A stretch of 64,000 nt of DNA from an uncultured Bacteroidales bacterium. GTDB lineage: Bacteria > Bacteroidota > Bacteroidia > Bacteroidales > UBA932. Position numbers and translations under genes: made by a program. Location: positions 44,983-108,982 of the forward strand of contig ONOH01000006.1 of assembly GCA_900319405.1 (NCBI GenBank), in the 5' to 3' direction. The notes under the pieces are model-generated. The model made no database searches. It saw nothing but the letters and a program-made list of their open reading frames with translations, and was not told where the DNA came from. This document shows, piece by piece, positions 1 to 64,000 of the stretch (its first letter is position 1; each line of letters starts with the position of its first letter).

Positions 1-585
1 GTCAGCTCCGGAACGGGCCGACGAAACCGCCACGGGCTCTTCAATCTTGTGCGGAGACTCCGGCAGGCTGGCCTCGTCCTCTCCGGAAACGATGTCGAAA
101 CGGTTCAGCTTATAATCCTCGATGTACTTGATGAGCTTTCCGGCATAGGCGGGGTCCGTGGCGTATCCGGCCTGCTTAAGGCCGTAGGCCCAGGCCTTGT
201 AGTCGGTTCTTTCCAGATCGAAGAGGAACTTATAGCGGTCCCTGTAGCGGAGAAAATCCGAATGGTCCCGGAAACTCTGCGCCGGAGAATCATAAACGCG
301 GAAACACTCGCCCGGGGCGTCGTCATCGTGGCGCATACTGCGGCCTGTCCAGCCCTTATGGCACTTGATGCCGAAGTGATTGTTCCCCTCCCGGGCCAGG
401 CGGGACTGGCCGGCACCCGACTCCAGGATGCCCTGGGCCAGGGTGATGCTGGCCGGAACGCCGCTGCGGAGCATTTCCTCCACAGCCATCTGCGAAAAGG
501 TCTGGATATACTGCTCCTGAGGGCTTTGCGCACGCATCGCCCACTGCAGGGCAAGTAGCGCCAGAATGAGTAATGTCTTTTTCAT
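1..585 (-). CDS. Secreted glucosaminidase (GH73-type) domain protein, C-terminus cut by window edge
   Basis: Likely hydrolyses peptidoglycan glycan strands in the periplasm or outside the cell. The frame is open to the first base of the window, so 195 codons are visible without a stop. It starts at an ATG with a signal peptide (MKKTLLILALLALQWAMRAQ). Next come SGVPASITLAQGILESGAG, where the Glu is the expected catalytic residue, and GNNHFGIKCHKGW, both hallmarks of the FlgJ/Auto/LytG glucosaminidase fold. The domain spans about residues 22-160. Residues after 165 look like a low-complexity linker, and related Bacteroidota proteins often carry a C-terminal LysM domain, which would lie outside the window. 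It sits 25 bases downstream of rnz and probably belongs to the rpsA-rnz transcript. Family assignment is firm; exact substrate is inferred. Confidence 0.82.
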   Translation of the reverse strand, partial: MKKTLLILALLALQWAMRAQSPQEQYIQTFSQMAVEEMLRSGVPASITLAQGILESGAGQSRLAREGNNHFGIKCHKGWTGRSMRHDDDAPGECFRVYDSPAQSFRDHSDFLRYRDRYKFLFDLERTDYKAWAYGLKQAGYATDPAYAGKLIKYIEDYKLNRFDIVSGEDEASLPESPHKIEEPVAVSSARSGAD

Positions 586-610
586 CAAGCGCTAAGTTAA
601 GAAGAAATTC

Positions 611-1540
611 TTAAATATCGTAACTGTCTCCGTCGGATGTGGCGAAAGTTTCCGGGAAAAGGCGCCGGCATTCGGCCTCGTACGAGAGAATCTCGCTGCT
701 GCGCGAAGAATAATGGCCGATAAGCAGTTTTTTCACCCCGGCTTCGGAGGCCAGGACCGCGGCCTGCAAGGTAGTGGAGTGATGCCGGAGGGCGCTCTGA
801 TCGGCATATTCCTCCTGATAAGTGGTCTCGTGATAGAGGACCGTAGTGCCGCGGAGCCATTCGGCCTCCTGCGGGAAGGGTGCCGTGTCGGAACAATAGG
901 CGTAACTGCGGGGTGCGAAGGGCTTGTAGGCCGCCTCATCGGCCCGGATGACAGTTCCGTCCTCCCGGATCACGTCCTCTCCCCTTTTGAGCGTGCCGAT
1001 TTCCGTCAGGCTAAGTCCATAACGCCCGATGGCTTCCTTGTGCACGTTGAAAGGAGGCTCCTTCTCCGCGAAGCGGAAGCCGAAGCATTCGATGCCGTGA
1101 TTGAGCGGAAACGCCTGGACAGCAATGCTTTTTGTTTCCAGGATGGTCTCCGGTTCCTTCATCTTCAGCGGCGTGTAGCGGATTTCGTACGCCAGCCCCT
1201 CCCCGTAATAACTGAGGAAAAACTTGAGGATGGGGCCGAAGTTGAGCGGAGCAAAGATGTTCAGCGGTGTCTGCCGGCCTTTCATTCCCAGGGTGGACAG
1301 CAGGCCGAAAATGCCGAAGACGTGGTCTCCATGGATGTGACTCAGGAAAATGGAATCCAGCTTCATCATAGGAATCCGTTCCTCCACCAGGCGGTACTGG
1401 GTACCCTCGCCACAATCAATAAGGAACAAGCGCCCGTGCACGGAAAGTGCCTGGGCGCTTTGGTTCCGGCCCCTTACGGGCATAGCAGATGCCGTGCCCA
1501 GTAAGGTGACCTTGAAAATATTCGGATTACTGCTACTCAC
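611..1540 (-). CDS. rnz: Ribonuclease Z (tRNA 3'-end processing endonuclease)
   Basis: Metallo-beta-lactamase-fold endonuclease that cuts the 3' trailer of tRNA precursors, which matters where CCA is not encoded, as for both tRNA genes here. At 309 residues it has the usual short-form length. Visible motifs are LLGTASAMPVRGRNQSA at the N-terminus, the zinc motif SHIHGDH (about residues 66-72), the NHGIECFGFRF region, YCSDTAPF (about 216), HETTY, and the C-terminal LLIGHYSSR. Its start overlaps the end of rpsA by 8 bases, so translation is probably coupled to that of ribosomal protein S1. Confidence 0.95.
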   Translation of the reverse strand: MSSSNPNIFKVTLLGTASAMPVRGRNQSAQALSVHGRLFLIDCGEGTQYRLVEERIPMMKLDSIFLSHIHGDHVFGIFGLLSTLGMKGRQTPLNIFAPLNFGPILKFFLSYYGEGLAYEIRYTPLKMKEPETILETKSIAVQAFPLNHGIECFGFRFAEKEPPFNVHKEAIGRYGLSLTEIGTLKRGEDVIREDGTVIRADEAAYKPFAPRSYAYCSDTAPFPQEAEWLRGTTVLYHETTYQEEYADQSALRHHSTTLQAAVLASEAGVKKLLIGHYSSRSSEILSYEAECRRLFPETFATSDGDSYDI

Positions 1541-3365
1541 CCTTTTCCAGCTGCTCCTTCAGGGCGGCCAGGGCAGAAATGTCACCGAGCGTGGTCTTCT
1601 CCACATTGCTCTGGACTTTCTTGATGGCCTTCTTGGCGGATTCGGCCTCGGCGTTTTCACGGGCGGCTTTCACCTCCTGATAGGTGCGGACGTGGGATAC
1701 GCGGACGGTGCGGGTGCTGCGGCGCAGATCCACCACCTTCACGGGCAGGGTTTCACCGACGAGGGCCTGCTTGCCGTCTTCCTTCACCATTTCACGGTTG
1801 AAGGCGGTAGCCTCGGTGCCATCCTCGAAGTTGACGGTGGTGTTCTTGTCGCTGACAGCGGCAACGGTGGCGTCCACTACGGTGCCCACAGGGTACTTGG
1901 CCTCCAGCTCGTCCCAAGGGTTGGGGGTGAGCTGCTTGTGGCCCAGGGACAGCTTGTGGCTGTTCTCGTCGAAGTCCAGGATTACGACGTCGATCACGTC
2001 TCCGCTCTGAACCATTTCGGCAGGATGCTTGATCTTGTTCCAGGAAAGGTCGGAGATGTGGATGAGACCTTCCACGCCGTCTTCCAGTTCAGCGAACACA
2101 CCGAAGTTGGTGATGTTGCGGACGGTAGCCTTGTGCTGGGAACCGACGGGATATTTGTCGCGGATGCTCTCCCAAGGGTTGGCAGTGAGCTGCTTGATGC
2201 CCAGGGACATCTTGCGGGCGTCGCGGTCCAGGGTGAGGATCTGGGCTTCCACCTCGTCTCCCATCTTCAGGAATTCCTGAGCGCTGTGCAGACGGGGGCT
2301 CCAGCTCATTTCGCTTACGTGTACCAGGCCTTCCACGCCGGGTTCCACCTCTACGAAAGCGCCGTAATCGGCCACGGCCACCACTTTACCCTTCACGGTG
2401 TCACCCACCTTGAGGTCTGCGGAGAGGGCTTCCCAAGGGTGAGCGCTAAGCTGCTTGAGACCCAGGGCGATGCGCTTCTGCTGCTCGTTGAAGTCCAGGA
2501 CCACGACGTTGATCTTCTGGTCCAGGGCAACCACCTCTTCCGGATGGGAGATGCGGCCCCAGCTGAGGTCGGTGATGTGGATGAGACCGTCCACGCCGCC
2601 CAGATCTACGAACACGCCGTAGTTGGTGATGTTCTTCACGACGCCTTCCAGCACCTGGCCCTTCTCCAGCTTGGAGATGAGTTCTGCGCGCTTGAGTTCC
2701 TGCTCGGCCTCGAGGAGAGCCTTGTGGGAAACGACGACGTTGCGGAATTCCTGATTGATTTTCACAATCTTGAAATCCATGGTGGTATCTACGAATACGT
2801 CGTAGTCGCGGATGGGCTTGATGTCGATCTGGGAGCCGGGGAGGAAAGCCTCGATACCGAACACGTCCACGATCATACCGCCCTTGGTGCGGGTCTTCAC
2901 ATAGCCCTTCACCACTTCACCGCTCTCGTAAGCGGCGTTGACCATATCCCAAGACTTGAGCTGGCGGGCCTTCTTGTGGGAAATGACGAGCTGACCTTTG
3001 CGGTCCTCGGCGTTTTCTACGAGCACTTCCACCTTGTCGCCGACCTTGAGGTCCGGATTGTAACGGAACTCGGGAGCGGAGATGACGCCTTCGCTCTTGG
3101 CGCCGATGTTCACCACAACCTCACGCTTGTTGATGGAAGTGACAACGCCTTCCACCACCTCGTTTTCGGAGATCTTGGAGAGGGTTTGCTCGTACTTGGC
3201 CAGGGTCTCTTCCTTGGAGCCCTTCTCTACGCCCTCATTCTCAAAGGCATCCCAGTCGAAATTCTCGGGAGCCACGGAGGCGTTGAGCACAGCCTTCTTG
3301 GTTTCTTTCTGGACAGGGGCCTCGTTCTGGGGCTCTTCTGCCACGTTTTTGATTTCTTCAGACAT
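1533..3365 (-). CDS. rpsA: 30S ribosomal protein S1
   Basis: RNA-binding ribosomal protein that helps recruit mRNA to the small subunit. The 610 residues hold an acidic N-terminal extension (to about residue 70) and six S1/OB repeats. Repeats 3, 4 and 5 are the most canonical, each with a core like NYGVFVDLGGVDGLIHITDL and each ending near a PWE/PWD motif. Repeat 6 is degenerate. The gene has its own promoter just upstream and is the first gene of the rpsA-rnz-glucosaminidase run. A long His-rich open frame on the opposite strand is only a shadow of this gene. Confidence 0.97.
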   Translation of the reverse strand: MSEEIKNVAEEPQNEAPVQKETKKAVLNASVAPENFDWDAFENEGVEKGSKEETLAKYEQTLSKISENEVVEGVVTSINKREVVVNIGAKSEGVISAPEFRYNPDLKVGDKVEVLVENAEDRKGQLVISHKKARQLKSWDMVNAAYESGEVVKGYVKTRTKGGMIVDVFGIEAFLPGSQIDIKPIRDYDVFVDTTMDFKIVKINQEFRNVVVSHKALLEAEQELKRAELISKLEKGQVLEGVVKNITNYGVFVDLGGVDGLIHITDLSWGRISHPEEVVALDQKINVVVLDFNEQQKRIALGLKQLSAHPWEALSADLKVGDTVKGKVVAVADYGAFVEVEPGVEGLVHVSEMSWSPRLHSAQEFLKMGDEVEAQILTLDRDARKMSLGIKQLTANPWESIRDKYPVGSQHKATVRNITNFGVFAELEDGVEGLIHISDLSWNKIKHPAEMVQSGDVIDVVILDFDENSHKLSLGHKQLTPNPWDELEAKYPVGTVVDATVAAVSDKNTTVNFEDGTEATAFNREMVKEDGKQALVGETLPVKVVDLRRSTRTVRVSHVRTYQEVKAARENAEAESAKKAIKKVQSNVEKTTLGDISALAALKEQLEKGE

Positions 3366-3444
3366 AAAAAATTGACTAAAAAAACTAGTAGTTAAACATT
3401 ATTTCTTGAACTTTCCCGTACACAATAATGGCGGAAAAAGCGCG

Positions 3445-3475
3445 CAAATATAGCGATAATTATTTGATTTTACAA
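3445..3475 (-). promoter_or_regulatory. Bacteroidota-type promoter of rpsA
   Basis: On the minus strand a TTG lies 20 bases before TATATTTG, a perfect match to TAnnTTTG. The predicted start of transcription is near 3438, giving a leader of about 70 bases. The leader is AT-rich compared with the genes on either side. I see no clear riboswitch in it. Confidence 0.65.
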
Positions 3476-3536
3476 GTACTGCGGTTTTTCGGTCCTTCCC
3501 TAATATTTTGTATCTTGCAAAAAATTCTGCCGGCTT

Positions 3537-5090
3537 ATGAAAAAGTTCTTTTTCCTTCTGCTCCCCCTCATTCTTTTCACGTCCCAGACTCTCCCCTCTC
3601 CCGATGACGAGCAGCTGCTCCGGGACTGGATCCGTACCATCGCGTCCGACGAGTTCGGAGGACGGAAACCGATGACTCCCTATGAGGATGTCACGGTGAA
3701 CTATCTGGCCGGAGAACTTGAGAAAATGGGCCTGGAGCCCGCCTTTGACGGCAGCTGGTTCCAATCTTTCCCGATAATTTCCGTCACGGCCGCACCGGAA
3801 GGAAAAAAGATTCAGGTCAAGGGAAAGAGAAAATCCACGCTGGCCTATCCGGAAGACATCGTCGTATGGACGGCGCAGGCGTGTGAAAAAGTGGATATGA
3901 AAAACGCCGAATACGTTTTCTGCGGATTCGGCATCGACGCACCCGAGTACGGGTGGAACGATTTTGAAGGCATCGACGTCAGGGGAAAAATCATCATCGC
4001 GATGGTGAACGACCCCGGGTACTACAATCCCGCCCTTTTCCGGGGCCGGAATATGACCTATTACGGCCGATGGGTTTACAAGTTCGAGGAGGCCCGGCGC
4101 AGGGGCGCAGCCGGCTGCCTGGTGCTCCACAACACCGAAGCCGCGAGTTATGGCTGGCACGTGTGCGTCAACGGCCACCTGGAGGGCAACCTGGCCCTGT
4201 ACAATCCCGAAACGAAGAATGCCGACGAACTGGGCATCAAAGGCTGGCTGCACGAAGACGGGGCACGGAAAATCTTCCAGGCGGCCGGAGTCGATTTTGA
4301 AAAAGCCCTGGAAGAAGCCAAAAAACCCGGGTTCAGGAGTTATTCTCTCAAGACAAGAAGTGACGTCCGGATGACCGTCTCGTACGATATCCGGGAAACC
4401 CGGAACGTAGGCGCCCTCCTGCCCGGATCCGGAAACAAGGATGAAGCCGTGGTGGTCAGTGCCCACTGGGACCACCTGGGCATCGGCACGCCGGACCCCA
4501 GTGGAGACAGCATCTACAACGGAGCGGCCGACAATGCCAGCGGCGTAGCCGGCGCTCTCCTGCTGGCCCGCCGCTTCGCTGCCCTGCCCCATCGTCCCGG
4601 ACGCAGCCTTCTCTTCCTTTTCCCTTCCTCGGAAGAAAGCGGACTCTTCGGCTCGGAATACTACTGCTCCCATCCGGCCTTCCCGATGGAGAAGACCGTA
4701 GCCTGCCTCAACTTCGAGAGCATCGGCCCGGCCGAACTCACCCGCGATGTCGTGATTCTGGGAGGCGGGCAAAGCAAGCTGGACCACTATTTTGAGGCTG
4801 CCGCGGCGGCGCAGGGAAGATACATCCATTATGACGATGACAACTCCGACGGCTGGTTCTTCCGCTCGGACCACTACAATTTTGTCAAAAAGGGAGTCCC
4901 GGCCGTGGTGATGGAAAACGGACTTCAGCCGGCAGACCCCTCCCGTCCCAACCGCTATCCTTTCCAGCAATGGTATCACAAGCCCTCGGATGAATACCGC
5001 GAAGACTGGGACCTCAGCGGCACGATGGCCAATGTCAATCTCGTCTATGGCATCGCCCTGTCCCTGGCCCATGCCCGGGAGAAGCTTTAG
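3537..5090 (+). CDS. Secreted M28-family zinc aminopeptidase with PA domain
   Basis: Predicted exported zinc peptidase that removes residues from peptide N-termini. A signal peptide (KKFFFLLLPLILFTS) is followed by a PA-like insert (about residues 95-255). The M28 catalytic domain has its metal and catalytic residues in order: AHWDHLG (His-Asp), NGAADNASG (bridging Asp), PSSEESGLFGSEYY (catalytic Glu-Glu), NFESIGP, FRSDHYNF and YHKPSDEY (last His). The 517-residue length is normal for PA-containing M28 enzymes. It is transcribed alone, divergent from rpsA. Substrate is unknown; a dipeptidase or broad aminopeptidase role is inference. Confidence 0.88.
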   Translation: MKKFFFLLLPLILFTSQTLPSPDDEQLLRDWIRTIASDEFGGRKPMTPYEDVTVNYLAGELEKMGLEPAFDGSWFQSFPIISVTAAPEGKKIQVKGKRKSTLAYPEDIVVWTAQACEKVDMKNAEYVFCGFGIDAPEYGWNDFEGIDVRGKIIIAMVNDPGYYNPALFRGRNMTYYGRWVYKFEEARRRGAAGCLVLHNTEAASYGWHVCVNGHLEGNLALYNPETKNADELGIKGWLHEDGARKIFQAAGVDFEKALEEAKKPGFRSYSLKTRSDVRMTVSYDIRETRNVGALLPGSGNKDEAVVVSAHWDHLGIGTPDPSGDSIYNGAADNASGVAGALLLARRFAALPHRPGRSLLFLFPSSEESGLFGSEYYCSHPAFPMEKTVACLNFESIGPAELTRDVVILGGGQSKLDHYFEAAAAAQGRYIHYDDDNSDGWFFRSDHYNFVKKGVPAVVMENGLQPADPSRPNRYPFQQWYHKPSDEYREDWDLSGTMANVNLVYGIALSLAHAREKL

Positions 5091-5101
5091 CACACAAGTG
5101 C

Positions 5102-5131
5102 TTGGATTTTCATATTTTTTCCGTATTTTTG
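5102..5131 (+). promoter_or_regulatory. Consensus Bacteroidota promoter of the corA-type gene
   Basis: TTG, 19 bases, then TATTTTTG: an exact match in sequence and spacing. Transcription should begin near 5138, leaving a leader of about 79 bases. A short hairpin with 6-bp arms (GCTGAC at 5135-5140, GTCAGC at 5152-5157) stands at the very 5' end of that leader, where it could shield the RNA end. It does not resemble a magnesium riboswitch. Confidence 0.7.
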
Positions 5132-5216
5132 CAGGCTGACTTTTCCGTAATGTCAGCTGGTTAATACGTAAAACTCCATCCGGTGCGACTGGCCCGGAGC
5201 TAAAACAGAAAGAGAT

Positions 5217-6182
5217 ATGCTGAGTATCTTCTACAAAGAAAACGGAAAAATTCTCCTCTCCCAGTCGGAGAAAGACTTCCTGAAGCTCAAACTGGAGGAC
5301 ACCGTATGGATAGACCTTGTGGATCCCACGGGAATGGAAAAGCGTGCGGTGGAAGCGTTTATGGGCACCGAGATTCAAAGCCGGGCCCAGGCCGAGGAAA
5401 TTGAGTCATCGTCCCGCTATTTCGAGACCGACGACGCCATTTTCGCCAACACCAACTTCCTCACCCCGGGGCCGGACGAATATATGATGCAGGCCGTGTC
5501 CTTCACCATCGTAAACGATACCCTGGCCACGCTCCGCGAGGTGCCACTGCGCTCGTTCACCGAACTGCAGCGCCGCCTTCAGGTGAATCCTCGGCAATAC
5601 CCTTCCGGCTTCAGCGTCTTCGCCAGCATCCTGGACCAACGTGTGGACCTGGATGCCGATATGATCGAGCTCCTCTCCAAGGAAATCTCCCAGTACGCCA
5701 AGCAGATCAACGACCAGGAAGACATCGACCAGGAACTCCTCATCGACATTTCCCAGATGCAGGAGAACACGATGATCGTCCGCGAGAACGTAGTGGACAA
5801 GCAGCGCCTCATCTCCAACCTGATGCGTTCCACCAAGGTTCCGCGCTCGCTGGAGAACCGCCTGAACGTACTCCTCCAGGATATCTCTTCCCTGCTCAGC
5901 CATACCAATTTCTGCTTCGAGCGTCTGGAATACCTGCAGGACACGGTGCTGGGTCTGATCAACCTGGAACAGAACAAGATTATGAAGGTGTTCACGGTCG
6001 TGAGCGTCTTCCTTATGCCGCCCACCCTCATCGCCGGCTTCTACGGTATGAACGTACGCCTTCCGATGCTCAACGCCGGCGACCCCAACGCCAACTTCTG
6101 GAACTGGGTCATCATCCTGGCCATTATGGCTCTCAGCTGCCTGCTGGTCTGGTATCTTTTCCGCCGCAAGAAACTCCTCTGA
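5217..6182 (+). CDS. corA: CorA-family divalent cation (Mg2+/Co2+) transporter
   Basis: Homopentameric inner-membrane channel for Mg2+ or related cations. It is 321 residues long. A large cytoplasmic alpha/beta and helical region (to about 255) is followed by two transmembrane helices. The signature GMN sits at the end of the first helix (GFYGMNVRLP), and the C-terminus is basic (FRRKKLL), as expected for a cytoplasmic tail. The periplasmic loop between the helices is short and acidic. Family is certain; which ion it prefers cannot be read from the sequence. It has its own promoter, and the lipoprotein/radical SAM pair follows after 65 bases. Confidence 0.93.
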   Translation: MLSIFYKENGKILLSQSEKDFLKLKLEDTVWIDLVDPTGMEKRAVEAFMGTEIQSRAQAEEIESSSRYFETDDAIFANTNFLTPGPDEYMMQAVSFTIVNDTLATLREVPLRSFTELQRRLQVNPRQYPSGFSVFASILDQRVDLDADMIELLSKEISQYAKQINDQEDIDQELLIDISQMQENTMIVRENVVDKQRLISNLMRSTKVPRSLENRLNVLLQDISSLLSHTNFCFERLEYLQDTVLGLINLEQNKIMKVFTVVSVFLMPPTLIAGFYGMNVRLPMLNAGDPNANFWNWVIILAIMALSCLLVWYLFRRKKLL

Positions 6183-6247
6183 AAAAGTTTTTCTTTGTGG
6201 TGTATGCCCGTGCAAGATTACGGTGCTTCGGGGATTATATTGATGCT

Positions 6248-6712
6248 ATGAAGATTAATTGGAAATATTTTGCAGGTTCGTTGTTTGCGTTTCTGGGATT
6301 CGGAGGATGCATCAGAATCGATATCGGTGGTGGCCTGGCCATGTACGGACAGCCCACGGCCCATTACAAACTCATCGGCAACGTGAAAGGACCGGACGGA
6401 AAACCCGTGGAAGGCATCCAGGCTGTTTTCGTCCCCAGGGAGGATGGGGCTTACCCCCACGAAAACGACACGCTGTACTCGGACGCCCAGGGACATTTTG
6501 AGAAAGGACGTCTCAAATACGACTGGCCGGACGACTTCAAGGACGCCAAACTCATCCTGGAGGATGTGGACGGTCCGGAAAACGGAAGTTTCAAAGGCAA
6601 GACCCTGACCCGAAACGCGCTGAAAATGGAACAGACCCAAAAAGGCGACGGGGCGTGGTATGAAGGTGCCTATACGGTATCGGCCGATGTAACCCTGGAC
6701 AAGGACGAATAA
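6248..6712 (+). CDS. Putative lipoprotein of the rSAM/lipoprotein system
   Basis: A 154-residue predicted lipoprotein. I start it at the ATG giving MKINWKYFAGSLFAFLGFGGC, with the lipobox Cys at residue 21; an upstream in-frame start would bury the signal peptide. The mature part begins CIRIDIGGGLAMYGQPTAHY and has a carboxypeptidase-regulatory-like beta fold core (GPDGKPVEGIQAVFVP). This matches my memory of the family annotated as putative lipoprotein, rSAM/lipoprotein system (TIGR04134). Its stop overlaps the ATG of the radical SAM gene by one base, so the two are translationally coupled. Function is unknown. It may be the substrate or partner of the radical SAM enzyme, but that is inference. 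Confidence 0.78.
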   Translation: MKINWKYFAGSLFAFLGFGGCIRIDIGGGLAMYGQPTAHYKLIGNVKGPDGKPVEGIQAVFVPREDGAYPHENDTLYSDAQGHFEKGRLKYDWPDDFKDAKLILEDVDGPENGSFKGKTLTRNALKMEQTQKGDGAWYEGAYTVSADVTLDKDE

Positions 6713-7776
6713 TGGAACGTCTTTCCCTTCGACGCCGCCTGGCGCTGGACATCAACAAAAAGTTGCAGGACGATGTGATTGCCGAGCATCCTCTCCGGCA
6801 ACTTTTTTGGGAATGCACGCTCCGCTGCAATCTCCGCTGCCGCCACTGCGGCAGCGACTGCAAACAGACGGCCCTGGTCAAAGATATGTCCAAGGAAGAC
6901 TTCGGGCGGGTGTTGGACAGTGTATCGGCCCGGACAAACCCGCATCAGGTGATGATCAACATCACCGGCGGGGAGCCTCTGATGAGACCCGACCTGGAAG
7001 AATGCGGCCGGATGATCTACGAGAAAGGCTTCCCCTGGGGCATGGTAACCAATGCGCTTGCCCTCACGCCGGAACGCTATTTCCGCCTTCTGCAGAGCGG
7101 ACTCCGGGCCATGACCATCAGCCTGGATGGTCTGGAGGACGATCATGACTGGATGCGCGGCCGGGAAGGCTCTTTCCGGCACGCCTCGGAAGCCATCCGT
7201 ATGGTAGTGGCCTCCGGCGAGATTGCCTTCGACGTGGTCAGCTGCGTAAACCGGCGCAATTACGGGCAGCTGGAGGCGCTGAAAGAGCATCTCATCGGCC
7301 TGGGCGTCAAGGGCTGGCGGCTATTTACCATATTTCCCGTCGGGCGGGCGGCCGATGACCCGGAACTGAGACTCAGCCGGGAAGAGCTGCACGGGGTCAT
7401 GGCGTTCATCCGCCACTGCCGGAAAGAAGGGAGAATCCACACGGAATTCGCCTGCGAAGGCTTTTTGGGTAATTACGAAGGCGATGTGCGGGACCGTTTT
7501 TACATGTGCAACGCCGGCGTTACCATCGGTTCCGTCCTGGCTGACGGCTCCATATCGGCCTGCCCCAGCATCCGGGCCAATTATGTGCAGGGGAACATCT
7601 ACAAGGACGATTTCATGGACATCTGGGAAAAGGCCTATCTCCCCTACCGCGACCGCTCCTGGATGCACAGGGACGAATGCGCCGGCTGCCCCCACTGGAA
7701 GTATTGCCGAGGCGGAGGCATGCACCTCAGAGACGACAAAGGCCGATTGGTCCAGTGTCTCCTGAAGAGGATGTAA
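6712..7776 (+). CDS. Radical SAM/SPASM enzyme of the rSAM/lipoprotein system
   Basis: A 354-residue radical SAM enzyme with the [4Fe-4S] motif CNLRCRHC (about residues 38-45), the MINITGGEPL SAM-binding element and a SPASM domain for auxiliary clusters. The SPASM cysteines lie in FYMCNAGV, ISACPSI, DECAGCPHWKYC and the final LVQCLL. It resembles the family I recall as TIGR04133, always found beside a small lipoprotein. The reaction is not known; SPASM relatives typically modify peptides or proteins. The lipoprotein gene immediately upstream is the obvious candidate partner. The gene ends one base before the convergent queC stop, with no visible terminator between them. Confidence 0.88.
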   Translation: MERLSLRRRLALDINKKLQDDVIAEHPLRQLFWECTLRCNLRCRHCGSDCKQTALVKDMSKEDFGRVLDSVSARTNPHQVMINITGGEPLMRPDLEECGRMIYEKGFPWGMVTNALALTPERYFRLLQSGLRAMTISLDGLEDDHDWMRGREGSFRHASEAIRMVVASGEIAFDVVSCVNRRNYGQLEALKEHLIGLGVKGWRLFTIFPVGRAADDPELRLSREELHGVMAFIRHCRKEGRIHTEFACEGFLGNYEGDVRDRFYMCNAGVTIGSVLADGSISACPSIRANYVQGNIYKDDFMDIWEKAYLPYRDRSWMHRDECAGCPHWKYCRGGGMHLRDDKGRLVQCLLKRM

Positions 7777-8418
7777 TTATGCCTCGTACTCGGTGGGGTC
7801 AAAGCCATCCAAGGCTTCCCTGCGCTCAGTGCAGGTGCCGCACTTGCCACAGTGCTTTTCTCCTCCTTTGTAGCAGGAATAAGTAAGGGAATAATCCAGG
7901 CCAATGGCCTTGCCCCGGAAGGCGATGTCCCGTTTGGTGATATCACAATACGGGGACACCACGCGGATACCTTCGTAGGTGCCGGCCCTCACGGCCGCAT
8001 CCATGGCCTCCACGAATGCAGGACGGCAGTCGGGATAGATGGCGTGGTCTCCACTGTGGTTGGCCAGAAGCACCGTGTCCAGGCCGTAACTCTCGGCCAG
8101 GCCTGCCGCTACCGACAGCATGATACCGTTGCGGAAAGGCACCACCGTGCTTTTCATATTCTCCTCGGCATAATTCCCCTCGGGGATCTCTCCGCCACTG
8201 AGCAGAAGATCACTCTTGAAATACTGGCCGATAAAGCCTAGCGGTATCACCAGATGCTTGATGCCCAAGCGCTTACAGTTTTCCTTGGCACATGCGATTT
8301 CCCGGGCATTGTGCTTGGAGCCATAGTCGAACGTAACGGCCAGCGCGATACTGTCCTTATACTCATACAGCAGCGTGGTACTGTCCAGTCCTCCCGAATA
8401 TACAAGCAAGGCCTTCAT
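7777..8418 (-). CDS. queC: 7-cyano-7-deazaguanine synthase
   Basis: ATP-dependent enzyme that turns 7-carboxy-7-deazaguanine into preQ0 for queuosine synthesis. The 213 residues include the PP-loop LVYSGGLDSTTLLYE at the N-terminus and the zinc-binding Cys set near the C-terminus (SCYKGG, then CGKCGTCTER). It is the last gene of the minus-strand run and overlaps the GltD-like gene by 4 bases. No other queuosine gene (queD, queE, queF, tgt) is present in the window, so the pathway is split elsewhere in the genome. Confidence 0.96.
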   Translation of the reverse strand: MKALLVYSGGLDSTTLLYEYKDSIALAVTFDYGSKHNAREIACAKENCKRLGIKHLVIPLGFIGQYFKSDLLLSGGEIPEGNYAEENMKSTVVPFRNGIMLSVAAGLAESYGLDTVLLANHSGDHAIYPDCRPAFVEAMDAAVRAGTYEGIRVVSPYCDITKRDIAFRGKAIGLDYSLTYSCYKGGEKHCGKCGTCTERREALDGFDPTEYEA

Positions 8419-9632
8419 AAACTGGCGATTATATCATTGACGGCACTGCGGGCCGATGCGACGGCTTCCACCACCGTCTTGGGACCCAGGATGAAGTCCC
8501 CGGCCACCCAGACGTTGCCGAGGCCTTCCACCTTTCCGCCCTCGGAGGTGACGGGCCAGCCCCACTCGTTCATCACGGCCGGCGTATCCTTGAACATCCG
8601 GAAATCCGGCGTTTCGCTGATGGCCGTAAGGAGCGTGTCGCATTCCACAAAATGCTCCGTTCCCTCGATGATGCGGGTAACCACGCGGCCGCCATCCTCG
8701 GGCTGTACGTTCTCGCAATCACAGAACACGACGCCGCCCTCCTTCACCTCCACCGGAGCCTGGAAAATACGGAACTGCACGCCGTCGGCTTTGGCCTCCT
8801 CCACTTCCAGCGGATTGGCGGGCATATTCTCGAAGGTCTTGCGGTAATAGATCCAGGTTTCGGCCCCCTGGCGGACAGCGGTACGACAGGCATCCATCGC
8901 CACATTTCCGCCGCCGATGACAATGACTTTCTTTCCCAGTTCAAAGGCCGAAGGATCCTTGAGGAAGGGCAGTGCCTGGACGGACTTCTCTTCGCCCGGG
9001 ATATGCAGGGTGGCGGGGTTTTCGGCACCGGCGCCCAGAAGGACGGCATCATAGGAGGCCGACAGCTGGGCCAGCGTTACGTCGTGCCCCACCTCGACAG
9101 AGCCTTTGAATGTAATGCCGGCCTTCTCGAACATATCCTCGAAAGCATCACAGTACTTTTTGTCCAGGCGGAAGGCCGGAATGCCGTAGCGAAGCACGCC
9201 GCCCATCCGGGGATTGGCGTCAATGAGGGTGATATCGGCACCGGCCTCGTACAGCCAGACGGCGGCGGAAAGGCCCACCGGACCGGCACCCACGATGGCG
9301 ATGCACCTGCCTTCCATTTCCGAAGACCTGCGCTGCAGCTGATGCTTGAAAAGGTAGGCTCCGGAAATTTCCTGTTCTATCTCGTACCAGCGCACCGGAG
9401 CCTGTTTGACGTTGAGGACACAGTGGCCGTAGCAGAACTGTTTCCAGTCGCAGACCAGGGAGGTGACGGCGCTCAGGGGGTTGTTGCGGAAAAGCATTTC
9501 CCCGGCTTCTTCTACTTTGCCCTCCCGGTACAGGAGTATGCATTCCGGAACGGGCGTTTGGACAGGACAACCCTGAAGGGCGCATTTTGGTTTTTTGCAC
9601 AGCAGGCAGCGCAAAGCTTCGTTATTAATCAT
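8415..9632 (-). CDS. GltD-like FAD/NAD(P)-dependent oxidoreductase with N-terminal Fe-S domain
   Basis: A flavoprotein of the glutamate synthase small-subunit/dihydropyrimidine dehydrogenase type (405 residues). The N-terminal Cys-rich domain (CLLCKKPKCALQGCP, then CDWKQFCYGHC) should hold 4Fe-4S clusters. Next come an FAD site (IAIVGAGPVGLSAA, about 110-123) and an NAD(P) site (VIVIGGGNVAMDA, about 225-237). A C-terminal FAD motif (NVWVAGDFILGP) closes the domain. These modules usually pass electrons from NAD(P)H to a partner subunit, but no gltB or other partner lies beside it. The physiological acceptor is unknown. It overlaps recR and queC by 4 bases each. Confidence 0.85.
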   Translation of the reverse strand: MINNEALRCLLCKKPKCALQGCPVQTPVPECILLYREGKVEEAGEMLFRNNPLSAVTSLVCDWKQFCYGHCVLNVKQAPVRWYEIEQEISGAYLFKHQLQRRSSEMEGRCIAIVGAGPVGLSAAVWLYEAGADITLIDANPRMGGVLRYGIPAFRLDKKYCDAFEDMFEKAGITFKGSVEVGHDVTLAQLSASYDAVLLGAGAENPATLHIPGEEKSVQALPFLKDPSAFELGKKVIVIGGGNVAMDACRTAVRQGAETWIYYRKTFENMPANPLEVEEAKADGVQFRIFQAPVEVKEGGVVFCDCENVQPEDGGRVVTRIIEGTEHFVECDTLLTAISETPDFRMFKDTPAVMNEWGWPVTSEGGKVEGLGNVWVAGDFILGPKTVVEAVASARSAVNDIIASL

Positions 9633-10255
9633 GGTTTAAAAATTTGGCGGTTAGTAAGAGATCGGCCCAAGGTGAGGGAATCGGCATATTCCAGGTCGTC
9701 GCCGAAGCCCAGTCCCCTTGCGAGGGAGGTGATCCGGATGCCGGACCCCTCTATTTGTCGGTATATGTAAAAAGCTGTGGTTTCTCCTTCCACGTCTCCG
9801 CTCAGGGCCAGGATGACCTCTGCCCCGGCGGGGTTTTCCAATTGTCCCACCCGGTCGGTCAACTCCTTAATGCTCAGATCCGAAGGACCTACGCCGGCTA
9901 TGGGCGAAATGATGCCGCCCAGCACGTGGTACACCCCGTGGTACTGGCCGGTAGCCTCGATGCTCATCACGTCCCTGACGCTCTCCACCACGCAGATGGT
10001 GCGCCGGTCCCGGCTCCGGTCTTCGCAGATGGAGCAGATTTCATCGTCCGAAATCATCCGGCAGCGACGGCAGTAGCATACTTTGTCCCGGAGATTGTCA
10101 ATGGCCGAAGTGAAATGGTGCACATTCTCGGCCGGCTGCCTCAGAAGGTGCAGCGCCAGACGCAAGGCACTCCTCCGTCCCACCCCGGGAAGGGAACTGA
10201 TGGCCTCGACGGCCTCGGAAAGCAGCACGGAAGGATAATTTTCTTTATACGCCAT
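9629..10255 (-). CDS. recR: Recombination mediator RecR
   Basis: DNA-binding ring protein that, with RecO and RecF, loads RecA on gapped DNA. The 208 residues show the helix-hairpin-helix region (LPGVGRRSALRLALHLL), a C4 zinc finger (CYCRRCRMISDDEICSIC, about 58-75) and a Toprim domain (ICVVESVRDVMSIEATGQY onward). Length and order match the family. It sits in a packed minus-strand run with overlapping neighbours; recF and recO are not in the window. Confidence 0.97.
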   Translation of the reverse strand: MAYKENYPSVLLSEAVEAISSLPGVGRRSALRLALHLLRQPAENVHHFTSAIDNLRDKVCYCRRCRMISDDEICSICEDRSRDRRTICVVESVRDVMSIEATGQYHGVYHVLGGIISPIAGVGPSDLSIKELTDRVGQLENPAGAEVILALSGDVEGETTAFYIYRQIEGSGIRITSLARGLGFGDDLEYADSLTLGRSLTNRQIFKP

Positions 10256-11045
10256 AATACGTCAGAAGGCCCTCCATCGGAGAGGCGGCCAAAGTTGAAA
10301 ACTGCACATCATATTCCCGGCCGATGCGCTCAAGAATCTCCCGGCAGGCATAGCCGAAGCCGCCCACAACGCCCACGGGAAGAGGGTCATAGCGGCAAAC
10401 GGTACGTTCGAAAAAAGCACGGAAGTTTTTGTCAACCAGGTCTTTCACATATTCCTCATCGTCATAATGCGAGAGAAGGAACGGGGCAAAGCTGCCCAGG
10501 TACCGGGCCGGAGACGGGCCTCCGTACACGTTTTTGACGATGGTGGGATAATCGGCCCCGAATTCCCGGTCGAACGCCGCGGCGAGGGTCCCCGGAACGA
10601 AGCCTTTGAGATAATCGGTGATGAAAAGGCGGCCCAGCACGGAAGCAGAGCCCTCATCCCCCAGGATGAAGCCGCCGCAAGCTACCTTGTGGGTAATGTC
10701 CCGGCCGTCGTACTGGCAGGTATTGGCTCCCGTGCCGATGATGGCGGCGATACCGGGGGCCCTACCGCACACGGCGCGGGCAACGCCCAGCATATCGGAG
10801 GCGTATTCGACCGTGGCGCCGGGGAACCATCTGCGCAAATCCACGGGGGATTCTCCCACCAGGCCGGCGGCGTAGAAATGGATGCTGTCGATGCCGGGAC
10901 CCAGCCTTTCCGCCGCGTCCTTCACGATGGCTTCCAGCTGCTGCACGGGCGTATGGGCCAGGTTGAAGCCGGGTGTCCGGACGGATTTTCCGCCCGCGAT
11001 GACCCAATCGGCCTTGGTGGCCCCGCAATCCACAATGAGTTTCAC
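10245..11045 (-). CDS. BadF/BadG-family sugar kinase-like protein (N-acetylglucosamine kinase type)
   Basis: An ASKHA-fold ATPase (266 residues) with the phosphate-1 motif LIVDCGATKADWVIA at the N-terminus, the phosphate-2 region AAIIGTGANTC, and CGGFILGDEGSASVLG, typical of the N-acetylglucosamine kinase/BadF group. It probably phosphorylates an amino sugar during cell-wall recycling; this function is inferred from family only. The start codon is GTG, and the end overlaps the recR start by 11 bases. It lies just downstream of pnuC. Confidence 0.8.
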   Translation of the reverse strand: MKLIVDCGATKADWVIAGGKSVRTPGFNLAHTPVQQLEAIVKDAAERLGPGIDSIHFYAAGLVGESPVDLRRWFPGATVEYASDMLGVARAVCGRAPGIAAIIGTGANTCQYDGRDITHKVACGGFILGDEGSASVLGRLFITDYLKGFVPGTLAAAFDREFGADYPTIVKNVYGGPSPARYLGSFAPFLLSHYDDEEYVKDLVDKNFRAFFERTVCRYDPLPVGVVGGFGYACREILERIGREYDVQFSTLAASPMEGLLTYYGV

Positions 11046-11049
11046 GCCC

Positions 11050-11625
11050 CTAATTTACTACTTTTCCGTTCTTTTTCCAATGGTGATAACCGTAGGCGGC
11101 GCTCCCGACATAAGCGGCATACAAAAACGCCATCCAATACTGCCCGGTAGTGATGCAGAGGATGGTGGTCAGGATATCAGCCACTATCCACAGCAGCCAC
11201 TCCTGCAGATAACTCTGGGCCATCCACCAGGTAGCGATGACACTGAGCACGGCGGCCGACGCATCCAGCACCGGCGCCGCGTCCCCGGCGGCCCGGAGGA
11301 TGGACGCGAAAAACAGGGAGCCCAGCACATAAAGGACGGCGCTGACCAGCATCACCCGAGGGGGCAGCACACGAAGGTGAATGACGTTTTCCCCCAACTC
11401 TTCCCCGGCTTTTTTCCAGGCATAAAGACCGTAGAAAGACATCAGGACATAGTAGATGTTCAGGCCCATCGAAGCCCATACGTGCTGCACGCCGAAACTG
11501 AAAGCGCAGGCAGCCCCGGTGAGGATACCCAGCACCCACATGGCGTTCTTCTGGAAGATTTCCAGCACCACATAAACAATGCCGGTCACCAGGGCGAATA
11601 TCTCTATGGCCTGTATCCAGTCCAC
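11050..11625 (-). CDS. pnuC: Nicotinamide riboside transporter PnuC
   Basis: Inner-membrane facilitator that takes up nicotinamide riboside for NAD synthesis. The 191 residues are almost entirely hydrophobic, with about seven helices and the conserved elements GILTGAACAFSFG, NIYYVLMSFYGLYAWKK and WIVADILTTILCITTGQYW. Translation begins at a GTG. No NadR-type kinase gene is adjacent, although the next gene encodes an unrelated ASKHA kinase. NAD-linked nadE is elsewhere in the window (42.2-42.9 kb). Confidence 0.9.
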   Translation of the reverse strand: MDWIQAIEIFALVTGIVYVVLEIFQKNAMWVLGILTGAACAFSFGVQHVWASMGLNIYYVLMSFYGLYAWKKAGEELGENVIHLRVLPPRVMLVSAVLYVLGSLFFASILRAAGDAAPVLDASAAVLSVIATWWMAQSYLQEWLLWIVADILTTILCITTGQYWMAFLYAAYVGSAAYGYHHWKKNGKVVN

Positions 11626-11631
11626 CGTCTG

Positions 11632-12234
11632 TTACCGGACTTCGATGAGTTCCACCACGAATTTGAGGGCGCTGCACGGCGGAATGCCGCGGGTGCCGCT
11701 TTCTCCATAAGCAAGATGAAAGGGCAGGTACAGTTCGTACTTGGCGCCTTCGCTCATCAGCTGCAGGCCTTCCGTCCAGCCCTTGATCACCTGATTGAGG
11801 CCGAACTCGATGGGCTCTCCCCGCTTGTAGGAGCTGTCGAAGACCTTTCCGTCGGGGAAAGAGCCCTCGTAATGGCAATATACCTTGTCCGTGGCCTTGG
11901 GCTTGCGGCCGGTACCTTCCTGGATGACCTTGTACATCAGTCCGCTTCCGGTGGCTTTCACCGCCGGGTCTTTGGCCATTTGGGCCAGGAACTTTTCACC
12001 CTCCTCCCTGGCGGCGGCGCCGGCTGCGGCGGCCCGCTCGGAGGTTTCTTCTTCCAGTTCCTTGTAAAAGGCTTCCAGGGCCTCTCCGGCTTCTTCCAGG
12101 CTGATGGCAGGCTGGGCGCCGGTGAGCATGGCCTTGAGACCGGCCACGAAATCGTCCACGTTGGCAATTCTGATCCCCTGCTGATAGAAACTGGAGGCCA
12201 CGCTCATTCCGAATGCGTAAGATTTTTTATCCAT
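11632..12234 (-). CDS. FKBP-type peptidyl-prolyl cis-trans isomerase
   Basis: Accelerates proline isomerisation during folding. The 200-residue protein has an N-terminal helical dimerisation region of the FkpA/Mip kind (FGMSVASSFYQQGI to about residue 95) and a C-terminal FKBP domain (DKVYCHYEGSFPDGKVFDSS, then LPFHLAYGESGTRGIPPCSAL). I see no signal peptide at the chosen start, so it looks cytoplasmic, unlike many FkpA relatives. The linker (residues 60-90) is Ala- and Glu-rich. The nearest neighbours are the HI0933-type flavoprotein (12-base gap) and pnuC (6-base gap). Confidence 0.93.
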   Translation of the reverse strand: MDKKSYAFGMSVASSFYQQGIRIANVDDFVAGLKAMLTGAQPAISLEEAGEALEAFYKELEEETSERAAAAGAAAREEGEKFLAQMAKDPAVKATGSGLMYKVIQEGTGRKPKATDKVYCHYEGSFPDGKVFDSSYKRGEPIEFGLNQVIKGWTEGLQLMSEGAKYELYLPFHLAYGESGTRGIPPCSALKFVVELIEVR

Positions 12235-12246
12235 ATCCTATAAAAA

Positions 12247-13752
12247 TTATCCTTTCAAAGCTTTGGCGGCACTCTGACCGGCCAGAAAGCCGGTGCAGAA
12301 AGCCAGCTGGAGGTTGTAGCCTCCCGTATCGGCATCCACATCCAAAACCTCTCCGGCCCAGTACAGGCCGGGCTGTTTTTTGGATTCCAAGGTTTTCGCC
12401 ACCACTTCCGAAGTGCTCACGCCGCCAGCCGTCACTACGCAGCGCTCGAAACCTACGAATCCGGCAATTTCCATACGCCAGTCCTTGAGCGTCCCGGCCA
12501 GGCTGTCCACACTCACCTTGGGATTGGTCTTGAGGAAGGCCAGGGTGAGGTTCCAGGGAATGAGTTTTCCCAGCATAATGCGGAAAAGTCGCTGGAAGGA
12601 CTGGCCCTTCGAACGCTCGTCGTGAATAACCTCTTCCCACCTGGCGTGAACGTCCTCGTCGAGTTTTTCCAGTTCCACGGCCGGCTTCAGATCCAGGCTA
12701 ACGGACACTTTCTGACCGTCGATGAGCGCTTTTACCGCCTTTCGGCTCACCATAAAGCCCAGCGGGCCTTCGAGACCGCCGTCGGTAAACTCCACGTCCC
12801 CGAATTCCTGCTGCACCACCGTGCCATTGACACTGAGGGTCAACTGTACGTTTTCCAGGTTATTTCCGTTGAACAACTCGCCCAGGTCGCTGAGCGGGGT
12901 GACCCGTTCAATGTGTTTTTCAAAAGCGGGATACCAGTTCGGGAGGGGGGCGATCTTCCGCTCCCTGGTTTTCCCGTACACGGTCCGGCCGCGGAAAGCC
13001 TGCTTGATTTCTCCGGCCAGGGAAGCCATTTCCTTATAGCCGACAGGGACAAGGGCGGTCAGGGAAGGGACGCAGGAATCTATGCTGTGGCCCAGTTCCT
13101 CGGCCCACATATAGCCGTCTCCGGTAGAGCCCGTGCCGGGATAGGACAGGCCGCCGGTAGCGATGACAAGTTTTTTGCAAGTGTATTCCACCGGTTCGAT
13201 GGTGAGTTCCTCCCGCGTGGGGACAGGTTTTCCGGGCTTGAGTTTCCGGGGGTCGTCCACACGGATGCGCACCTGTTTCCTGCTGGTCTGGACACAGTCC
13301 AGCGAGAAACCGCGGAGGGTGACATCTATGGTTTTCACCTCGCAGTCCGTCACGACTTTGATGCCGGAAAGGGTACAGGCCCTCAGGAGGGTATCCACGA
13401 CATCTCCGGCCATATGGGAGGCAGGAAAGGCACGGTCGCCCCTTTCCACTACACTTTGCAGGCCATACTCCTTCAGGAGGTCCATCACGTCTTGCGGGGT
13501 GAGGTTGTGCCAGGAGGGACTTATAAAATTGACATCGGTCCGGATATGGGAAGAGAAATCCTGCCAATCTTTCACGTTGGTATAATTACAGCGGCCTTTT
13601 CCCGTAATCATTACTTTTCGGCCAGCCTTGGGCATTTTCTCCAAGACGGTTACAGTGCCTCCATTTTCACTTTTTGCCAACTCTTTTGCGGCACCGATGG
13701 CCGCCACAAGCCCGGCAGCTCCTCCTCCGATTACAATGATGTCCGAACGCAT
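12247..13752 (-). CDS. HI0933-family NAD(P)/FAD-dependent flavoprotein
   Basis: A Rossmann-fold flavoprotein of the HI0933/YhiN group. The FAD-binding glycine motif VIGGGAAGLVAAIGAA is at the N-terminus. KAGRKVMITGKGRCNYTN, TGGLSYPGTGSTGDGY (about 205) and the C-terminal GLYWAGEVLDVDADTGGYN are signatures of the family. At 501 residues it is longer than the roughly 400 usual, with extra sequence around residues 160-195 (basic, Pro-rich) and in the central domain. It is the first gene of the seven-gene minus-strand run ending in queC. The reaction is unknown for most members. Confidence 0.87.
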   Translation of the reverse strand: MRSDIIVIGGGAAGLVAAIGAAKELAKSENGGTVTVLEKMPKAGRKVMITGKGRCNYTNVKDWQDFSSHIRTDVNFISPSWHNLTPQDVMDLLKEYGLQSVVERGDRAFPASHMAGDVVDTLLRACTLSGIKVVTDCEVKTIDVTLRGFSLDCVQTSRKQVRIRVDDPRKLKPGKPVPTREELTIEPVEYTCKKLVIATGGLSYPGTGSTGDGYMWAEELGHSIDSCVPSLTALVPVGYKEMASLAGEIKQAFRGRTVYGKTRERKIAPLPNWYPAFEKHIERVTPLSDLGELFNGNNLENVQLTLSVNGTVVQQEFGDVEFTDGGLEGPLGFMVSRKAVKALIDGQKVSVSLDLKPAVELEKLDEDVHARWEEVIHDERSKGQSFQRLFRIMLGKLIPWNLTLAFLKTNPKVSVDSLAGTLKDWRMEIAGFVGFERCVVTAGGVSTSEVVAKTLESKKQPGLYWAGEVLDVDADTGGYNLQLAFCTGFLAGQSAAKALKG

Positions 13753-13765
13753 AGGTTTGAATTTG

Positions 13766-13797
13766 TTTGCAAAAATACAAAAAATCCTTTATATTTG
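13766..13797 (+). promoter_or_regulatory. Promoter of tRNA-Thr
   Basis: TTTG followed after 20 bases by TATATTTG, a full match to the Bacteroidota -33/-7 pattern. Transcription would begin near 13804, about 20 bases before the mature tRNA end. It lies in the short AT-rich gap next to the divergent HI0933-type gene. Confidence 0.7.
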
Positions 13798-13824
13798 CAG
13801 TCCCGATTCACCACAATCGGTCAA

Positions 13825-13897
13825 GCCACTTTAGCTCAGTCGGTAGAGCAGCGCATTCGTAACGCGCAGGTCGTCAGTTCGAGCCTGATGAGTGGCT
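13825..13897 (+). tRNA. tRNA-Thr, anticodon CGT
   Basis: A full cloverleaf can be drawn: 7-bp acceptor stem (GCCACTT with GAGTGGC), 4-bp D stem (GCTC/GAGC), anticodon loop TTCGTAA giving anticodon CGT (reads ACG, Thr) and T arm GTCAG-TTCGAGC-CTGAT. The discriminator is T and no CCA follows, so CCA must be added after processing. The closing pair of the anticodon stem (13855 with 13863) is an A-C mismatch. A strong terminator follows directly. Confidence 0.93.
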
Positions 13898-13898
13898 C

Positions 13899-13936
13899 AA
13901 AAAAAGCTTCCGGGAAATACTCCGGAAGCTTTTTTT
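13899..13936. terminator. Strong bidirectional terminator after tRNA-Thr
   Basis: Seven A, then GCTTCCGG, an 8-base loop, CCGGAAGC and seven T: a perfect inverted repeat of 15 bp ending in a T-run on both strands. It can stop the tRNA transcript on the plus strand. It lies beyond the end of the M1 peptidase gene on the minus strand and could also serve that transcript. Confidence 0.85.
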
Positions 13937-13958
13937 GTGCCACTATGCGTCCACGTTA

Positions 13959-14017
13959 CCCCTTCCCCCAACCCTTCCCTCGGGGAAGGGGGGATTGTCG
14001 GCCTCCGGCCTCCGACA
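13959..14017. repeat. Composite palindromic repeat between tRNA-Thr and the M1 peptidase gene
   Basis: Two inverted repeats lie in tandem: CCCCTTCCCC (13959-13968) with GGGGAAGGGG (13982-13991), and TGTCGG (13996-14001) with CCGACA (14012-14017). Just after them, 14025-14040 repeats the 3' arm of the preceding terminator (TCCGGAAGCTTTTTTG). No open frame of interest overlaps. It looks like an intergenic repeat insertion next to a tRNA, but no other copy of this exact unit is in the window. Confidence 0.55.
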
Positions 14018-14057
14018 GCGGTATTCCGGAAGCTTTTTTGGAACCACATACCATAAT

Positions 14058-16565
14058 TCAATTCTTGCGAAGGAGGTGGTCGGCGGCTTGCAGGAGTTTG
14101 TCTTTCAAAAGAGGCGGAAAGTCGGGATTGTCTGCCAGGAAGCGCTCCACTTCGCAGGCGGCTTCGGGGCTTCCGTGCCCCCTGAGCAGGCTCACACTCC
14201 AATTCTTTGGGAAGAAAATATCACCGGTACGATGGACCTCCTGCAGCTCCCGGAGTCCCGGGTAGATATAGGCTAGCGCCTCTTCCTGGCGGAGCGGGTG
14301 GTTGAGGTATCCTAGGGCCGACGCCGCCCAGGGTTCGATACTCCGGTTCTCCGGCTCCAGCAATAAAGCGAAAACGGCATCCCTTTCCGCTTTCTGCGGA
14401 GAGACCGAGCGATACACATAACGGAACTCCCGAAGCAGATCCCCGTTCTCTATTCTCCCCTCCTGAAGGGTACGGATTGCCTCGTACTCTCCAGGCATCC
14501 GAACGGACAATTCATAGGCAAGGGTCATATAATCCCGTACGCCGAGGGTCAGGCCCTTGTAACCCTTCCCCTCCCGGAATACTGTCCGGAGCACGGCCTG
14601 CACTTTTTCTGTTCGGAACACCTCTGCTAGCGTGCGAAATGCCGTCAGGCGTATCTCTCCGGGGAGTTCCTCGTCCGACGCCACTCCGTACAGCAGTTCC
14701 TCCAGCAGCTCCGATCCCGCCATCGGCCCGTGAATGGACAGGGTCTTCAGGCAGGAGGCTGCCGCTGCAGCAACCAGCGGATCGGCTTCCGTTTTCAGCG
14801 TCCTTTCCAGAATCCGCGCAAATGTCTCGGGAGAGAGAACCCCTCGAATGGCGTTTTCATAGAGGGTGGAAAGGAGCGACAGCCGGGCCTCGGGACGGGC
14901 CATTTCCGAAAGGGCCTCTCCGGATACCCGAGCCGTCATTTCATCGAGTTTGAACCAGCCATAGGAGAGGGCGTCGGGGTCCGGGAAAAGCAGATCGGGG
15001 CAGCCTTCCGGGAGCTGAACGGACACCTCCGGGGCATCGCTCCAGACCGACATCAGCGTCTGTCCGGAGGCATCCCCGAAGGAAATGCGCTGCGGCCATA
15101 CGAGACCTCTGCCCAGCGGATCCTCCTGGGTGACGGTGAGCCGGGTCCCGTTCAGGGCACAACGGATGGTGGGCATCCCTTTTTCCTCTACCCAGACGCG
15201 GCTCCACGCACGGAGGTCTATGTCTGTCCGGGAGTCCAGGATGGAGATGAGGCCGTTCCAATCGGCATTGGCATACAGGTACGTCCTCAAGTATTCGCGG
15301 ATTCCGTCCCGGAACGCCTCCTCTCCCAGCAAATCCGAGAGCATCCGCATCACCACGGGCGCCTTGTCATAGACGATGTTCCCGTAAATGAGCCCGGCGC
15401 TGGAAAGGTTGGGAAGGCCTCTCCGGATGGCATTTGTCCCGGCCGTCCTGTCCTCGGAATAGGCCGTAATGTTGAAATTCTTGAAGTCCCTCAAAGGCAC
15501 GTTCACTTCGGGAAAGAGCGGGGTCGATATCTTCGCCCCGAAGTAGTTGGCATACACCTCTTTGGTCCACACGTCGTTGAACCAGCGCATCGTCACCGCG
15601 TCCCCGAACCAGAGGTGGGAGGTCTCGTGGGCTATGAGTTCTATGCGGGAGAGCTTCTCGGCGGTGGTCGGCGCGGCGCCAAGGAACATCCGCTTGTCAT
15701 TGAAAAGGATGGCTCCGGGGTGCTCCATCCCACCGAACTGGAAACCGGGAACAATCACAAAGTCGTATTTCGGGAAAGGACAGGGTATGCCGGTGTACTC
15801 CTCCAGCCAGTCCAGGGACTGGAATACCTGGGAGAAGATATCGTCCAACTGCGCGATTTTCGCGGGGTCCGTCTCACGGTAATACACGCTCAGGGGCTTC
15901 CCATTCCGTTCCCGCGTTGACTTCTGCCACTTTCCCGCCGCAAAGGCGAAAAGGTAGGTGCTCAGCGGCGGAGTCTCCCCGAAGGCCATTCTCTTCCGGC
16001 CATCGGCCAGTTCTACGGATTCTTCCGGGCCGTTGGCCACGGCCTCCCACTCCGAGGGGAGGTCCAGCGCGAGGGAGAATCGGCCTTTGAGATCCGGCTG
16101 GTCGAAACAGGGAAAGACGGTCCTCGCCCGGTCCGGGACAAAGAGGGTGTACAGATAATCCCCGTTCCGGTTGAGCGAGCGGTCCCCGGAGAGGAAAGCC
16201 ACCTCCACCGTATTCTCCCCCTTCCGAAGATACTTCTCATCCAGGACGATGTGCTCGTTCCGCCAATCGACAGGGCAGGGCCTTCCATTGACTATCAACT
16301 CCTGTACGGCTTCCCTCCCCTCCCGGAAATCCAGTTGAAGCGGTCCCCTTCGACCCAGATGAAAAGAGACAGTCTCTCTCCCGGACACCTGTTCATCCCG
16401 CTTCCCCGGGATATGGAACGACACCGCATAGCGGATATCGGAAAGACGCTCGGAACGATAACGGGCAAGGGACAGGCTTACCCCCTCCTCCACAGGAGGG
16501 ATGTCCCGACTGCAGGAAAAGAAAAGAACGGCAGCAAGCGCCATCAGAAAAAGACTGCTTCGCAT
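14058..16565 (-). CDS. M1-family zinc aminopeptidase, predicted lipoprotein
   Basis: A gluzincin aminopeptidase of about 835 residues. I start it at the ATG giving MRSSLFLMALAAVLFFSC, a lipoprotein signal with its Cys at residue 18; the longer frame adds 34 residues of shadow sequence. The substrate-binding GGMEHPG (for the usual GAMEN) precedes the metal site HETSH, with the third ligand Glu 19 residues later (WTKE). The C-terminal third (about 560-835) is helical and ARM-repeat-like. Expected to act in the periplasm or on the surface, trimming peptides. It is a single-gene unit, divergent from the lytic transglycosylase gene. Confidence 0.9.
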   Translation of the reverse strand: MRSSLFLMALAAVLFFSCSRDIPPVEEGVSLSLARYRSERLSDIRYAVSFHIPGKRDEQVSGRETVSFHLGRRGPLQLDFREGREAVQELIVNGRPCPVDWRNEHIVLDEKYLRKGENTVEVAFLSGDRSLNRNGDYLYTLFVPDRARTVFPCFDQPDLKGRFSLALDLPSEWEAVANGPEESVELADGRKRMAFGETPPLSTYLFAFAAGKWQKSTRERNGKPLSVYYRETDPAKIAQLDDIFSQVFQSLDWLEEYTGIPCPFPKYDFVIVPGFQFGGMEHPGAILFNDKRMFLGAAPTTAEKLSRIELIAHETSHLWFGDAVTMRWFNDVWTKEVYANYFGAKISTPLFPEVNVPLRDFKNFNITAYSEDRTAGTNAIRRGLPNLSSAGLIYGNIVYDKAPVVMRMLSDLLGEEAFRDGIREYLRTYLYANADWNGLISILDSRTDIDLRAWSRVWVEEKGMPTIRCALNGTRLTVTQEDPLGRGLVWPQRISFGDASGQTLMSVWSDAPEVSVQLPEGCPDLLFPDPDALSYGWFKLDEMTARVSGEALSEMARPEARLSLLSTLYENAIRGVLSPETFARILERTLKTEADPLVAAAAASCLKTLSIHGPMAGSELLEELLYGVASDEELPGEIRLTAFRTLAEVFRTEKVQAVLRTVFREGKGYKGLTLGVRDYMTLAYELSVRMPGEYEAIRTLQEGRIENGDLLREFRYVYRSVSPQKAERDAVFALLLEPENRSIEPWAASALGYLNHPLRQEEALAYIYPGLRELQEVHRTGDIFFPKNWSVSLLRGHGSPEAACEVERFLADNPDFPPLLKDKLLQAADHLLRKN

Positions 16566-16729
16566 AGACAAAAAGTCCGGTTTGCACAAATATAACATTT
16601 TTACGGGATTAGTATGGCCAAGCTTGCGCGTCAAACGTGAAAATGACCCAAATCGTGTATCGTGCATCGACCGATTGCGGTAGAATTCTGAATTATTTGC
16701 TATTTTTACATTTTGAAACGGAAAAAACT

Positions 16730-17602
16730 ATGCATACCCGACACCTTCTCCTGGCAGCCCTCGCGGCCTTTTTCCTGGCTTTGCCCGTCAGGGCCCAAGC
16801 GCAGTACGATGCCCCGCACTACCCCTCTCCCCGGGTCCCCGAGCATATCGGCTTTGCCGGACAGATTTATCACTTTGACAGGCCGGACCTGTACGAAAGA
16901 ATGGACCGGGAACTGATTGCCTTCACTTACGGCCATACCCTCTCCACGCTGATGCTCCGGCGCAGCGAGCGCATCTTTTCCCAGGTTGTTCCCATCCTGA
17001 AGAAGAACGGCATCCCCGAGGACCTCAAGTACCTGATGGCCATCGAAAGCAACCTGGATCCCAAGGCCATCTCCGTTGCGGGAGCGGGAGGACTCTGGCA
17101 GTTTATGAAAACCACCGGCCGGGGATACGGCCTGGAAGTGAACGACGAGGTGGACGAGCGGTTTCACCTGGCCAAAGCCACCGATGCGGCCTGCCGATAC
17201 CTGAAAGACGCCTTTGCCAAATACGGAGACTGGATGACGGTGGCTGCCAGCTACAATGCCGGTCAGGGAGGCATTTCCGGGCGGCTCTCCGCGCAGCAGC
17301 AGACATCGGCCCTGGACCTTCTGCTCCCGGAAGAAACCTCGCGTTATATGTTCCGCGTGCTCACGGCCAAGTATTTCTTCGAGCATCCGGAAAAATTCGG
17401 CTATCAGGCCGAGTCGGAAACGAAGTATCCCTACAAAGCGCCGCGAAAAACCGTCGAAGTGAAGGGCCCCGTCCCCAGTCTGGCCGACTTCGCCAAAGAG
17501 CACGGAACCAGCTTCTACCTCCTTCGCGAAGCCAACCCGTGGCTCCGCTCGGACAAGCTGACCAACAAGTCCGGAAAAACGTACCGCATTGTCATCCCCT
17601 AG
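16730..17602 (+). CDS. Secreted lytic murein transglycosylase (SLT family)
   Basis: Cleaves the glycan backbone of peptidoglycan to give anhydro ends. I use the ATG giving a signal peptide (MHTRHLLLAALAAFFLALPV); an upstream in-frame start adds 31 unlikely residues. The SLT domain (about 90-215) has the catalytic Glu in MAIESNLDPKAIS, then GAGGLWQFMKTTGRGYGL and AASYNAGQGG. A LysM-like tail follows (SLADFAKEHGTSFYLLREAN to the end). It resembles the MltD/Slt70 core. It ends 6 bases before the convergent lspA stop. Confidence 0.92.
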   Translation: MHTRHLLLAALAAFFLALPVRAQAQYDAPHYPSPRVPEHIGFAGQIYHFDRPDLYERMDRELIAFTYGHTLSTLMLRRSERIFSQVVPILKKNGIPEDLKYLMAIESNLDPKAISVAGAGGLWQFMKTTGRGYGLEVNDEVDERFHLAKATDAACRYLKDAFAKYGDWMTVAASYNAGQGGISGRLSAQQQTSALDLLLPEETSRYMFRVLTAKYFFEHPEKFGYQAESETKYPYKAPRKTVEVKGPVPSLADFAKEHGTSFYLLREANPWLRSDKLTNKSGKTYRIVIP

Positions 17603-17608
17603 CGATTC

Positions 17609-18205
17609 CTACTCTTTGGAAAAGAACTTCCAGTGGAAGAGAATCAGATAGAAAGCGCCCACGGTTACACAACTGTCGGCGAAATTGAAGACGGGCTCGA
17701 AGAAGATGTGACCGCCCAGGCCGGGAATCCATTCCGGCCACGTCCATAAGGGGAAATAGAACATATCCACCACCTTACCCTGCATCAGGGGGGCATAGGA
17801 ACCCAGGGTGGCCACCGTCTGAGAAGTGGATTCCGAGAAAATGAGTCCGTAGCACAGGCAATCGATGATATTGCCCAGGGCTCCGGCCGTGATGAGGGTA
17901 AGACCCACCAGAACGCCCGTGGGAACGGGGACCTCCCGCTTCAGAAGACGGGAAATCCACCAGCACAGGAAGCCGAAAAGCACCAGACGGAAGAGCGTGA
18001 GGAGATATTTCCCCACTACCCCGCCAAAAGCCATCCCGAAAGCCATTCCCTTGTTTTCCACGAAGAGCAGCTGGAACCAGTTTCCAAACACGGGGATGCT
18101 CTCCCCCAGCGTCATATGCGTCTTGACCAGGACCTTGATGACCTGGTCAACGACGACCAACGCGATGCCCAACAGGAGTAAAGACTTACCCTTTGACCAC
18201 TTCAT
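17609..18205 (-). CDS. lspA: Lipoprotein signal peptidase (signal peptidase II)
   Basis: Inner-membrane aspartyl protease that removes signal peptides from prolipoproteins. The 198 residues have four membrane helices. The family blocks VDQVIKVLVK, ENKGMAFGM, GALGNIIDCL (first catalytic Asp) and FNFADSCVTVG (second Asp) are all visible. The loop around SESTSQTVATLGSYAPLMQG is longer than in proteobacterial enzymes, as I recall for Bacteroidota. It follows ileS and the DksA-type gene. Its start codon lies directly after a copy of the SERSEES-type repeat. Lnt, which acts later in the same pathway, is encoded at 59-60.7 kb. Confidence 0.96.
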   Translation of the reverse strand: MKWSKGKSLLLLGIALVVVDQVIKVLVKTHMTLGESIPVFGNWFQLLFVENKGMAFGMAFGGVVGKYLLTLFRLVLFGFLCWWISRLLKREVPVPTGVLVGLTLITAGALGNIIDCLCYGLIFSESTSQTVATLGSYAPLMQGKVVDMFYFPLWTWPEWIPGLGGHIFFEPVFNFADSCVTVGAFYLILFHWKFFSKE

Positions 18206-18207
18206 AA

Positions 18208-18234
18208 GATTCCTCGACTATGCTCAGAATGACA
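18208..18234 (-). repeat. SERSEES-type interspersed repeat, copy 1 (upstream of lspA)
   Basis: A roughly 27-base unit in the 36-base gap between the DksA-type gene and lspA. On the coding strand it reads TGTCATTCTGAGCATAG and ends GAGGAATC, two bases before the lspA ATG. It is the most diverged intergenic copy (TCGAGG where others have TGAAG). Confidence 0.8.
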
Positions 18235-18241
18235 AAAGCCA

Positions 18242-18643
18242 TTATTTACGGCCGGTCTTTTCCAGAATAGCCTTGCCTTCTACGGTTGTGGTAGCGTGCG
18301 GCACCAGGCGGAGACGTTCCTTGGGAATGAGTTTTCCGGTGACGCGGCAGATGCCGTAGGTCTTGTTTTCGATGCGGACGAGGGCGGCTTCCAAGTTCTG
18401 GATGAACTTGTACTGGCGCTGGGCCAGTGCTCCGGCCTCTTCCTTGGAGAGCTGGAAAGCGCCGTCATCCTCCACCGTCTTGAAGGTGGGGGCAGTGTCC
18501 AGGATATCGTTTCCACCGGCGTGGGTCATAGCTTCCCGAAGGGTGTTGTACTCCGTGCGGGCCTTTTCCAACATCTCGTTGATAATGCCGCGGAATTCTT
18601 CCAGTTCCTCGTCGGAATAGCGGGTTTTGGTGTTCTCTGCCAT
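18242..18643 (-). CDS. DksA/TraR-family protein with degenerate zinc finger
   Basis: A 133-residue protein with a long N-terminal coiled coil (about 10-85) and a C-terminal DksA/TraR finger region. DksA-type proteins bind RNA polymerase in its secondary channel and modulate initiation with ppGpp. Only one of the four zinc cysteines remains (YGICRVTGKLIPKERLRLVPH); I recall the same degenerate form from other Bacteroidota. It lies 6 bases downstream of ileS and is probably co-transcribed. The name is by family; the regulatory role here is inference. Confidence 0.85.
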   Translation of the reverse strand: MAENTKTRYSDEELEEFRGIINEMLEKARTEYNTLREAMTHAGGNDILDTAPTFKTVEDDGAFQLSKEEAGALAQRQYKFIQNLEAALVRIENKTYGICRVTGKLIPKERLRLVPHATTTVEGKAILEKTGRK

Positions 18644-18649
18644 AATTAG

Positions 18650-21600
18650 TCAGCGTGTTACAGTCAGTTTGATGGTCCCTTCCGTCCATTCCACTTCCGT
18701 GGCGGAGGCAGGCGCATCGGCAAAGGCTTTCAAGCCGATGGAAAGGGACAGGGTTTGGGCTTTCACATATTCCCCGAAAGCGGATAGGGCTTCCACCAGG
18801 TCCTTGTCGTCGGAGTAAACCTCGGTGACGATACGGTCGGTGACTTCGAAACCAGAACTCTTGCGCAGGTTCTGTATGCGGTTAACCAGTTCACGGGAGA
18901 GGCCTTCACGGCGCAGCTCCGGCGTCACTTCAATGTCCAGGGCGATGGTGAGGGATCCCTCGGAGGCCACCAGCCATCCGGGCACATCCTCGGAAGAGAT
19001 GGCATAGTCTCCGGGGTTCAGGAGAACATCCCCGCCGGGAAGGACCAGGGTATAGCTTTCCCCAGCCGATTCCGCCTTCTGGATAGCGGCAATCACCGGC
19101 TGCTCCAGCGAGCCGAAGGCGGCGGCAATCTCTTTCATACGGGCACCGTAGGTCTTCCCCAGCACCTTGAAATTGGGTTTGATGCGAAGGGTCATAATGC
19201 CGGTGGTATCGGAAATGAATTCCATTTCCTTGACGTTCACCTCGGCCAGAATGATATCCTTCACCGCCTCCAGGCGGGCGCGGACCTTCTCCGAGATGAC
19301 GGGAATCATCAGCTTCTGCAGCGGCTGGCGTACCGGAATATTCACCTTCTTGCGAAGGGCCAGTACCAGCGTGGTAGCCTGCTGGGCCAGGGCCATCCGC
19401 TCCTCCAGTTCGCTGTCCACCACGGAGGCTTCGGCCTCGGGCATCAGGACAAAGTGGACCGATTCTTCGCTGCGCTTAGCATGACAGGCATCGCCCTGAG
19501 AAGACTGGGTAAGGTCCAGATAGAGCTGATCCATAAAGAACGGGGCGATGGGGGCGGCCAGGATGGCCACATCCACCAGTACCTTGTGCAGCGTGGCGTA
19601 GGCGGCCTGCTTGTCCGGAGTCATTTCCCCGGCCCAGAAACGGGCGCGATTCAGTCGCACGTACCAGTTGGAGACATCGTCGCAAACGAAGGTTTCCAGG
19701 ATTCGGCCAGCCGTTTTCACATCGTAGTCTTCATACGCAGCCCGAACGTCCCGGATAACGGAATTAAGTTTAGACAGGATCCAGCGGTCCAGTTCCGTCA
19801 GCGATTCTTCACTACGCTCAGAATGACAGGAGTTGGCGTCGGAGGGACAGGACCAGCCGTCGATATTGGCATAGCGGGCAAAGAACGCATAAGTATTGTA
19901 CAGCGTGCCGAAGAACTTTCGGCGGACATCGGCCACACCGTTTTCGTCGAACTTGAGGTTATCCCACGGCTCGGCATTGGTGAGCATATACCAGCGGAGG
20001 GCATCCGCCCCATAGGTGTCCAGGGCCAGGAACGGGTCCACGGCGTTGCCCAGGCGCTTGGACATCTTGTTACCGTTCTTGTCCAGCACCAGGCCATTGG
20101 AAATCACCGTCTTGAAGGCGGGCGTTCCGGAAATCATCGTATGGATGGCGTGCAGGGTATAGAACCAGCCGCGGGTCTGGTCCACGCCTTCGGCTATGAA
20201 ATCGGCCGTAGCCCCGAAAGCGGGGGTATCCAGGCCCCTGAGCCCCTCCTGGGCGTAAGGCATAGCACCGGAATCGAACCAGACGTCGATGAGGTCGCTT
20301 TCGCGGACCATCTTCTTTCCGGAGGCCGATACCAGGAAAATCTCGTCCACATACGGGCGGTGAAGGTCTATCCTGTCGTAGTTCTCCAGGCGCATATCGG
20401 CCGGATCGAAACCGTTGTCCTTCAGCGGATTGGAGGGCATAATGCCGGCAGCGACCGCCTTTTCGATTTCCTCATATAACTCTTTCACCGAGCCGATGCA
20501 CTTTTCTTCCTTGCCGTCCTCGGTGCGCCAGATGGGCAGCGGAGTGCCCCAGTAGCGGCTGCGCGAGAGATTCCAGTCCTGGATGTTCTCCAGCCACTGG
20601 CCAAAACGGCCGGTGCCCGTGGAAGCGGGCTTCCAGTTAATTTCCTTGTTCAGGGCCACCATCTGCTCTTTTACGGCAGATGCCTTGATGAACCAGCTGT
20701 CCAGCGGATAGTACAGGACCGGAAGGTCCGTACGCCAGCTGTGCGGATAACTGTGCACGTGCTTCTGCACCTTGAAGGCCCGCCCGTCGGCCTTCATCAT
20801 TACGCAAAGGTCTATGTCCAGCGTGCTGTCTTCCTCCAGATGCTCGAAATACTGCTTGTAACCGGCTTTCACATAACGGCCGGAATAGTCCCGGTAAGAA
20901 GGGGCCACCGTGGCGGCGTATGCGGGATCCATATCTTCCAGGCGCATAAAGCGGCCCTGGCGGTCCACCTGCGCCTGCGGGTTGCCGTCCCGGTCCACGG
21001 GCATAATGGCACCGATGCCGGCGGCGGCGGCCACCCGTTTGTCATCGGCCCCGAAAGTGGGGGCGATATGCACGATGCCGGTACCCTCCTCCGTGGTCAC
21101 ATAGTCTCCGGAAATGACGCGGAAAGCGTCTCCGTCCGGACGGAACCAGGGAATGAGCTGCCGGTAGCGAAGGCCCACCAGCTCACTGCCCTTGATGCGG
21201 CCCGGGAGCACCTCATGCTCCAGCTTGGGGCCGAAAAGCGACCCCACAAGTGCCTCGGCCACGATATAGACGGCCTGGGCTCCGGTATAAGGATTGGCGG
21301 AACGCACCTTCACATAGTCGATGTTGGGACCCACGCACAGGGCCGTGTTGGATGGCAGGGTCCAGGGGGTAGTGGTCCAGGCCAGGAAATAGAGTTCTTC
21401 CTCTCCATCCACCCGGAACTGCACCGTGGCCGTGGTGTCGCTAACGTCCTTGTAGCAGCCGGGCTGGTTGAGTTCGTGGGAACTCAGGCCCGTGCCGTCC
21501 GTGGGCGAATACGGCTGAATGGTGTATCCCTTGTACAGGAGACCCTGGTCATAGATTTTTTTCAGGAGGTACCAGAGGGTTTCGATATAACGGTTATCGT

Positions 21601-22051
21601 AGGTGATGTACGGGTCTTCCATATCCACCCAGTACCCTACGCGCTCTGTCATCAACTCCCATTCCCGGGTGTACTTCATCACCTCCGTGCGGCAGGTGGC
21701 ATTGTACTCCCCGACCGACACTTTGCTGCCGATATCGGCCTTGGTGATGCCCAGCTTTTTTTCCACGCCCAGTTCCACAGGGAGTCCGTGGGTGTCCCAT
21801 CCGGCACGGCGGTTCACCTTGTAGCCGGTCTGGGTCTTGTATCGGCAGATGGCATCCTTGATGGAACGCGCCATCACGTGGTGGATGCCCGGCATCCCGT
21901 TGGCAGACGGAGGGCCCTCGAAAAAAATGAACGAAGGAGCCCCCTCGCGGATGTCCAGAGACTTTCGGAATGCCTGGATCTGTTTCCATCTTTCCAGAAT
22001 CCTGTTTCCGGTCCCGGTTAAATCGAGCCCCTTATATTCTTTGAATGTCAT
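18650..22051 (-). CDS. ileS: Isoleucyl-tRNA synthetase
   Basis: Charges tRNA-Ile. At 1,133 residues it is the long, eukaryote-like form. The ATP-site HIGH element is replaced by GMPGIHHVMARSIKD, as in other Bacteroidota, and KMSKRLGN is intact. The editing domain lies between (TTTPWTLPSNTALCVGP to about 400), and the anticodon-binding domain follows LTELDRWILSKLNSV. Two copies of the SERSEES-type repeat are read in frame: CHSERSEES just before the anticodon-binding domain (about residue 745) and CHAKRSEES about 110 residues later. Both add residues where the family usually has none, so they are likely tolerated insertions in loops. Confidence 0.97.
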   Translation of the reverse strand: MTFKEYKGLDLTGTGNRILERWKQIQAFRKSLDIREGAPSFIFFEGPPSANGMPGIHHVMARSIKDAICRYKTQTGYKVNRRAGWDTHGLPVELGVEKKLGITKADIGSKVSVGEYNATCRTEVMKYTREWELMTERVGYWVDMEDPYITYDNRYIETLWYLLKKIYDQGLLYKGYTIQPYSPTDGTGLSSHELNQPGCYKDVSDTTATVQFRVDGEEELYFLAWTTTPWTLPSNTALCVGPNIDYVKVRSANPYTGAQAVYIVAEALVGSLFGPKLEHEVLPGRIKGSELVGLRYRQLIPWFRPDGDAFRVISGDYVTTEEGTGIVHIAPTFGADDKRVAAAAGIGAIMPVDRDGNPQAQVDRQGRFMRLEDMDPAYAATVAPSYRDYSGRYVKAGYKQYFEHLEEDSTLDIDLCVMMKADGRAFKVQKHVHSYPHSWRTDLPVLYYPLDSWFIKASAVKEQMVALNKEINWKPASTGTGRFGQWLENIQDWNLSRSRYWGTPLPIWRTEDGKEEKCIGSVKELYEEIEKAVAAGIMPSNPLKDNGFDPADMRLENYDRIDLHRPYVDEIFLVSASGKKMVRESDLIDVWFDSGAMPYAQEGLRGLDTPAFGATADFIAEGVDQTRGWFYTLHAIHTMISGTPAFKTVISNGLVLDKNGNKMSKRLGNAVDPFLALDTYGADALRWYMLTNAEPWDNLKFDENGVADVRRKFFGTLYNTYAFFARYANIDGWSCPSDANSCHSERSEESLTELDRWILSKLNSVIRDVRAAYEDYDVKTAGRILETFVCDDVSNWYVRLNRARFWAGEMTPDKQAAYATLHKVLVDVAILAAPIAPFFMDQLYLDLTQSSQGDACHAKRSEESVHFVLMPEAEASVVDSELEERMALAQQATTLVLALRKKVNIPVRQPLQKLMIPVISEKVRARLEAVKDIILAEVNVKEMEFISDTTGIMTLRIKPNFKVLGKTYGARMKEIAAAFGSLEQPVIAAIQKAESAGESYTLVLPGGDVLLNPGDYAISSEDVPGWLVASEGSLTIALDIEVTPELRREGLSRELVNRIQNLRKSSGFEVTDRIVTEVYSDDKDLVEALSAFGEYVKAQTLSLSIGLKAFADAPASATEVEWTEGTIKLTVTR
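19461..19487 (-). repeat. SERSEES-type repeat, copy 2 (in frame inside ileS)
   Basis: Read as CHAKRSEES in IleS. It differs from the common form at several bases (GCTAAGCGCAGCG on the coding strand), so it is either an older insertion or under selection as protein. Confidence 0.75.
19803..19830 (-). repeat. SERSEES-type repeat, copy 3 (in frame inside ileS)
   Basis: A near-consensus copy read as CHSERSEES, right before the IleS segment LTELDRWILSK. It uses the same reading frame as the other intragenic copies. Confidence 0.85.
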
Positions 22052-22069
22052 ATTTTTTGTCTATTTTTG
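22041..22069 (+). promoter_or_regulatory. Promoter of cvpA
   Basis: TTG, 18 bases, then TATTTTTG. Transcription would start near 22076. It is interleaved with the ileS promoter in a 68-base gap, so RNA polymerase may be unable to occupy both at once. Confidence 0.65.
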
Positions 22070-22087
22070 CACTCGTTTTTAAGGTCA

Positions 22088-22118
22088 CAAAGTTAAGCAA
22101 TTAAACTGGGATTCACAA
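22088..22118 (-). promoter_or_regulatory. Promoter of ileS
   Basis: On the minus strand TTG, 20 bases, then TAACTTTG. The predicted start near 22081 gives a 30-base leader, too short for a T-box or attenuator. Confidence 0.65.
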
Positions 22119-22119
22119 T

Positions 22120-22617
22120 ATGAATACACTGGACATCGTCATCCTTCTGCTCTTTATTCCCGGAATCGTCCGCGGGCTGTCCAAAGGCTTCCTGGAACAG
22201 GCGATTTCCCTTGTGGGTGTCGTCCTCAGCGTCTACCTGGCCTACAAGTTCTCCGGCTTTGCCTGCGACATCCTCCAGAACTACATCACCGTCTCCGAAA
22301 CGGTGCTGCACGTAATCGGCTTTGCAGCCGTCCTGGTGGTGGTTCTGCTGCTGGTGATGCTCATTTCCAAGCTGGTGACCAAAATGGCCGAAATGGCCTC
22401 CCTCGGCTGGCTCAACAAGGTGCTGGGCATCGCCTTCGCCCTCTGTACCACGGCCCTTGTCATCGCCATCCTCATCATTCTTTTCGACACGGTCAACGTA
22501 AAATTCGAACTGGTCAAAAGCCCCATCCTCCAGGAGTCCGTCCTCTACGGCCACCTGAAAGACTTCGGATACTTCGTCTTCCCCTACCTGAAGCAGCTTC
22601 TGATGAAGGCTTCTTAA
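22120..22617 (+). CDS. CvpA-family membrane protein
   Basis: A 165-residue inner-membrane protein with four predicted helices, beginning TLDIVILLLFIPGIVRGLSKG as in CvpA (named for colicin V production). Conserved features are the early Gly-Arg-Gly-rich turn and the amphipathic tail. The true role in the envelope is not settled in any species. It stands alone on the plus strand between ileS and tsaB, and its stop lies one base from the tsaB stop. Confidence 0.8.
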   Translation: MNTLDIVILLLFIPGIVRGLSKGFLEQAISLVGVVLSVYLAYKFSGFACDILQNYITVSETVLHVIGFAAVLVVVLLLVMLISKLVTKMAEMASLGWLNKVLGIAFALCTTALVIAILIILFDTVNVKFELVKSPILQESVLYGHLKDFGYFVFPYLKQLLMKAS

Positions 22618-22618
22618 T

Positions 22619-23308
22619 CTACCACAACTGCTTTTTGGAAACCGTGGCCACGAAGTCCTTCAGATAGAAGGGCTCGAAATAGGCCACATCCTGGAACCGG
22701 CCTGCACGAAACGCTTCATAGGCCAGCGGAGCCATATTTCCGGCCATCGGAAAGGCCTCCAGGAAACGGGCATTGGGATGGGAAATCACCTCCTGGCATT
22801 TGAGAGCGCCGTCTCCCACAAAAAAGACGGGTCCCTCCTCCAGCTGGGCCGCAAAGGACCGGGCCGATACCACCATCGGCTCCACCTCCGTAAGACGCTT
22901 GCCTGTAGCGCTATAGACAGCCGTGTAGACCTCCATCCTGCGGGCGTCGAGCATCGGGACGATGAAAGAGTTTTCACTACGCTCCGAATGACTGAGGGCA
23001 CCGGCCACCAGAATGTCCAGCGTACCCACGGCAAGAAGCGGAATCCCTGCGCCAAAGGCAAGGCCCTTGGCCGTGGAGACCCCCACGCGAAGCCCCGTGT
23101 ATGAGCCGGGGCCTGCGCTGACACACACGGCATCGCAGTCCCTGATAGAGATGCCGGCCGAATCCAGCACCTCCTTCACCAGCGGAGCCGTAAGGGCCGC
23201 CTGCTGCCGGGCTTCGGTACACAGCCGTTCACTGACAACAGTCCTGTCCTCAGACAATGCCACGGACAGGACTGCGGTAGAAGTTTCAATGGAGAGGATG
23301 CGCACCAT
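22619..23308 (-). CDS. tsaB: tRNA threonylcarbamoyladenosine synthesis protein TsaB
   Basis: Scaffold partner of TsaD in making the t6A37 modification of tRNAs that read ANN codons. The 229 residues have an ASKHA N-terminal half (ILSIETSTAVLSVALSED) and the signature SAGPGSYTGLRVGVSTAKGLAFG (about 66-88). A SERSEES-type repeat is read as SHSERSENS at about residue 108, before FIVPMLDARRMEVY. The start overlaps the stop of the thioredoxin-like gene by one base. tsaC, tsaD and tsaE are not in the window. Confidence 0.93.
   Translation of the reverse strand: MVRILSIETSTAVLSVALSEDRTVVSERLCTEARQQAALTAPLVKEVLDSAGISIRDCDAVCVSAGPGSYTGLRVGVSTAKGLAFGAGIPLLAVGTLDILVAGALSHSERSENSFIVPMLDARRMEVYTAVYSATGKRLTEVEPMVVSARSFAAQLEEGPVFFVGDGALKCQEVISHPNARFLEAFPMAGNMAPLAYEAFRAGRFQDVAYFEPFYLKDFVATVSKKQLW
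22968..22995 (-). repeat. SERSEES-type repeat, copy 4 (in frame inside tsaB)
   Basis: Read as SHSERSENS in TsaB. It is slightly diverged (GACT for GACA, TCCG for TCAG on the plus strand). It falls in the loop joining the two halves of the N-terminal ASKHA domain. Confidence 0.75.
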
Positions 23309-24417
23309 TACAGTTTCCGGCGAAGGTATTCACGGAGGGATGCGGCGTCGCTCACCCGGGCATCCTGGTCGATGGTTCCGTCCACGATGAACCAGGCCAT
23401 CGGCAGGTTGGATACTCCGTATGCGAACACGTAAGAGGACTGCGCCCCGCGGGTATCGCACACATTCACCCAGGGCAGATTCTGGTTGCGAACGGCCGAT
23501 GCCCAGGCCGCCTTGTCCTCATCCAGAGACACGGCGTAGATCTCGAAACCCTTGGCGTGGTAAGCCTCGTAAATGGGGACGAGGGAGTCCAGGTTGAACA
23601 TCTTCTGCCCAGCCGTAGCCTGCCAGAAATACACCATTGTCACCTTGCCCAGATTTTCACTCAGTTTTCTCTCCTTGCCATCCATTCCGGAAAGGGCAAT
23701 GTCTATGAAACCCACTTCCTCAGCATCGAGAAGGCGGTTGTTCACTTCCAACTGGGACAAGCGGCGCTCCGCCTCCTTTTCCAGCGCCTTCACATAACGG
23801 GACTCCGGATACACCGTCTTGAGCGAATCACAGATGCCGCGCATCAGGATGCCGTCCGTGGGCTGGCTGAAGACAGGGAACGAAGGATTCACCTGCTGAA
23901 ACAGCACGGGAACCACCGTAAGCGAATGCGGATTGCCCACCACATAGGCCACCCGGTCCCGGTAATAGGAAACATAGCGGCGGGAAATATCCGGCAGGCC
24001 GTCTTCCTTGTCCAGGATGTGGCGGATATCCCTTTGGAAAGCGTTGTACTCCTTCTCCACCAGCTGGAGCCGGACCGATTCTTCGGACCCCTCCACTGTA
24101 TAGGAGCCAAGGGTATCGGCCGTCACCTTCACCTTGTCTCCCTTCTGCAGAAGCAGGGAGGCAATCTGGCGCTCTCCGTAGAACAGGTAGATAAATTCGG
24201 GCTTGCCCTCGGCGATATCCAGACTGTAGCTGAATTGTCCGCCGGATCCCACCTTAACGCTGTCCAGCACCTGGAAACGATTCACATCCAGCAATTTGAC
24301 AACCACCTGCCTGCCATCCCCCTCTTGCAGTCTGCCCTCGATTTGCGTATTCTTCCCGCAGGAAACAAACGCGGCCAGGACGGCAGCGGCGACAAAAAAG
24401 CGCTTACAGTTTCTCAT
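23308..24417 (-). CDS. Thioredoxin-fold lipoprotein lacking the CxxC motif (DUF4369-like N-terminus)
   Basis: A predicted lipoprotein of 369 residues: MRNCKRFFVAAAVLAAFVSC puts the lipobox Cys at residue 20. Starting at this ATG overlaps the HIT gene by 14 bases. The N-terminal half (QIEGRLQEGDGRQVVVKLLD to about 110) resembles DUF4369, common before thioredoxin domains in Bacteroidota. The C-terminal half has a TlpA/AhpC-like fold (KVTMVYFWQATAGQKMFNLD, then NLPMAWFIVDGTI). Where TlpA proteins have WCxxC, this one has QATAGQK, so it cannot do thiol-disulfide chemistry. A chaperone or binding role is possible; function is unknown. Confidence 0.78.
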   Translation of the reverse strand: MRNCKRFFVAAAVLAAFVSCGKNTQIEGRLQEGDGRQVVVKLLDVNRFQVLDSVKVGSGGQFSYSLDIAEGKPEFIYLFYGERQIASLLLQKGDKVKVTADTLGSYTVEGSEESVRLQLVEKEYNAFQRDIRHILDKEDGLPDISRRYVSYYRDRVAYVVGNPHSLTVVPVLFQQVNPSFPVFSQPTDGILMRGICDSLKTVYPESRYVKALEKEAERRLSQLEVNNRLLDAEEVGFIDIALSGMDGKERKLSENLGKVTMVYFWQATAGQKMFNLDSLVPIYEAYHAKGFEIYAVSLDEDKAAWASAVRNQNLPWVNVCDTRGAQSSYVFAYGVSNLPMAWFIVDGTIDQDARVSDAASLREYLRRKL

Positions 24418-24808
24418 ACTCGGCAAAGATTTTTTGGGCAATGCTCTTCATTTCCTCCGCTTCCGGCTGCAGCTTGGCCTTGCGGAAATCCATATCACCC
24501 TCGCTCTGGAGGGGAACCAGATGAATGTGCGTGTGGGGCACTTCCATTCCCAGCACGGCAATGCCCACCCGCCTGCACGGGACAGCGGCCTTCAAAGCCA
24601 CGGCCACTTTGCGGGCAAAAGCCCAGAGGCCTTCGTATGTGGCAGTGTCCAGATGGAAAATGTAATCATCCTCCACCTTCTTGGGAATGACCAACGTATG
24701 GCCTTTGGCCAACGGAGAAATGTCCAGGAAAGCATAGAAATCCTCGCTTTCCGCGCACTTGTAGGAAGGAATTTCGCCCTTGGCGATTTTGGTGAAAATG
24801 GTAGCCAT
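24404..24808 (-). CDS. HIT-family nucleotide hydrolase
   Basis: A 134-residue purine nucleotide phosphoramidase/hydrolase of the HIT superfamily. The catalytic histidine triad is HTHIHLVPLQ (about residues 99-108). The N-terminus (TIFTKIAKGEIPSYKCAES) is typical of the HinT/protein-kinase-C-interacting type. It sits 3 bases downstream of greA and overlaps the next gene. Cellular role is not well defined in most bacteria. Confidence 0.92.
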   Translation of the reverse strand: MATIFTKIAKGEIPSYKCAESEDFYAFLDISPLAKGHTLVIPKKVEDDYIFHLDTATYEGLWAFARKVAVALKAAVPCRRVGIAVLGMEVPHTHIHLVPLQSEGDMDFRKAKLQPEAEEMKSIAQKIFAEYEKL

Positions 24809-24811
24809 AAC

Positions 24812-25279
24812 TCAAATGGAAATTTCCAGGATTTCGAACTTTACGATGCCGTTGGGCACTTTTGCCTCCACGGTCTCCCCTTTCCCGTGGCCCATCAACG
24901 CTTTGGCGATAGGGGTGGTAGCCGCCAGAAGGCCCTTGGAGAAATCGGCCTCCGACTCCGGAACAATCTGGAAATTCATTTCCATCTTATTGGCCAGATT
25001 CTTCAGCTTCACCTTGGAGAGGAGCTGAACGCTGTCGGCCGACAGTTTGCTCTCATCAATGACGCGGGCATTGGCCACCTTCTCCTTCAGGCGGGCGATT
25101 TTCACTTCCAAAAGACCCTGCGCATCACGCGCAGCGTCATATTCCGCATTCTCCGAGAGGTCTCCTTTCTCGCGGGCCTCCGCAATGGCTGCGGAGATTA
25201 CCGGCCGCTGGGCCAGTGCATCGGCGAGTTCCTTCTTGAGCTTGTCAAGTCCCGCCTGGGTCATCATTTCAATTGCCAT
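24812..25279 (-). CDS. greA: Transcription elongation factor GreA
   Basis: Binds in the RNA polymerase secondary channel and stimulates cleavage of backtracked RNA. The 155 residues have the N-terminal coiled coil, with acidic tip residues in EAREKGDLSENAEYDAARDAQG, and a C-terminal FKBP-like domain ending in KVPNGIVKFEILEISI. It is the first gene of a greA-HIT-thioredoxin-like-tsaB run. The leader carries a hairpin followed by a U-run that could attenuate expression. Confidence 0.96.
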   Translation of the reverse strand: MAIEMMTQAGLDKLKKELADALAQRPVISAAIAEAREKGDLSENAEYDAARDAQGLLEVKIARLKEKVANARVIDESKLSADSVQLLSKVKLKNLANKMEMNFQIVPESEADFSKGLLAATTPIAKALMGHGKGETVEAKVPNGIVKFEILEISI

Positions 25280-25301
25280 ATTTTTTTATTTTTTTACACT
25301 C

Positions 25302-25337
25302 AAAAAAGAGAGCCGACGACCCTTTTACCGGCCGTCG
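25302..25337 (-). terminator. Terminator-like hairpin in the greA leader
   Basis: In the minus-strand RNA, CGACGGCC (25337-25330) pairs fully with GGUCGUCG, counting one G-U pair, around an 8-base purine-rich loop. UCUCUUUUUU follows shortly after. It lies between the predicted greA transcription start (near 25346) and the greA ATG, so every greA transcript must read through it. Confidence 0.55.
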
Positions 25338-25352
25338 AGCTGTATGTCTCTG

Positions 25353-25381
25353 CAAAGATAGGAATTATTTCCATATAACAA
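25353..25381 (-). promoter_or_regulatory. Promoter of greA
   Basis: Minus-strand TTG, 18 bases, then TATCTTTG, a good Bacteroidota match. It separates greA from the upstream symporter gene and gives a leader of about 67 bases containing the terminator-like hairpin. Confidence 0.7.
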
Positions 25382-25392
25382 GCGACTCCGAC

Positions 25393-25429
25393 AAAAAAAG
25401 AGACTTCGCCGGAATTCTTACTCTTTTTT
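25393..25429 (-). terminator. Probable terminator of the symporter transcript
   Basis: AAAAAAGAG and CTCTTTTTTT form 9-bp arms around the symporter stop codon, with an 18-base loop, and the second arm is itself a T-run. The long loop and A-T-rich arms make it weaker than a textbook terminator. Confidence 0.45.
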
Positions 25430-26800
25430 GGACTTCAATTCCTCTTCGAAGTCTTTCAGGGCCTTCAGGGCCTTGGGGAAAAGGATGATAATGGCAATGA
25501 CGGTGAGCCAGGCCATCAGTCCAACGCCAATGTCCCCCATCTTCCAGACCAGGTTGGCGTCCTTGACGGAGCCGAAGACGATGGACGCCAGCAATATCGC
25601 CTGCAGGCCGCGCACACTGACTTTTTCCCAGAGGGGAGCCCGCTTGCGGAAGAGGTACAGGATACTGGATTCGGCATAGAAATAATAGGCCAGAAGGGTG
25701 GTGAAAACGAAGAACAGCATGGCCACGGCCACAAACTCGCTGCCGAAGCCCGGAAACACCGTATCCACGGCGCTCTGCGTGAAGGCCGTGTAGTTTTCTC
25801 CCAGCGCCGGCGCATGGGAAACCACTACCGTACCATTCGCATCCATCACATTGTAGGTGCCGGAGGTGAGGATCATCAAGGCCGTGGCGGTGCACACCAG
25901 CAAGGTATCCACATAAACGGAAAACGCCTGCGCCAGGCCCTGCTGGGCCGGGTTATGGACATCGGCCGCCGCCGAAACAATGGCACCGGTACCCTGACCC
26001 GCCTCGTTGGAGAACAGGCCCCGCTTCACGCCCAGGGAGATGGTGCTGCCCAGGATGCCCCCAAACAGGGGATCCATCCCGAAAGCACTGCGGAAGATAA
26101 GGCTGAACATGGCTGGTACTTCGTGGATATGGACAGAGACCACCACCAACGACAGGAGGATGTAACCCGCCGCCATAATGGGCGTCACGAAAGCAGCCAC
26201 CTTGGCGATACGATGTACGCCGCCGATGACGACAAGGGCGGTGAGCGCTGCCAATGCAAGGCCCGTGACCAAAGGCGGGACAGAGAATGCATTACTCAGG
26301 GTGGAGGATACACCGTTGGCCTGCACGCCTGTCAGAAAGATGCCGCTGCTGAGAATGGTAATGACGGCCAGCAATACACCCGGCCAGCGCTTACCCAGTC
26401 CCTTTTCATAAAAAGTAAATGGACCGCCCCGGAAACCGCTCGAATGCGGAAACTTATAAATCTGGGCCAGGGTAGATTCCACAAAAGCAGTAGATGCACC
26501 CAGAAAAGCGACCATCCACATCCAGAACACCGCTCCGGGACCGCCGAAAGCAATGGCTGCAGCCACCCCCACGATGTTTCCGGTCCCCACGCGGCCGGAA
26601 AGGGCCAGGGAGAAGGCCTGAAAAGAGGAAATGCCATCGTCGCCCTCCTTGTTGCCGAAAAGCGTGGACACCATAAGCCTCAGCCGGCGCACCTGCAGAA
26701 AACGGGTACGGATAGAAAAGTACAATCCCGCCAGGAGTAGCAAAACCACCAGGACAGGATTCCAGACGATGTCGTTAAGCGTCGAAAAAAATTGCTCCAT
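25418..26800 (-). CDS. Alanine/amino-acid:sodium symporter (AGCS family)
   Basis: An inner-membrane secondary transporter of 460 residues with about ten or eleven helices. Family blocks are SGRVGTGNIVGVAAAIAFGG (about 70-90), then WMVAFLGASTAFVESTLAQ, and FSNEAGQGTGAIVSAAA (about 247-263). The likely substrate is alanine, glycine or a related neutral amino acid with Na+; this is family knowledge, not proven here. It starts inside the last 26 bases of ribF, so it is the last gene of the long xseA-glycogen-ribF transcript and is followed by a probable terminator. Confidence 0.92.
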   Translation of the reverse strand: MEQFFSTLNDIVWNPVLVVLLLLAGLYFSIRTRFLQVRRLRLMVSTLFGNKEGDDGISSFQAFSLALSGRVGTGNIVGVAAAIAFGGPGAVFWMWMVAFLGASTAFVESTLAQIYKFPHSSGFRGGPFTFYEKGLGKRWPGVLLAVITILSSGIFLTGVQANGVSSTLSNAFSVPPLVTGLALAALTALVVIGGVHRIAKVAAFVTPIMAAGYILLSLVVVSVHIHEVPAMFSLIFRSAFGMDPLFGGILGSTISLGVKRGLFSNEAGQGTGAIVSAAADVHNPAQQGLAQAFSVYVDTLLVCTATALMILTSGTYNVMDANGTVVVSHAPALGENYTAFTQSAVDTVFPGFGSEFVAVAMLFFVFTTLLAYYFYAESSILYLFRKRAPLWEKVSVRGLQAILLASIVFGSVKDANLVWKMGDIGVGLMAWLTVIAIIILFPKALKALKDFEEELKSKKE

Positions 26801-27752
26801 AACAGAAGTCTTTATCCTGCAATAATTGCTCCTTTAACCCATTCAGCGAAGGGAACTTACGCTCGTCCCGGATACGGCTGACAAAACGCAGGCGCAGCGG
26901 GAGGCCGTAAATATCCTCGTCAAAATCCAGGATGTGCGTTTCTATGGTCCGGGCCACACCGCCCACCGTGGGCCTGGTGCCGATGTTGCACATTCCCCGG
27001 AACACCTTCCCAAGGACCTCAGCTTCAACGGCATACACCCCATTGCAAGGCACCAGCTTGAGTGGTTCATACAATTGCATATTGGCCGTGGGAAAGCCGA
27101 TGGTGCGGCCCAGCCGGTTTCCGGCCACCACCACCCCGTACAGCCCGTACCGATAACCCAGCATCTCATTGGCCCGGTCCATTTCCCCCGCCTCCAGCGC
27201 TTTCCTAATCTTGGTGGAGGAAATGGGAGATTCTTCACTTCGTTCAGAATGACAGGGAGCCACCACCATAACAGGCAGGGGGGATAGGTAGTTTCCAGGT
27301 CCATGGCCACCCTCGGCCGTGTAAGAGGGAGGGGCCCAGCCACTGGCTGGGAGGGGTCGCGAAGCGACGGCCTGGAAACTACCTATCTCCCCTGCCGTCA
27401 ATTTATCGGCCCCGATATGGTTGTCGTAGCCCATGACTACGAGAGAGGCACCGTAACGCGCTTTGAGCATTTCCAAATACTCCTGAGCCTTCATGGCGGC
27501 AAACTCCCGCGTGAAAGGAATCACCTCCACGCGATCCGCCCCGGCCGACAGCAGACGTTCCCGTTTCTCTTCCGGCGAAGTGAGCAGGCGGAAATCCCGG
27601 GCATCATGCTGCAGAACCGTTCTGGGATGGGGCCAGAACGTGACGACAACGGCCTCCTCTCCCCTTTCCCGGGCAGAGGAGACCAATGTCTCAAGCACAT
27701 GACGGTGCCCCAGATGGACACCGTCAAAAAAACCTGTGGTCACTATGGACAT
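26775..27752 (-). CDS. ribF: Bifunctional riboflavin kinase/FAD synthetase
   Basis: Makes FMN and then FAD. I start it at the ATG giving MSIVTTGFFDGVHLGHRHVL, the usual nucleotidyltransferase motif; a longer frame only adds 15 residues translated from a repeat. The N-terminal adenylyltransferase half includes GYDNHIGADKL and SSTKIRKALEAGEM. The C-terminal flavokinase half has GNRLGRTIGFPTANMQL and NIGTRPTVGG. Between GADKLTAGEI and PISSTKIR lie about 50 residues that relatives lack. They come from a 123-bp inverted-repeat element (27274-27396) and a SERSEES copy, both in frame, so the protein is about 325 residues. Confidence 0.94.
   Translation of the reverse strand: MSIVTTGFFDGVHLGHRHVLETLVSSARERGEEAVVVTFWPHPRTVLQHDARDFRLLTSPEEKRERLLSAGADRVEVIPFTREFAAMKAQEYLEMLKARYGASLVVMGYDNHIGADKLTAGEIGSFQAVASRPLPASGWAPPSYTAEGGHGPGNYLSPLPVMVVAPCHSERSEESPISSTKIRKALEAGEMDRANEMLGYRYGLYGVVVAGNRLGRTIGFPTANMQLYEPLKLVPCNGVYAVEAEVLGKVFRGMCNIGTRPTVGGVARTIETHILDFDEDIYGLPLRLRFVSRIRDERKFPSLNGLKEQLLQDKDFCYGAIFFDA
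27229..27256 (-). repeat. SERSEES-type repeat, copy 5 (in frame inside ribF)
   Basis: A consensus copy read as CHSERSEES just before PISSTKIR of RibF. Its plus-strand sequence equals copy 6 over the whole unit, so the two were probably acquired or homogenised recently. Confidence 0.85.
27274..27396. mobile_element. 123-bp inverted-repeat (MITE-like) element inside ribF
   Basis: The ends are 26-bp inverted repeats matching at 25 positions: GGCAGGGGGGATAGGTAG... at 27274-27299 and its complement at 27371-27396. Inside are two smaller palindromes, CCCAGCC-ACT-GGCTGGG and TCGC-GAA-GCGA. The length is a multiple of three, and the element is open in the ribF frame (encoding GSFQAVASRPLPASG and so on). 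It has no transposase and I see no clear target duplication. It is a short non-autonomous element or a structured repeat. Confidence 0.75.
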
Positions 27753-27753
27753 A

Positions 27754-27781
27754 GATTCTTCACTTCGTTCAGAATGACAGG
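27754..27781 (-). repeat. SERSEES-type repeat, copy 6 (abutting the ribF start)
   Basis: A consensus copy filling most of the 48-base gap before ribF. On the coding strand it ends GTGAAGAATC, then one T, then the ribF ATG, so the GAAGAA stretch occupies the place of a ribosome binding site. Confidence 0.85.
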
Positions 27782-27800
27782 ATGCACATAATGACAACGT

Positions 27801-30800
27801 TTATAGCCACTTCACGCATTCAAAAGCCTGACGGTGCGGCAAGAGAGGATGCTTTGCGAACACGCGGGCACCCACCTGATAGGCACCGGTCTTCTCCGGT
27901 ACCACATCCACGCTGTACCGGGCGATGCCGTCCTTGAACTCGCAGACCTTGCCCTCCTGCACATCCACGATATGCAGTTTTCCATGGGCATCGGCCTGGG
28001 CAAAAATCACTTCCACACCCACTTCCTCCGGGGAGAGGGAACCCAGCTGGAGCTCCAGTTCCGCATGGTAGGGCTTGGATTGGGAAATGTCGTAAGTGGT
28101 TGCCGCCTGGCTACGGCCCTTCTGGACCACATTCTCCCACTCACGGCGAACATGGCTCTTCCACTGGGCCAGTTCGCGGGCCTGGGCAAAGTCGTCGGCC
28201 TTAACCTCTCCGGCCTTCTGCGCCTGCGGAACATAGTACTGGTTCATATAATCCGTGAGCATCCGGTTGGTGGTGAAATTGCAGGCCACGCGGGCAATGG
28301 TATTCTTGATGTAACCCACCCATTCGTTGCTGCGGCCGGTAGTGCGGTCCACGTTGTAATAGGCGGGAACGATGTCGTTCTCCAGGATCTGATAAATGGT
28401 GGCGGCATCCAGCTCGTTCTGGAAATTGTCGTCTTCGTAAGCCTGTTCGATGGGAAGGGCCCAGCCGGCGCCTTCCTTGTAGCCTTCCACCCACCAGCCG
28501 TCCAGCACGGAGAAGTGCATCGTACCGTTCATCGCAGCCTTTTCTCCGGACGTGCCGGAAGCCTCCTGCGGACGGGTGGGGTTGTTCATCCAGACATCCA
28601 CGCCCTGGACCATCCGCTTGGCCAGGGTGATGTCGTAACCGGGAATGAATACGATCTTGCCGATGAAGCGCGGATCCTTGGAGATGTCCACGATGTGCTT
28701 GATCAGGTCCTGGCCGGCCTTGTCGGCAGGATGGGCCTTGCCCGCAAAGAGGAACTGGACAGGATGGGTGGGATTGTTCACAATCTTGTCCAGGCGGTCC
28801 AGGTCGCGGAACAGGAGCGTGGCACGCTTGTATGTAGCGAAACGGCGGGCAAAGCCGATGGTGAGGACATCGTCCCGGAGGTTGTCCAGGATGGTCACCA
28901 GTTCGGCGGGGCTGTAGTGGTTGGAGCAGGTCTTATCCTGCAGGCGCTCGCGCAAGAAGTCAATGAGCTTGGTCTTGAGGGCCTTCTTTACCTTCCAGAC
29001 GTCTCCGTCATAAATTTCATAGATGCCCTCGAAACAGCGCTTGTCGTAATGATGGGTGGCAAACTCGGGGCCGAAGGCCTGGGCGTGGACAGGCTTCCAT
29101 TCGGGGGCGCACCAGGTAGGATAGTGCACGCCGTTGGTCACATAGCTCACGAAGAGCTCTTCCGGAAGATAACCGGGATACATATGGGAGAAAATATCCT
29201 GGGACACCTTTCCGTGCAGCATGGAAACGCCGTTCACGTTCTGCGAGATGTTGGCAGCCAGGTTGCTCATGGAGAACTTCTCGTGCACATCCAGCGGATT
29301 GTCCTTTCCCAGGGACATCAGGGTTTCCCAGTCCACTTTCAGGCGCTGCGGATAATGGCCGATATACTGGCGCAGCATTCCCTCCTCGAAGGCGTCGTGA
29401 CCGGCCGGGACCGGCGTATGGGTGGTGAACAGCGAACTGGCGCGCACCACTTCCAGGGCCTCGGAGAAATCCAGGTTGTCCTTCTCGATATACTCGCGAA
29501 GACGCTCCAGGCCGATGAAGGCGGCGTGCCCTTCGTTGCAATGGTACACCTGCGGATCCAGGCCCAGCTTGCGGAGGGCCCTGATGCCGCCCACACCCAG
29601 CAGGAGCTCCTGCTTGAGGCGGTTCTCCCAGCTGCCGCCGTAGAGGTGATAGGTCACCTCGCGGTCCTCCTGGATATTGGCCTCATAGTCGGCGTCCATC
29701 AGGTACAGGTCTGTACGGCCCACTTCCACCTTCCACAGGCGGGCGGTGATGTTGCGGCCGGGGAAGGCCACGGAGGTGGTCACCCAGTTGCCGTCCTTAT
29801 CCATGACCGGAACGGCAGGAATCCGGGTAAAGTCCTGGGCGTCGTAATTGGCCACCTGGTACCCCTGTGCCGAAAGCACCTGGTTGAAATAGCCGTAGCG
29901 GTACAGCAGGCCCACGGCCACCAGGTTCACGTTCATGTCGGACGTTTCCTTCAGATAGTCTCCGGCCAGGATACCCAGGCCGCCGGAATAAATCTTCAGG
30001 GAAGTATCCAGGCCGTATTCCATACAGAAATATGCGATGGAGGGGTCTTTGCGCTGCTCCTTGGCGGCCATATATTCGTCAAATTCATCCAGCACCTTTT
30101 TCATCCGAGCCAGGAAATCCGCATCCTCGGACAGTTGCTGGAAACGCTTGATGCTCACGGTGTCCAGCACCACCAGCGGATTGTGGCTGCTCTTATGCCA
30201 CACCTCGGGATCGATGGAGCGGAAGAGGTCCTTGGCGTTCTCGTTCCAGCACCACCAGAGGTTTTTGGAGAGTTTTTCCAGCGGGGAGAGTTTCTCCGGA
30301 AGGTGACGCGTCACCAGGATGCTTCTCCAGCTGGGGTTTGTTACGTCGGTCTTGAAATACTGCATAGTTTTGTCCTTCTTCGTTTTATAGGAGGCGGCAT
30401 GCTCCTGCACCTTGTGCAGGGCCAGGGAATAGGCCTCCCGGTAATACACTATTTGATGCTCCCAAAGGGCTATCTGGGCCACCTTGCGGGCATTCTCACG
30501 ATATTTTTTCCGGTCCTTCTTATCCAGACCGGCCATTTCACGAAGGCGCTTCACAACGCCTTCCACTACTTGCTGATAATTGTCGTCGTCCCTTTCCACC
30601 ACCGCAATGCCCGGATGCTCACCCTTGTAATGGGAAAGCACCCACTTGCCGAAACCGGCCAGCGTGGTGGTGAGGGTGGGAACACGGAAAGCCACCGCTT
30701 CCAGCGGGGTATAGCCCCAGGGCTCGTAGTACGAGGGGAAAAGGGCCAGGTCCATCCCGCAGAGCAGGGTGTAATAAGGCAGGTTGAAAATGCCGTCGTC

Positions 30801-32039
30801 ACCATTGAGGTAACAGGGAATAAAGTACACCTTCACCCGGTCTCCGGCAGCATTGGTCAGCCCCACCTCGCGCAGGCGACGCGTAATGGTGTCGTATTCG
30901 GCATGCTGCAGGTAATGTGAAACCTGGGTCTGACAAGGGGCCTCCCCTCCTTCTCCCGCCAGCCTGGCCTGCACCCGGCGGTCGGGGCCGTGGTGGCCGG
31001 AAGGAATCATAATGAAGGCCTGGATGCTGCGTCCCTCATAAGCGGAGCGCCGAAGGCTGTCCAGGGCGTCGATGAACACGTCAATACCCTTGTTCCGGTA
31101 CTCGTAGCGTCCGCCGATGCACACAAAAAGGGCGTCGGCAGGCACCTCCTCCCCGCTCATTGCGGCGGCCACCTGCACGAGGCGCTCGCGAGCCTCGTCG
31201 TGAAGCTTCCCGTACTCCGCATCCGTAGCCGGGGTGAAACTGTTGTCAAAACCGTTGGGCGTTACCACATCCACCGGCCTCAGGAAACGGGCGCACTCTG
31301 CGGCGGTGATATCGCTCACGGTGGTGAACACATCGGCATGTACGGCCGATGTCTTTTCCAGCGAGTAGATGGCCTTCACATTGTACCGCGCAGCCATTTC
31401 GTCTCCGTCGTACCCGTCCATCCCGCTGTAGAGCGGGAGGTTGTTCCCGGCCAGGCAGCGACCCATCATCGTGGCGTGCGTGGTGAAGGCAGTGGCAACG
31501 GGAATCCGGGACTTCTTGAGGTAGAGCACACCGGCGCCCGTCTGCCACTCGTGGAACTGGGCCACCACTTTCTCTCCCCCTTTGAGGTTGTAGTTCCAGA
31601 AGCTCTCTATCACCTTACCGGCCACATAGCCGAAAACGGCCGATTCCTTGTAGTCCCAGTTGCCGGAAATGGAGTCCACTCCCCAGTCGGTCCAGAGCTC
31701 TCCCAGGATTTCGTCGGCCGCCGGCAGATGCTGCTTGTAATCTACCAGGATGGCCAGCGGCCTGCCGGGGATGTTCCAACGGCCCACACGGAAACGGAGT
31801 CCTTCCGCCTGCGCCTGGGCCCTCCAGGAACGGTACAGCGTAGGATCTTCCAGGAAATCAGGGTTGTCAGCCCGGTGCATCCACACGTCCGGTCCCACGA
31901 AAATATGACGCCTGCCCATCTGGGCACTCAGGTGCAACGCCTTGGTGGCGACAACCGTATAGATGCCGCCCACCTTGTTGCACACTTCCCAACTTACCTC
32001 GAACAGATAGTCGGGCTGCAGCAGTTCTTTCTTAGCCAT
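27801..32039 (-). CDS. Glycogen synthase (GT3-like)/alpha-glucan phosphorylase fusion
   Basis: A 1,412-residue fusion. Residues 1 to about 555 form a GT3-type glycogen synthase (FEVSWEVCNKVGGIYTVVATK, then YYEPWGYTPLEAVAF near 440). After a basic linker, residues from about 570 (MQYFKTDVTNPSW) form an alpha-glucan phosphorylase of the short GlgP type. Its lysine for pyridoxal phosphate should be in GTSGEKAAMNGTMHFSVLDG (about 1190). One polypeptide can thus extend and shorten the same polymer. I recall this fusion from other Bacteroidota. It starts directly after the GH57 gene and lies in the glycogen operon. Large open frames on the other strand are shadows. Confidence 0.93.
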   Translation of the reverse strand: MAKKELLQPDYLFEVSWEVCNKVGGIYTVVATKALHLSAQMGRRHIFVGPDVWMHRADNPDFLEDPTLYRSWRAQAQAEGLRFRVGRWNIPGRPLAILVDYKQHLPAADEILGELWTDWGVDSISGNWDYKESAVFGYVAGKVIESFWNYNLKGGEKVVAQFHEWQTGAGVLYLKKSRIPVATAFTTHATMMGRCLAGNNLPLYSGMDGYDGDEMAARYNVKAIYSLEKTSAVHADVFTTVSDITAAECARFLRPVDVVTPNGFDNSFTPATDAEYGKLHDEARERLVQVAAAMSGEEVPADALFVCIGGRYEYRNKGIDVFIDALDSLRRSAYEGRSIQAFIMIPSGHHGPDRRVQARLAGEGGEAPCQTQVSHYLQHAEYDTITRRLREVGLTNAAGDRVKVYFIPCYLNGDDGIFNLPYYTLLCGMDLALFPSYYEPWGYTPLEAVAFRVPTLTTTLAGFGKWVLSHYKGEHPGIAVVERDDDNYQQVVEGVVKRLREMAGLDKKDRKKYRENARKVAQIALWEHQIVYYREAYSLALHKVQEHAASYKTKKDKTMQYFKTDVTNPSWRSILVTRHLPEKLSPLEKLSKNLWWCWNENAKDLFRSIDPEVWHKSSHNPLVVLDTVSIKRFQQLSEDADFLARMKKVLDEFDEYMAAKEQRKDPSIAYFCMEYGLDTSLKIYSGGLGILAGDYLKETSDMNVNLVAVGLLYRYGYFNQVLSAQGYQVANYDAQDFTRIPAVPVMDKDGNWVTTSVAFPGRNITARLWKVEVGRTDLYLMDADYEANIQEDREVTYHLYGGSWENRLKQELLLGVGGIRALRKLGLDPQVYHCNEGHAAFIGLERLREYIEKDNLDFSEALEVVRASSLFTTHTPVPAGHDAFEEGMLRQYIGHYPQRLKVDWETLMSLGKDNPLDVHEKFSMSNLAANISQNVNGVSMLHGKVSQDIFSHMYPGYLPEELFVSYVTNGVHYPTWCAPEWKPVHAQAFGPEFATHHYDKRCFEGIYEIYDGDVWKVKKALKTKLIDFLRERLQDKTCSNHYSPAELVTILDNLRDDVLTIGFARRFATYKRATLLFRDLDRLDKIVNNPTHPVQFLFAGKAHPADKAGQDLIKHIVDISKDPRFIGKIVFIPGYDITLAKRMVQGVDVWMNNPTRPQEASGTSGEKAAMNGTMHFSVLDGWWVEGYKEGAGWALPIEQAYEDDNFQNELDAATIYQILENDIVPAYYNVDRTTGRSNEWVGYIKNTIARVACNFTTNRMLTDYMNQYYVPQAQKAGEVKADDFAQARELAQWKSHVRREWENVVQKGRSQAATTYDISQSKPYHAELELQLGSLSPEEVGVEVIFAQADAHGKLHIVDVQEGKVCEFKDGIARYSVDVVPEKTGAYQVGARVFAKHPLLPHRQAFECVKWL

Positions 32040-33299
32040 TTATTTCTTCTTCCTCTTCGTTTTACCCAACTCCTCTACAGCCGTCTCCTTCACGTCGAGG
32101 GCCGCCCGTTTTTCATCCAGGCGGATCTGGAAGTCGGAAATGACATTCATATAGTTGATAAACGCCTCGTATGGAGTGTCGTACGGGTTGAAATATTTGT
32201 GCACTTCCCCGTCCGAGAAGAACTTGGTACACATGTAGTAGAAATGGTCGCTCTCCTGAAGGTGGCCGAAGTCCTCCCACAGCTCAGGGTCGTTCACGAT
32301 GGAGAGTTTCTCCGTCATCGCATACACCTTCTTGTAAGCCTCGCTCTGGAGTTCGTTGCCCAGCCAGGCGGTAAGGTCTCTCTCCTCATCGGCCCAGGAG
32401 ATAGGATCTTCCACAGAAAGGCCCGACACGGGCTTGATTTTCCTGGCGGCCTCCGAAGGCGTTACGAAGCCGAAGGTGCCGTCCTTGAGCACGGCGCCGG
32501 GAAGGGCTTTCATAAAGTCGAAGATGCCGCTTTCGGCGCTCTGGTGCTCTCCGAAGGTTTCGTAATCCATGAACAGGTTCACGATGTCTCCCTCTCCCAC
32601 GCTCTCCTTCATCCAGCCCACATACTTCTGGGCCGTGAGCGGATACATGTCCCAGCCCTTGTTGGAGAAACGGAAGGCGATGTCGTCGGAGAGGCTGTAG
32701 TTGCGCAGCAGGAGCTTGAGCCGGGGCTGCGTCTGGCCGGTGTAAAGGTAATTGGGACTCTGCCAGCCCATAATGTGGCGGGCTCCCTCGGTGAGCATGG
32801 TCTTGTATCCCATGTCATAGACCATCTCTCCGATGCCGTCGGAATAGATGAGCTCCGTATTGCGGAAGGCGGTGGGTTTTATGCCGAAGAGCTCCTCGAT
32901 CTTAGCGGCATGCTTGGCCACCTGGTGGCGGAACTCGGACTCGCTGGCCAGGGATGCCAGGGAGTGGTAGTACGTTTCGGCCAGGAATTCCACCTTGCCG
33001 GTATCGGCCAGGGCCTTGAAGCTGGCGATCACGTCCGGACAAAAGCGCTGGAACTGTTCCAGGGCGCTTCCGGAGATGGAATAGCAAATCTTGAACTTTC
33101 CCTTGTTCTGCCTGATGAGGTCCAGCATCAGCTGGTTCATCGGAAGATAGCACTTCTGGGCGATGCGGCGCAGGATGGTGCGGTTGGCAAAATCGTCATA
33201 GTAATGGGAATCCTTGCCGATATCGAAAAATCTGTACAGGCGGAGCCGGGTGGGTTGATGGACCTGAAAATACAGGCAGATGCTCTTTGAGGTTGCCAT
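32040..33299 (-). CDS. GH57-family alpha-glucan hydrolase/transferase
   Basis: A 419-residue cytoplasmic GH57 enzyme; no signal peptide is present. The family's motifs are visible: YFQVHQPTRLRLYRFFD (HQP), a FRNTELIYSDGIG block with the likely nucleophile Glu, and LFMDYETFGEHQS with the likely acid/base Asp. GH57 enzymes include alpha-amylases and 4-alpha-glucanotransferases, and I cannot tell which this is. It touches the fusion gene with no gap and follows the GT4 gene by 6 bases, as in the glycogen loci of related Bacteroidota. The C-terminus is Lys-rich. Confidence 0.9.
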   Translation of the reverse strand: MATSKSICLYFQVHQPTRLRLYRFFDIGKDSHYYDDFANRTILRRIAQKCYLPMNQLMLDLIRQNKGKFKICYSISGSALEQFQRFCPDVIASFKALADTGKVEFLAETYYHSLASLASESEFRHQVAKHAAKIEELFGIKPTAFRNTELIYSDGIGEMVYDMGYKTMLTEGARHIMGWQSPNYLYTGQTQPRLKLLLRNYSLSDDIAFRFSNKGWDMYPLTAQKYVGWMKESVGEGDIVNLFMDYETFGEHQSAESGIFDFMKALPGAVLKDGTFGFVTPSEAARKIKPVSGLSVEDPISWADEERDLTAWLGNELQSEAYKKVYAMTEKLSIVNDPELWEDFGHLQESDHFYYMCTKFFSDGEVHKYFNPYDTPYEAFINYMNVISDFQIRLDEKRAALDVKETAVEELGKTKRKKK

Positions 33300-33305
33300 A
33301 ATCGA

Positions 33306-34595
33306 TTATTTTACAACTGATTCATACACTTTCTTAAGTTTGGCGGTGGCGCCGTTCCATTTGAGGGCGTTCACTTCGTCATAGCCCATACGGGCGCTGT
33401 ACTCTGCCAGGGCAGGATAGCTCAGAAGGGCGTGGATATCGTCCGCCATGGCATCCACATCCCAGAAATCTATCTTGAAGGCATACTTGAGAACTTCCGC
33501 CGCACCGGACTGCTTGGAGATGATGGACGGAACACCGGTGCGCATCGCTTCCAGCGGGGAAATTCCGAAGGGCTCCGAGATGGAAGGCATAATATAGACA
33601 TCCGACAGGGCGAACATCTTCTGCACATCGGCCCCGCGGAGGAAACCGGTGAAATGGAAACGGTCGCTGATTCCCAGGCGGGCCGCGTGGCGGATGGCGC
33701 GGTTCATCATATCACCGCTTCCGGCCATCACAAAACGCACGTTCTTGGTGCGTTTGAGCACCTTGGCAGCGGCTTCGATAAAGTATTCGGGGCCTTTCTG
33801 GTAAGTGATGCGGCCCAGGAACGTGACGACGGGTTCCTTGACGCCGCGCTCCACCTTCAGGTTCTCGCGGCCGCTGAAGTCCACGGCATTGTGCACGGTG
33901 ACCACCTTGCCGGGGTCTATCCCGTAGCGTGAAATGACGATATTGCGGGTAAGGTCGCTCACGGTGATGACGCGGTCGGCCATCTCCATTCCCTTTTTCT
34001 CGATGGCGAAAACACGGGTGTCGATATTGTCCACGCTGCCGCGGTCGAAGGAAGTGGCATGCACGTGGATGACCAGCGGCTTTCCGGTGAGTTCTTTGGC
34101 GGCGATGCCGGCATAGTATGTGAGCCAGTCGTGGGCGTGGATGACATCGAACTCATCCTTTTTCTGAAGGGCGATGGTGCCGCCCACCATGGCGTAACGG
34201 GCCACTTCCTCCATCAGGTTGACGCCGTACTTGCCGGAGAACTTGTATTTCTGACCGTAGCTGATGGAAAAATCCTTCACCTGGCGCTTTTTCTCCTCTT
34301 CGACAAGCTTTCCGAACTCCTCGGGGTCTGCATAGGGAATCATATTGGAGCCGATGTGGATGAATTTCACCTTGTCCAGGTACTCTTCCACACTTTCCGA
34401 GACGGTGTCCACAGGGACATCCGAGGCGTTGATGATGGTGGTGGCGCTCTGGTCCTCGTCACCGTAGGCCGACGGCATCACGAACAGGGTTTCCACGCCG
34501 TTGTGGGCCAGGCCCTTTACAATGCCTTCGCAAGCCGTACCCAGACCGCCTGCGATATGGGGAGGGAACTCCCAGCCAAACATGAGTACTTTCAT
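33306..34595 (-). CDS. GT4-family glycosyltransferase (glycogen-synthase-like)
   Basis: A 429-residue GT-B glycosyltransferase. The N-terminus (KVLMFGWEFPPHIAGGLGTA) resembles starch and glycogen synthases. HAHDWLTYYAGIAAKELTG is the acceptor-side signature, and the C-terminal domain has VVTFLGRITYQKGPEYFIEA and the E-x7-E element ISEPFGISPLEAMRTG. Given its place between the debranching enzyme and the GH57 gene (3- and 6-base gaps), it probably works on glycogen or maltooligosaccharides. Donor sugar is unknown. Confidence 0.9.
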   Translation of the reverse strand: MKVLMFGWEFPPHIAGGLGTACEGIVKGLAHNGVETLFVMPSAYGDEDQSATTIINASDVPVDTVSESVEEYLDKVKFIHIGSNMIPYADPEEFGKLVEEEKKRQVKDFSISYGQKYKFSGKYGVNLMEEVARYAMVGGTIALQKKDEFDVIHAHDWLTYYAGIAAKELTGKPLVIHVHATSFDRGSVDNIDTRVFAIEKKGMEMADRVITVSDLTRNIVISRYGIDPGKVVTVHNAVDFSGRENLKVERGVKEPVVTFLGRITYQKGPEYFIEAAAKVLKRTKNVRFVMAGSGDMMNRAIRHAARLGISDRFHFTGFLRGADVQKMFALSDVYIMPSISEPFGISPLEAMRTGVPSIISKQSGAAEVLKYAFKIDFWDVDAMADDIHALLSYPALAEYSARMGYDEVNALKWNGATAKLKKVYESVVK

Positions 34596-34598
34596 AGC

Positions 34599-36527
34599 TT
34601 ATTCCTCCCTGTATTTTTCGATGAGCCAGTTGATATTCAGAAGAGCGGCGGTGGTCATTGCCGATGAGATGGCGCCGTGCGGCTCGTGGGGCGGGTCTCC
34701 GTCGTAAAGTTCCGAGAAGCAGCCTACGCCGTGCTTGGAGAGGTCTTCATAGAAGCCCTCGGTGAGCCACTCGGCCCGCTTGATGAAGTTCTTTCCCATC
34801 ATATTGAAGCTGGCGTAGCAGAACTGGGCCAGCAGGAAAGGCCAGGCGCAGCCGTTGTGGTAGGCCTCGTCGCGCTCTTTCTGGGAGCCCTCATACACGC
34901 CCTTGTAACGGATGTCCCGGGGGCTCAGCGTACGGATGCCGCGGTGGGTCACCAGTTCTGCGTTGACCACCCGCATCACCTCACTCACCACCTCATCGTC
35001 CACGCAGCGATTGTCCAGGGAAACGGCCCAGAGCTGGTTGGGGCGCAGTTCCAAGTGCTGGCCGCGACCGTCCACGTAGTCTGCCAGGAAGCCCAGTTCC
35101 GCATTCCAGAACAGGGGCTGGAAGTTTTGCTCTACCAGTTCCTTGATGGTGAGCCACTTTTTGTAGAAAGCGGTATTTTTCTTCTCGTTCTGCAAAGCGA
35201 AGGCGATGGCGTTGTACCACAGGGCGTTGGTTTCCACCTGGTAGCCGGGACGCTCGGTGACGGCACGGCCGTTTTCGTAAGCGTTCATCCAGCTCAGGGC
35301 AATACCGTCTTTCTGGGCCCAGAGCAGGCCGTTGGGCTGCATCGCCACCTCCTGGCGGCAGCCGGGAAGATAGCTCTCCAGGATGCCTTTGAGCACCGGG
35401 CCGTACTTGGCCCAAACCTTTTTCCCATCAGCCCCCCAGGCGATGTACTGCTGCAGGGTGACCGCCAGGAACAGCGGCGCCTCCACCTGCGTGGTGCGGC
35501 GGCTCAGGCGCTCCTGGTTGTGGGCGATGAGGTTGTCCAGGATTTCCTCGAACAGGGCGGGATCCTCTTTTCCATAAAGGGTGAGGCCGGCCAGGGACAC
35601 CAGGGTTTCCCGCAACAGTCCGGTGTACAGCCAGCTGTAGCCGGCTACGACACGCTTGATGCCGCCGTCCTCCCGGATCAGGGAATTGCACTGGCGCACC
35701 AGCTGGTCCCGGAAAGAGGTAATGGGGCCGATTTTCTCCACCGTCGCAGTGAACTTGCGTTTGAGGCTGCCGGCGTTTACCGGTTCTCCGGCCGAGGCGC
35801 AGAACACCAGGCTGTCTCCGGGTTTCAGTTCCGTCTCGAAGGTGCCGGGGACCCACAGGTCTTCCCGACAGTCGTATCCGCGGCGCATTTCGTCAGAATA
35901 CGTGACGCCTTTGTACCACACCGGGTTATACTTGAACACGGCTGAGGAAGTGCTCAGCTGGAGGTTCAGGTCCGGGAAGCCTTCGTACATATTGAAAGCG
36001 GCCCCGTTGCGGACGGGCTCATACCCCGTGCGGGCCACGGGATTTTCGAAGGTGAGATCGTGGAAATTGCGGAAAGCCAGGAAAGGCTTGAGTTCCATCT
36101 TCACCTTGGCGGGAGCGTTTACCAGTTCGTATTTGATCAGAAGCTGGTTCTCATCCGGACTCAGGGCCAGGGACTTGCGGAACACGATTTCCCCGATTTT
36201 GTAAGTGACGGCGGGAACCGGGTCCGCGTCAAAATCCACGATGTACTTGTGGCCGCGGGGCTCGTAGATATCTCCATAAGAATGGATGCCCAGGTTGAAC
36301 CGCTTGCCGCGGAGGATCAGGCTCTCGTCCAGGGAGCTCAGCAGGATGTGACGGAATCCATCGAACTTCTCTACCGGAACGGCCAGGAGGCCGTGGTAGC
36401 GCCGCGTGTTGCAGGTGACGATGGTGGTATCACAATACGCGCCAGTCTTGTTCGCCAATATTATCTCCCGCTTGAGGGAGTATTCCAGGTTGACGAGCTC
36501 GGACTTGTTGAATTTCAAAAAAGCCAT
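34599..36527 (-). CDS. Glycogen debranching enzyme (amylo-alpha-1,6-glucosidase type)
   Basis: Releases alpha-1,6-linked glucose at glycogen branch points. Of the 642 residues, the N-terminal beta domain (to about 240) begins KREIILANKTGAYCDTTIVT. The C-terminal (alpha/alpha)6 barrel has GYSWLYTGLLRETLVSLAGL, NALWYNAIAFAL, YHNGCAWPFLLAQFCYAS and HGAISSAMTTAALLN. This fits the short bacterial debranching enzymes grouped in GH133. It lies 10 bases after glgB, so branch making and branch removal are co-transcribed. Confidence 0.93.
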   Translation of the reverse strand: MAFLKFNKSELVNLEYSLKREIILANKTGAYCDTTIVTCNTRRYHGLLAVPVEKFDGFRHILLSSLDESLILRGKRFNLGIHSYGDIYEPRGHKYIVDFDADPVPAVTYKIGEIVFRKSLALSPDENQLLIKYELVNAPAKVKMELKPFLAFRNFHDLTFENPVARTGYEPVRNGAAFNMYEGFPDLNLQLSTSSAVFKYNPVWYKGVTYSDEMRRGYDCREDLWVPGTFETELKPGDSLVFCASAGEPVNAGSLKRKFTATVEKIGPITSFRDQLVRQCNSLIREDGGIKRVVAGYSWLYTGLLRETLVSLAGLTLYGKEDPALFEEILDNLIAHNQERLSRRTTQVEAPLFLAVTLQQYIAWGADGKKVWAKYGPVLKGILESYLPGCRQEVAMQPNGLLWAQKDGIALSWMNAYENGRAVTERPGYQVETNALWYNAIAFALQNEKKNTAFYKKWLTIKELVEQNFQPLFWNAELGFLADYVDGRGQHLELRPNQLWAVSLDNRCVDDEVVSEVMRVVNAELVTHRGIRTLSPRDIRYKGVYEGSQKERDEAYHNGCAWPFLLAQFCYASFNMMGKNFIKRAEWLTEGFYEDLSKHGVGCFSELYDGDPPHEPHGAISSAMTTAALLNINWLIEKYREE

Positions 36528-36537
36528 ATACGTGTAA

Positions 36538-38535
36538 TTATACTTGCTTCAAAACTATGGCACACCGGGCCGGGAGATACACCCGGAGGGTGTGATCATA
36601 GGCCTGGTTGCCGTTGGGGCATCTCTCGGGCACGCTTGTGTGACGCTCTCCCGGGGAGAGGCGGGCATATCCGCCGTAACGGGGCTCGTCACTGTCGAGG
36701 GCATTCACATAGTCTCCAGCCGGGGCGGCGAAGCCGTAATCGGCAAAGGAACCGCCGGGAGAGAAATTCAGCGCAAAGATACAGTTTTTCCGTTTGAAAA
36801 TCAAGATTTTCTTCTCTTCATCGGCCACCAGGATCTCCGGACGCTCTCCCAGAACCCCTTCTTTCCGCATCAGACGGACCATATCTTCATCAAAATTGCG
36901 GAGAAGTCCGTAGCGGAGGTCCGGATTATCGGCCAGGGACCACTGCCGGCGGGCATACTTGAAGGACCAGCCGTTTCCTTCCCGCGGAAAATCAATCCAT
37001 TCGGGATGGCCGAATTCGTTGCCCATAAAAGTTAGGTAGCCGTCCCCGGCGGTACCCGCCGTCACCAGACGGATGAGTTTGTGAAGGGCGATTCCGCGGT
37101 CCACAATGCCATTCTGGCTGTCCTTGCGCATCGCGAAGTACATTTCCTTGTCCATCAGGCGGAAGATAATGGTCTTGTCCCCCACCAGGGCCTGGTCGTG
37201 GCACTCGGCATAGGAGATGGTCTTTTCCTCGGCCCGTTTTCCGCTGAGTTCCCACCAGATTTCGCCCATATTCCACTGCTCGTCGCTGCGCTCCTTGATC
37301 CATTTGATCCAATGGTCGGCCACGCCCATCGACATCCGGAAATCGAAGCCCACGCCGAAGGCTTCGAAGGGCGCGGCCAGACCGGCCATTCCGGACATGT
37401 CCTCCGCAATGGTAAAACCGTTGGGGTTCATTTCCTTCACCAGACGGGTGGCCAGGGCCAGGTAGATGACGGCATCCTCGTCCACGCCGCCGTCGAAGTA
37501 CATTCCGTAGTTTCCAAAATCCTTCCCCAGGCCGTGGTCCCAGTACAGCATAGAGGTAACCCCGTCGAAGCGGAAACCGTCAATGTGGTACTCTTCCATC
37601 CAGTATTTGACGTTGGAAAGGAGGAAATAGCGGGTTTCGTCCTTTCCGTAATCGAAGCAGCGGGAACCCCAGGCCGGATGTTCTCCCCGGGGACCGGAAT
37701 GGAAGTAGAGGAAATCCGTACCGTCAAATTCGGAAAGGCCTTCCAGGGTATTTTTCACGCTGTGGCTGTGGACGATGTCCATAATGACGGCGATGCCCTT
37801 TCCGTGGGCGTCATCCACCAGGGCCTTGAACTCCTCGGGCGTTCCGAAACGGGAGCTCAAGGCAAAGAAATTGCTCACCTGGTAGCCGAATGATCCGTAG
37901 TACGGATGCTCCTGAAGGGCCATGATCTGGATGGTGTCGTAACCCAGTTTCTTTATGCGCGGAAGAACGTCCCGGCGGAACTCATCGAAACTGCCCACCT
38001 TCTCTTTTTCGGAAGCCATGCCGATATGGCACTCGTAAATGAAGGGATGAGGACGTTTTCCGGCGTGGCCGTGCTTCCAGACATAGCGCTGCTCCGGATT
38101 CCACACCTGGGCGCTGAAGACCTTGGTCACATCGTCCTGGATTACGCGGGTGGCATAGGAAGGCAGGCGCTCTCCCCCGCCGCCGGGCCACTCGATATAC
38201 AGTTTGTACAACTGGCCGTGCTGCAGGAACAATTCCGGGAGCGTGATTTCCCAGTTGCCGTTTCCCACGGGCTTCAAGGCATAGGCGTCCGTGCGCTTCC
38301 AGTTGTTGAAATCCCCGATGAGGAAAATCCGGCTGGCGTTGGGGGCGAACTCGCGGAACACCCAGGACCCGTCGTCACACCGGTGAAGGCCATAGTAGAT
38401 ATGGTTGTTCACGGCGTCCTTCAGAAGGCCGTCTCCCGCAATGTGCCTGAGGGTTTGCCAGATACGCTCATGGCGGGCATCGATGGCGTCCTTATGAGGG
38501 CCCAGCCAAGGATCGGTTTCATAAATTTTATTCAT
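36538..38535 (-). CDS. glgB: 1,4-alpha-glucan branching enzyme (GH13, eukaryote-like)
   Basis: Introduces alpha-1,6 branches into glycogen. The 665 residues have a CBM48 domain (DGSWVFREFAPNASRIFLIGDFN), then a GH13 barrel with VIMDIVHSHSVKN, the nucleophile Asp in DGFRFDGVTSMLYWDHG, the Glu in TIAEDMSGM and the third Asp in ECHDQALVGDKT. The DxxxDxxYxH-like spacing and length match the eukaryotic branching enzyme subfamily, common in Bacteroidota. Its first 8 bases overlap the end of xseB, so it is coupled to a DNA repair operon. Confidence 0.95.
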   Translation of the reverse strand: MNKIYETDPWLGPHKDAIDARHERIWQTLRHIAGDGLLKDAVNNHIYYGLHRCDDGSWVFREFAPNASRIFLIGDFNNWKRTDAYALKPVGNGNWEITLPELFLQHGQLYKLYIEWPGGGGERLPSYATRVIQDDVTKVFSAQVWNPEQRYVWKHGHAGKRPHPFIYECHIGMASEKEKVGSFDEFRRDVLPRIKKLGYDTIQIMALQEHPYYGSFGYQVSNFFALSSRFGTPEEFKALVDDAHGKGIAVIMDIVHSHSVKNTLEGLSEFDGTDFLYFHSGPRGEHPAWGSRCFDYGKDETRYFLLSNVKYWMEEYHIDGFRFDGVTSMLYWDHGLGKDFGNYGMYFDGGVDEDAVIYLALATRLVKEMNPNGFTIAEDMSGMAGLAAPFEAFGVGFDFRMSMGVADHWIKWIKERSDEQWNMGEIWWELSGKRAEEKTISYAECHDQALVGDKTIIFRLMDKEMYFAMRKDSQNGIVDRGIALHKLIRLVTAGTAGDGYLTFMGNEFGHPEWIDFPREGNGWSFKYARRQWSLADNPDLRYGLLRNFDEDMVRLMRKEGVLGERPEILVADEEKKILIFKRKNCIFALNFSPGGSFADYGFAAPAGDYVNALDSDEPRYGGYARLSPGERHTSVPERCPNGNQAYDHTLRVYLPARCAIVLKQV

Positions 38536-38716
38536 TGTCCAAAGAATCTATCTTTTCCTTTACGCCGCGGAGGTAGGAGCGGCACTGGTCCAGGAGTTCC
38601 CTGCTGCGCCCGACCAGGGCGTCGATATCGTCCAGCCGGGTTTCCGGATTCTCCACCTTAGCCGCAATCTCTTCCAGCTCGGCTATGGCCTTTGCGTAGT
38701 CAAATTTCTCGCTCAT
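38528..38716 (-). CDS. xseB: Exodeoxyribonuclease VII small subunit
   Basis: A 62-residue helical partner of XseA. The conserved core is FDYAKAIAELEEIAAKVENP followed by DDIDALVGRSRELLDQCRSYL. Length and sequence are typical. It overlaps xseA by 4 bases and glgB by 8 bases. It has no promoter of its own in view. Confidence 0.95.
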   Translation of the reverse strand: MSEKFDYAKAIAELEEIAAKVENPETRLDDIDALVGRSRELLDQCRSYLRGVKEKIDSLDNE

Positions 38717-40053
38717 GCTATATGGGTTTTGTTATTGTCCACGTTTTCACTGTAAATCTCCTCCACTTTGGCCGACAGCGACCCGTCCTGGAAACGCACG
38801 CCGATGCGGTCCCCCACCGCCACCTTGTCCACCGTCTTGAGCACCTGCCGGTCTTTTCCGGTGACCAGCACATAGCCCAGGGAAAGGATGTTGCGGGGAT
38901 CCGTTGCCCTGATGCGCGCTTCCCGCAGCGCGGCGGCAGAAAACTCCTGGCTCAGCCGGGCCGATGCGGCAAAGCGAATCCGCTGCAGCACCTTATCCCT
39001 TTGCCCGGCTACCTGGTTATACTTACCCAGAAGCCCGCGCGAAATGCGACCGGAGGCCCTTACAAGGGCGTTTTCCCGAGCGCTCAGTTTTCGGGTCAAG
39101 GCCAGGTGAATGCGCGAGCGAAGGGAAGCCAGTCGCTGTTCCATCGCGGAAAAACGGCGCTGTACAGCCCCGCCCACCCGCTGCTGAAGGCGGTCCAGGA
39201 TATCGTCCTGCTCCTGCAGGGCATCCAGGAACAGATCGGCCAGGGCGGTGGGCGTTTTCACCGAGGTATGGGCCACCATATCGGCAATATGGATGTCCCG
39301 GTCGTGGCCGATGGCGGTGATAACGGGAATGGGGCAGGAAGCGATGGCTACGGCCAGCTGATAGTCGTCGAAACAGGCCAGGTCCAGTTCCGACCCGCCG
39401 CCGCGAAGGATGAGGACGGCATCGTAGTTTTCCTCCGCAGCCTCTTCCAGGGCCGATATGATGGAGGCGGGAGCCTGCTCTCCCTGCATCAGGGCCTCCA
39501 GAAGGTCCAGCCTGAAAACATAGCCCTCCGGGTTCTCCTGCAGATGGTTCCGGAAGTCTCCGTATCCGGCGGCCGACGCGGAAGTGATGACCGCCAGGCG
39601 GTAAGGGATATCCGGCAGGGCCAGTTCCTTCTGCATCTCCATATACCCTCCGGCGGTCAGGCGCTCGATGGAACGCTTCCGCTCCAGCGCTTTTTCCCCC
39701 AGCGTAAAAGCCGGGTCTATGTCGTCAATGAACAGGGAAATGCCGAAGAGTTCACTGAAATTGACCTGCACCCGCACCAGAACGGTGATTCCGGCCCCAA
39801 GGGCCTGCCCGGTCTTTTCCTCGAACAGGGATTTGAGGAGAGGATAGTGCCACTTCCAGATCATCGCCCGGGATTCCGCGACGGGTTTTCCTCCCCGGGA
39901 CTGACCGAGAGAAAGGTAACAATGGCCATTGACTCGGGGGCTCCAGGAAGTGATTTCCGCCTTCACCCAATACTTCTTGGGAAAGGCCTGGGCCACCCCG
40001 TCTTTGACGTGGAGCAACAGCTCCAGCAAATCCATATAATCCCTCTCTTCCAT
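38713..40053 (-). CDS. xseA: Exodeoxyribonuclease VII large subunit
   Basis: Catalytic subunit of the nuclease that degrades single-stranded DNA to oligonucleotides. The 446 residues have an OB-fold (KKYWVKAEITSWSPRVNGHCYLSL, about 25-110) and the Exo VII catalytic core (RLAVITSASAAGYGDFRNHL, ILRGGGSELDLACFDD, VITAIGHDRDIHIADMVAH, then RTPTALADL-like VKTPTALADL). A coiled-coil tail follows. It heads the operon that continues into glycogen metabolism. A TAACTTTG promoter element (40061-40068) lies so close that the transcript may begin at or next to the ATG. Confidence 0.95.
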   Translation of the reverse strand: MEERDYMDLLELLLHVKDGVAQAFPKKYWVKAEITSWSPRVNGHCYLSLGQSRGGKPVAESRAMIWKWHYPLLKSLFEEKTGQALGAGITVLVRVQVNFSELFGISLFIDDIDPAFTLGEKALERKRSIERLTAGGYMEMQKELALPDIPYRLAVITSASAAGYGDFRNHLQENPEGYVFRLDLLEALMQGEQAPASIISALEEAAEENYDAVLILRGGGSELDLACFDDYQLAVAIASCPIPVITAIGHDRDIHIADMVAHTSVKTPTALADLFLDALQEQDDILDRLQQRVGGAVQRRFSAMEQRLASLRSRIHLALTRKLSARENALVRASGRISRGLLGKYNQVAGQRDKVLQRIRFAASARLSQEFSAAALREARIRATDPRNILSLGYVLVTGKDRQVLKTVDKVAVGDRIGVRFQDGSLSAKVEEIYSENVDNNKTHIA

Positions 40054-40149
40054 AACCTTGCAAAGTTACGAAAATTCCGCGAAAAGACGGTGGTTTTTTT
40101 TCAGCGGATTTTGTGGTAACTTTGCAGCGGAAAAATAAGGATAGACATT

Positions 40150-41457
<1,308 letters not shown>

Positions 41458-41474
41458 CCGACCGGAATGCGCCG

Positions 41475-42179
41475 TCAGTGCCGGTTGTCACCGGCAACCG
41501 GCTCCTCAATTCTGACCAGGACCTCGCTCTCAAGCAGGCGCATATTCTTGTCATAAAGGTCATGGCGTACATAGCCAATTCCGACGGCATAGTAATTGTC
41601 CAGCCAGTTGTCCAGGTGATGGAAGGGAGCATCTTCCTCCTTGCGTTCCCTTACCACCAGGCAGTCAAAAGTACCGGCGGGCGTAGTGATTGTTTCCCTC
41701 CGCAGCACCTTACGGTCCGTCACGTGGAAGTAGACAGGGACACCGCTTACCTTCATTGTGCAGTGGGTTTCGGGAAGGGTGTCTCCGGGCTGCATCCTGG
41801 CCGGTAACACGGCCGTGGATTCCGTCACCGTGATTTTGACGCGCGGAAACATATTCCCGACAAACCCCTTCACCGTCTCTCCAAAGTTCAGGCTGGCATC
41901 TCCATTGGAAGAAATGAGGGCCGTCTGGACTGCCCGGCCTCCGAACATCTCTTTTCCGTTGGCTTTTTTCAGGGTCACGGCATAGCTCACCTGATGTCCA
42001 CCCTGGGAAGAAGCAAAGGAAGTAATCTCAAACAAGGTGGTCTGTGTGAGCTTTCCGGACCCAACCTGACGGCGTTCGTAATGGAATTTTACCCCTGCAC
42101 GAGTGCAGAAATAAGGCTCCGAGGCCAAAAGCGCAAAGGCGTTCAGCAACGTAAATATCAAAAGAATTCCCCTTTTCAT
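41475..42179 (-). CDS. Secreted DUF3108-like protein of unknown function
   Basis: A 234-residue protein with a signal peptide (MKRGILLIFTLLNAFALLAS), so periplasmic or outer-membrane associated. The ATG chosen overlaps the nadE stop by one base (TGATG). The body is beta-rich. The segment RRETITTPAGTFDCLVVRER with a closing WYAVGIG-like stretch (NYYAVGIGYVRHDLYD) resembles DUF3108/TapB-type proteins. No catalytic motif is visible. It is the last gene of the engB-prs-nadE run. Function unknown. Confidence 0.7.
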   Translation of the reverse strand: MKRGILLIFTLLNAFALLASEPYFCTRAGVKFHYERRQVGSGKLTQTTLFEITSFASSQGGHQVSYAVTLKKANGKEMFGGRAVQTALISSNGDASLNFGETVKGFVGNMFPRVKITVTESTAVLPARMQPGDTLPETHCTMKVSGVPVYFHVTDRKVLRRETITTPAGTFDCLVVRERKEEDAPFHHLDNWLDNYYAVGIGYVRHDLYDKNMRLLESEVLVRIEEPVAGDNRH

Positions 42180-42916
42180 CAGCATTCGGGTTCGAAGTGG
42201 GGGATGGGTTTGAGTTTGAACAGGTTGGTCACGTGCCTGTGGTCAATGAGGGCCTTCGTCCTGGGATCCTCACAGACCCCGGTGCGGATGTATTTGTCCA
42301 GCACGGCATAGGTGAAGCCCAGGTTGTCCTCGTCAGTGAGGCCGGTAAGGCCGTCGGAAGGCACCTTTTCCACCAAATCCGGCGGGAGCCCCATTATTTT
42401 GCCGATGGCCACCACCTCCTGCACGGTGAGCCCTCCCAGGGGCGAAAAATCGCCGGCGGCATCGCCATAGCGGGTGCTGTAGCCCACCCAGTCCTCGGAG
42501 AGGTTGCAGGTGTTCACCACGCGGCCGTTATTGGACTGGGAGACGGCGTACAGGGCCGTCATCCTGAGGCGCGGGGCCATATTGATGCGGGTCTGGGAGC
42601 TGGCAGGACCGCCCAGCTGCTCCTCCACTTCCCTCATCAGGGCATCGAAAGCCGGGCCCACATTTACCTGATATGAACGAATGCCCAAGTGTTCGATGAG
42701 GCGGAAAGAATCCTCGATATCCGGCTGGACGCCGTTGGGCATCGTAACGCCGATAACGCGGTCCTTCCCCAGGGCCTCAACACAGAGGGCGGCGCAGATG
42801 CTGCTGTCCTTACCGCCGGAAATACCCAGAACGGCATTGCAAGCTTTTCCGTTTTCTTCGAACCAGTCCCGGATCCACCGGACACAGGCGTCCTTCACTG
42901 TATAAGCGTCAAACAT
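42179..42916 (-). CDS. nadE: NAD+ synthase (ammonia-dependent type)
   Basis: Amidates nicotinic acid adenine dinucleotide to NAD+. I start it at ATG (MFDAYTVKDACVRWIRDWF); a longer frame from a TTG is less likely. The PP-loop LGISGGKDSSICAAL (about 32-46) and NLSEDWVGYSTRYGDAAGDF (about 160-180) identify it. There is no glutaminase domain, so ammonia is the likely amide donor. A TATCTTTG element at 42947-42954, inside the end of the upstream gene, gives it a possible private promoter. Confidence 0.94.
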   Translation of the reverse strand: MFDAYTVKDACVRWIRDWFEENGKACNAVLGISGGKDSSICAALCVEALGKDRVIGVTMPNGVQPDIEDSFRLIEHLGIRSYQVNVGPAFDALMREVEEQLGGPASSQTRINMAPRLRMTALYAVSQSNNGRVVNTCNLSEDWVGYSTRYGDAAGDFSPLGGLTVQEVVAIGKIMGLPPDLVEKVPSDGLTGLTDEDNLGFTYAVLDKYIRTGVCEDPRTKALIDHRHVTNLFKLKPIPHFEPEC

Positions 42917-42938
42917 ATCCTTTATTATCAATGGGTTG

Positions 42939-44459
42939 TCAGTTTGCAAAGATACTCATTTTATCGTCATATACCGGCGATTCAATGCCGAAAAAGTGCA
43001 GAACTGAGTGGAAAACGTGGTGCTGTCCCACCTTCTCGAGCGGCTTCATCTCGCACCCCGGCGCCCACACCACGAAGGGAATCTCTATCTGCTCGCGGGG
43101 AGCCATCGCCATCGGCACTCCGTGCATATACAGGTTGTTCTCTCCCAGGGATTCTCCGTGGTCCGAAACAAAGAGCACGCAGCCGCGACGGTCCGGAATG
43201 CTCCGCAGCACTTCGATGGCCGTATGTATCAGATAGTCGGCATACACCACGCTGTTGTCGTAGGCATTGAACAGCTCCTCCCGGCTGGTACGGGACATTT
43301 CCACCGTATTGCACACAGGCGTAAACACTTCGAATTCAGGCGGATAATTGGTATTATAGGCGGGGCCGTGGTTGGTATAGGCGTGGATGACCACGAATAC
43401 CTTGTCGCTTTCGCTCTGGATGATGTCTTCCCTGAGGCCCTCCAGGAGGATGCCGTCGTAGCGGTCATCGGCCTCCGGGAAACGCTCCTTGAGGTCGCTC
43501 TTGCTGTAATATTTCTCTGTATGCACCGGCGGCTCTCCCCAGTTGGAAGTGCGCCAGGAAACGTCCACACCTGCACGCTGAAGGTAATTGGGCAGAATCT
43601 CGTAGAGCTCCGGCGTGTCGCGGTACTCCAAAATGGCCTTTACGCCCGCCCGCGTGTACGTGGCGGAAGCATCGGCCACAAAAGCCTTTACCGAATCCCG
43701 TGATGTGTAGGGATTGGTCTCTTTCACATAGCCGTAGAGTGAAAAATGGTCTCTCCGGGCCGATTCCCCGATAATCAGAACGCACACGTCCCTGCTGTCC
43801 GAGGCCGAAACGGGATCCGGCAGCGGAATCTCCTTCACTTCCTGCCGCCTTTTGGCCGTCTCGTAACGGATGGTATTCACAATATAGGACCAAGGGGCCA
43901 CCAGGGCGCCCAGTTCGGTGGAATTCCGGTCTATCCACGGCCAGTTTTTCATATTGCCGAAGACAAGGACGGCGATGAGGCCGAAGGCCCCGCCCACACG
44001 CCCCGCAAAACGCTTCCAGCTTCCGTAATCCACCCTTCGGCCAAAAACGTACAGCATAGGAAGGACGCCCAGGAAAAGCACATAGAGGACGAACGCCCAG
44101 GAGAAGAAACCGGAGGCTTCGGAGTACTGCGTGGTGATGGCATTTCCCATCATCTCGTCGGTAATGAACACATTGTACGTATTCACGAAATAGAGCATCA
44201 CGGCGTCTCCGAAAAGGGTGAAGGCCAGGATGCCCTTTCCCAGCTTCCGGAAAAGAAACAGCAGGAGATAGTAAAAGACATAATTGACGGCCAGAAGAAG
44301 GAGCAGGGCCGTGGTGAAAAGGAGCACGCCGTTGAAGCCTCCCTCCATATGCTGCCTCAGATAAGAAAAGAACGGAAAGTGGAAAGCGCATACCGTGTAC
44401 ACGCTCAAGACCAGGCAGTATCGGCCCAGCGGGGCTTTTTCCTTGCATCTCATTTCCAT
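42939..44459 (-). CDS. Phosphoethanolamine transferase-like membrane sulfatase (EptA/MCR type)
   Basis: A 506-residue inner-membrane protein: five N-terminal helices (to about 190), then a periplasmic sulfatase-fold domain. The metal and nucleophile motif is LIIGESARRDHFSLYGY. The TNHGP, VYADYLIHTAIEVL and FVSDHGESLGENNLYMHG blocks are typical of lipid A phosphoethanolamine transferases. The nucleophile position is Ser (GES) where EptA and MCR have Thr (GET). These enzymes move phosphoethanolamine from phosphatidylethanolamine to lipid A or glycans, leaving diacylglycerol. The exact acceptor is not readable here. The gene overlaps the end of the PHP gene by 10 bases. Confidence 0.85.
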   Translation of the reverse strand: MEMRCKEKAPLGRYCLVLSVYTVCAFHFPFFSYLRQHMEGGFNGVLLFTTALLLLLAVNYVFYYLLLFLFRKLGKGILAFTLFGDAVMLYFVNTYNVFITDEMMGNAITTQYSEASGFFSWAFVLYVLFLGVLPMLYVFGRRVDYGSWKRFAGRVGGAFGLIAVLVFGNMKNWPWIDRNSTELGALVAPWSYIVNTIRYETAKRRQEVKEIPLPDPVSASDSRDVCVLIIGESARRDHFSLYGYVKETNPYTSRDSVKAFVADASATYTRAGVKAILEYRDTPELYEILPNYLQRAGVDVSWRTSNWGEPPVHTEKYYSKSDLKERFPEADDRYDGILLEGLREDIIQSESDKVFVVIHAYTNHGPAYNTNYPPEFEVFTPVCNTVEMSRTSREELFNAYDNSVVYADYLIHTAIEVLRSIPDRRGCVLFVSDHGESLGENNLYMHGVPMAMAPREQIEIPFVVWAPGCEMKPLEKVGQHHVFHSVLHFFGIESPVYDDKMSIFAN

Positions 44460-45646
44460 AGCCTGATGATAAGCCTCCCGGTTCCTGCGCAGAGGAAAGC
44501 CAGAAGCAGGTTGAAGAGCAGCGTAAGGGGCAGATTCACCGGCTGGGGAGCGTTGTGGAAGGGACTGTCCCCGGCCGATGCATCATAACGGGCAAAAGGA
44601 TTGGTGTAGAGGACCGCCCCGTCCGGGAAGAAAGCCGTCAGGCGGGCATAGGAATCCTCCGGCCGAAGTGTGTATTCCAAGCGGCAGCTGTCCCTGACCA
44701 GGGCCAGCGTAGTGTGGCCCTGACCGTTCACGCGAATACTGTCGGCCCTTTGCGAAAGGCAGAGATAAATGCGGCCGTTCTCCACCCCGATTTCTTTTAC
44801 GAAAGGCAGTTCCCGGTTTTTCCGCCGCTTCACTTCCCAGTCTCCCCCTCCGTAATCGGGGATGCGCATCGCATAATAACAGCCCCCCAGAAGGCTTTTC
44901 CTCAGGTCTTCATAGCGACCTGAAGGGGTGTTCAGAAAATTGCAGCGGACACCGGTGAGCCAGTGCCGCTCCGGGTGATGGAGGTCGTCATTGGCAAGGC
45001 CGAAACTGTAGTGCCCGGCGCTGAGCGCCCAGTCCCAGTACTCGTTCTGCGTGCTGACGTGGGTGTCCAGCTCCATAATCTGGTAGCCGGAGAGCTTCTC
45101 CAGCTGACTGCGGGGCAGGCCCACGGTGCGGTAGGGGTGATTGATCTGGAGGATATCGGCATCGGCCCCCAGACGGTCCAGCTCAAACTGTTTCTGGGAG
45201 GCCATCAAAGGGAGAAGAGGGTCCCAATGCTTGACCGAAGGGCTCCCGAACACCAGTTTGTGAAACTTGAAAGGGCTGTAGCCCTGCTCGTACACGTTCA
45301 CCTGGAGGCTGCTGTCGTAAGGATGCTCCGTTATCTCGTTGTGGTTGGAAAACGTAACGATGTCGTAGCCCAGGCTGCGCAGGACGCTGTCGGTATAGGC
45401 GGCATCGTGGGGGCACTCGTTCAACGGCCAGGGCCCGCTCACCCGGGTATGGGTGTGGAAATTGGCCCGCTTCCAGCCCAAGGTGGTATCCAGCGAACGG
45501 TAGGGGTTGAAAATATCCGGTCCGGCGAAGGGCTGCGGGGCACGGAAACGGTAAATGGGACTCACACCGCTGATCCAGACCAGCAGAAGCGCCAGCAGGA
45601 AAAGCGTCCCGAGGACTTGGCCGATGAGAGTAAGGGCACGCTTCAT
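44450..45646 (-). CDS. Membrane-anchored PHP-domain metallohydrolase of unknown substrate
   Basis: A 398-residue protein with one N-terminal helix (VLGTLFLLALLLVWISGV) and one C-terminal helix (LTLLFNLLLAFLCAGTGRL). The catalytic region between them is predicted to lie outside the cytoplasm. PHP metal motifs are in order: NFHTHTRVSG, VTFSNHNEIT, LQINHPYR, MELDTH and LANDDLHH. CehA/McbA-type PHP hydrolases are the nearest group I can name. It overlaps the lipid-kinase gene by 4 bases and the phosphoethanolamine transferase gene by 10. An envelope phosphoester substrate is an inference from that setting. Confidence 0.72.
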   Translation of the reverse strand: MKRALTLIGQVLGTLFLLALLLVWISGVSPIYRFRAPQPFAGPDIFNPYRSLDTTLGWKRANFHTHTRVSGPWPLNECPHDAAYTDSVLRSLGYDIVTFSNHNEITEHPYDSSLQVNVYEQGYSPFKFHKLVFGSPSVKHWDPLLPLMASQKQFELDRLGADADILQINHPYRTVGLPRSQLEKLSGYQIMELDTHVSTQNEYWDWALSAGHYSFGLANDDLHHPERHWLTGVRCNFLNTPSGRYEDLRKSLLGGCYYAMRIPDYGGGDWEVKRRKNRELPFVKEIGVENGRIYLCLSQRADSIRVNGQGHTTLALVRDSCRLEYTLRPEDSYARLTAFFPDGAVLYTNPFARYDASAGDSPFHNAPQPVNLPLTLLFNLLLAFLCAGTGRLIIRLWK

Positions 45647-46530
45647 ATCTTTTTCAGTCTGGAAGATGGAACGAGCGCCTTCAGGGCACCCTTCCGGACG
45701 GCCAGGTCGAACTCCTTACCGCCCTCGAAAGGGTCTCCGTCGCAGTGGACGGCGCCTGCGTGGGTGCGGGAGATGTGGAAAGAAGAAGCGCAGAAATGCA
45801 GATAATGCCGACTGGTGGGAGCCAGGCCGGTCATCAGTCGGGTGGCCAGGTCCGGGATTTCCAGCGTGGAGAAAGGGCGCACCACAACGAGGTCCAGAAG
45901 GCCGTCCTGCAGGGAAGCCATCGGGGCGATGCGCGCCTGGTTTCCCCACTGGTTGGCGTTGGCCACCGTCAGGAAAACAGCCTTGCCCGACCAGCTTTCC
46001 CCCTTTTCGGACACGATGGTGTAGGTGTCTCCGGGATGGTGCTTCCATTCTTCCCAGGCCAGAGAGATATAGCGCTCCAGCCCACGATGGGCAGAACGGG
46101 CGAAGTCCAGGCTCACATCGGCATCCAGGCCCATTCCCGCAGTGCAGAAGAAATATCTCCCGTCCAGGGTAGCGGCGTCGATGCGGACCTCACAGCATTC
46201 GTTAAGCGTTTTTACGGCCTTTTGCGGACTGCGGCTGATGCCCAGGTGCAGGGCCAGGCCGTCCCCGCTGCCGCAGGGAATGATGCCCAGCGTCTTTTCG
46301 CTTCCCACAAGAGCGCGGGCCACCTCGCTCACCGTGCCGTCTCCGCCTACGGCCACCACTACGTCGGCCCGGCAGTTGCCGGCTATTTCCTCGGCCTGTC
46401 CCGCCCGCTCCGTGAACAGGACCCGGTGCTCATATAGCGAGCCGTCAAGATGTTTCTCGACGGCCGCCAGAATACCGGATTTGTCCTTTCCCCCGGAGAT
46501 AGGATTCACGATCAGGCAGAGTTCTTTCAT
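45643..46530 (-). CDS. Diacylglycerol kinase-family lipid kinase (DAGK catalytic domain)
   Basis: A 295-residue cytoplasmic kinase of the DgkB/YegS type. The N-terminal block LIVNPISGGKDKSG and the glycine-rich VVAVGGDGTVSEVARALVG (about 58-76) form the nucleotide site, followed by GIIPCGSGDGLALHLGI. The C-terminal beta domain carries GNQARIAPMASLQDGLLDLVVV. Members phosphorylate diacylglycerol or related lipids. Its neighbour encodes a phosphoethanolamine transferase, which makes diacylglycerol as a by-product. Recycling that lipid is a sensible but unproven role. Confidence 0.87.
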   Translation of the reverse strand: MKELCLIVNPISGGKDKSGILAAVEKHLDGSLYEHRVLFTERAGQAEEIAGNCRADVVVAVGGDGTVSEVARALVGSEKTLGIIPCGSGDGLALHLGISRSPQKAVKTLNECCEVRIDAATLDGRYFFCTAGMGLDADVSLDFARSAHRGLERYISLAWEEWKHHPGDTYTIVSEKGESWSGKAVFLTVANANQWGNQARIAPMASLQDGLLDLVVVRPFSTLEIPDLATRLMTGLAPTSRHYLHFCASSFHISRTHAGAVHCDGDPFEGGKEFDLAVRKGALKALVPSSRLKKI

Positions 46531-46781
46531 TCCTTGTTATACAGGCCGCAGGAGGCACAGGCATCGGAATACCGGCCGTCACACATGCTTTTTCCCTTGC
46601 CGCGGCGGGAAGCCAACATCTCCATTTCCTCCTGTTTGGCGCACTTGATGCCCCGCTTGCGCATTTCCGGGTTCGTGGAAATTTCTCCGTCGGGAAAAGG
46701 CCGGCGGAAAAAGAAGATGTTCACCCCGAGCAGCAGCACGGCGGCACCCACGAAAACGATGGCGGCAAGAAGGGTTTTCAC
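46527..46781 (-). CDS. Small Cys-rich single-pass membrane protein, unknown function
   Basis: An 84-residue protein starting with GTG. One N-terminal helix (TLLAAIVFVGAAVLLLGVNIFF) is followed by a basic, soluble tail with cysteines in IKCAKQEE, SMCDGRYSD and ACASCGLYNKE. The last three could bind a metal or form disulfides. I recall similar short membrane proteins from other Bacteroidota but no function. It lies 3 bases after prs and overlaps the lipid-kinase gene by 4 bases. Confidence 0.65.
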   Translation of the reverse strand: MKTLLAAIVFVGAAVLLLGVNIFFFRRPFPDGEISTNPEMRKRGIKCAKQEEMEMLASRRGKGKSMCDGRYSDACASCGLYNKE

Positions 46782-46784
46782 GGA

Positions 46785-47780
46785 TTACAAAGGGAATTCG
46801 GAGGAAATGGGTTCGTAATTATAGACGCGAAGAATCATCTTGGCGAAAGTTTCCGACAGGGTGACCACACGGAATTTGCTCTGGAAGGCCTTCTTGGACG
46901 GATCCAGAGGAATGGTGTCGGTCACATACACCTCGCACAGGGCGCTTTTGTCGATGCGCTCGTAAGCCGGGCCGGAAAGCACCGGATGCGTGGCGATGGC
47001 GCGGACACTGCTGGCCCCGCGTTTGAGGAGCTCGTTGGCAGCCTCGGTCAGGGTGCCGGCGGTGTCGATGATATCGTCAATGATCACGATGTCGCGTCCT
47101 TCCACCTCACCGATGGGCACGATTCTCTCGATCACGTTGGCCTTGGCGCGGGTCTTGTGGCAGATCACCACCGGAGTGTGCAGGCGCTTGGCATAGGCGT
47201 TCACGCGCTTGGCACCACCCATATCGGGAGCGGCCAGGGTGAGGGTGTCCTTGAATTCGGCATGCAGTTTCTGCAGGATGGCCAGGAAATCGTAGCTGGC
47301 ATAGAGGTGATTGACGGGAAGGTCGAAAAAACCCTGGATCTGGTCTGCGTGGAGGTCACAGGTCATGACGGCATCGGCACCGGCCACCTTGAGCATATTG
47401 GCCACCAGCTTGGCGCCGATGGCGGTACGCGGCTTGTCCTTGCGGTCCTGCCGGGCCCAGCCATAATAGGGAATGACGGCAATCACTTTGTTGGCCGATG
47501 CGCGCTTGGCGGCATCGATGGTAAGCAGCAGTTCCATCAGGTTGTCGGCCGAAGGGAAAGTGGACTGGATAATGAAACAAGTGGCTCCCCTGACACTTTC
47601 AATGAAATAGGGCTGGAATTCTCCGTCGCTGAAACGGGAGACTTCCAGGGGGCCCAGGACCACATCGGGGTCCGTTTCGGGTTTCATCCGGTTCATTGCA
47701 GCAACTACTTTCTCCGCGAAATAGCGGGAAGCATCACAGGTAAACAGCGCCATCCGGTGCTTGTGGACATCGTTGATCAT
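46785..47780 (-). CDS. prs: Ribose-phosphate pyrophosphokinase
   Basis: Makes PRPP from ribose 5-phosphate and ATP, for nucleotide, His, Trp and NAD synthesis. The 331 residues show VIPYYGWARQDRKDKPRTAI, DLHADQIQGFFDLPVNHLYA and the PRPP-binding DIVIIDDIIDTAGTLTEAA (about 218-236). The N-terminus is about 15 residues longer than in E. coli. It overlaps the engB stop by 4 bases. nadE in the same run uses a product of PRPP-dependent NAD synthesis. Confidence 0.96.
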   Translation of the reverse strand: MINDVHKHRMALFTCDASRYFAEKVVAAMNRMKPETDPDVVLGPLEVSRFSDGEFQPYFIESVRGATCFIIQSTFPSADNLMELLLTIDAAKRASANKVIAVIPYYGWARQDRKDKPRTAIGAKLVANMLKVAGADAVMTCDLHADQIQGFFDLPVNHLYASYDFLAILQKLHAEFKDTLTLAAPDMGGAKRVNAYAKRLHTPVVICHKTRAKANVIERIVPIGEVEGRDIVIIDDIIDTAGTLTEAANELLKRGASSVRAIATHPVLSGPAYERIDKSALCEVYVTDTIPLDPSKKAFQSKFRVVTLSETFAKMILRVYNYEPISSEFPL

Positions 47781-48373
47781 AATGTTTGTAGAATGGATCC
47801 TATGTAATTGATGATTTCTTCTTTTCCGATTCCCTTCACGGAGGAGGAAACAAAACAGGGAGGCAGGTCCTCCCAGTCTTCTAGAAGGCGGCTCTTGTTC
47901 TTGAGAATCTGCCGCTCAAGGGCTTCCGGGCCCTGTTTGTCGGACTTGGTAAAGATGATGCCAAAGGGGATTCCCTTTTCTCCCAGTTCCGCGATGAAAC
48001 GAAGGTCCACCTCCTGCATATCGTGGCGGGAGTCTATCAGGACCATCAGCATCACCAGTTCTTCGGAATGGTTGATGTAGTCCCAGATAATGTGGCGCAG
48101 GCGGGCCCGCTCCTTGTCCGGCAGCCGGGCATAGCCGTAGCCGGGAAGGTCCACGAGGTACCACTTGTCGTTGATGAGGAAATGGTTCACCAGCTGCGTC
48201 TTTCCCGGGGTCTGGGAGGTTTTGGCCAGCTTGGAATTGTCCGTGAGCATATTGATGAGGGAGCTCTTTCCCACATTGGAACGGCCGATGAAAGCGAATT
48301 CCGGGGCCCTGCGCGCAGGTTTTCCGGAAACCCGCGTGCTGCTGCCTACAAATTCTGCCTTGGTGATTTTCAT
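47777..48373 (-). CDS. engB: Ribosome biogenesis GTPase YihA (EngB)
   Basis: GTPase needed for late 50S assembly. The G1 motif GRSNVGKSSLINMLTD (about 32-47), G3 LVDLPGYGYARL and G4 FTKSDKQG are all present. Three in-frame ATGs exist. I prefer the one giving MKITKAEFVGSSTR, because a GGCGGA lies six bases before it; the ATG two codons upstream is also possible. It is the first gene of an eight-gene minus-strand run, with a TATCTTTG element at 48396-48403 just upstream. Confidence 0.95.
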   Translation of the reverse strand: MKITKAEFVGSSTRVSGKPARRAPEFAFIGRSNVGKSSLINMLTDNSKLAKTSQTPGKTQLVNHFLINDKWYLVDLPGYGYARLPDKERARLRHIIWDYINHSEELVMLMVLIDSRHDMQEVDLRFIAELGEKGIPFGIIFTKSDKQGPEALERQILKNKSRLLEDWEDLPPCFVSSSVKGIGKEEIINYIGSILQTL

Positions 48374-48440
48374 AGACATTCCGCCAAATGCAGTGCAAAG
48401 ATACAAATAATAATTGGCGAAAAAAAGCTATCTTTGCCGT

Positions 48441-48875
48441 ATGGAGCAAGATGAAAAATTTATGCGCGAAGCCTTGCGCGAAGCCCTGGCGGCATCGGCC
48501 GAAGGGGAAATCCCCATCGGAGCGGTGGTGGTCTGGAAGGGACGCATTATCGGCCGTGGGCACAACCAGACCGAAAGGCTGCAGGACACCACTGCGCACG
48601 CGGAAATGATTGCCATAACCGCCGCAACCGGGGCAATGGGCGGCAAATACCTGAACGAGTGCACTTTATACGTCACGGTAGAGCCCTGCCCGATGTGTGC
48701 CGGAGCCCTGGCCTGGTCCCAGATGGGCCGCATTGTCTATGGTGCGCCGGACCCCCGCCGCGGCTATTCCCTCTTCTCTCCTTCCCTCCTGCATCCCCGG
48801 ACGGAAGCCTCCGGCGGGGTCCTGATGGAGGAATGTGCCCAGTTGATGGTGGATTTTTTTAAAAGCAAAAGATAA
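48441..48875 (+). CDS. tadA: tRNA-specific adenosine deaminase
   Basis: Converts A34 to inosine in tRNA-Arg(ACG). The zinc site is visible as TTAHAEMIAI (His and catalytic Glu) and EPCPMCAGAL (two Cys). At 144 residues from the ATG used here (MEQDEKFMREALREAL) it is of normal length; a nine-codon extension upstream is unlikely. TATCTTTG at 48429-48436 ends only 4 bases before the ATG, so the transcript may be leaderless. The DJ-1 gene follows with no gap. Confidence 0.94.
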   Translation: MEQDEKFMREALREALAASAEGEIPIGAVVVWKGRIIGRGHNQTERLQDTTAHAEMIAITAATGAMGGKYLNECTLYVTVEPCPMCAGALAWSQMGRIVYGAPDPRRGYSLFSPSLLHPRTEASGGVLMEECAQLMVDFFKSKR

Positions 48876-49445
48876 ATGAAAGGAGTTAATATTTTTCTGG
48901 CCGCCGGCTTCGAAGATATGGAAGCCCTGGGTACCCGGGACGTACTGCTGCGCGGCGGCGTACAGGTCAATCTCATTTCCGTAACGGACGAATACCTTGT
49001 GGAAAGTTCTCACGGACTGTCCGTGTCTGCCGATACCTCCTGGGCCGATCTGGAAGTAATGGAGCCGGGTACCGGTCCGGAAGATGTAATGATTTTCCCG
49101 GGCGGGATGCCGGGTTCCAAAAACCTTGCGGAGCACGAAGAACTGATGGAAATCCTCCAGGACCATTGGGCGCGCGGCGGCACCGTTGCCGCCATCTGCG
49201 CCGCTCCCGGCCTGGTGGTTTCCCGGCTTTCCGGTCTGGAAGGAAAGCGCTTTACCTGCTTCGACGGCTTTGAGCAGCCGCTCATCGACAAGGGCGCCAT
49301 CTTCACCCCAGAAAGCGCTGTCACCGACAGCCGGCTCATCACCGGACGGGGCGCAGGGCACGCCATCCATTTCGGCCTGGCCATTCTGGAAGCCCTCAAA
49401 GGGCCCGAGACCGTTGCCAAAGTACGGGCCGGCCTTATGCTTTAA
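48876..49445 (+). CDS. DJ-1/PfpI-family protein (possible protein deglycase or glyoxalase)
   Basis: A 189-residue DJ-1 superfamily protein. The nucleophile-elbow Cys is in VAAICAAPGLV (about residue 108), with the supporting Glu in LAAGFEDMEALG (about residue 15) and GRGAGHAIHFGLAILEAL near the end. DJ-1 proteins detoxify methylglyoxal or repair glycated molecules; which applies here is unknown. Its ATG directly follows the tadA stop, so they form a two-gene unit. Confidence 0.9.
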   Translation: MKGVNIFLAAGFEDMEALGTRDVLLRGGVQVNLISVTDEYLVESSHGLSVSADTSWADLEVMEPGTGPEDVMIFPGGMPGSKNLAEHEELMEILQDHWARGGTVAAICAAPGLVVSRLSGLEGKRFTCFDGFEQPLIDKGAIFTPESAVTDSRLITGRGAGHAIHFGLAILEALKGPETVAKVRAGLML

Positions 49446-49446
49446 G

Positions 49447-49477
49447 TTTTGCTTTTCCCGAAAAAGTGTTAACTTTG
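49447..49477 (+). promoter_or_regulatory. Promoter of tRNA-Gln
   Basis: TTTTG, 18 bases, then TAACTTTG, overlapping the end of the DJ-1 gene only slightly. Transcription would start near 49484, about 5 bases before the tRNA. Confidence 0.7.
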
Positions 49478-49488
49478 CACCCCGGAAT

Positions 49489-49559
49489 TGAACTGTGGTG
49501 TAATGGTAGCACTAGGGATTTTGGTTCCCTCAGTCAGCGTTCGAATCGCTGCAGTTCAA
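49489..49559 (+). tRNA. tRNA-Gln, anticodon TTG
   Basis: A cloverleaf fits: acceptor TGAACTG with CAGTTCA, D stem GTGT/GCAC (one G-T), anticodon arm AGGGA-TTTTGGT-TCCCT giving anticodon TTG (reads CAA), and T arm CAGCG-TTCGAAT-CGCTG. The weak U1-A72 end pair is usual for tRNA-Gln. The discriminator A is followed by CCCA, not a properly placed CCA. A hairpin follows at once. Confidence 0.92.
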
Positions 49560-49565
49560 CCCATC

Positions 49566-49595
49566 GCGGCGGCTCCTCTTCCGAGGGGCCGCTTT
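49566..49595 (+). terminator. Hairpin after tRNA-Gln
   Basis: GCGGC (49566-49570) pairs with GCCGC (49588-49592), with an inner 5-bp stem around a TTCC loop and a three-base bulge. Only three T follow, so it is a moderate terminator. It sits in the short gap before the convergent alr end. Confidence 0.5.
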
Positions 49596-49612
49596 CATGT
49601 TCCGGGGTGCTG

Positions 49613-50719
49613 TCAGCGCGTAAGGATGCGGTGGATACGGCGGGGGACGGAGACCAGAATCTCGTAGGGGATGGTACCCAGGATGTCGGCCAGTTCGCTC
49701 ACGCTGGGATCATCGCCGAAGACGGTTACCGTGTCTCCGGCCTTGCAGGGAACGCCGGTAACATCCAGCATACACATATCCATACAGATATTGCCGATGG
49801 TGGGCACACGGTGGCCGTTCAGGGAGAAAGAGGCGCGGCCCCGTCCCAGGTGGCGGTCCAGGCCGTCGGCATACCCTACCGGGATGGTAGCGATGACCGT
49901 GCCTTCCCTGGCCTGACCCCATCGGCCATACCCTACCGTGTCGTCCGGTCCCAATTCCTTGATTTGCAACACCTTGCATTTGAGCGATGCCACGGCGGGG
50001 AGCTTTTTTTCCGGCAGGGCGCTGATGCCGTAAACCCCGATTCCGAGGCGCACCATGTCGAACTGGAATTGAGGGAAGCGTTCGATGCCGGCCGAGTTGA
50101 GGATATGGCGCATCGGCATGTAGCCGATGCCGTCGGCAATGTAGTTTGCGTTGTCGCGGAAAAGGTGAATCTGTCCCAGGGTGAAGCTGTCTTCCCGGGG
50201 GTCTTCGGCCACGCACAGGTGCGAGAATACGGCCTTTACTTTCACCTCGGGGGTGTCCTTCAGGTAGTCCACCAACTCCGGCAGTTCTTCGGTCATAAAC
50301 CCAAGCCGATGCATTCCGGTGTCCAGTTTGATGTGCACGGGATAATCCCTGAGCCCTTTTTCCCTCAGGACGGAAACCAGTTTCTGCAGGGAATAAAGAC
50401 TGGGAATGGAGGGCTCCATACGGGTTTCGATGATTTCGGGATAGAAATCGGTTCCGGCGGTGAGCACGAGGATGGGAAGCGAGATGCCGCAGCGGCGCAG
50501 TTCCAGGCCCTCGACCGGATAGGCTACGGCCAGATAATCGGCTCCGGCGCGCTGCATCATGGACGCGAACTCCACGCCGCCGTGCCCGTAGGCGTTGGCT
50601 TTGACCAGGACCAGCAGTTTGGTCTTGGGATCCAGCAGGGAGCGGAAGTACCGGTAATTGTCTGTGGCGGCTTTCAGGTTCAGCTCCAAACGGGAAAAAT
50701 CTTCCACGATTTCGCGCAT
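49613..50719 (-). CDS. alr: Alanine racemase
   Basis: PLP enzyme that makes D-alanine for peptidoglycan. The lysine that binds PLP is in LVLVKANAYGHGGVEFA (about residue 39). The second catalytic base, Tyr, is in DTVGYGRWGQAREG (about 261). VPTIGNICMDMCMLDVTG and DTVTVFGDDPSV complete the C-terminal domain. At 368 residues it is a stand-alone enzyme, not fused to MurF as in some Bacteroidota. TATTTTTG at 50739-50746 is a likely -7 box. Confidence 0.96.
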   Translation of the reverse strand: MREIVEDFSRLELNLKAATDNYRYFRSLLDPKTKLLVLVKANAYGHGGVEFASMMQRAGADYLAVAYPVEGLELRRCGISLPILVLTAGTDFYPEIIETRMEPSIPSLYSLQKLVSVLREKGLRDYPVHIKLDTGMHRLGFMTEELPELVDYLKDTPEVKVKAVFSHLCVAEDPREDSFTLGQIHLFRDNANYIADGIGYMPMRHILNSAGIERFPQFQFDMVRLGIGVYGISALPEKKLPAVASLKCKVLQIKELGPDDTVGYGRWGQAREGTVIATIPVGYADGLDRHLGRGRASFSLNGHRVPTIGNICMDMCMLDVTGVPCKAGDTVTVFGDDPSVSELADILGTIPYEILVSVPRRIHRILTR

Positions 50720-50756
50720 ACTATTGGCATTTACAGTGCAAAAATAACATTTATGT

Positions 50757-50772
50757 CTGACATTTTGCCATA
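50757..50772. promoter_or_regulatory. Shared 16-base motif between alr and the YugP-type gene
   Basis: CTGACATTTTGCCATA matches the motif at the lon start region at 15 of 16 positions. It lies 10 bases from the predicted alr -7 box and 7 bases from the TAAATTTG box (50780-50787) of the divergent metallopeptidase gene, a place where a repressor could block both. Confidence 0.45.
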
Positions 50773-50844
50773 AAAAGTGTAAATTTGCAAGAGGGCGCGG
50801 AATTTGTTAACAGACACAGTGCAGAATTTAAACTAGAAAAGAAT

Positions 50845-51522
50845 ATGTCCGGAACAAGTATTTGGATACTGATGATTTTAGTGATGGTGCTGAGTATGCT
50901 CATCCAGTCTATGCTCAAGAGCCGTTTTACCAAGTATTCCCAGGTACCGCTTTCCCTGAGCGGGGCAGAAGTGGCCAGCCGAATGCTCCAATCCCACGGA
51001 ATTCGGGACGTGAACATTGTCTCCATCCCCGGCAAGCTCACAGACCATTACGACCCCACCACCAAGACGGTGAACCTGAGCGAGGAAGTCTATTATGGCC
51101 GGTCGATAGCTGCCGCTGCCGTGGCCGCCCACGAGTGCGGGCACGTGGTGCAGCACGCCACGGGCTATGCCTGGCTCCGTATGCGTAGCGCCCTGGTGCC
51201 GGTGGTATCGTTCTCCAGCAACATTGTGTCCTGGGTTTTGCTGGCCGGTGTAATTTTCATCAATATCTTCCCTTCGCTCATTTGGGTCGGTATCGGCCTG
51301 TTTGCCCTTACTACGCTTTTCAGTTTCATTACCCTTCCGGTCGAGATCAACGCCAGTTCCCGCGCCGTCAAGTGGCTGGAAACGGCCGGCATCGCGAACT
51401 ATGAAACCAAGCCTATGGCCACGGACGCCCTTCGCTGGGCCGCTTACACCTATGTCATTGCCGCCATCGGCTCCCTGGCCACCCTCCTGTATTACATTTC
51501 CATCGCCAACCGCCGCAACTAG
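50845..51522 (+). CDS. YugP-family membrane zinc metallopeptidase
   Basis: A 225-residue inner-membrane peptidase with the zinc motif AAHECGHVVQHATGY (about residues 91-105) and helices at about 4-20, 120-145 and 150-170. FITLPVEINASSRAVKWLE is the family's second signature. I start it at the ATG after GAAAAGAAT, giving MSGTSIWILMILVMVLSML. The substrate is not known; stress-linked membrane proteolysis is a guess. It diverges from alr. Confidence 0.88.
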   Translation: MSGTSIWILMILVMVLSMLIQSMLKSRFTKYSQVPLSLSGAEVASRMLQSHGIRDVNIVSIPGKLTDHYDPTTKTVNLSEEVYYGRSIAAAAVAAHECGHVVQHATGYAWLRMRSALVPVVSFSSNIVSWVLLAGVIFINIFPSLIWVGIGLFALTTLFSFITLPVEINASSRAVKWLETAGIANYETKPMATDALRWAAYTYVIAAIGSLATLLYYISIANRRN

Positions 51523-51550
51523 CCGCCACACCCCACCTGCGGTAGGAACA

Positions 51551-51587
51551 CCCCGGACGCGCGACAAACGCGTTTTGGGGCGTTTTT
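51551..51587 (+). terminator. Terminator after the YugP-type gene
   Basis: CCCCGGACGCG pairs with CGCGTTTTGGGG, using G-U pairs and one bulge, around a 7-base loop, and CGTTTTT follows. It lies 28 bases past the stop. The gap to the convergent small gene otherwise contains nothing recognisable. Confidence 0.6.
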
Positions 51588-51628
51588 GCGCAAGTCGGGG
51601 CATCTAGGTGGGTCACTTTGCGGGACAA

Positions 51629-51859
51629 TCAGAAAAGCGTGGGGTGATTCTCTTCCAGTTCGGAAAGGATTTTGGACATGATGGCTTCCCGGAAAAGGGC
51701 GCTTTTGGCGTGCACCTTGAAGCGGGAGCAGTACTCCTTGATGGCGGCCATCTCACTGTCATTGAAATACAGTACGTGCCGGTTCTTGCGAAGCAGCAAG
51801 GCTTTCTGTTTGGCCAGGTAGGCGGGATCTACGCCGGGGATTTTCTTTTTTCGTGCCAT
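51629..51859 (-). CDS. Small conserved Bacteroidales protein, ribbon-helix-helix-like
   Basis: A 76-residue protein: a basic start (MARKKKIPGVDPAYLAKQKA), then a possible ribbon-helix-helix unit (HVLYFNDSEMAAIKEYCSRF and ALFREAIMSKILSELEE). I recall close relatives ending in ENHPTLF in many Bacteroidales genomes, without a known function. DNA binding is plausible but unproven. Its ATG lies two bases after a SERSEES-type repeat. It is the last gene of the lon-ung-coaD run. Confidence 0.75.
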   Translation of the reverse strand: MARKKKIPGVDPAYLAKQKALLLRKNRHVLYFNDSEMAAIKEYCSRFKVHAKSALFREAIMSKILSELEENHPTLF

Positions 51860-51860
51860 A

Positions 51861-51887
51861 GATTCTTCGCTTCGCTCAGAATGACAA
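51861..51887 (-). repeat. SERSEES-type repeat, copy 7 (abutting the start of the small RHH-like gene)
   Basis: Fills most of the 36-base gap before the 76-codon gene. On the coding strand it ends GCGAAGAATC, then T, then ATG, the same arrangement as before ribF. Confidence 0.82.
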
Positions 51888-51895
51888 AAGGGTTC

Positions 51896-53350
51896 TCAGA
51901 AAGACAGGTAGCGGTGTTTCACGATGCCTATGCGGTCCAGTTCGATGATTTGGGGCAGGGCGGACAGGTCGAAAGTGTCCAGCAGGAGCCCCCCCTCTTC
52001 CGGGAAATCGGTCAGAAGGGCATCCATATCCACCAGCAACACGCGGGCGCGGCGGTTTTCCTTCAGCAGCTTGTCCAGGGCCCCAAGCATTTCCTTGCAG
52101 ACCTGACAGGCGGGTGAATAGAACACCAGATAGGCAGGATCTCCCTTCAAGCGGCGCAGGGAAAACACTCCGGAGCGGCTTCCACGGGCAAAAAGGCAGG
52201 GTTTGCGGCGAAGCACACCCCGAACCTTCAGGTCCGGCACCGGAGATCCCGGCGGCGTACGGCCCGACAGTTCCGTCAGCATCTCCCCGAGCGAAACCAC
52301 CTGGGCCTTGTCGGCTTCCGTGGTCCATACATCCGGCAAGCCTGCAATATACTTTTGAACGAACGGAGCCACCGCGTCACGGAATACTTCCTTCTTCTGC
52401 GAGGAGAGGAAGTACAGGAAATCTCCCTCCACCTGCTTGAAAGCGTCGATATTCCCTTCCCCGAATGTGCGGGCGGCCAGGTAATCGGCCACATCCATCA
52501 CGTGGGAAACCCGGATCGTGTCTCCATAGGGAACGAAAAAATGTTCGTAGCGCTGCATCACCGAAGGCTCCCCATAGACATAGGAAGCCGACGAGAACTC
52601 CTTCCCCAGAAGGGTGCGAAGGGCAGGAGTATCCAAATGGCGGCCGACGATGACCCCCGAGGGATTCACCAGGAACATCCGGGGCGTCTGGAGCACTCCG
52701 TACAGGCGCTGCCAGTCGGCATCGATTTCAGGGTCCCAGACGTGCGTAACCCCCGGGAAAGATTCCCGGTACGCGGCCCAGGCCTCGTCGGAAGCGCCCA
52801 CATATACGGCGAAAACCTGCAGCGGATACTCCCCTTCCTGCACGAAAGCATTCAGCCGGGGCGTTTCCACCTTGCAGCTGCTGCACGACGTGTCGTAGAA
52901 ATAAATCACCGACCACACCCCTTTCGCGGGAACCCGCACCGCTTTTCCGGAAGGGTCCATCAGCGACAGCACGGGAGCATCGGCCCCGATGAGGGAAGAC
53001 TTGTTAAACTCCGTAAACAGTTGGGCGTTAAAGTAATCCCCGGACGATTTCATTGCAATTTCGCCGGAGAGGAACCACTTCTGGGCAATATGCACGGCCA
53101 CCGCGTCGTCTCCCATTACCTGGGACTGGAGATAGTGGTCGTAAATCTTGAGCGCGACATATTGACGGACCAGCGAGTCCTGCGTGGAGGAGATGAGGTA
53201 GTCGCACTCGCGGCTCTGCACCTCGGCGCTCTCTCCCAGGAGCGCGACAAAATACTCGTCCAGTTTGGCGCCCAGCTGGGGATAGGGTTCCTGCGCCCGG
53301 GCGCCGACGGCCAGAAAGCCAAGCAGGAAACAGGTCAGAAACTTTCTCAT
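51896..53350 (-). CDS. Secreted protein with two thioredoxin-like domains
   Basis: A 484-residue exported protein (signal MRKFLTCFLLGFLAVGARAQ). The first thioredoxin/TlpA domain (about 120-250) has WSVIYFYDTSCSSCKVETPR and the cis-Pro segment VLQTPRMFLVNPSG. The second (about 370-484) has AYLVFYSPACQVCKEML and a cis-Pro at LSALPQIIEL. Between them lies a helical region. Both CxxC pairs are intact, so it could form or shuffle disulfides in the periplasm. It overlaps coaD by 4 bases. Substrate is unknown. Confidence 0.85.
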   Translation of the reverse strand: MRKFLTCFLLGFLAVGARAQEPYPQLGAKLDEYFVALLGESAEVQSRECDYLISSTQDSLVRQYVALKIYDHYLQSQVMGDDAVAVHIAQKWFLSGEIAMKSSGDYFNAQLFTEFNKSSLIGADAPVLSLMDPSGKAVRVPAKGVWSVIYFYDTSCSSCKVETPRLNAFVQEGEYPLQVFAVYVGASDEAWAAYRESFPGVTHVWDPEIDADWQRLYGVLQTPRMFLVNPSGVIVGRHLDTPALRTLLGKEFSSASYVYGEPSVMQRYEHFFVPYGDTIRVSHVMDVADYLAARTFGEGNIDAFKQVEGDFLYFLSSQKKEVFRDAVAPFVQKYIAGLPDVWTTEADKAQVVSLGEMLTELSGRTPPGSPVPDLKVRGVLRRKPCLFARGSRSGVFSLRRLKGDPAYLVFYSPACQVCKEMLGALDKLLKENRRARVLLVDMDALLTDFPEEGGLLLDTFDLSALPQIIELDRIGIVKHRYLSF

Positions 53351-53805
53351 AGGACCACTCCCTCGGGGATAAAGCTGGAATAGTCTCCTCCGTGGCTCAG
53401 GATATCCCGCACGGCGGAAGAACTGATGTGGGCAAATTCCTGGGCGGTGGGGATGATGATGGTTTCCACCTCCGGGGCCAGGCGGCGGTTGGCATCGGCA
53501 ATGGAACGCTCGGCCTCGAAATCGAGCATATTGCGGACGCCGCGGACGATGTGGCGGATGCCCCGCTGGCGGCAGGTATCCACCGTAAGGTTGTCATAGG
53601 AGATCACCGAAACCCCCTCCAGCGAGGCCGTAGCCTGACGGATGATGTCCAGTTTTTTCTCCATATCGAAAAAACTCCGCTTGTCCTGGTTGATACCCAC
53701 GGCCACCACGACCTCGTCAAACATGGTGAGGGCGCGTTTGAGAATGTTCAGATGGCCGGCTGTGAAGGGATCAAAGGAGCCGGGGAAAAGTGCTTTGGTT
53801 TTCAT
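53347..53805 (-). CDS. coaD: Phosphopantetheine adenylyltransferase
   Basis: Penultimate step of coenzyme A synthesis. The 152 residues include the nucleotidyltransferase motif LFPGSFDPFTAGHLNIL (about 7-23), RGIRHIVRGVRNMLDFEAE and the ISSSAVRDI motif near the C-terminus. It overlaps ung and the thioredoxin-like gene by 4 bases each, so the three are translated in a chain. Confidence 0.96.
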   Translation of the reverse strand: MKTKALFPGSFDPFTAGHLNILKRALTMFDEVVVAVGINQDKRSFFDMEKKLDIIRQATASLEGVSVISYDNLTVDTCRQRGIRHIVRGVRNMLDFEAERSIADANRRLAPEVETIIIPTAQEFAHISSSAVRDILSHGGDYSSFIPEGVVL

Positions 53806-54470
53806 AATTGCCAGTTGATGGGGGGTTTACCTTGAGCCTGCAGAAGCGCATTGGTCCGGGAAAAATGACGGCAGCCGAAAAAGGCGCCGCCGGCCAGCGG
53901 CGAAGGGTGTGCCGCCGTGAGGACGTGATGCCGGGACGAATCGATGAGGGAAGCCTTCGCCTTGGCGAAATTGCCCCAGAGCAAAAAGACGATGCCCTCG
54001 CAATGGTCGCTGAGGTAACGGATGACGGCATCGGTGAATTCCTGCCAGCCGATGCCCCGGTGCGAGGCGGCCTTCCCTCCCTCCACGGTGAGGATGCTGT
54101 TCAAAAGCAGGACACCCTGCCGGGCCCAGCCTTCCAGGTTGGGGCGTCCGCTCATCCGGATGCCCAGATCGGCCTCAATCTCCTGGAAAATATTGCGGAG
54201 CGAAGGCGGCGTGCGCACCCCTTCCGGCACCGAGAAGGAAAGGCCCATGGCCTCTCCGGGGTTGTGGTAGGGATCCTGCCCCAGGATAACCACTTTCACG
54301 GCCGATACGGGGGTGAGGTCAAAAGCCCGGAAAATAAGGCTTCCGGGCGGGTAAATCGGCTTTCCGGCAGCCTTTTCCTGATGCAGGAAGCGCACCAGAG
54401 ACGCAAAGTACGGTTTCCCGAACTCCGGTTCCAGTGCGGCTTTCCAGCTTTGCTCGATCTTTACGTCCAT
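53802..54470 (-). CDS. ung: Uracil-DNA glycosylase (family 1)
   Basis: Removes uracil from DNA. The 222 residues contain the water-activating motif VVILGQDPYHNPGEAMG (about 59-75), LLLNSILTVEGGKAASH, and the minor-groove loop AAHPSPLAGG near the C-terminus. All family 1 catalytic residues are present. It lies 3 bases after lon. Confidence 0.97.
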   Translation of the reverse strand: MDVKIEQSWKAALEPEFGKPYFASLVRFLHQEKAAGKPIYPPGSLIFRAFDLTPVSAVKVVILGQDPYHNPGEAMGLSFSVPEGVRTPPSLRNIFQEIEADLGIRMSGRPNLEGWARQGVLLLNSILTVEGGKAASHRGIGWQEFTDAVIRYLSDHCEGIVFLLWGNFAKAKASLIDSSRHHVLTAAHPSPLAGGAFFGCRHFSRTNALLQAQGKPPINWQL

Positions 54471-54473
54471 TGG

Positions 54474-56876
54474 CTAAAAGATGAAATCGATAACATCGGC
54501 TATCGTTTTCACATAGACAAAGATAAGACCTTTTATGTAAATTTCCTTGATATCCTCCACATCTTTCCGGTTTTCTTCGGAAATGACGATGGTCTGAACC
54601 CCGGCGCGCTTGGCCGCCAGGATCTTCTCCTTGATGCCTCCCACCGGCAGTACGCGGCCGCGGAGGGTCATTTCCCCCGTCATCGCCACGCCGCTCCGGG
54701 GAGCCTTGCCGCGAAGGGCGCTCACCATGGACGAAACCATCGTGATTCCGGCCGAAGGTCCGTCCTTGGGCGTGGCCCCCTCCGGTACGTGAAGATGGAT
54801 ATCCCGTTTCATGAACGTTTCCGTGTCCATTCCCGCCAGATCGGGATGGGCCTTGATGTACTGCCAGGCAATCTGGGCGCTTTCCTTCATCACGTCTCCC
54901 AGGTTTCCGGTCATCGAAAGATTGCCCTTCCCCTCGCTCACCTGGCTCTCCACAAACAGAACCTCTCCGCCCATTTCGGTCCAGGCCAGGCCGGTGACTA
55001 CGCCGGGGCCCTCGTTGCCCTTCACGTCATCGTGGAAGGAAGTGGGGAGGCCCAGATACTCCTTCAAGTGCTCCGGGAGAATCTCTCTGGGGTACTCCTG
55101 CCCCAGGGCCATTTTCTTGGCCGTCACGCGGGCGATTTTGGCAATCTGCTTCTCCAGGCCGCGGACACCGGATTCGTGGGTGTACTTGTCCACGATGGCC
55201 CGGAGGGCTTCGTCACCGATGGAAAGTTCGTCGGAACGGAGACCGTGCTCGGTAAGCTGCTTGGGAACCAGGTACTTGTGCGCAATCTCCAGTTTCTCCT
55301 GGGCCAGGTAACCGCTTACGTTAATCATTTCCATACGGTCCTTGAGAGCCGGCTGGATGGTGCCGAGGCCGTTGGCCGTGGTGATGAACAAGACGTTGGA
55401 AAGGTCGTAGTCTATGTCCAGGTAGTTGTCGTGGAAGGTGCTGTTCTGCTCCGGGTCCAGGGCCTCCAGCAGGGCGCTGGAAGGGTCTCCCTTGAAATCG
55501 GAGGAGAGTTTGTCAATCTCGTCCAGGACAATCACGGGATTGGAAGTGCCGGCCCGCTGCATCCCGCTCAGGATGCGGCCCGGCAGAGCACCCACGTAGG
55601 TCTTGCGGTGGCCCCGGATCTCGGCCTCGTCGTGCATGCCGCCCAGCGAGATGCGGATGTATTTGCGTCCCAGGGCACGTGCGACACTCTTTCCCAGCGA
55701 GGTTTTGCCCACGCCGGGAGGGCCCCACAGGCACAGGATGGGAGAACGCATATTCCCCTTTAATTTAAGGACGGCCAGGTACTCGATGATACGGTCCTTC
55801 ACGCTGTCCAGCCCAAAATGGTCTTCGTCCAGCACCTCTTGCGCGTGCGTGAGATCCAGGTTGTCGTCGGACATTTCTCCCCAGGGGAGGTCCAGCATAA
55901 ACTGGATGTAGGCAAACTGGATGCTGTAGTCGGGCGAGGACGGGTTGAACTTCTCCAGGCGGGCCATTTCCTTGTCAAAAATGGCGCGCACGTCCTTGGA
56001 CCACTTTTTCTCATCGGCCCGTCGGCGCATTTTTTCGAACTCCTCGCCTTCGTCCATTCCCAGTTCTTCCTGGATGGTGCGCAACTGGTTGTTCAGGTAG
56101 TATTCCCGCTGCTGCTGGTCGATGTCGGTTTTCACCTTCTGGTTAATTTCCTGCTTGATTTGCAGCAGCTGGGTCTGGGTGTCCAGCACCTTCAGGAGCG
56201 CCAGGCCTCTTTCGTGAATGTCGGTGATGGAGAGCAGGTTGGTGCGTTCCTGGAAATTCTCCACCTCGATGGTAGTGGCGATAAAATTGACCAGGAAATG
56301 GAAATTGTCGATGCTGCGGAGCGCTCCCACCGCCTCTTTCGGCGCGAAGGAGGAGGATTTCACGATAAGGGCCGATTTCTCCTTGAGCGACTCGGCCAGG
56401 ACGCGGAGCTCGCGCTCGTCACAATCGGCCGGAACGGTCTCTTCCAGATAGCGTACGCGCCCCTCCATAAAAGGGTCGAACGAGACGATTTCCCGAAGCT
56501 CGGCCAGGGAGACGCCCTGCAGGATGGCGGTAACGGTACCGTCCGGCATTTCCAGGGTTTTAATGAGCTTGCACACCGTGCCGAAATGGCACAAATCGGC
56601 CTCCACAGGGTCTTCCACGGAGACATCCGTCTGCGGGAAAGCGGCCAGGAAGCCCCTTCCCTCCTCTACGTGAGAGACCAGTTTCACCGACTTCTCGCGC
56701 CCCACCGTCACGGGAAAAACCGTCCCCGGGAAGATGACAGCGTTGCGGAGGGCCAGGATGGGAATCACGGGCGGAAGGTCCGACACATCCACTTTCATCG
56801 CGGCGGCATCCCCTACCACGGGCATAATATTTACTTCTACACCTTGCGGTGTCATCATTTCTTCGAAAGTCTTCAT
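54474..56876 (-). CDS. lon: ATP-dependent protease Lon
   Basis: Cytoplasmic AAA+ protease for damaged and regulatory proteins. From the ATG giving [16 protein letters not shown] it is about 800 residues; a start 8 codons upstream is possible but would place the 16-base palindromic motif inside the coding region. The N-terminal substrate domain (about 35-250) precedes Walker [14 protein letters not shown] and Walker [11 protein letters not shown]. The protease domain has its Ser in [11 protein letters not shown] and Lys in [13 protein letters not shown]. It is the first gene of the lon-ung-coaD run. Confidence 0.96.
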
Positions 56877-56881
56877 ACAAA

Positions 56882-56897
56882 CTGACATTTTGTCATA
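56882..56897. promoter_or_regulatory. Palindromic motif directly upstream of lon
   Basis: CTGACATTTTGTCATA contains the perfect palindrome TGACA-TTT-TGTCA and ends 6 bases before the lon ATG. The only near-copy in the window is between alr and the YugP-type gene. It could be an operator of a stress regulator. On the minus strand the adjoining TCAGTTTG is one mismatch from the -7 consensus. Confidence 0.5.
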
Positions 56898-56980
56898 CAA
56901 TCAGGGTACAATTCCCCCGGGCCCTATATGGTCAATCTCCGTGCCAAGCACGAAAAATGGCATATTTTTGCACTTAACAT

Positions 56981-57011
56981 TTTGAAATCTCAAAAATTAA
57001 GTCTAATTTTG
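56981..57011 (+). promoter_or_regulatory. Consensus promoter of the HU gene
   Basis: TTTG, exactly 19 bases, then TAATTTTG. Transcription would start near 57018, leaving a 45-base AT-rich leader. The 186-base gap between lon and hup is the longest in the window and holds this promoter plus the lon motif. Confidence 0.75.
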
Positions 57012-57062
57012 CCCTGATTTTGAATCATCGAACGGACCGAACGATTAAAAACTATAAAAACT

Positions 57063-57341
57063 ATGACTAAGGCAGAGATTGTAAACGAAGTAGCAAAGGC
57101 TACCGGTATTGAGAAAACCCAGGTAATGGCTGTGGTAGAAGAATTTACCAATGTGGTGAAGGGCTCCATCATCGCAGGAAATCCCGTGTACCTCCGTGGT
57201 TTCGGCAGCTTCATCATCAAGCACCGTGCCCAGAAGGCCGCCCGCAACATCACGCGCAAGACCACGATGACCATTCCGGCACACGACATTCCGGCCTTTA
57301 AGCCTTCCAAGAGCTTTGTCAATGCTGTCAAAGAGAAATAA
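57063..57341 (+). CDS. hup: DNA-binding protein HU
   Basis: A 92-residue histone-like protein that bends and compacts DNA. TKAEIVNEVAKATGIEKTQV forms the dimer core. The DNA-contacting arms carry VYLRGFGSFIIKHRAQKAAR (about 46-65) and NITRKTTMTIPAHDIPAFKPS, with the intercalating proline in TIPAHDIPAF. Length and sequence are canonical. It precedes a 29-codon gene in the same transcript. Confidence 0.96.
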   Translation: MTKAEIVNEVAKATGIEKTQVMAVVEEFTNVVKGSIIAGNPVYLRGFGSFIIKHRAQKAARNITRKTTMTIPAHDIPAFKPSKSFVNAVKEK

Positions 57342-57362
57342 ACCTTTATAAACCATTAAATT

Positions 57363-57452
57363 ATGCCTAGCGGTAAAAAGAGAAAGAGACATAAGATGGC
57401 GACGCACAAGCGTAAAAAGCGCTTGCGCAAGAACCGCCACAAGAAGAAGTAA
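57363..57452 (+). CDS. 29-residue basic protein, AURKAIP1/COX24 (mS38/bS22)-like
   Basis: A tiny gene encoding MPSGKKRKRHKMATHKRKKR and nine further residues (LRKNRHKKK), nearly all basic. It matches the AURKAIP1/COX24-domain proteins, whose mitochondrial (mS38) and mycobacterial (bS22) relatives are small-subunit ribosomal proteins. It sits 21 bases after hup and before a strong terminator. A ribosomal role is known for relatives and inferred here. Gene finders miss it because of its size. Confidence 0.85.
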   Translation: MPSGKKRKRHKMATHKRKKRLRKNRHKKK

Positions 57453-57470
57453 GTCTTCTTCCTAATGTAT

Positions 57471-57506
57471 AGGGTCTCACGAAGGGATTCGTGAGCCCTA
57501 ATTTTT
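57471..57506 (+). terminator. Intrinsic terminator between the 29-codon gene and rng
   Basis: AGGGTCTCACGAA pairs with TTCGTGAGCCCT (one T bulged) around a short loop, then AATTTTT. It separates hup and the 29-codon gene from rng. I see no strong promoter between it and rng, so rng may depend on read-through. Confidence 0.75.
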
Positions 57507-57522
57507 AACGCCCAATTTCCAA

Positions 57523-59088
57523 ATGGAGTCTGAGAAACCGGACAAAGATCTGATTGTTGACGTAACGTCAACCGAAGTACATATCGCCCTGATGGAGAAT
57601 CATCGGCTGATAGAGTACAACACGGAGTCCAGCACTGGGAACAATTTTTCGGTAGGAGACGTTTACCTGGGAAAGGTAAAGAAGATTCTCCCCAATCTCA
57701 ATGCTGCCTTTGTGGATATCGGAGACAAGAAAGAAGCCTTTATCCATTATCTGGACCTGGGACTCTACTTCCACGCATTCGACCAGTTTGTACGGGAATC
57801 CAACGGCAATACCAAACTTAAGGACTTGTATTCCCGAATTGCCATCGGCACTCCCATCCCCAAAGAAGGAAGAATCGAAGAGTACCTCAAACCCGGGCAG
57901 ATGATAGTGGCTCAGATTGTCAAGGAGCCTATCTCCACAAAGGGTTCACGACTGACTGCGGAAATTTCATTGGCAGGACGTAACATCGTACTTCTCCCCT
58001 TCGCCGAAAAGATCTCCATCTCGCAGAAGATTGGATCGAAGGAAGAGAAACGTAGACTCGAGACACTGGTCAGGAGCATTCTCCCCAAGAACTACGGGGC
58101 CATCATCCGCACCGCGGCAGAAGGCAAAAACGCCGCCACGCTGGTGGGAGAGACTGAAAGCCTCATCGAGAAATGGGAAAGTTCCTGGAACAAGATCGCC
58201 AAAAACAAGACTGTCCAGCTGCTCTTTACGGAATACAGCAAAACCACTACCGTCCTCAGGGATCTCCTGAACGACTCGTTCTCCAACATCTGGATCAACG
58301 ACGAGCACGTGGCCGATGAAGCCCGGAAGTACGTTTCGCTGATTTCCCCGGAACAAGAGAAAATCGTCCACCTGTATCAAGGCAAGCAGCCCATCTACGA
58401 CCATTTCGAGGTCACCCGACAGATCAAGGGCTCCTTCGGGAAGGTGGTTCCCATGAGGCAGGGCGCCTATTTGGTGATTGAAACCACAGAAGCTCTCAAT
58501 GTCATCGACGTAAACAGCGGCATCCGCACCAAAACCTCGGACCAGGAGGAGAATTCCTTCGAAGTGAACAAAATCGCGGCCGAAGAGATTGCCCGCCAGC
58601 TAAGGCTGAGGGATATGGGCGGAATTGTGATTGTGGACTTTATCGATATGGAGTCCGGAGAACACAAAAACGCGCTGTTTAAGCTTATGCAGGAGCTGAT
58701 GGAAAATGACAGGGCCAAGCACAATGTGCTGCCGCTCACCAAATTCGGGCTTATGCAGATAACCCGGCAGCGGATTCGCCCTGTAACGGAAATCAACACC
58801 TCCGAACAATGCCCCGTTTGCCACGGCAGCGGAAAGATTCACTCGAGTGTGGTGATTGACGAAGAAATAGAAAGAAAAATCGCTTTCTACGTCATTGAAA
58901 AAGGTGTCCGTTCCCTTACGCTCAAGACCAGCCCCATCCTGGGAGCCTACCTCAAAAGAGGAATCTTCAACTCCTTCCTTTCCCGGTGGCGCAAACGCTA
59001 CAAGGCAAAGATCAATCTGGAGGAAGTGACCGATTTTACGGTCTTGCAAAATGAAATGTATAACGAGAAAGGAGAGAAGCTCGATTAG
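57523..59088 (+). CDS. rng: Ribonuclease E/G family endoribonuclease (RNase G type)
   Basis: Single-strand-specific endoribonuclease for rRNA and mRNA processing. The 521 residues have an S1 domain (GDVYLGKVKKILPNLNAAFVDI, about 45-130) inserted before the 5' sensor region. The catalytic Mg2+ aspartates are in NVIDVNSGIRT and GIVIVDFIDME. The Zn-link Cys pair is in CPVCHGSGK (about 430). It lacks the long RNase E scaffold tail. Its stop overlaps the convergent lnt stop by 4 bases. Confidence 0.95.
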   Translation: MESEKPDKDLIVDVTSTEVHIALMENHRLIEYNTESSTGNNFSVGDVYLGKVKKILPNLNAAFVDIGDKKEAFIHYLDLGLYFHAFDQFVRESNGNTKLKDLYSRIAIGTPIPKEGRIEEYLKPGQMIVAQIVKEPISTKGSRLTAEISLAGRNIVLLPFAEKISISQKIGSKEEKRRLETLVRSILPKNYGAIIRTAAEGKNAATLVGETESLIEKWESSWNKIAKNKTVQLLFTEYSKTTTVLRDLLNDSFSNIWINDEHVADEARKYVSLISPEQEKIVHLYQGKQPIYDHFEVTRQIKGSFGKVVPMRQGAYLVIETTEALNVIDVNSGIRTKTSDQEENSFEVNKIAAEEIARQLRLRDMGGIVIVDFIDMESGEHKNALFKLMQELMENDRAKHNVLPLTKFGLMQITRQRIRPVTEINTSEQCPVCHGSGKIHSSVVIDEEIERKIAFYVIEKGVRSLTLKTSPILGAYLKRGIFNSFLSRWRKRYKAKINLEEVTDFTVLQNEMYNEKGEKLD

Positions 59089-60704
59089 AGTTTCTCTCTT
59101 TTTTTTTGTATGCCCCGCACAAAGGCAGCCGCTCCCAGAAGGAGAAAAAGGAAGACGGAAATGCGTCCTGTCATATCACCGTAGCGGACAAAAAAGCTTT
59201 CTCCCTGCAGCAACTGTACCGAACCCTGCAGAACAGCGGGCTCCCACCAGGAAGTGCGGTCCAGAATGCGTCCGCGAGGGTCGATGATGGCACTGATGCC
59301 GGTGTTTCCGCAGCGAGCGACCCAGCGGCGGGTTTCGATGGCACGAAGACGGCTGTAATTGAGATGCTGCTTGTAACCGGGCGTATTACCCCACCAGGCG
59401 TCGTTGGTAATGACCGTCAAAAGCCGGGCCCCTTTCCGGACATAACCGGTACAGAACTCTCCATACACCGATTCATAGCACACGGCAGTGCCGACGGGAA
59501 TGCCGTTCATATCCAGGCAGGAAATCTCTTTCTGACCCAAATCCTTACCCATTACAGGACCACCCAGCAGAAAGCGCTCCAGGGGGATGAACAGGGCGGG
59601 ATAAGGCGTTAGCTCGGTCCCGACCACCAGTTTGGTTTTGTGGTAAATGCTGTAGCGTCCTGTAGTGTCCGTGAGAAGGGCCGAATTGTGCGCCAAAATC
59701 CATTGGTGACGGCCGTCTGCCTGCGGACCCAGGTCATAGGCGCAGGGATCCGGGGCCGTGTAGGAAAGACGGGGCTCATAAGTGATGGCGCCAAACAAGA
59801 GACTGGCCTGCGGATGGCGGCCCAGAAACTCCTGGAAGCGAAGGAAGGTCTCGTGCTGCCCGACGGCATCAGTATAAATGTAGCGGGTGAAGGTTTCCGG
59901 CGCCAAGGCCAGCGTGGGGCAGTCCTGCGGCCAGTCGGCCTGCTCCAGCAGCGCGAGGAAGGCGTTGTCCTGTTGCTCACGCGGGACGGCCCCCCGCTTC
60001 TCATACGGATCGTAGTTGGGCTGACCGATAACTACCTGCAGCGGCTCTCCCTCTTCCTCAAAGCGGAGGCACAGGCTCCACAGCATGGGGCCGAAAAAAG
60101 CTGTAAGGACAGCGATAAGGGTCGCGAGTCGGGCTTTCCCGTTCCAGCGAGACATTCGGCCATCCGAGAGAGCCACCATCAGGCCGAAAAGCGAGAGATT
60201 CGAGAGCCAGATCCAGAGCGATCCGCCCAGGGTACCCAGCACGGAGTACCATTGGATGAGGGAAGTCGTATCGGCAAAAGCATTTCCGAGCACCAGCCAG
60301 GGCCAGGAAATCTGGGCGACAGTGAGATAGTACCGTTCCCAGGCCATCCAGGCGGCGGCAAGGAAGACATAAGGCAGGACTCCGCCCAGGCGACGCTTCA
60401 CCCAGCGGAAACTCCCGAAGACCACAGACATCTGGAGGGAATTGGCCAGAATGGCGAAAATAGCACCTGCAACGGTGGCTTCGCCCACCCACCAGGTGGT
60501 AGCCGCATTCCAGAGGACGAAAGTGGAGTAATGCCACCACCAGAATCTTTTTATCTTGTATTCCGAGGCAAGTCGCTCCATAATGAGCAGCGGCAGCAGT
60601 CCTGCCAGCGCCGTCCATCCCAGATGAGGCACCAGCCAGGGAAGGCTCATCAGAAGCGTAAAGCCCAGCGAGAGGGCCGCAAATATGAGCTTGCGGTTTT
60701 TCAC
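59085..60704 (-). CDS. lnt: Apolipoprotein N-acyltransferase
   Basis: Adds the third acyl chain to lipoproteins in the inner membrane. Of the 539 residues, the N-terminal half holds about six or seven helices. The C-terminal nitrilase-like domain has the catalytic Glu in ALAPETFTRY, Lys in IYHKTKLVVG and Cys in GTAVCYESVYGE. The start codon is GTG (KNRKLIFAALSLGF follows) and lies 4 bases after a TATCTTTG promoter element, so the mRNA may be leaderless. It follows the DUF1573 gene by 34 bases. Confidence 0.95.
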   Translation of the reverse strand: MKNRKLIFAALSLGFTLLMSLPWLVPHLGWTALAGLLPLLIMERLASEYKIKRFWWWHYSTFVLWNAATTWWVGEATVAGAIFAILANSLQMSVVFGSFRWVKRRLGGVLPYVFLAAAWMAWERYYLTVAQISWPWLVLGNAFADTTSLIQWYSVLGTLGGSLWIWLSNLSLFGLMVALSDGRMSRWNGKARLATLIAVLTAFFGPMLWSLCLRFEEEGEPLQVVIGQPNYDPYEKRGAVPREQQDNAFLALLEQADWPQDCPTLALAPETFTRYIYTDAVGQHETFLRFQEFLGRHPQASLLFGAITYEPRLSYTAPDPCAYDLGPQADGRHQWILAHNSALLTDTTGRYSIYHKTKLVVGTELTPYPALFIPLERFLLGGPVMGKDLGQKEISCLDMNGIPVGTAVCYESVYGEFCTGYVRKGARLLTVITNDAWWGNTPGYKQHLNYSRLRAIETRRWVARCGNTGISAIIDPRGRILDRTSWWEPAVLQGSVQLLQGESFFVRYGDMTGRISVFLFLLLGAAAFVRGIQKKREKL

Positions 60705-60708
60705 AAGG

Positions 60709-60716
60709 CAAAGATA
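60709..60716 (-). promoter_or_regulatory. -7 promoter element abutting the lnt start codon
   Basis: TATCTTTG on the minus strand, with the lnt GTG four bases downstream. A clear -33 TTG at the right distance is not visible. If used, transcription begins at or next to the start codon. Confidence 0.45.
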
Positions 60717-60738
60717 GGGAAAAATTCTCTAATGCGTG

Positions 60739-61131
60739 TTACTCGTGGGCTTTTCCCCGGATGGCTACTCGGGTAATTTCATACTGGGGACTGCCGGGAG
60801 CCGCATAGACAATGGTCACGGCCTGCGAGAAAGGGCCCGGATGCGAGGGAGTGAAACGAACCGTAAAGGAAGTGCTGTCTCCGGCCATCAAAGGCTCCTT
60901 CGAGTAGTCAGGAACTACGCAAGTACAGCCTGGAATCATGTTGAAAATCTCCAGTGGAGAACCGCCCTTGTTCTCATAATGGAATACGAGGGTGGTGTCC
61001 TGCCGGGAAGGGATGGAATCCAGCTGAATGACGCGGTTCCGGACCACCAGCTTAGGGGGCTCCTGTGCAGGCAATGCCTCTGCGAAGGAAAGAAGAAAGA
61101 CAGGCAGTAGGATAAGAATAAGCTTATTCAT
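60739..61131 (-). CDS. Secreted DUF1573-domain protein
   Basis: A 130-residue exported protein with a signal peptide (MNKLILILLPVFLLSFAEAL) and one immunoglobulin-like DUF1573 domain. The conserved elements are VFHYENKGGSPLEIFNMIPG, the CTCV motif (about residues 73-76) and FTVRFTPSHPGPFSQAVTI. I use the ATG that yields the signal peptide. It lies downstream of the large surface protein, with a terminator between. Function of DUF1573 proteins is not established. Confidence 0.87.
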   Translation of the reverse strand: MNKLILILLPVFLLSFAEALPAQEPPKLVVRNRVIQLDSIPSRQDTTLVFHYENKGGSPLEIFNMIPGCTCVVPDYSKEPLMAGDSTSFTVRFTPSHPGPFSQAVTIVYAAPGSPQYEITRVAIRGKAHE

Positions 61132-61140
61132 ACGCTTGAA

Positions 61141-61174
61141 ATAAAAAGGGGCAGGGCCCAAAGGCTCTGCCCCC
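61141..61174 (-). terminator. Terminator after the large surface-protein gene
   Basis: On the minus strand GGGGCAGAGCC and GGCCCTGCCCC form a stem with one mismatch around TTTG, followed by TTTTTATTT. It lies about 20 bases past the surface-protein stop and just before the DUF1573 start, so it may stop or attenuate transcription into the DUF1573-lnt genes. Confidence 0.8.
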
Positions 61175-61194
61175 ATTCGTATCAAAGTATCAGA

Positions 61195-64000
61195 CTAGTT
61201 GTCAGCAATCGTCTCCACAACGGGAACCTTGATGCCTTCGGCAACAATCTCGCCCCAACCGTACTTGACGGTGACAGTGAGGAAGATGTTGAAGTCCTTA
61301 ACAGCGGTACCATTGTTCTTGTAGGTCAGGTAACCATACTTGGAGTCGAGCTTGTCGTCACCGGAGATGGTCTTCATCTCGGCGGTGTCCTTGTATTCAA
61401 GAACCAGGGTCTTGGGAACAGGCTGCACCTTATCATTGAGGTCGCACAGTACGTTCTCAAGATCAACCTTCACGTCGAACGGACCATAGAAATCCCAGTA
61501 GGTGATGTACTCGTCAACAAACGGACGACCGCGCCAATCCATAGGAGCGATGAGGTCCTCAATGCTGATGAAGGAACCTTCCTCACCGTAGTCAACAGCG
61601 TCAATATAGAAGTCAGCAGCCGTATCGGTGATGTCCACAGGACGGATGTACTGAGCCTTGAAGTGATCCTTACCATCGAAGGTAATGGTAACTTCCTTGG
61701 TGTCATCGTCGCAGACGATACCCTTGGCGCCAATGTACACATAGAAGTAGCGGCTGTCCACGTTCAAGAGCTTCTTGGCAAGCTCGCCGTCCTTATTGAG
61801 GACGATGGTGTTCGGCTTGTCAGCGGCCTCATCATTGATGATCGTGGCAATGAGCTCGTCATCAGCGGCCTTGCCGGTGGTGTTACCCCACAGCTCGAGA
61901 CCATCAGCCTTAATGGAGAAGGTCACAGCCTTGCCATTCACCTTCAGATCGGTAATCTTGTGCGTGTTGCAGAAGTAGTACTGGATCTTGGTGACGCTCT
62001 CGTCGAGTTTCAGCACACCAGGCACACCCTTGGTGCTGCCAACAGGCCAGGTCACGAAGGAAGCGTTGATGTCGTTCACGAAGAGGCAGTTGTCAGGATC
62101 AGTGTCACCAATCTTGGTAGGAACAGCCACATTGTAGAAGGTAATGGTCTTGTCTTCGTTCCAGTAGTTGGAGATGTACTCGGGCTTGGTGATGTTGTAA
62201 GCCTTCTTGATCTCAGCAATCGGAGTGACGAGCTTAACCACGGCGAAGAGTTTCGGGTTGTCGGCGTTGTAGTACTTCACATAGTGAACAGCCTCGCCCT
62301 TGGCCTCCCAGATCTCATCCTTGGAGATGACCCACTTCAGGGTGTAGGTACCTTCGGCCTCAGGGTTCTCATTCTCGGTGACAACACCCACGTTCTTGAA
62401 GCCGGCGGGCACGCCATCGGTAGGTACAAAGTCAAGGTCAACCTTGTTGTACAGAGCGTGGAAGGCATCCTTGGACATGCCCAGTTCGTTGTAAATCATC
62501 ACGTTCATGTACTTGACATCGGTGTTGAGTTCCTTGTCCTTGCAATCGTAAGCGACATCCTTGTCGAACTTGTATTCGGCGTCGAACGGCTTGGCAGGAT
62601 CGGCCTCCTTGTCGGAGATGAAGACCTTGATGTAGGCATACTCTACAACATCCTTGTCGTTTTTGAGGGCGACGCGGATGATAGGAGTACGGCCGATAGC
62701 GGCTTCACCGGTGGTTTCATAAACCTTGGGAGTGAACACACCGTCCTCGAGCTTAACAAAGTTGATCTGGTCGGTTTCGGAACCCTCCTTACCAATCTTG
62801 TAGTTCTTCACCACGGCGAATTCCCAGGTGAGACCCAGGGCGGCCAGGTCGTCTTCCTTCAGCTCTGCAGGAGCCTTGTCGGCACCGGCATCGTCCACTT
62901 TGTGGGCGGCAACGTATTCCTTAAGGTCGATGGAGGAATTGAACTTGACGGTAAGATCGCAAGTCTTCTCGGCATCCTTAATATCGGAATCGCCATCAGT
63001 CCAGGCGGCCTTGTCGGCAATGTAAGCCTTGTCATCCACAACGGAGATACCCTGGGAAGCGCGACGATAGTGAGCGTCCTTGGCAGTAGGATCCAGGTTG
63101 ATCACGTTCTTGTCACCAATCTTGCCGTTCGGGAGGGCGATGGCCAGCTTGTCCAGATCCTCCTTCATGGTGGTGGCATAGTCGGAAGTGACGGTGGCAC
63201 CGTCGGGGGTGGTCACCTCAAGAGCGAGCATGGAAATCTGCTCTGCAGTAGCAGGCGTACCGGTGATCTCGACCTCCACGGTCAGGACACCCTTCTCGAA
63301 CTTGTAGAACTTGGCAACCGCGTTGAAGTCCTTGGAAGCGGCAGCACGCGTCTTGACATAGTCCTTCTCTTCAACGATGAACTTGAGACCGGTGCTCTCG
63401 CCCTCCTCCAGGAAGGAGAGGTCAGCGTTGGCGGGGTTCACGTGATAGGAAACGAGGGTGGCAGGATTGATGTTCTTCACCTTGTCGGCCTCGGTCTGGA
63501 TCTCGGTCTTGGAATCCGGGGTCTTCAGGCCCTTGGGCTTGAACTGGAAGTTCTTGAAGGTGAAGCCTTCCACACCGTCGATGTAGAGTTCAGGAATGAA
63601 GACGAGGCTCTTGAGGGCAACGTCTCCACCGATGACATAACCATCCTCGAGACCTTCCACACCGTAGAAGGTGACGGTTCCGGTCGTCTCGTCCCAGACA
63701 GCGGTAATGGCACCCGGAGCGGAAGGAATTTCTACTTCCTTACCGGTGGCAACGCCGTTCTTGAACTCGACGAACTTCCTGCCGTCTTCGCTCACAGCCC
63801 AATAGATGGAGTCGCCGTCCTTGCCGTTCACGCCATCCTTGCCATCCTTGCCATCCTTGCCATCCTTGCCATCCTTGCCATTCACACCGTCTTTACCGTT
63901 CTTGCCATCCTTGCCATTCGCACCATCCTTACCATCCTGGCCGTCTTTGCCGTCTTTGCCATCCTGGCCGGCGGCCTTCAGGCCGGTGTCGACACCATCG
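61195..64000 (-). CDS. Large surface protein with collagen-like N-terminal stretch (DUF4988/PL29-N-like), start outside window
   Basis: The frame stays open to the window edge, so the N-terminus with any signal peptide is missing; 934 residues are visible. A Gly-X-Y stretch of 17 triplets, mostly GKD, is followed by DSIYWAVSEDGRKFVEFKNG, which resembles the region after the DGKDG repeats in Bacteroidota proteins annotated with a PL29 N-terminal/DUF4988 domain. The rest is acidic and beta-rich, with several Ig-like segments (for example ITAVWDETTGTVTFYGVEGL). It looks cell-surface or secreted. No enzyme motif is visible; a lyase function should not be assumed. Codon use is strikingly uniform compared with neighbours. 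Confidence 0.75.
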   Translation of the reverse strand, partial: DGVDTGLKAAGQDGKDGKDGQDGKDGANGKDGKNGKDGVNGKDGKDGKDGKDGKDGVNGKDGDSIYWAVSEDGRKFVEFKNGVATGKEVEIPSAPGAITAVWDETTGTVTFYGVEGLEDGYVIGGDVALKSLVFIPELYIDGVEGFTFKNFQFKPKGLKTPDSKTEIQTEADKVKNINPATLVSYHVNPANADLSFLEEGESTGLKFIVEEKDYVKTRAAASKDFNAVAKFYKFEKGVLTVEVEITGTPATAEQISMLALEVTTPDGATVTSDYATTMKEDLDKLAIALPNGKIGDKNVINLDPTAKDAHYRRASQGISVVDDKAYIADKAAWTDGDSDIKDAEKTCDLTVKFNSSIDLKEYVAAHKVDDAGADKAPAELKEDDLAALGLTWEFAVVKNYKIGKEGSETDQINFVKLEDGVFTPKVYETTGEAAIGRTPIIRVALKNDKDVVEYAYIKVFISDKEADPAKPFDAEYKFDKDVAYDCKDKELNTDVKYMNVMIYNELGMSKDAFHALYNKVDLDFVPTDGVPAGFKNVGVVTENENPEAEGTYTLKWVISKDEIWEAKGEAVHYVKYYNADNPKLFAVVKLVTPIAEIKKAYNITKPEYISNYWNEDKTITFYNVAVPTKIGDTDPDNCLFVNDINASFVTWPVGSTKGVPGVLKLDESVTKIQYYFCNTHKITDLKVNGKAVTFSIKADGLELWGNTTGKAADDELIATIINDEAADKPNTIVLNKDGELAKKLLNVDSRYFYVYIGAKGIVCDDDTKEVTITFDGKDHFKAQYIRPVDITDTAADFYIDAVDYGEEGSFISIEDLIAPMDWRGRPFVDEYITYWDFYGPFDVKVDLENVLCDLNDKVQPVPKTLVLEYKDTAEMKTISGDDKLDSKYGYLTYKNNGTAVKDFNIFLTVTVKYGWGEIVAEGIKVPVVETIADN
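63817..63969 (-). repeat. Collagen-like Gly-X-Y repeat with five perfect 9-bp units
   Basis: Seventeen consecutive Gly-X-Y triplets (GKD eleven times, plus GQD, GVN, GAN and GKN). At 63832-63876 the nine-base unit GCCATCCTT (plus strand) is repeated five times without change. The unit is three codons long, so copy-number changes would keep the frame. Confidence 0.9.

What the first reader, a model, noticed from the sequence alone, without database searches (positions are those of the whole stretch)
18208..51887. Seven copies of a short repeat; all four intragenic copies are read in one frame as SERSEES
A unit of about 28 bases (coding-strand core CATTCTGAG-CG-AGTGAAGAATC) occurs at 18208, 19461, 19803, 22968, 27229, 27754 and 51861. 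All seven lie in the sense direction of the adjacent gene. The four inside genes (ileS twice, tsaB, ribF) are all read as C/S-H-S-E-R-S-E-E-S or a close variant, although a second frame is also free of stops. Inserting peptides into essential enzymes recalls the Rickettsia palindromic elements. I recall SERSEES strings in other draft genomes but no described mechanism. The bias in frame and direction suggests selection on the peptide or on how the element spreads.
Basis: partly seen in the sequence, partly recalled or inferred. Interest (0 to 1): 0.78.

Follow-up and report, generated by a model that had tools for sequence, protein, structure and literature searches.

The report
Hairpin repeats paired with a nuclease
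A 26-base DNA hairpin scattered through this bacterium, sometimes inside essential genes, belongs to a repeat family found in very many kinds of bacteria, and its relatives repeatedly bracket a tiny DNA-cutting enzyme gene that may be what spreads them.

Summary
The repeat is real: all seven window copies exist and the genome has 67 at up to 3 mismatches against 0 for the reversed pattern. Of 29 aligned relatives per gene, none has the insert at either ileS site or in tsaB; two share the ribF one. The frame bias is strong, not absolute: 14 of 16 intragenic copies read HSERSEES, two run antisense.

Not a peptide element: it is a TGTC-tagged imperfect hairpin whose 'synonymous' positions are a covarying pair and the loop centre. 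The 26-mer recurs nearly verbatim in at least 15 phyla. It is closest to CGTC-tagged REPs (Neisseria dRS3, Rickettsia RPE-4/6), reported to lack a transposase (PMC3733652), but differs in stem, loop and tail.

New: such hairpins bracket a solitary ~96-residue GIY-YIG nuclease gene: within 200 bp in 31 of 33 genomes, about 90 times control density, and beside CGTC REPs in Proteobacteria. Best reading: the mobile unit is hairpin-nuclease-hairpin, ~350 bp. The association is shown; mobilisation is inferred. This assembly and several repeat-rich genomes lack the gene.

The parts
18208..18234 (-). Degenerate copy, just upstream of lspA (TGTCATTCTGAGCATAGTCGAGGAATC)
   Evidence: 6 mismatches, one base longer; lspA
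19461..19486 (-). Copy inside ileS, read CHAKRSEES
   Evidence: absent in 29 of 29 relatives
19803..19828 (-). Copy inside ileS, read CHSERSEES
   Evidence: absent in 29 of 29 relatives
22968..22993 (-). Copy inside tsaB, read SHSERSENS
   Evidence: absent in 29 of 29 relatives
27229..27254 (-). Copy inside ribF, read CHSERSEES
   Evidence: also in 2 of 29 relatives, G019 and G028
27754..27779 (-). Copy directly upstream of the likely ribF start codon (...GAATC-T-ATG)
51861..51886 (-). Copy directly upstream of the gene 51632-51859 (...GAATC-T-ATG)
18653..22051 (-). ileS, host of two copies
   Evidence: TIGR00392, 953 bits
22622..23308 (-). tsaB, host of one copy
   Evidence: TIGR03725, 174 bits
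26778..27752 (-). ribF, host of one copy (start codon inferred; open frame runs to 27797)
   Evidence: TIGR00083, 211 bits

Best explanation
The repeat is a REP-like hairpin of a TGTC/CGTC-tagged class. The coding strand folds as an unpaired TGTC tag, a five-pair stem (ATTCT/AGAAT), a GA/GA step, two apical pairs (RC/GY) and a GNA triloop, then C. Solo hairpins are non-autonomous. The complete unit, present in relatives and in many phyla, is about 350 bp: hairpin, a solitary GIY-YIG nuclease of about 96 residues, inverted hairpin, tags usually outward. I propose that the nuclease, whose fold is nearest UPF0213 and then Slx1-type structure-specific nucleases, recognises the extruded hairpin and cuts at or near the tag, and that repair copying then places hairpins elsewhere. 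Insertions landing in genes survive mostly when read as hydrophilic HSERSEES. Shown: covariation, spread, polymorphic insertions, bracketing of the gene, conserved active site, repeated units. Inferred: hairpin recognition, cutting, mobilisation.
For: Hairpin: R-Y pair G-C 92, A-T 47, G-T 3, A-C 1 of 143; in 441 tagged copies with free stems, pairs 1 and 4 are Watson-Crick in 438 and 424 against 328 and 264 expected, loop GNA in 399; 23 of 28 two-mismatch copies of the sister TTTC type are compensatory, chance 0.7% each. Nuclease: a hairpin lies within 200 bp on both sides in 22, one side in 9, neither in 2 of 33 genomes (duplicate and ascertained loci dropped); 11.1 per kb within 50 bp, 0.21 at 800-1500 bp, 0.12 in 115 control loci. 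All six genus genes are bracketed. By protein alone in plasmid records: both sides 10, one side 2, neither 6 of 18 fetched, with classic CGTC hairpins. Units of different genomes align from TGTC to GACA, 348 and 355 bp. Catalytic Y, Y, R, H, E, N kept in 48-49 of 49. Cluster present in A. lipoferum between sufB and sufC, absent in three relatives. Genus: 5 of 7 genomes with 13 or more copies have the gene against 1 of 30 others, p 0.0003, cut-off chosen afterwards.
Against: This assembly (89% complete) has no such gene. Of 51 genomes, 14 lack it at 1e-8, including ones with 215, 172, 82 and 65 copies. CCGG-type repeats reach 13 or more copies in 11 of 37 genus genomes, only 3 of which have any GIY-YIG match; G026 has 20 TTTC copies and no gene. 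In G011 the gene is bracketed by TTTC hairpins although ATTCT copies are commoner. Five of 55 distinct GIY loci have no hairpin within 200 bp. Standard folding gives the short hairpin only -1.9 kcal/mol, no better than shuffles. No cutting or movement was observed.
Confidence: 0.6

Rival explanations
1. The GIY-YIG gene is a separate selfish gene that uses these hairpins as landing sites, as some insertion sequences use REPs; it does not spread the solo hairpins.
For: REPs as insertion-sequence targets are in print (PMC1525189, search listing only). Many repeat-rich genomes lack the gene. In Sinorhizobium K101 hairpin sequence without the gene occupies the site of the Ak57 cluster.
Against: Outward-tag orientation on both sides in 24 of 37 two-sided loci, same stem triplet on both sides in 32 of 37; unit similarity ends at the outer tags; three Azospirillum empty sites show no cluster.
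Confidence: 0.22
2. Some other enzyme moves the hairpins, and GIY-YIG genes are favoured neighbours, or the nuclease trims or repairs extruded hairpins for the host.
For: Prokaryotic Slx1-like proteins have been predicted to act in DNA repair (PMC1564403, passages); gene absent from many repeat-rich genomes.
Against: No Y1 transposase association: 34 Y1_Tnp loci of the genus hold no recognisable copy, one poor match. Gene units themselves are repeated, seven compared in G091, some internally deleted.
Confidence: 0.1
3. The element is maintained for the inserted peptide.
For: 14 of 16 intragenic copies share one frame; the varying positions are third codon positions.
Against: R-Y covariation, which synonymous codons do not require; mostly intergenic elsewhere; antisense copies in mnmA and polA.
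Confidence: 0.03
4. A regulatory RNA or DNA element near gene starts, kept by selection at each site.
For: 14 of 65 copies end within -8 to +17 nt of a sense start codon, 6 directly before TATG.
Against: 0 to 58 copies among same-genus genomes, shared sites are few where tested, and copies lie inside genes.
Confidence: 0.05

Closest known systems
CGTC-tagged REPs (Di Nocera 2013, PMC3733652), including Neisseria dRS3 and Rickettsia RPE-4/RPE-6
   Same: Unpaired CGTC/TGTC tag, stem beginning with A-T pairs, high copy, patchy among related genomes, some copies inside genes; classic CGTC hairpins flank the same GIY-YIG family
   Different: GA/GA step in the stem, 3-nt GNA loop instead of 4-5 nt, no CCA tail; near-identical across many phyla; a nuclease partner, where the paper reports no transposase
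GTAG REPs and REPINs with RAYT transposases
   Same: Working plan: short hairpins plus a single-gene unit flanked by the same hairpins
   Different: Tag TGTC, not GTAG; GIY-YIG nuclease, not an HUH tyrosine transposase; 34 Y1_Tnp loci of the genus hold no recognisable copy
Rickettsia palindromic elements
   Same: In-frame insertion into housekeeping genes
   Different: RPE sequences were not compared here; RPE-4/6 are linked through PMC3733652 only
GIY-YIG homing endonucleases and Penelope elements (PMC1564403, passages)
   Same: GIY-YIG nuclease carried by a selfish element
   Different: Minimal stand-alone domain of about 96 residues, no other domain found by Pfam; nearest solved structure UPF0213 BH0048

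Membership tests
CGTC-tagged REP superfamily (PMC3733652) | Unpaired CGTC tag at one end, often changed to TGTC or CCTC | tested here: met
   TGTC in the consensus and in most copies; CGTC in one copy, L073
[quoted passage not shown]
   ATTCT/AGAAT and variants
CGTC-tagged REP superfamily (PMC3733652) | Stem of 8-9 bp | tested here: not met
   Five plus two pairs split by GA/GA; so the window element is not filed as a CGTC REP as defined there. CCGG-type repeats of the same genus look like the classic form
CGTC-tagged REP superfamily (PMC3733652) | Loop of 4-5 nt | tested here: not met
   GNA triloop in 399 of 441
CGTC-tagged REP superfamily (PMC3733652) | Short unpaired tail, mostly CCA | tested here: not met
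   C, then T in 108 of 143
CGTC-tagged REP superfamily (PMC3733652) | Head-to-head dimers predominant | tested here: inconclusive
   Ten copies in this genome have an opposite-strand hairpin next to the tag (my reading); not predominant
GTAG REP / RAYT | GTAG-type tag | tested here: not met
   Tag is TGTC
GTAG REP / RAYT | Flanks a Y1 (RAYT) transposase gene | tested here: not met
   34 Y1_Tnp loci of the genus, no recognisable copy
Rickettsia palindromic elements | In-frame insertion into protein-coding genes | tested here: met
   14 plus 2 genes or sites
Rickettsia palindromic elements | Sequence relationship to RPE-4/RPE-6 | not tested
   No RPE sequences were fetched
GIY-YIG nuclease superfamily (the partner gene) | GIY-YIG domain with conserved Y, Y, R, H, E | tested here: met
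   PF01541, 47-63 bits against cut-off 22.6; residues in 48-49 of 49
REP-type mobile element (works like) | Observed transposition of the hairpin by its partner enzyme | not testable with these tools
   Needs an experiment

The most novel reading that the evidence does not exclude
A categorically new class of minimal mobile element: a stand-alone GIY-YIG nuclease between two inverted tagged hairpins, about 350 bp in all, that drives the whole TGTC/CGTC hairpin class (these SERSEES repeats, classic CGTC REPs, Neisseria dRS3 and, by extension, Rickettsia RPE-4/6) across most bacterial phyla by cutting extruded DNA hairpins.
Probability: 0.45. Interest if true: 0.92.

Novelty: new variant of a known kind. 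Interest (0 to 1): 0.8.

Why it matters
CGTC-type REPs have had no known enzyme; PMC3733652 says so and leaves it to future work. A specific nuclease partner makes their spread, and the odd inserts in essential enzymes, directly testable. A 26-base hairpin kept nearly verbatim across at least 15 phyla is unusual for REPs, which the same paper describes as often species-specific, and calls for a widely shared recognition enzyme. If the roughly 350-bp unit is autonomous, it would be smaller than any insertion sequence I can recall.

Tried and rejected
Y1_Tnp as mobiliser: no recognisable copy in 34 loci. Spread mainly by phages or plasmids: a 30-mer matches 1 of 50,697 phage and 6 of 72,556 plasmid records; the 82 viral-contig stretches may be prophage or host DNA. 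SERSEES and sequence strings in papers: by their titles, nothing relevant. GIY-YIG with REP terms or dRS3: 0 papers, 1 unrelated by title, and 15 of 74 seen in a looser search, none joining the two by title; only openly licensed PMC papers are held. Folding energy as proof of the hairpin: weak, not used. Clustering genes near copies returned mainly related phage genes of viral contigs; the GIY-YIG cluster had three loci there.

Rows dropped: from the intragenic count L003 (weak frame), L004 (N-terminal xthA, may be extragenic) and L076 (end of an open frame). The 16 include the tsaB copy with 4 mismatches, L079 just past the family match, 13 codons before the stop, and L068 (MBOAT gene) outside the family match. 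From the GIY count L464 (same locus as L432) and L424, L425, L441 (their loci were first fetched for the 26-mer); with all 56 rows the figures were 38 both, 13 one, 5 none. The 49 proteins still include that duplicate. L468 was left out of the unit comparison. One search used 18 of 34 records; two Shinella and two Sphingobium loci share sites; by eye, two Sphingobium, one Novosphingobium and one S. meliloti locus also show paired hairpins with altered tags, not counted.
Full report
Observation. The seven copies exist. With the consensus TGTCATTCTGARCGNAGYGAAGAATC the genome (2.13 Mb, 59 contigs, 89% complete) holds 67 copies at up to 3 mismatches, 35 and 32 on the two strands, against 0 for the reversed pattern; 65 were re-found in the fetched stretches. 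Family models confirm ileS, tsaB and ribF. In alignments with 29 relatives per gene the insert is absent from both ileS sites and tsaB in all 29, and present in ribF in 2 (G019, G028); the sites fall in stretches where the relatives themselves vary.

Frame and direction. I count 16 intragenic copies in this genome. Fourteen read HSERSEES or a close variant: ileS twice, tsaB, ribF, murB, rmlD, metG, mutY, aroC, rsmA, a MBOAT gene, fmt, a SpoU methylase gene and the end of an amidohydrolase gene. Two are antisense, in mnmA (ILRCVQDD) and polA (ILHFVQND). Four of six frames are free of stops; 14 of 16 in one of four has p about 3e-7. By an automatic and stricter rule, 18 of 279 exact copies in four groups of loci were intragenic: 13 sense HSERSEES, 5 antisense ILRxxQND, 0 in the two other open frames; in other genomes 3 of 133. 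I read the bias as survival of tolerable peptides.

Hairpin, not peptide. R, N and Y are third codon positions, which suggested peptide selection, but R and Y covary: G-C 92, A-T 47, G-T 3, A-C 1 of 143 exact copies in other genomes, found with a pattern that leaves R, N and Y free. They close a GNA triloop (399 of 441 copies). Taking every copy with tag and GA/GA but any stem, Watson-Crick pairs number 438, 434, 423, 424 and 436 of 441 against 328, 411, 404, 264 and 426 expected. Whole tips are exchanged, for example GGCAGGTTTACCTGCC, while tag, stem and GA/GA stay. In the sister type TGTCATTTCGAG...CGAGAAATC, 23 of 28 listed two-mismatch copies are compensatory. That tandem GA steps and d(GCGAAGC) loops are unusually stable in DNA is recalled; the folding programme gives only -1.9 kcal/mol, no better than shuffles.

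Spread. In the genus 16 of 37 genomes carry it at up to 1 mismatch, 0 to 58 copies; 1 of 24 other genomes of the order does. Fifty such genomes hold 1 to 472 copies each. It is nearly absent from the annotated phage and plasmid collections.

The nuclease. Among genes near copies in distant genomes a small GIY-YIG gene recurred, wrapped in copies, in two Pedobacter species, a Nitrospirae bin and a viral contig. A three-sequence profile found it in 37 of 51 genomes, this one being among those without, and in 6 of 37 genus genomes. With one locus per genome, and three loci first fetched for the 26-mer dropped, a tagged hairpin lies within 200 bp on both sides in 22, one side in 9 and neither in 2 of 33; over 52 loci the density falls from 11.1 to 0.21 per kb with distance and is 0.12 per kb in 115 control loci. 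All six genus genes are bracketed: three by ATTCT-type, two by ATTTC-type, one by CGTC/CCGG-type hairpins. In the plasmid collection, hits chosen by protein alone were mostly alphaproteobacterial plus Neisseria gonorrhoeae, groups that PMC3733652 names for CGTC REPs; tagged hairpins, mostly of the classic CGTC form, flank the gene on both sides in 10, one side in 2, neither in 6 of 18 loci fetched of 34 records. In Azospirillum lipoferum the cluster lies between sufB and sufC and is missing in three relatives; in Sinorhizobium K101 hairpin sequence without the gene occupies the site of the Ak57 cluster. Two pairs of genus units align from TGTC to GACA, 348 and 355 bp, and the flanks of the six genus units are unrelated. 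In G091 seven compared copies, 86-94% identical, share a longer unit of about 590 bp; three are internally deleted. Catalytic residues are kept in 48-49 of 49 proteins. The model (pLDDT 87) is nearest UPF0213 protein BH0048 (E 4e-4), then, with E-values of 0.08 or more, Slx1 and UvrC domains.

Against. This assembly has no such gene; 14 of 51 genomes lack it, some with up to 215 copies; CCGG-type repeats are abundant in genus genomes without it; G011 mixes types. Loss after spread, incomplete assemblies or divergent nucleases could explain this, and so could the landing-site rival. The genus correlation (5 of 7 against 1 of 30) uses a cut-off of 13 copies chosen after seeing the counts.

Literature. 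PMC1564403: passages seen. PMC1525189: listing only. None of my searches of the held library showed a paper joining GIY-YIG nucleases with REPs.

Noticed in passing
window 27274-27396 (inside ribF): A second, larger inverted repeat (26-base arms, 96% complementary, 71 bases apart) lies next to the ribF copy; its peptide (about residues 140-180) matches other places in at least G005, G027, G028, G034 and G036, so it looks like another element inserted in coding sequence.
   Followed up: partly
L421 (G021 tsaB): This relative's TsaB carries VIARSEATWQS twice, apparently a sister repeat of the TGTCATTGCGAG type at other sites of the same enzyme.
   Followed up: no
window 63779-63978: Nine-base tandem repeat in the minus-strand gene at the window's end, reading Gly-Lys-Asp-like triplets, collagen-like.
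   Followed up: no
genome-wide, fetched loci: 14 of 65 copies end within -8 to +17 nt of a sense start codon and 6 are followed directly by TATG.
   Followed up: partly
L434 and L450 (Calothrix): Regular arrays of ATGTT- and ATACT-type hairpins about 55-61 bp apart on both sides of the GIY-YIG gene.
   Followed up: no
L165 (Pedobacter frigidisoli): The GIY-YIG gene is present twice in tandem amid 17 element copies; the second gene is broken by a stop codon.
   Followed up: no
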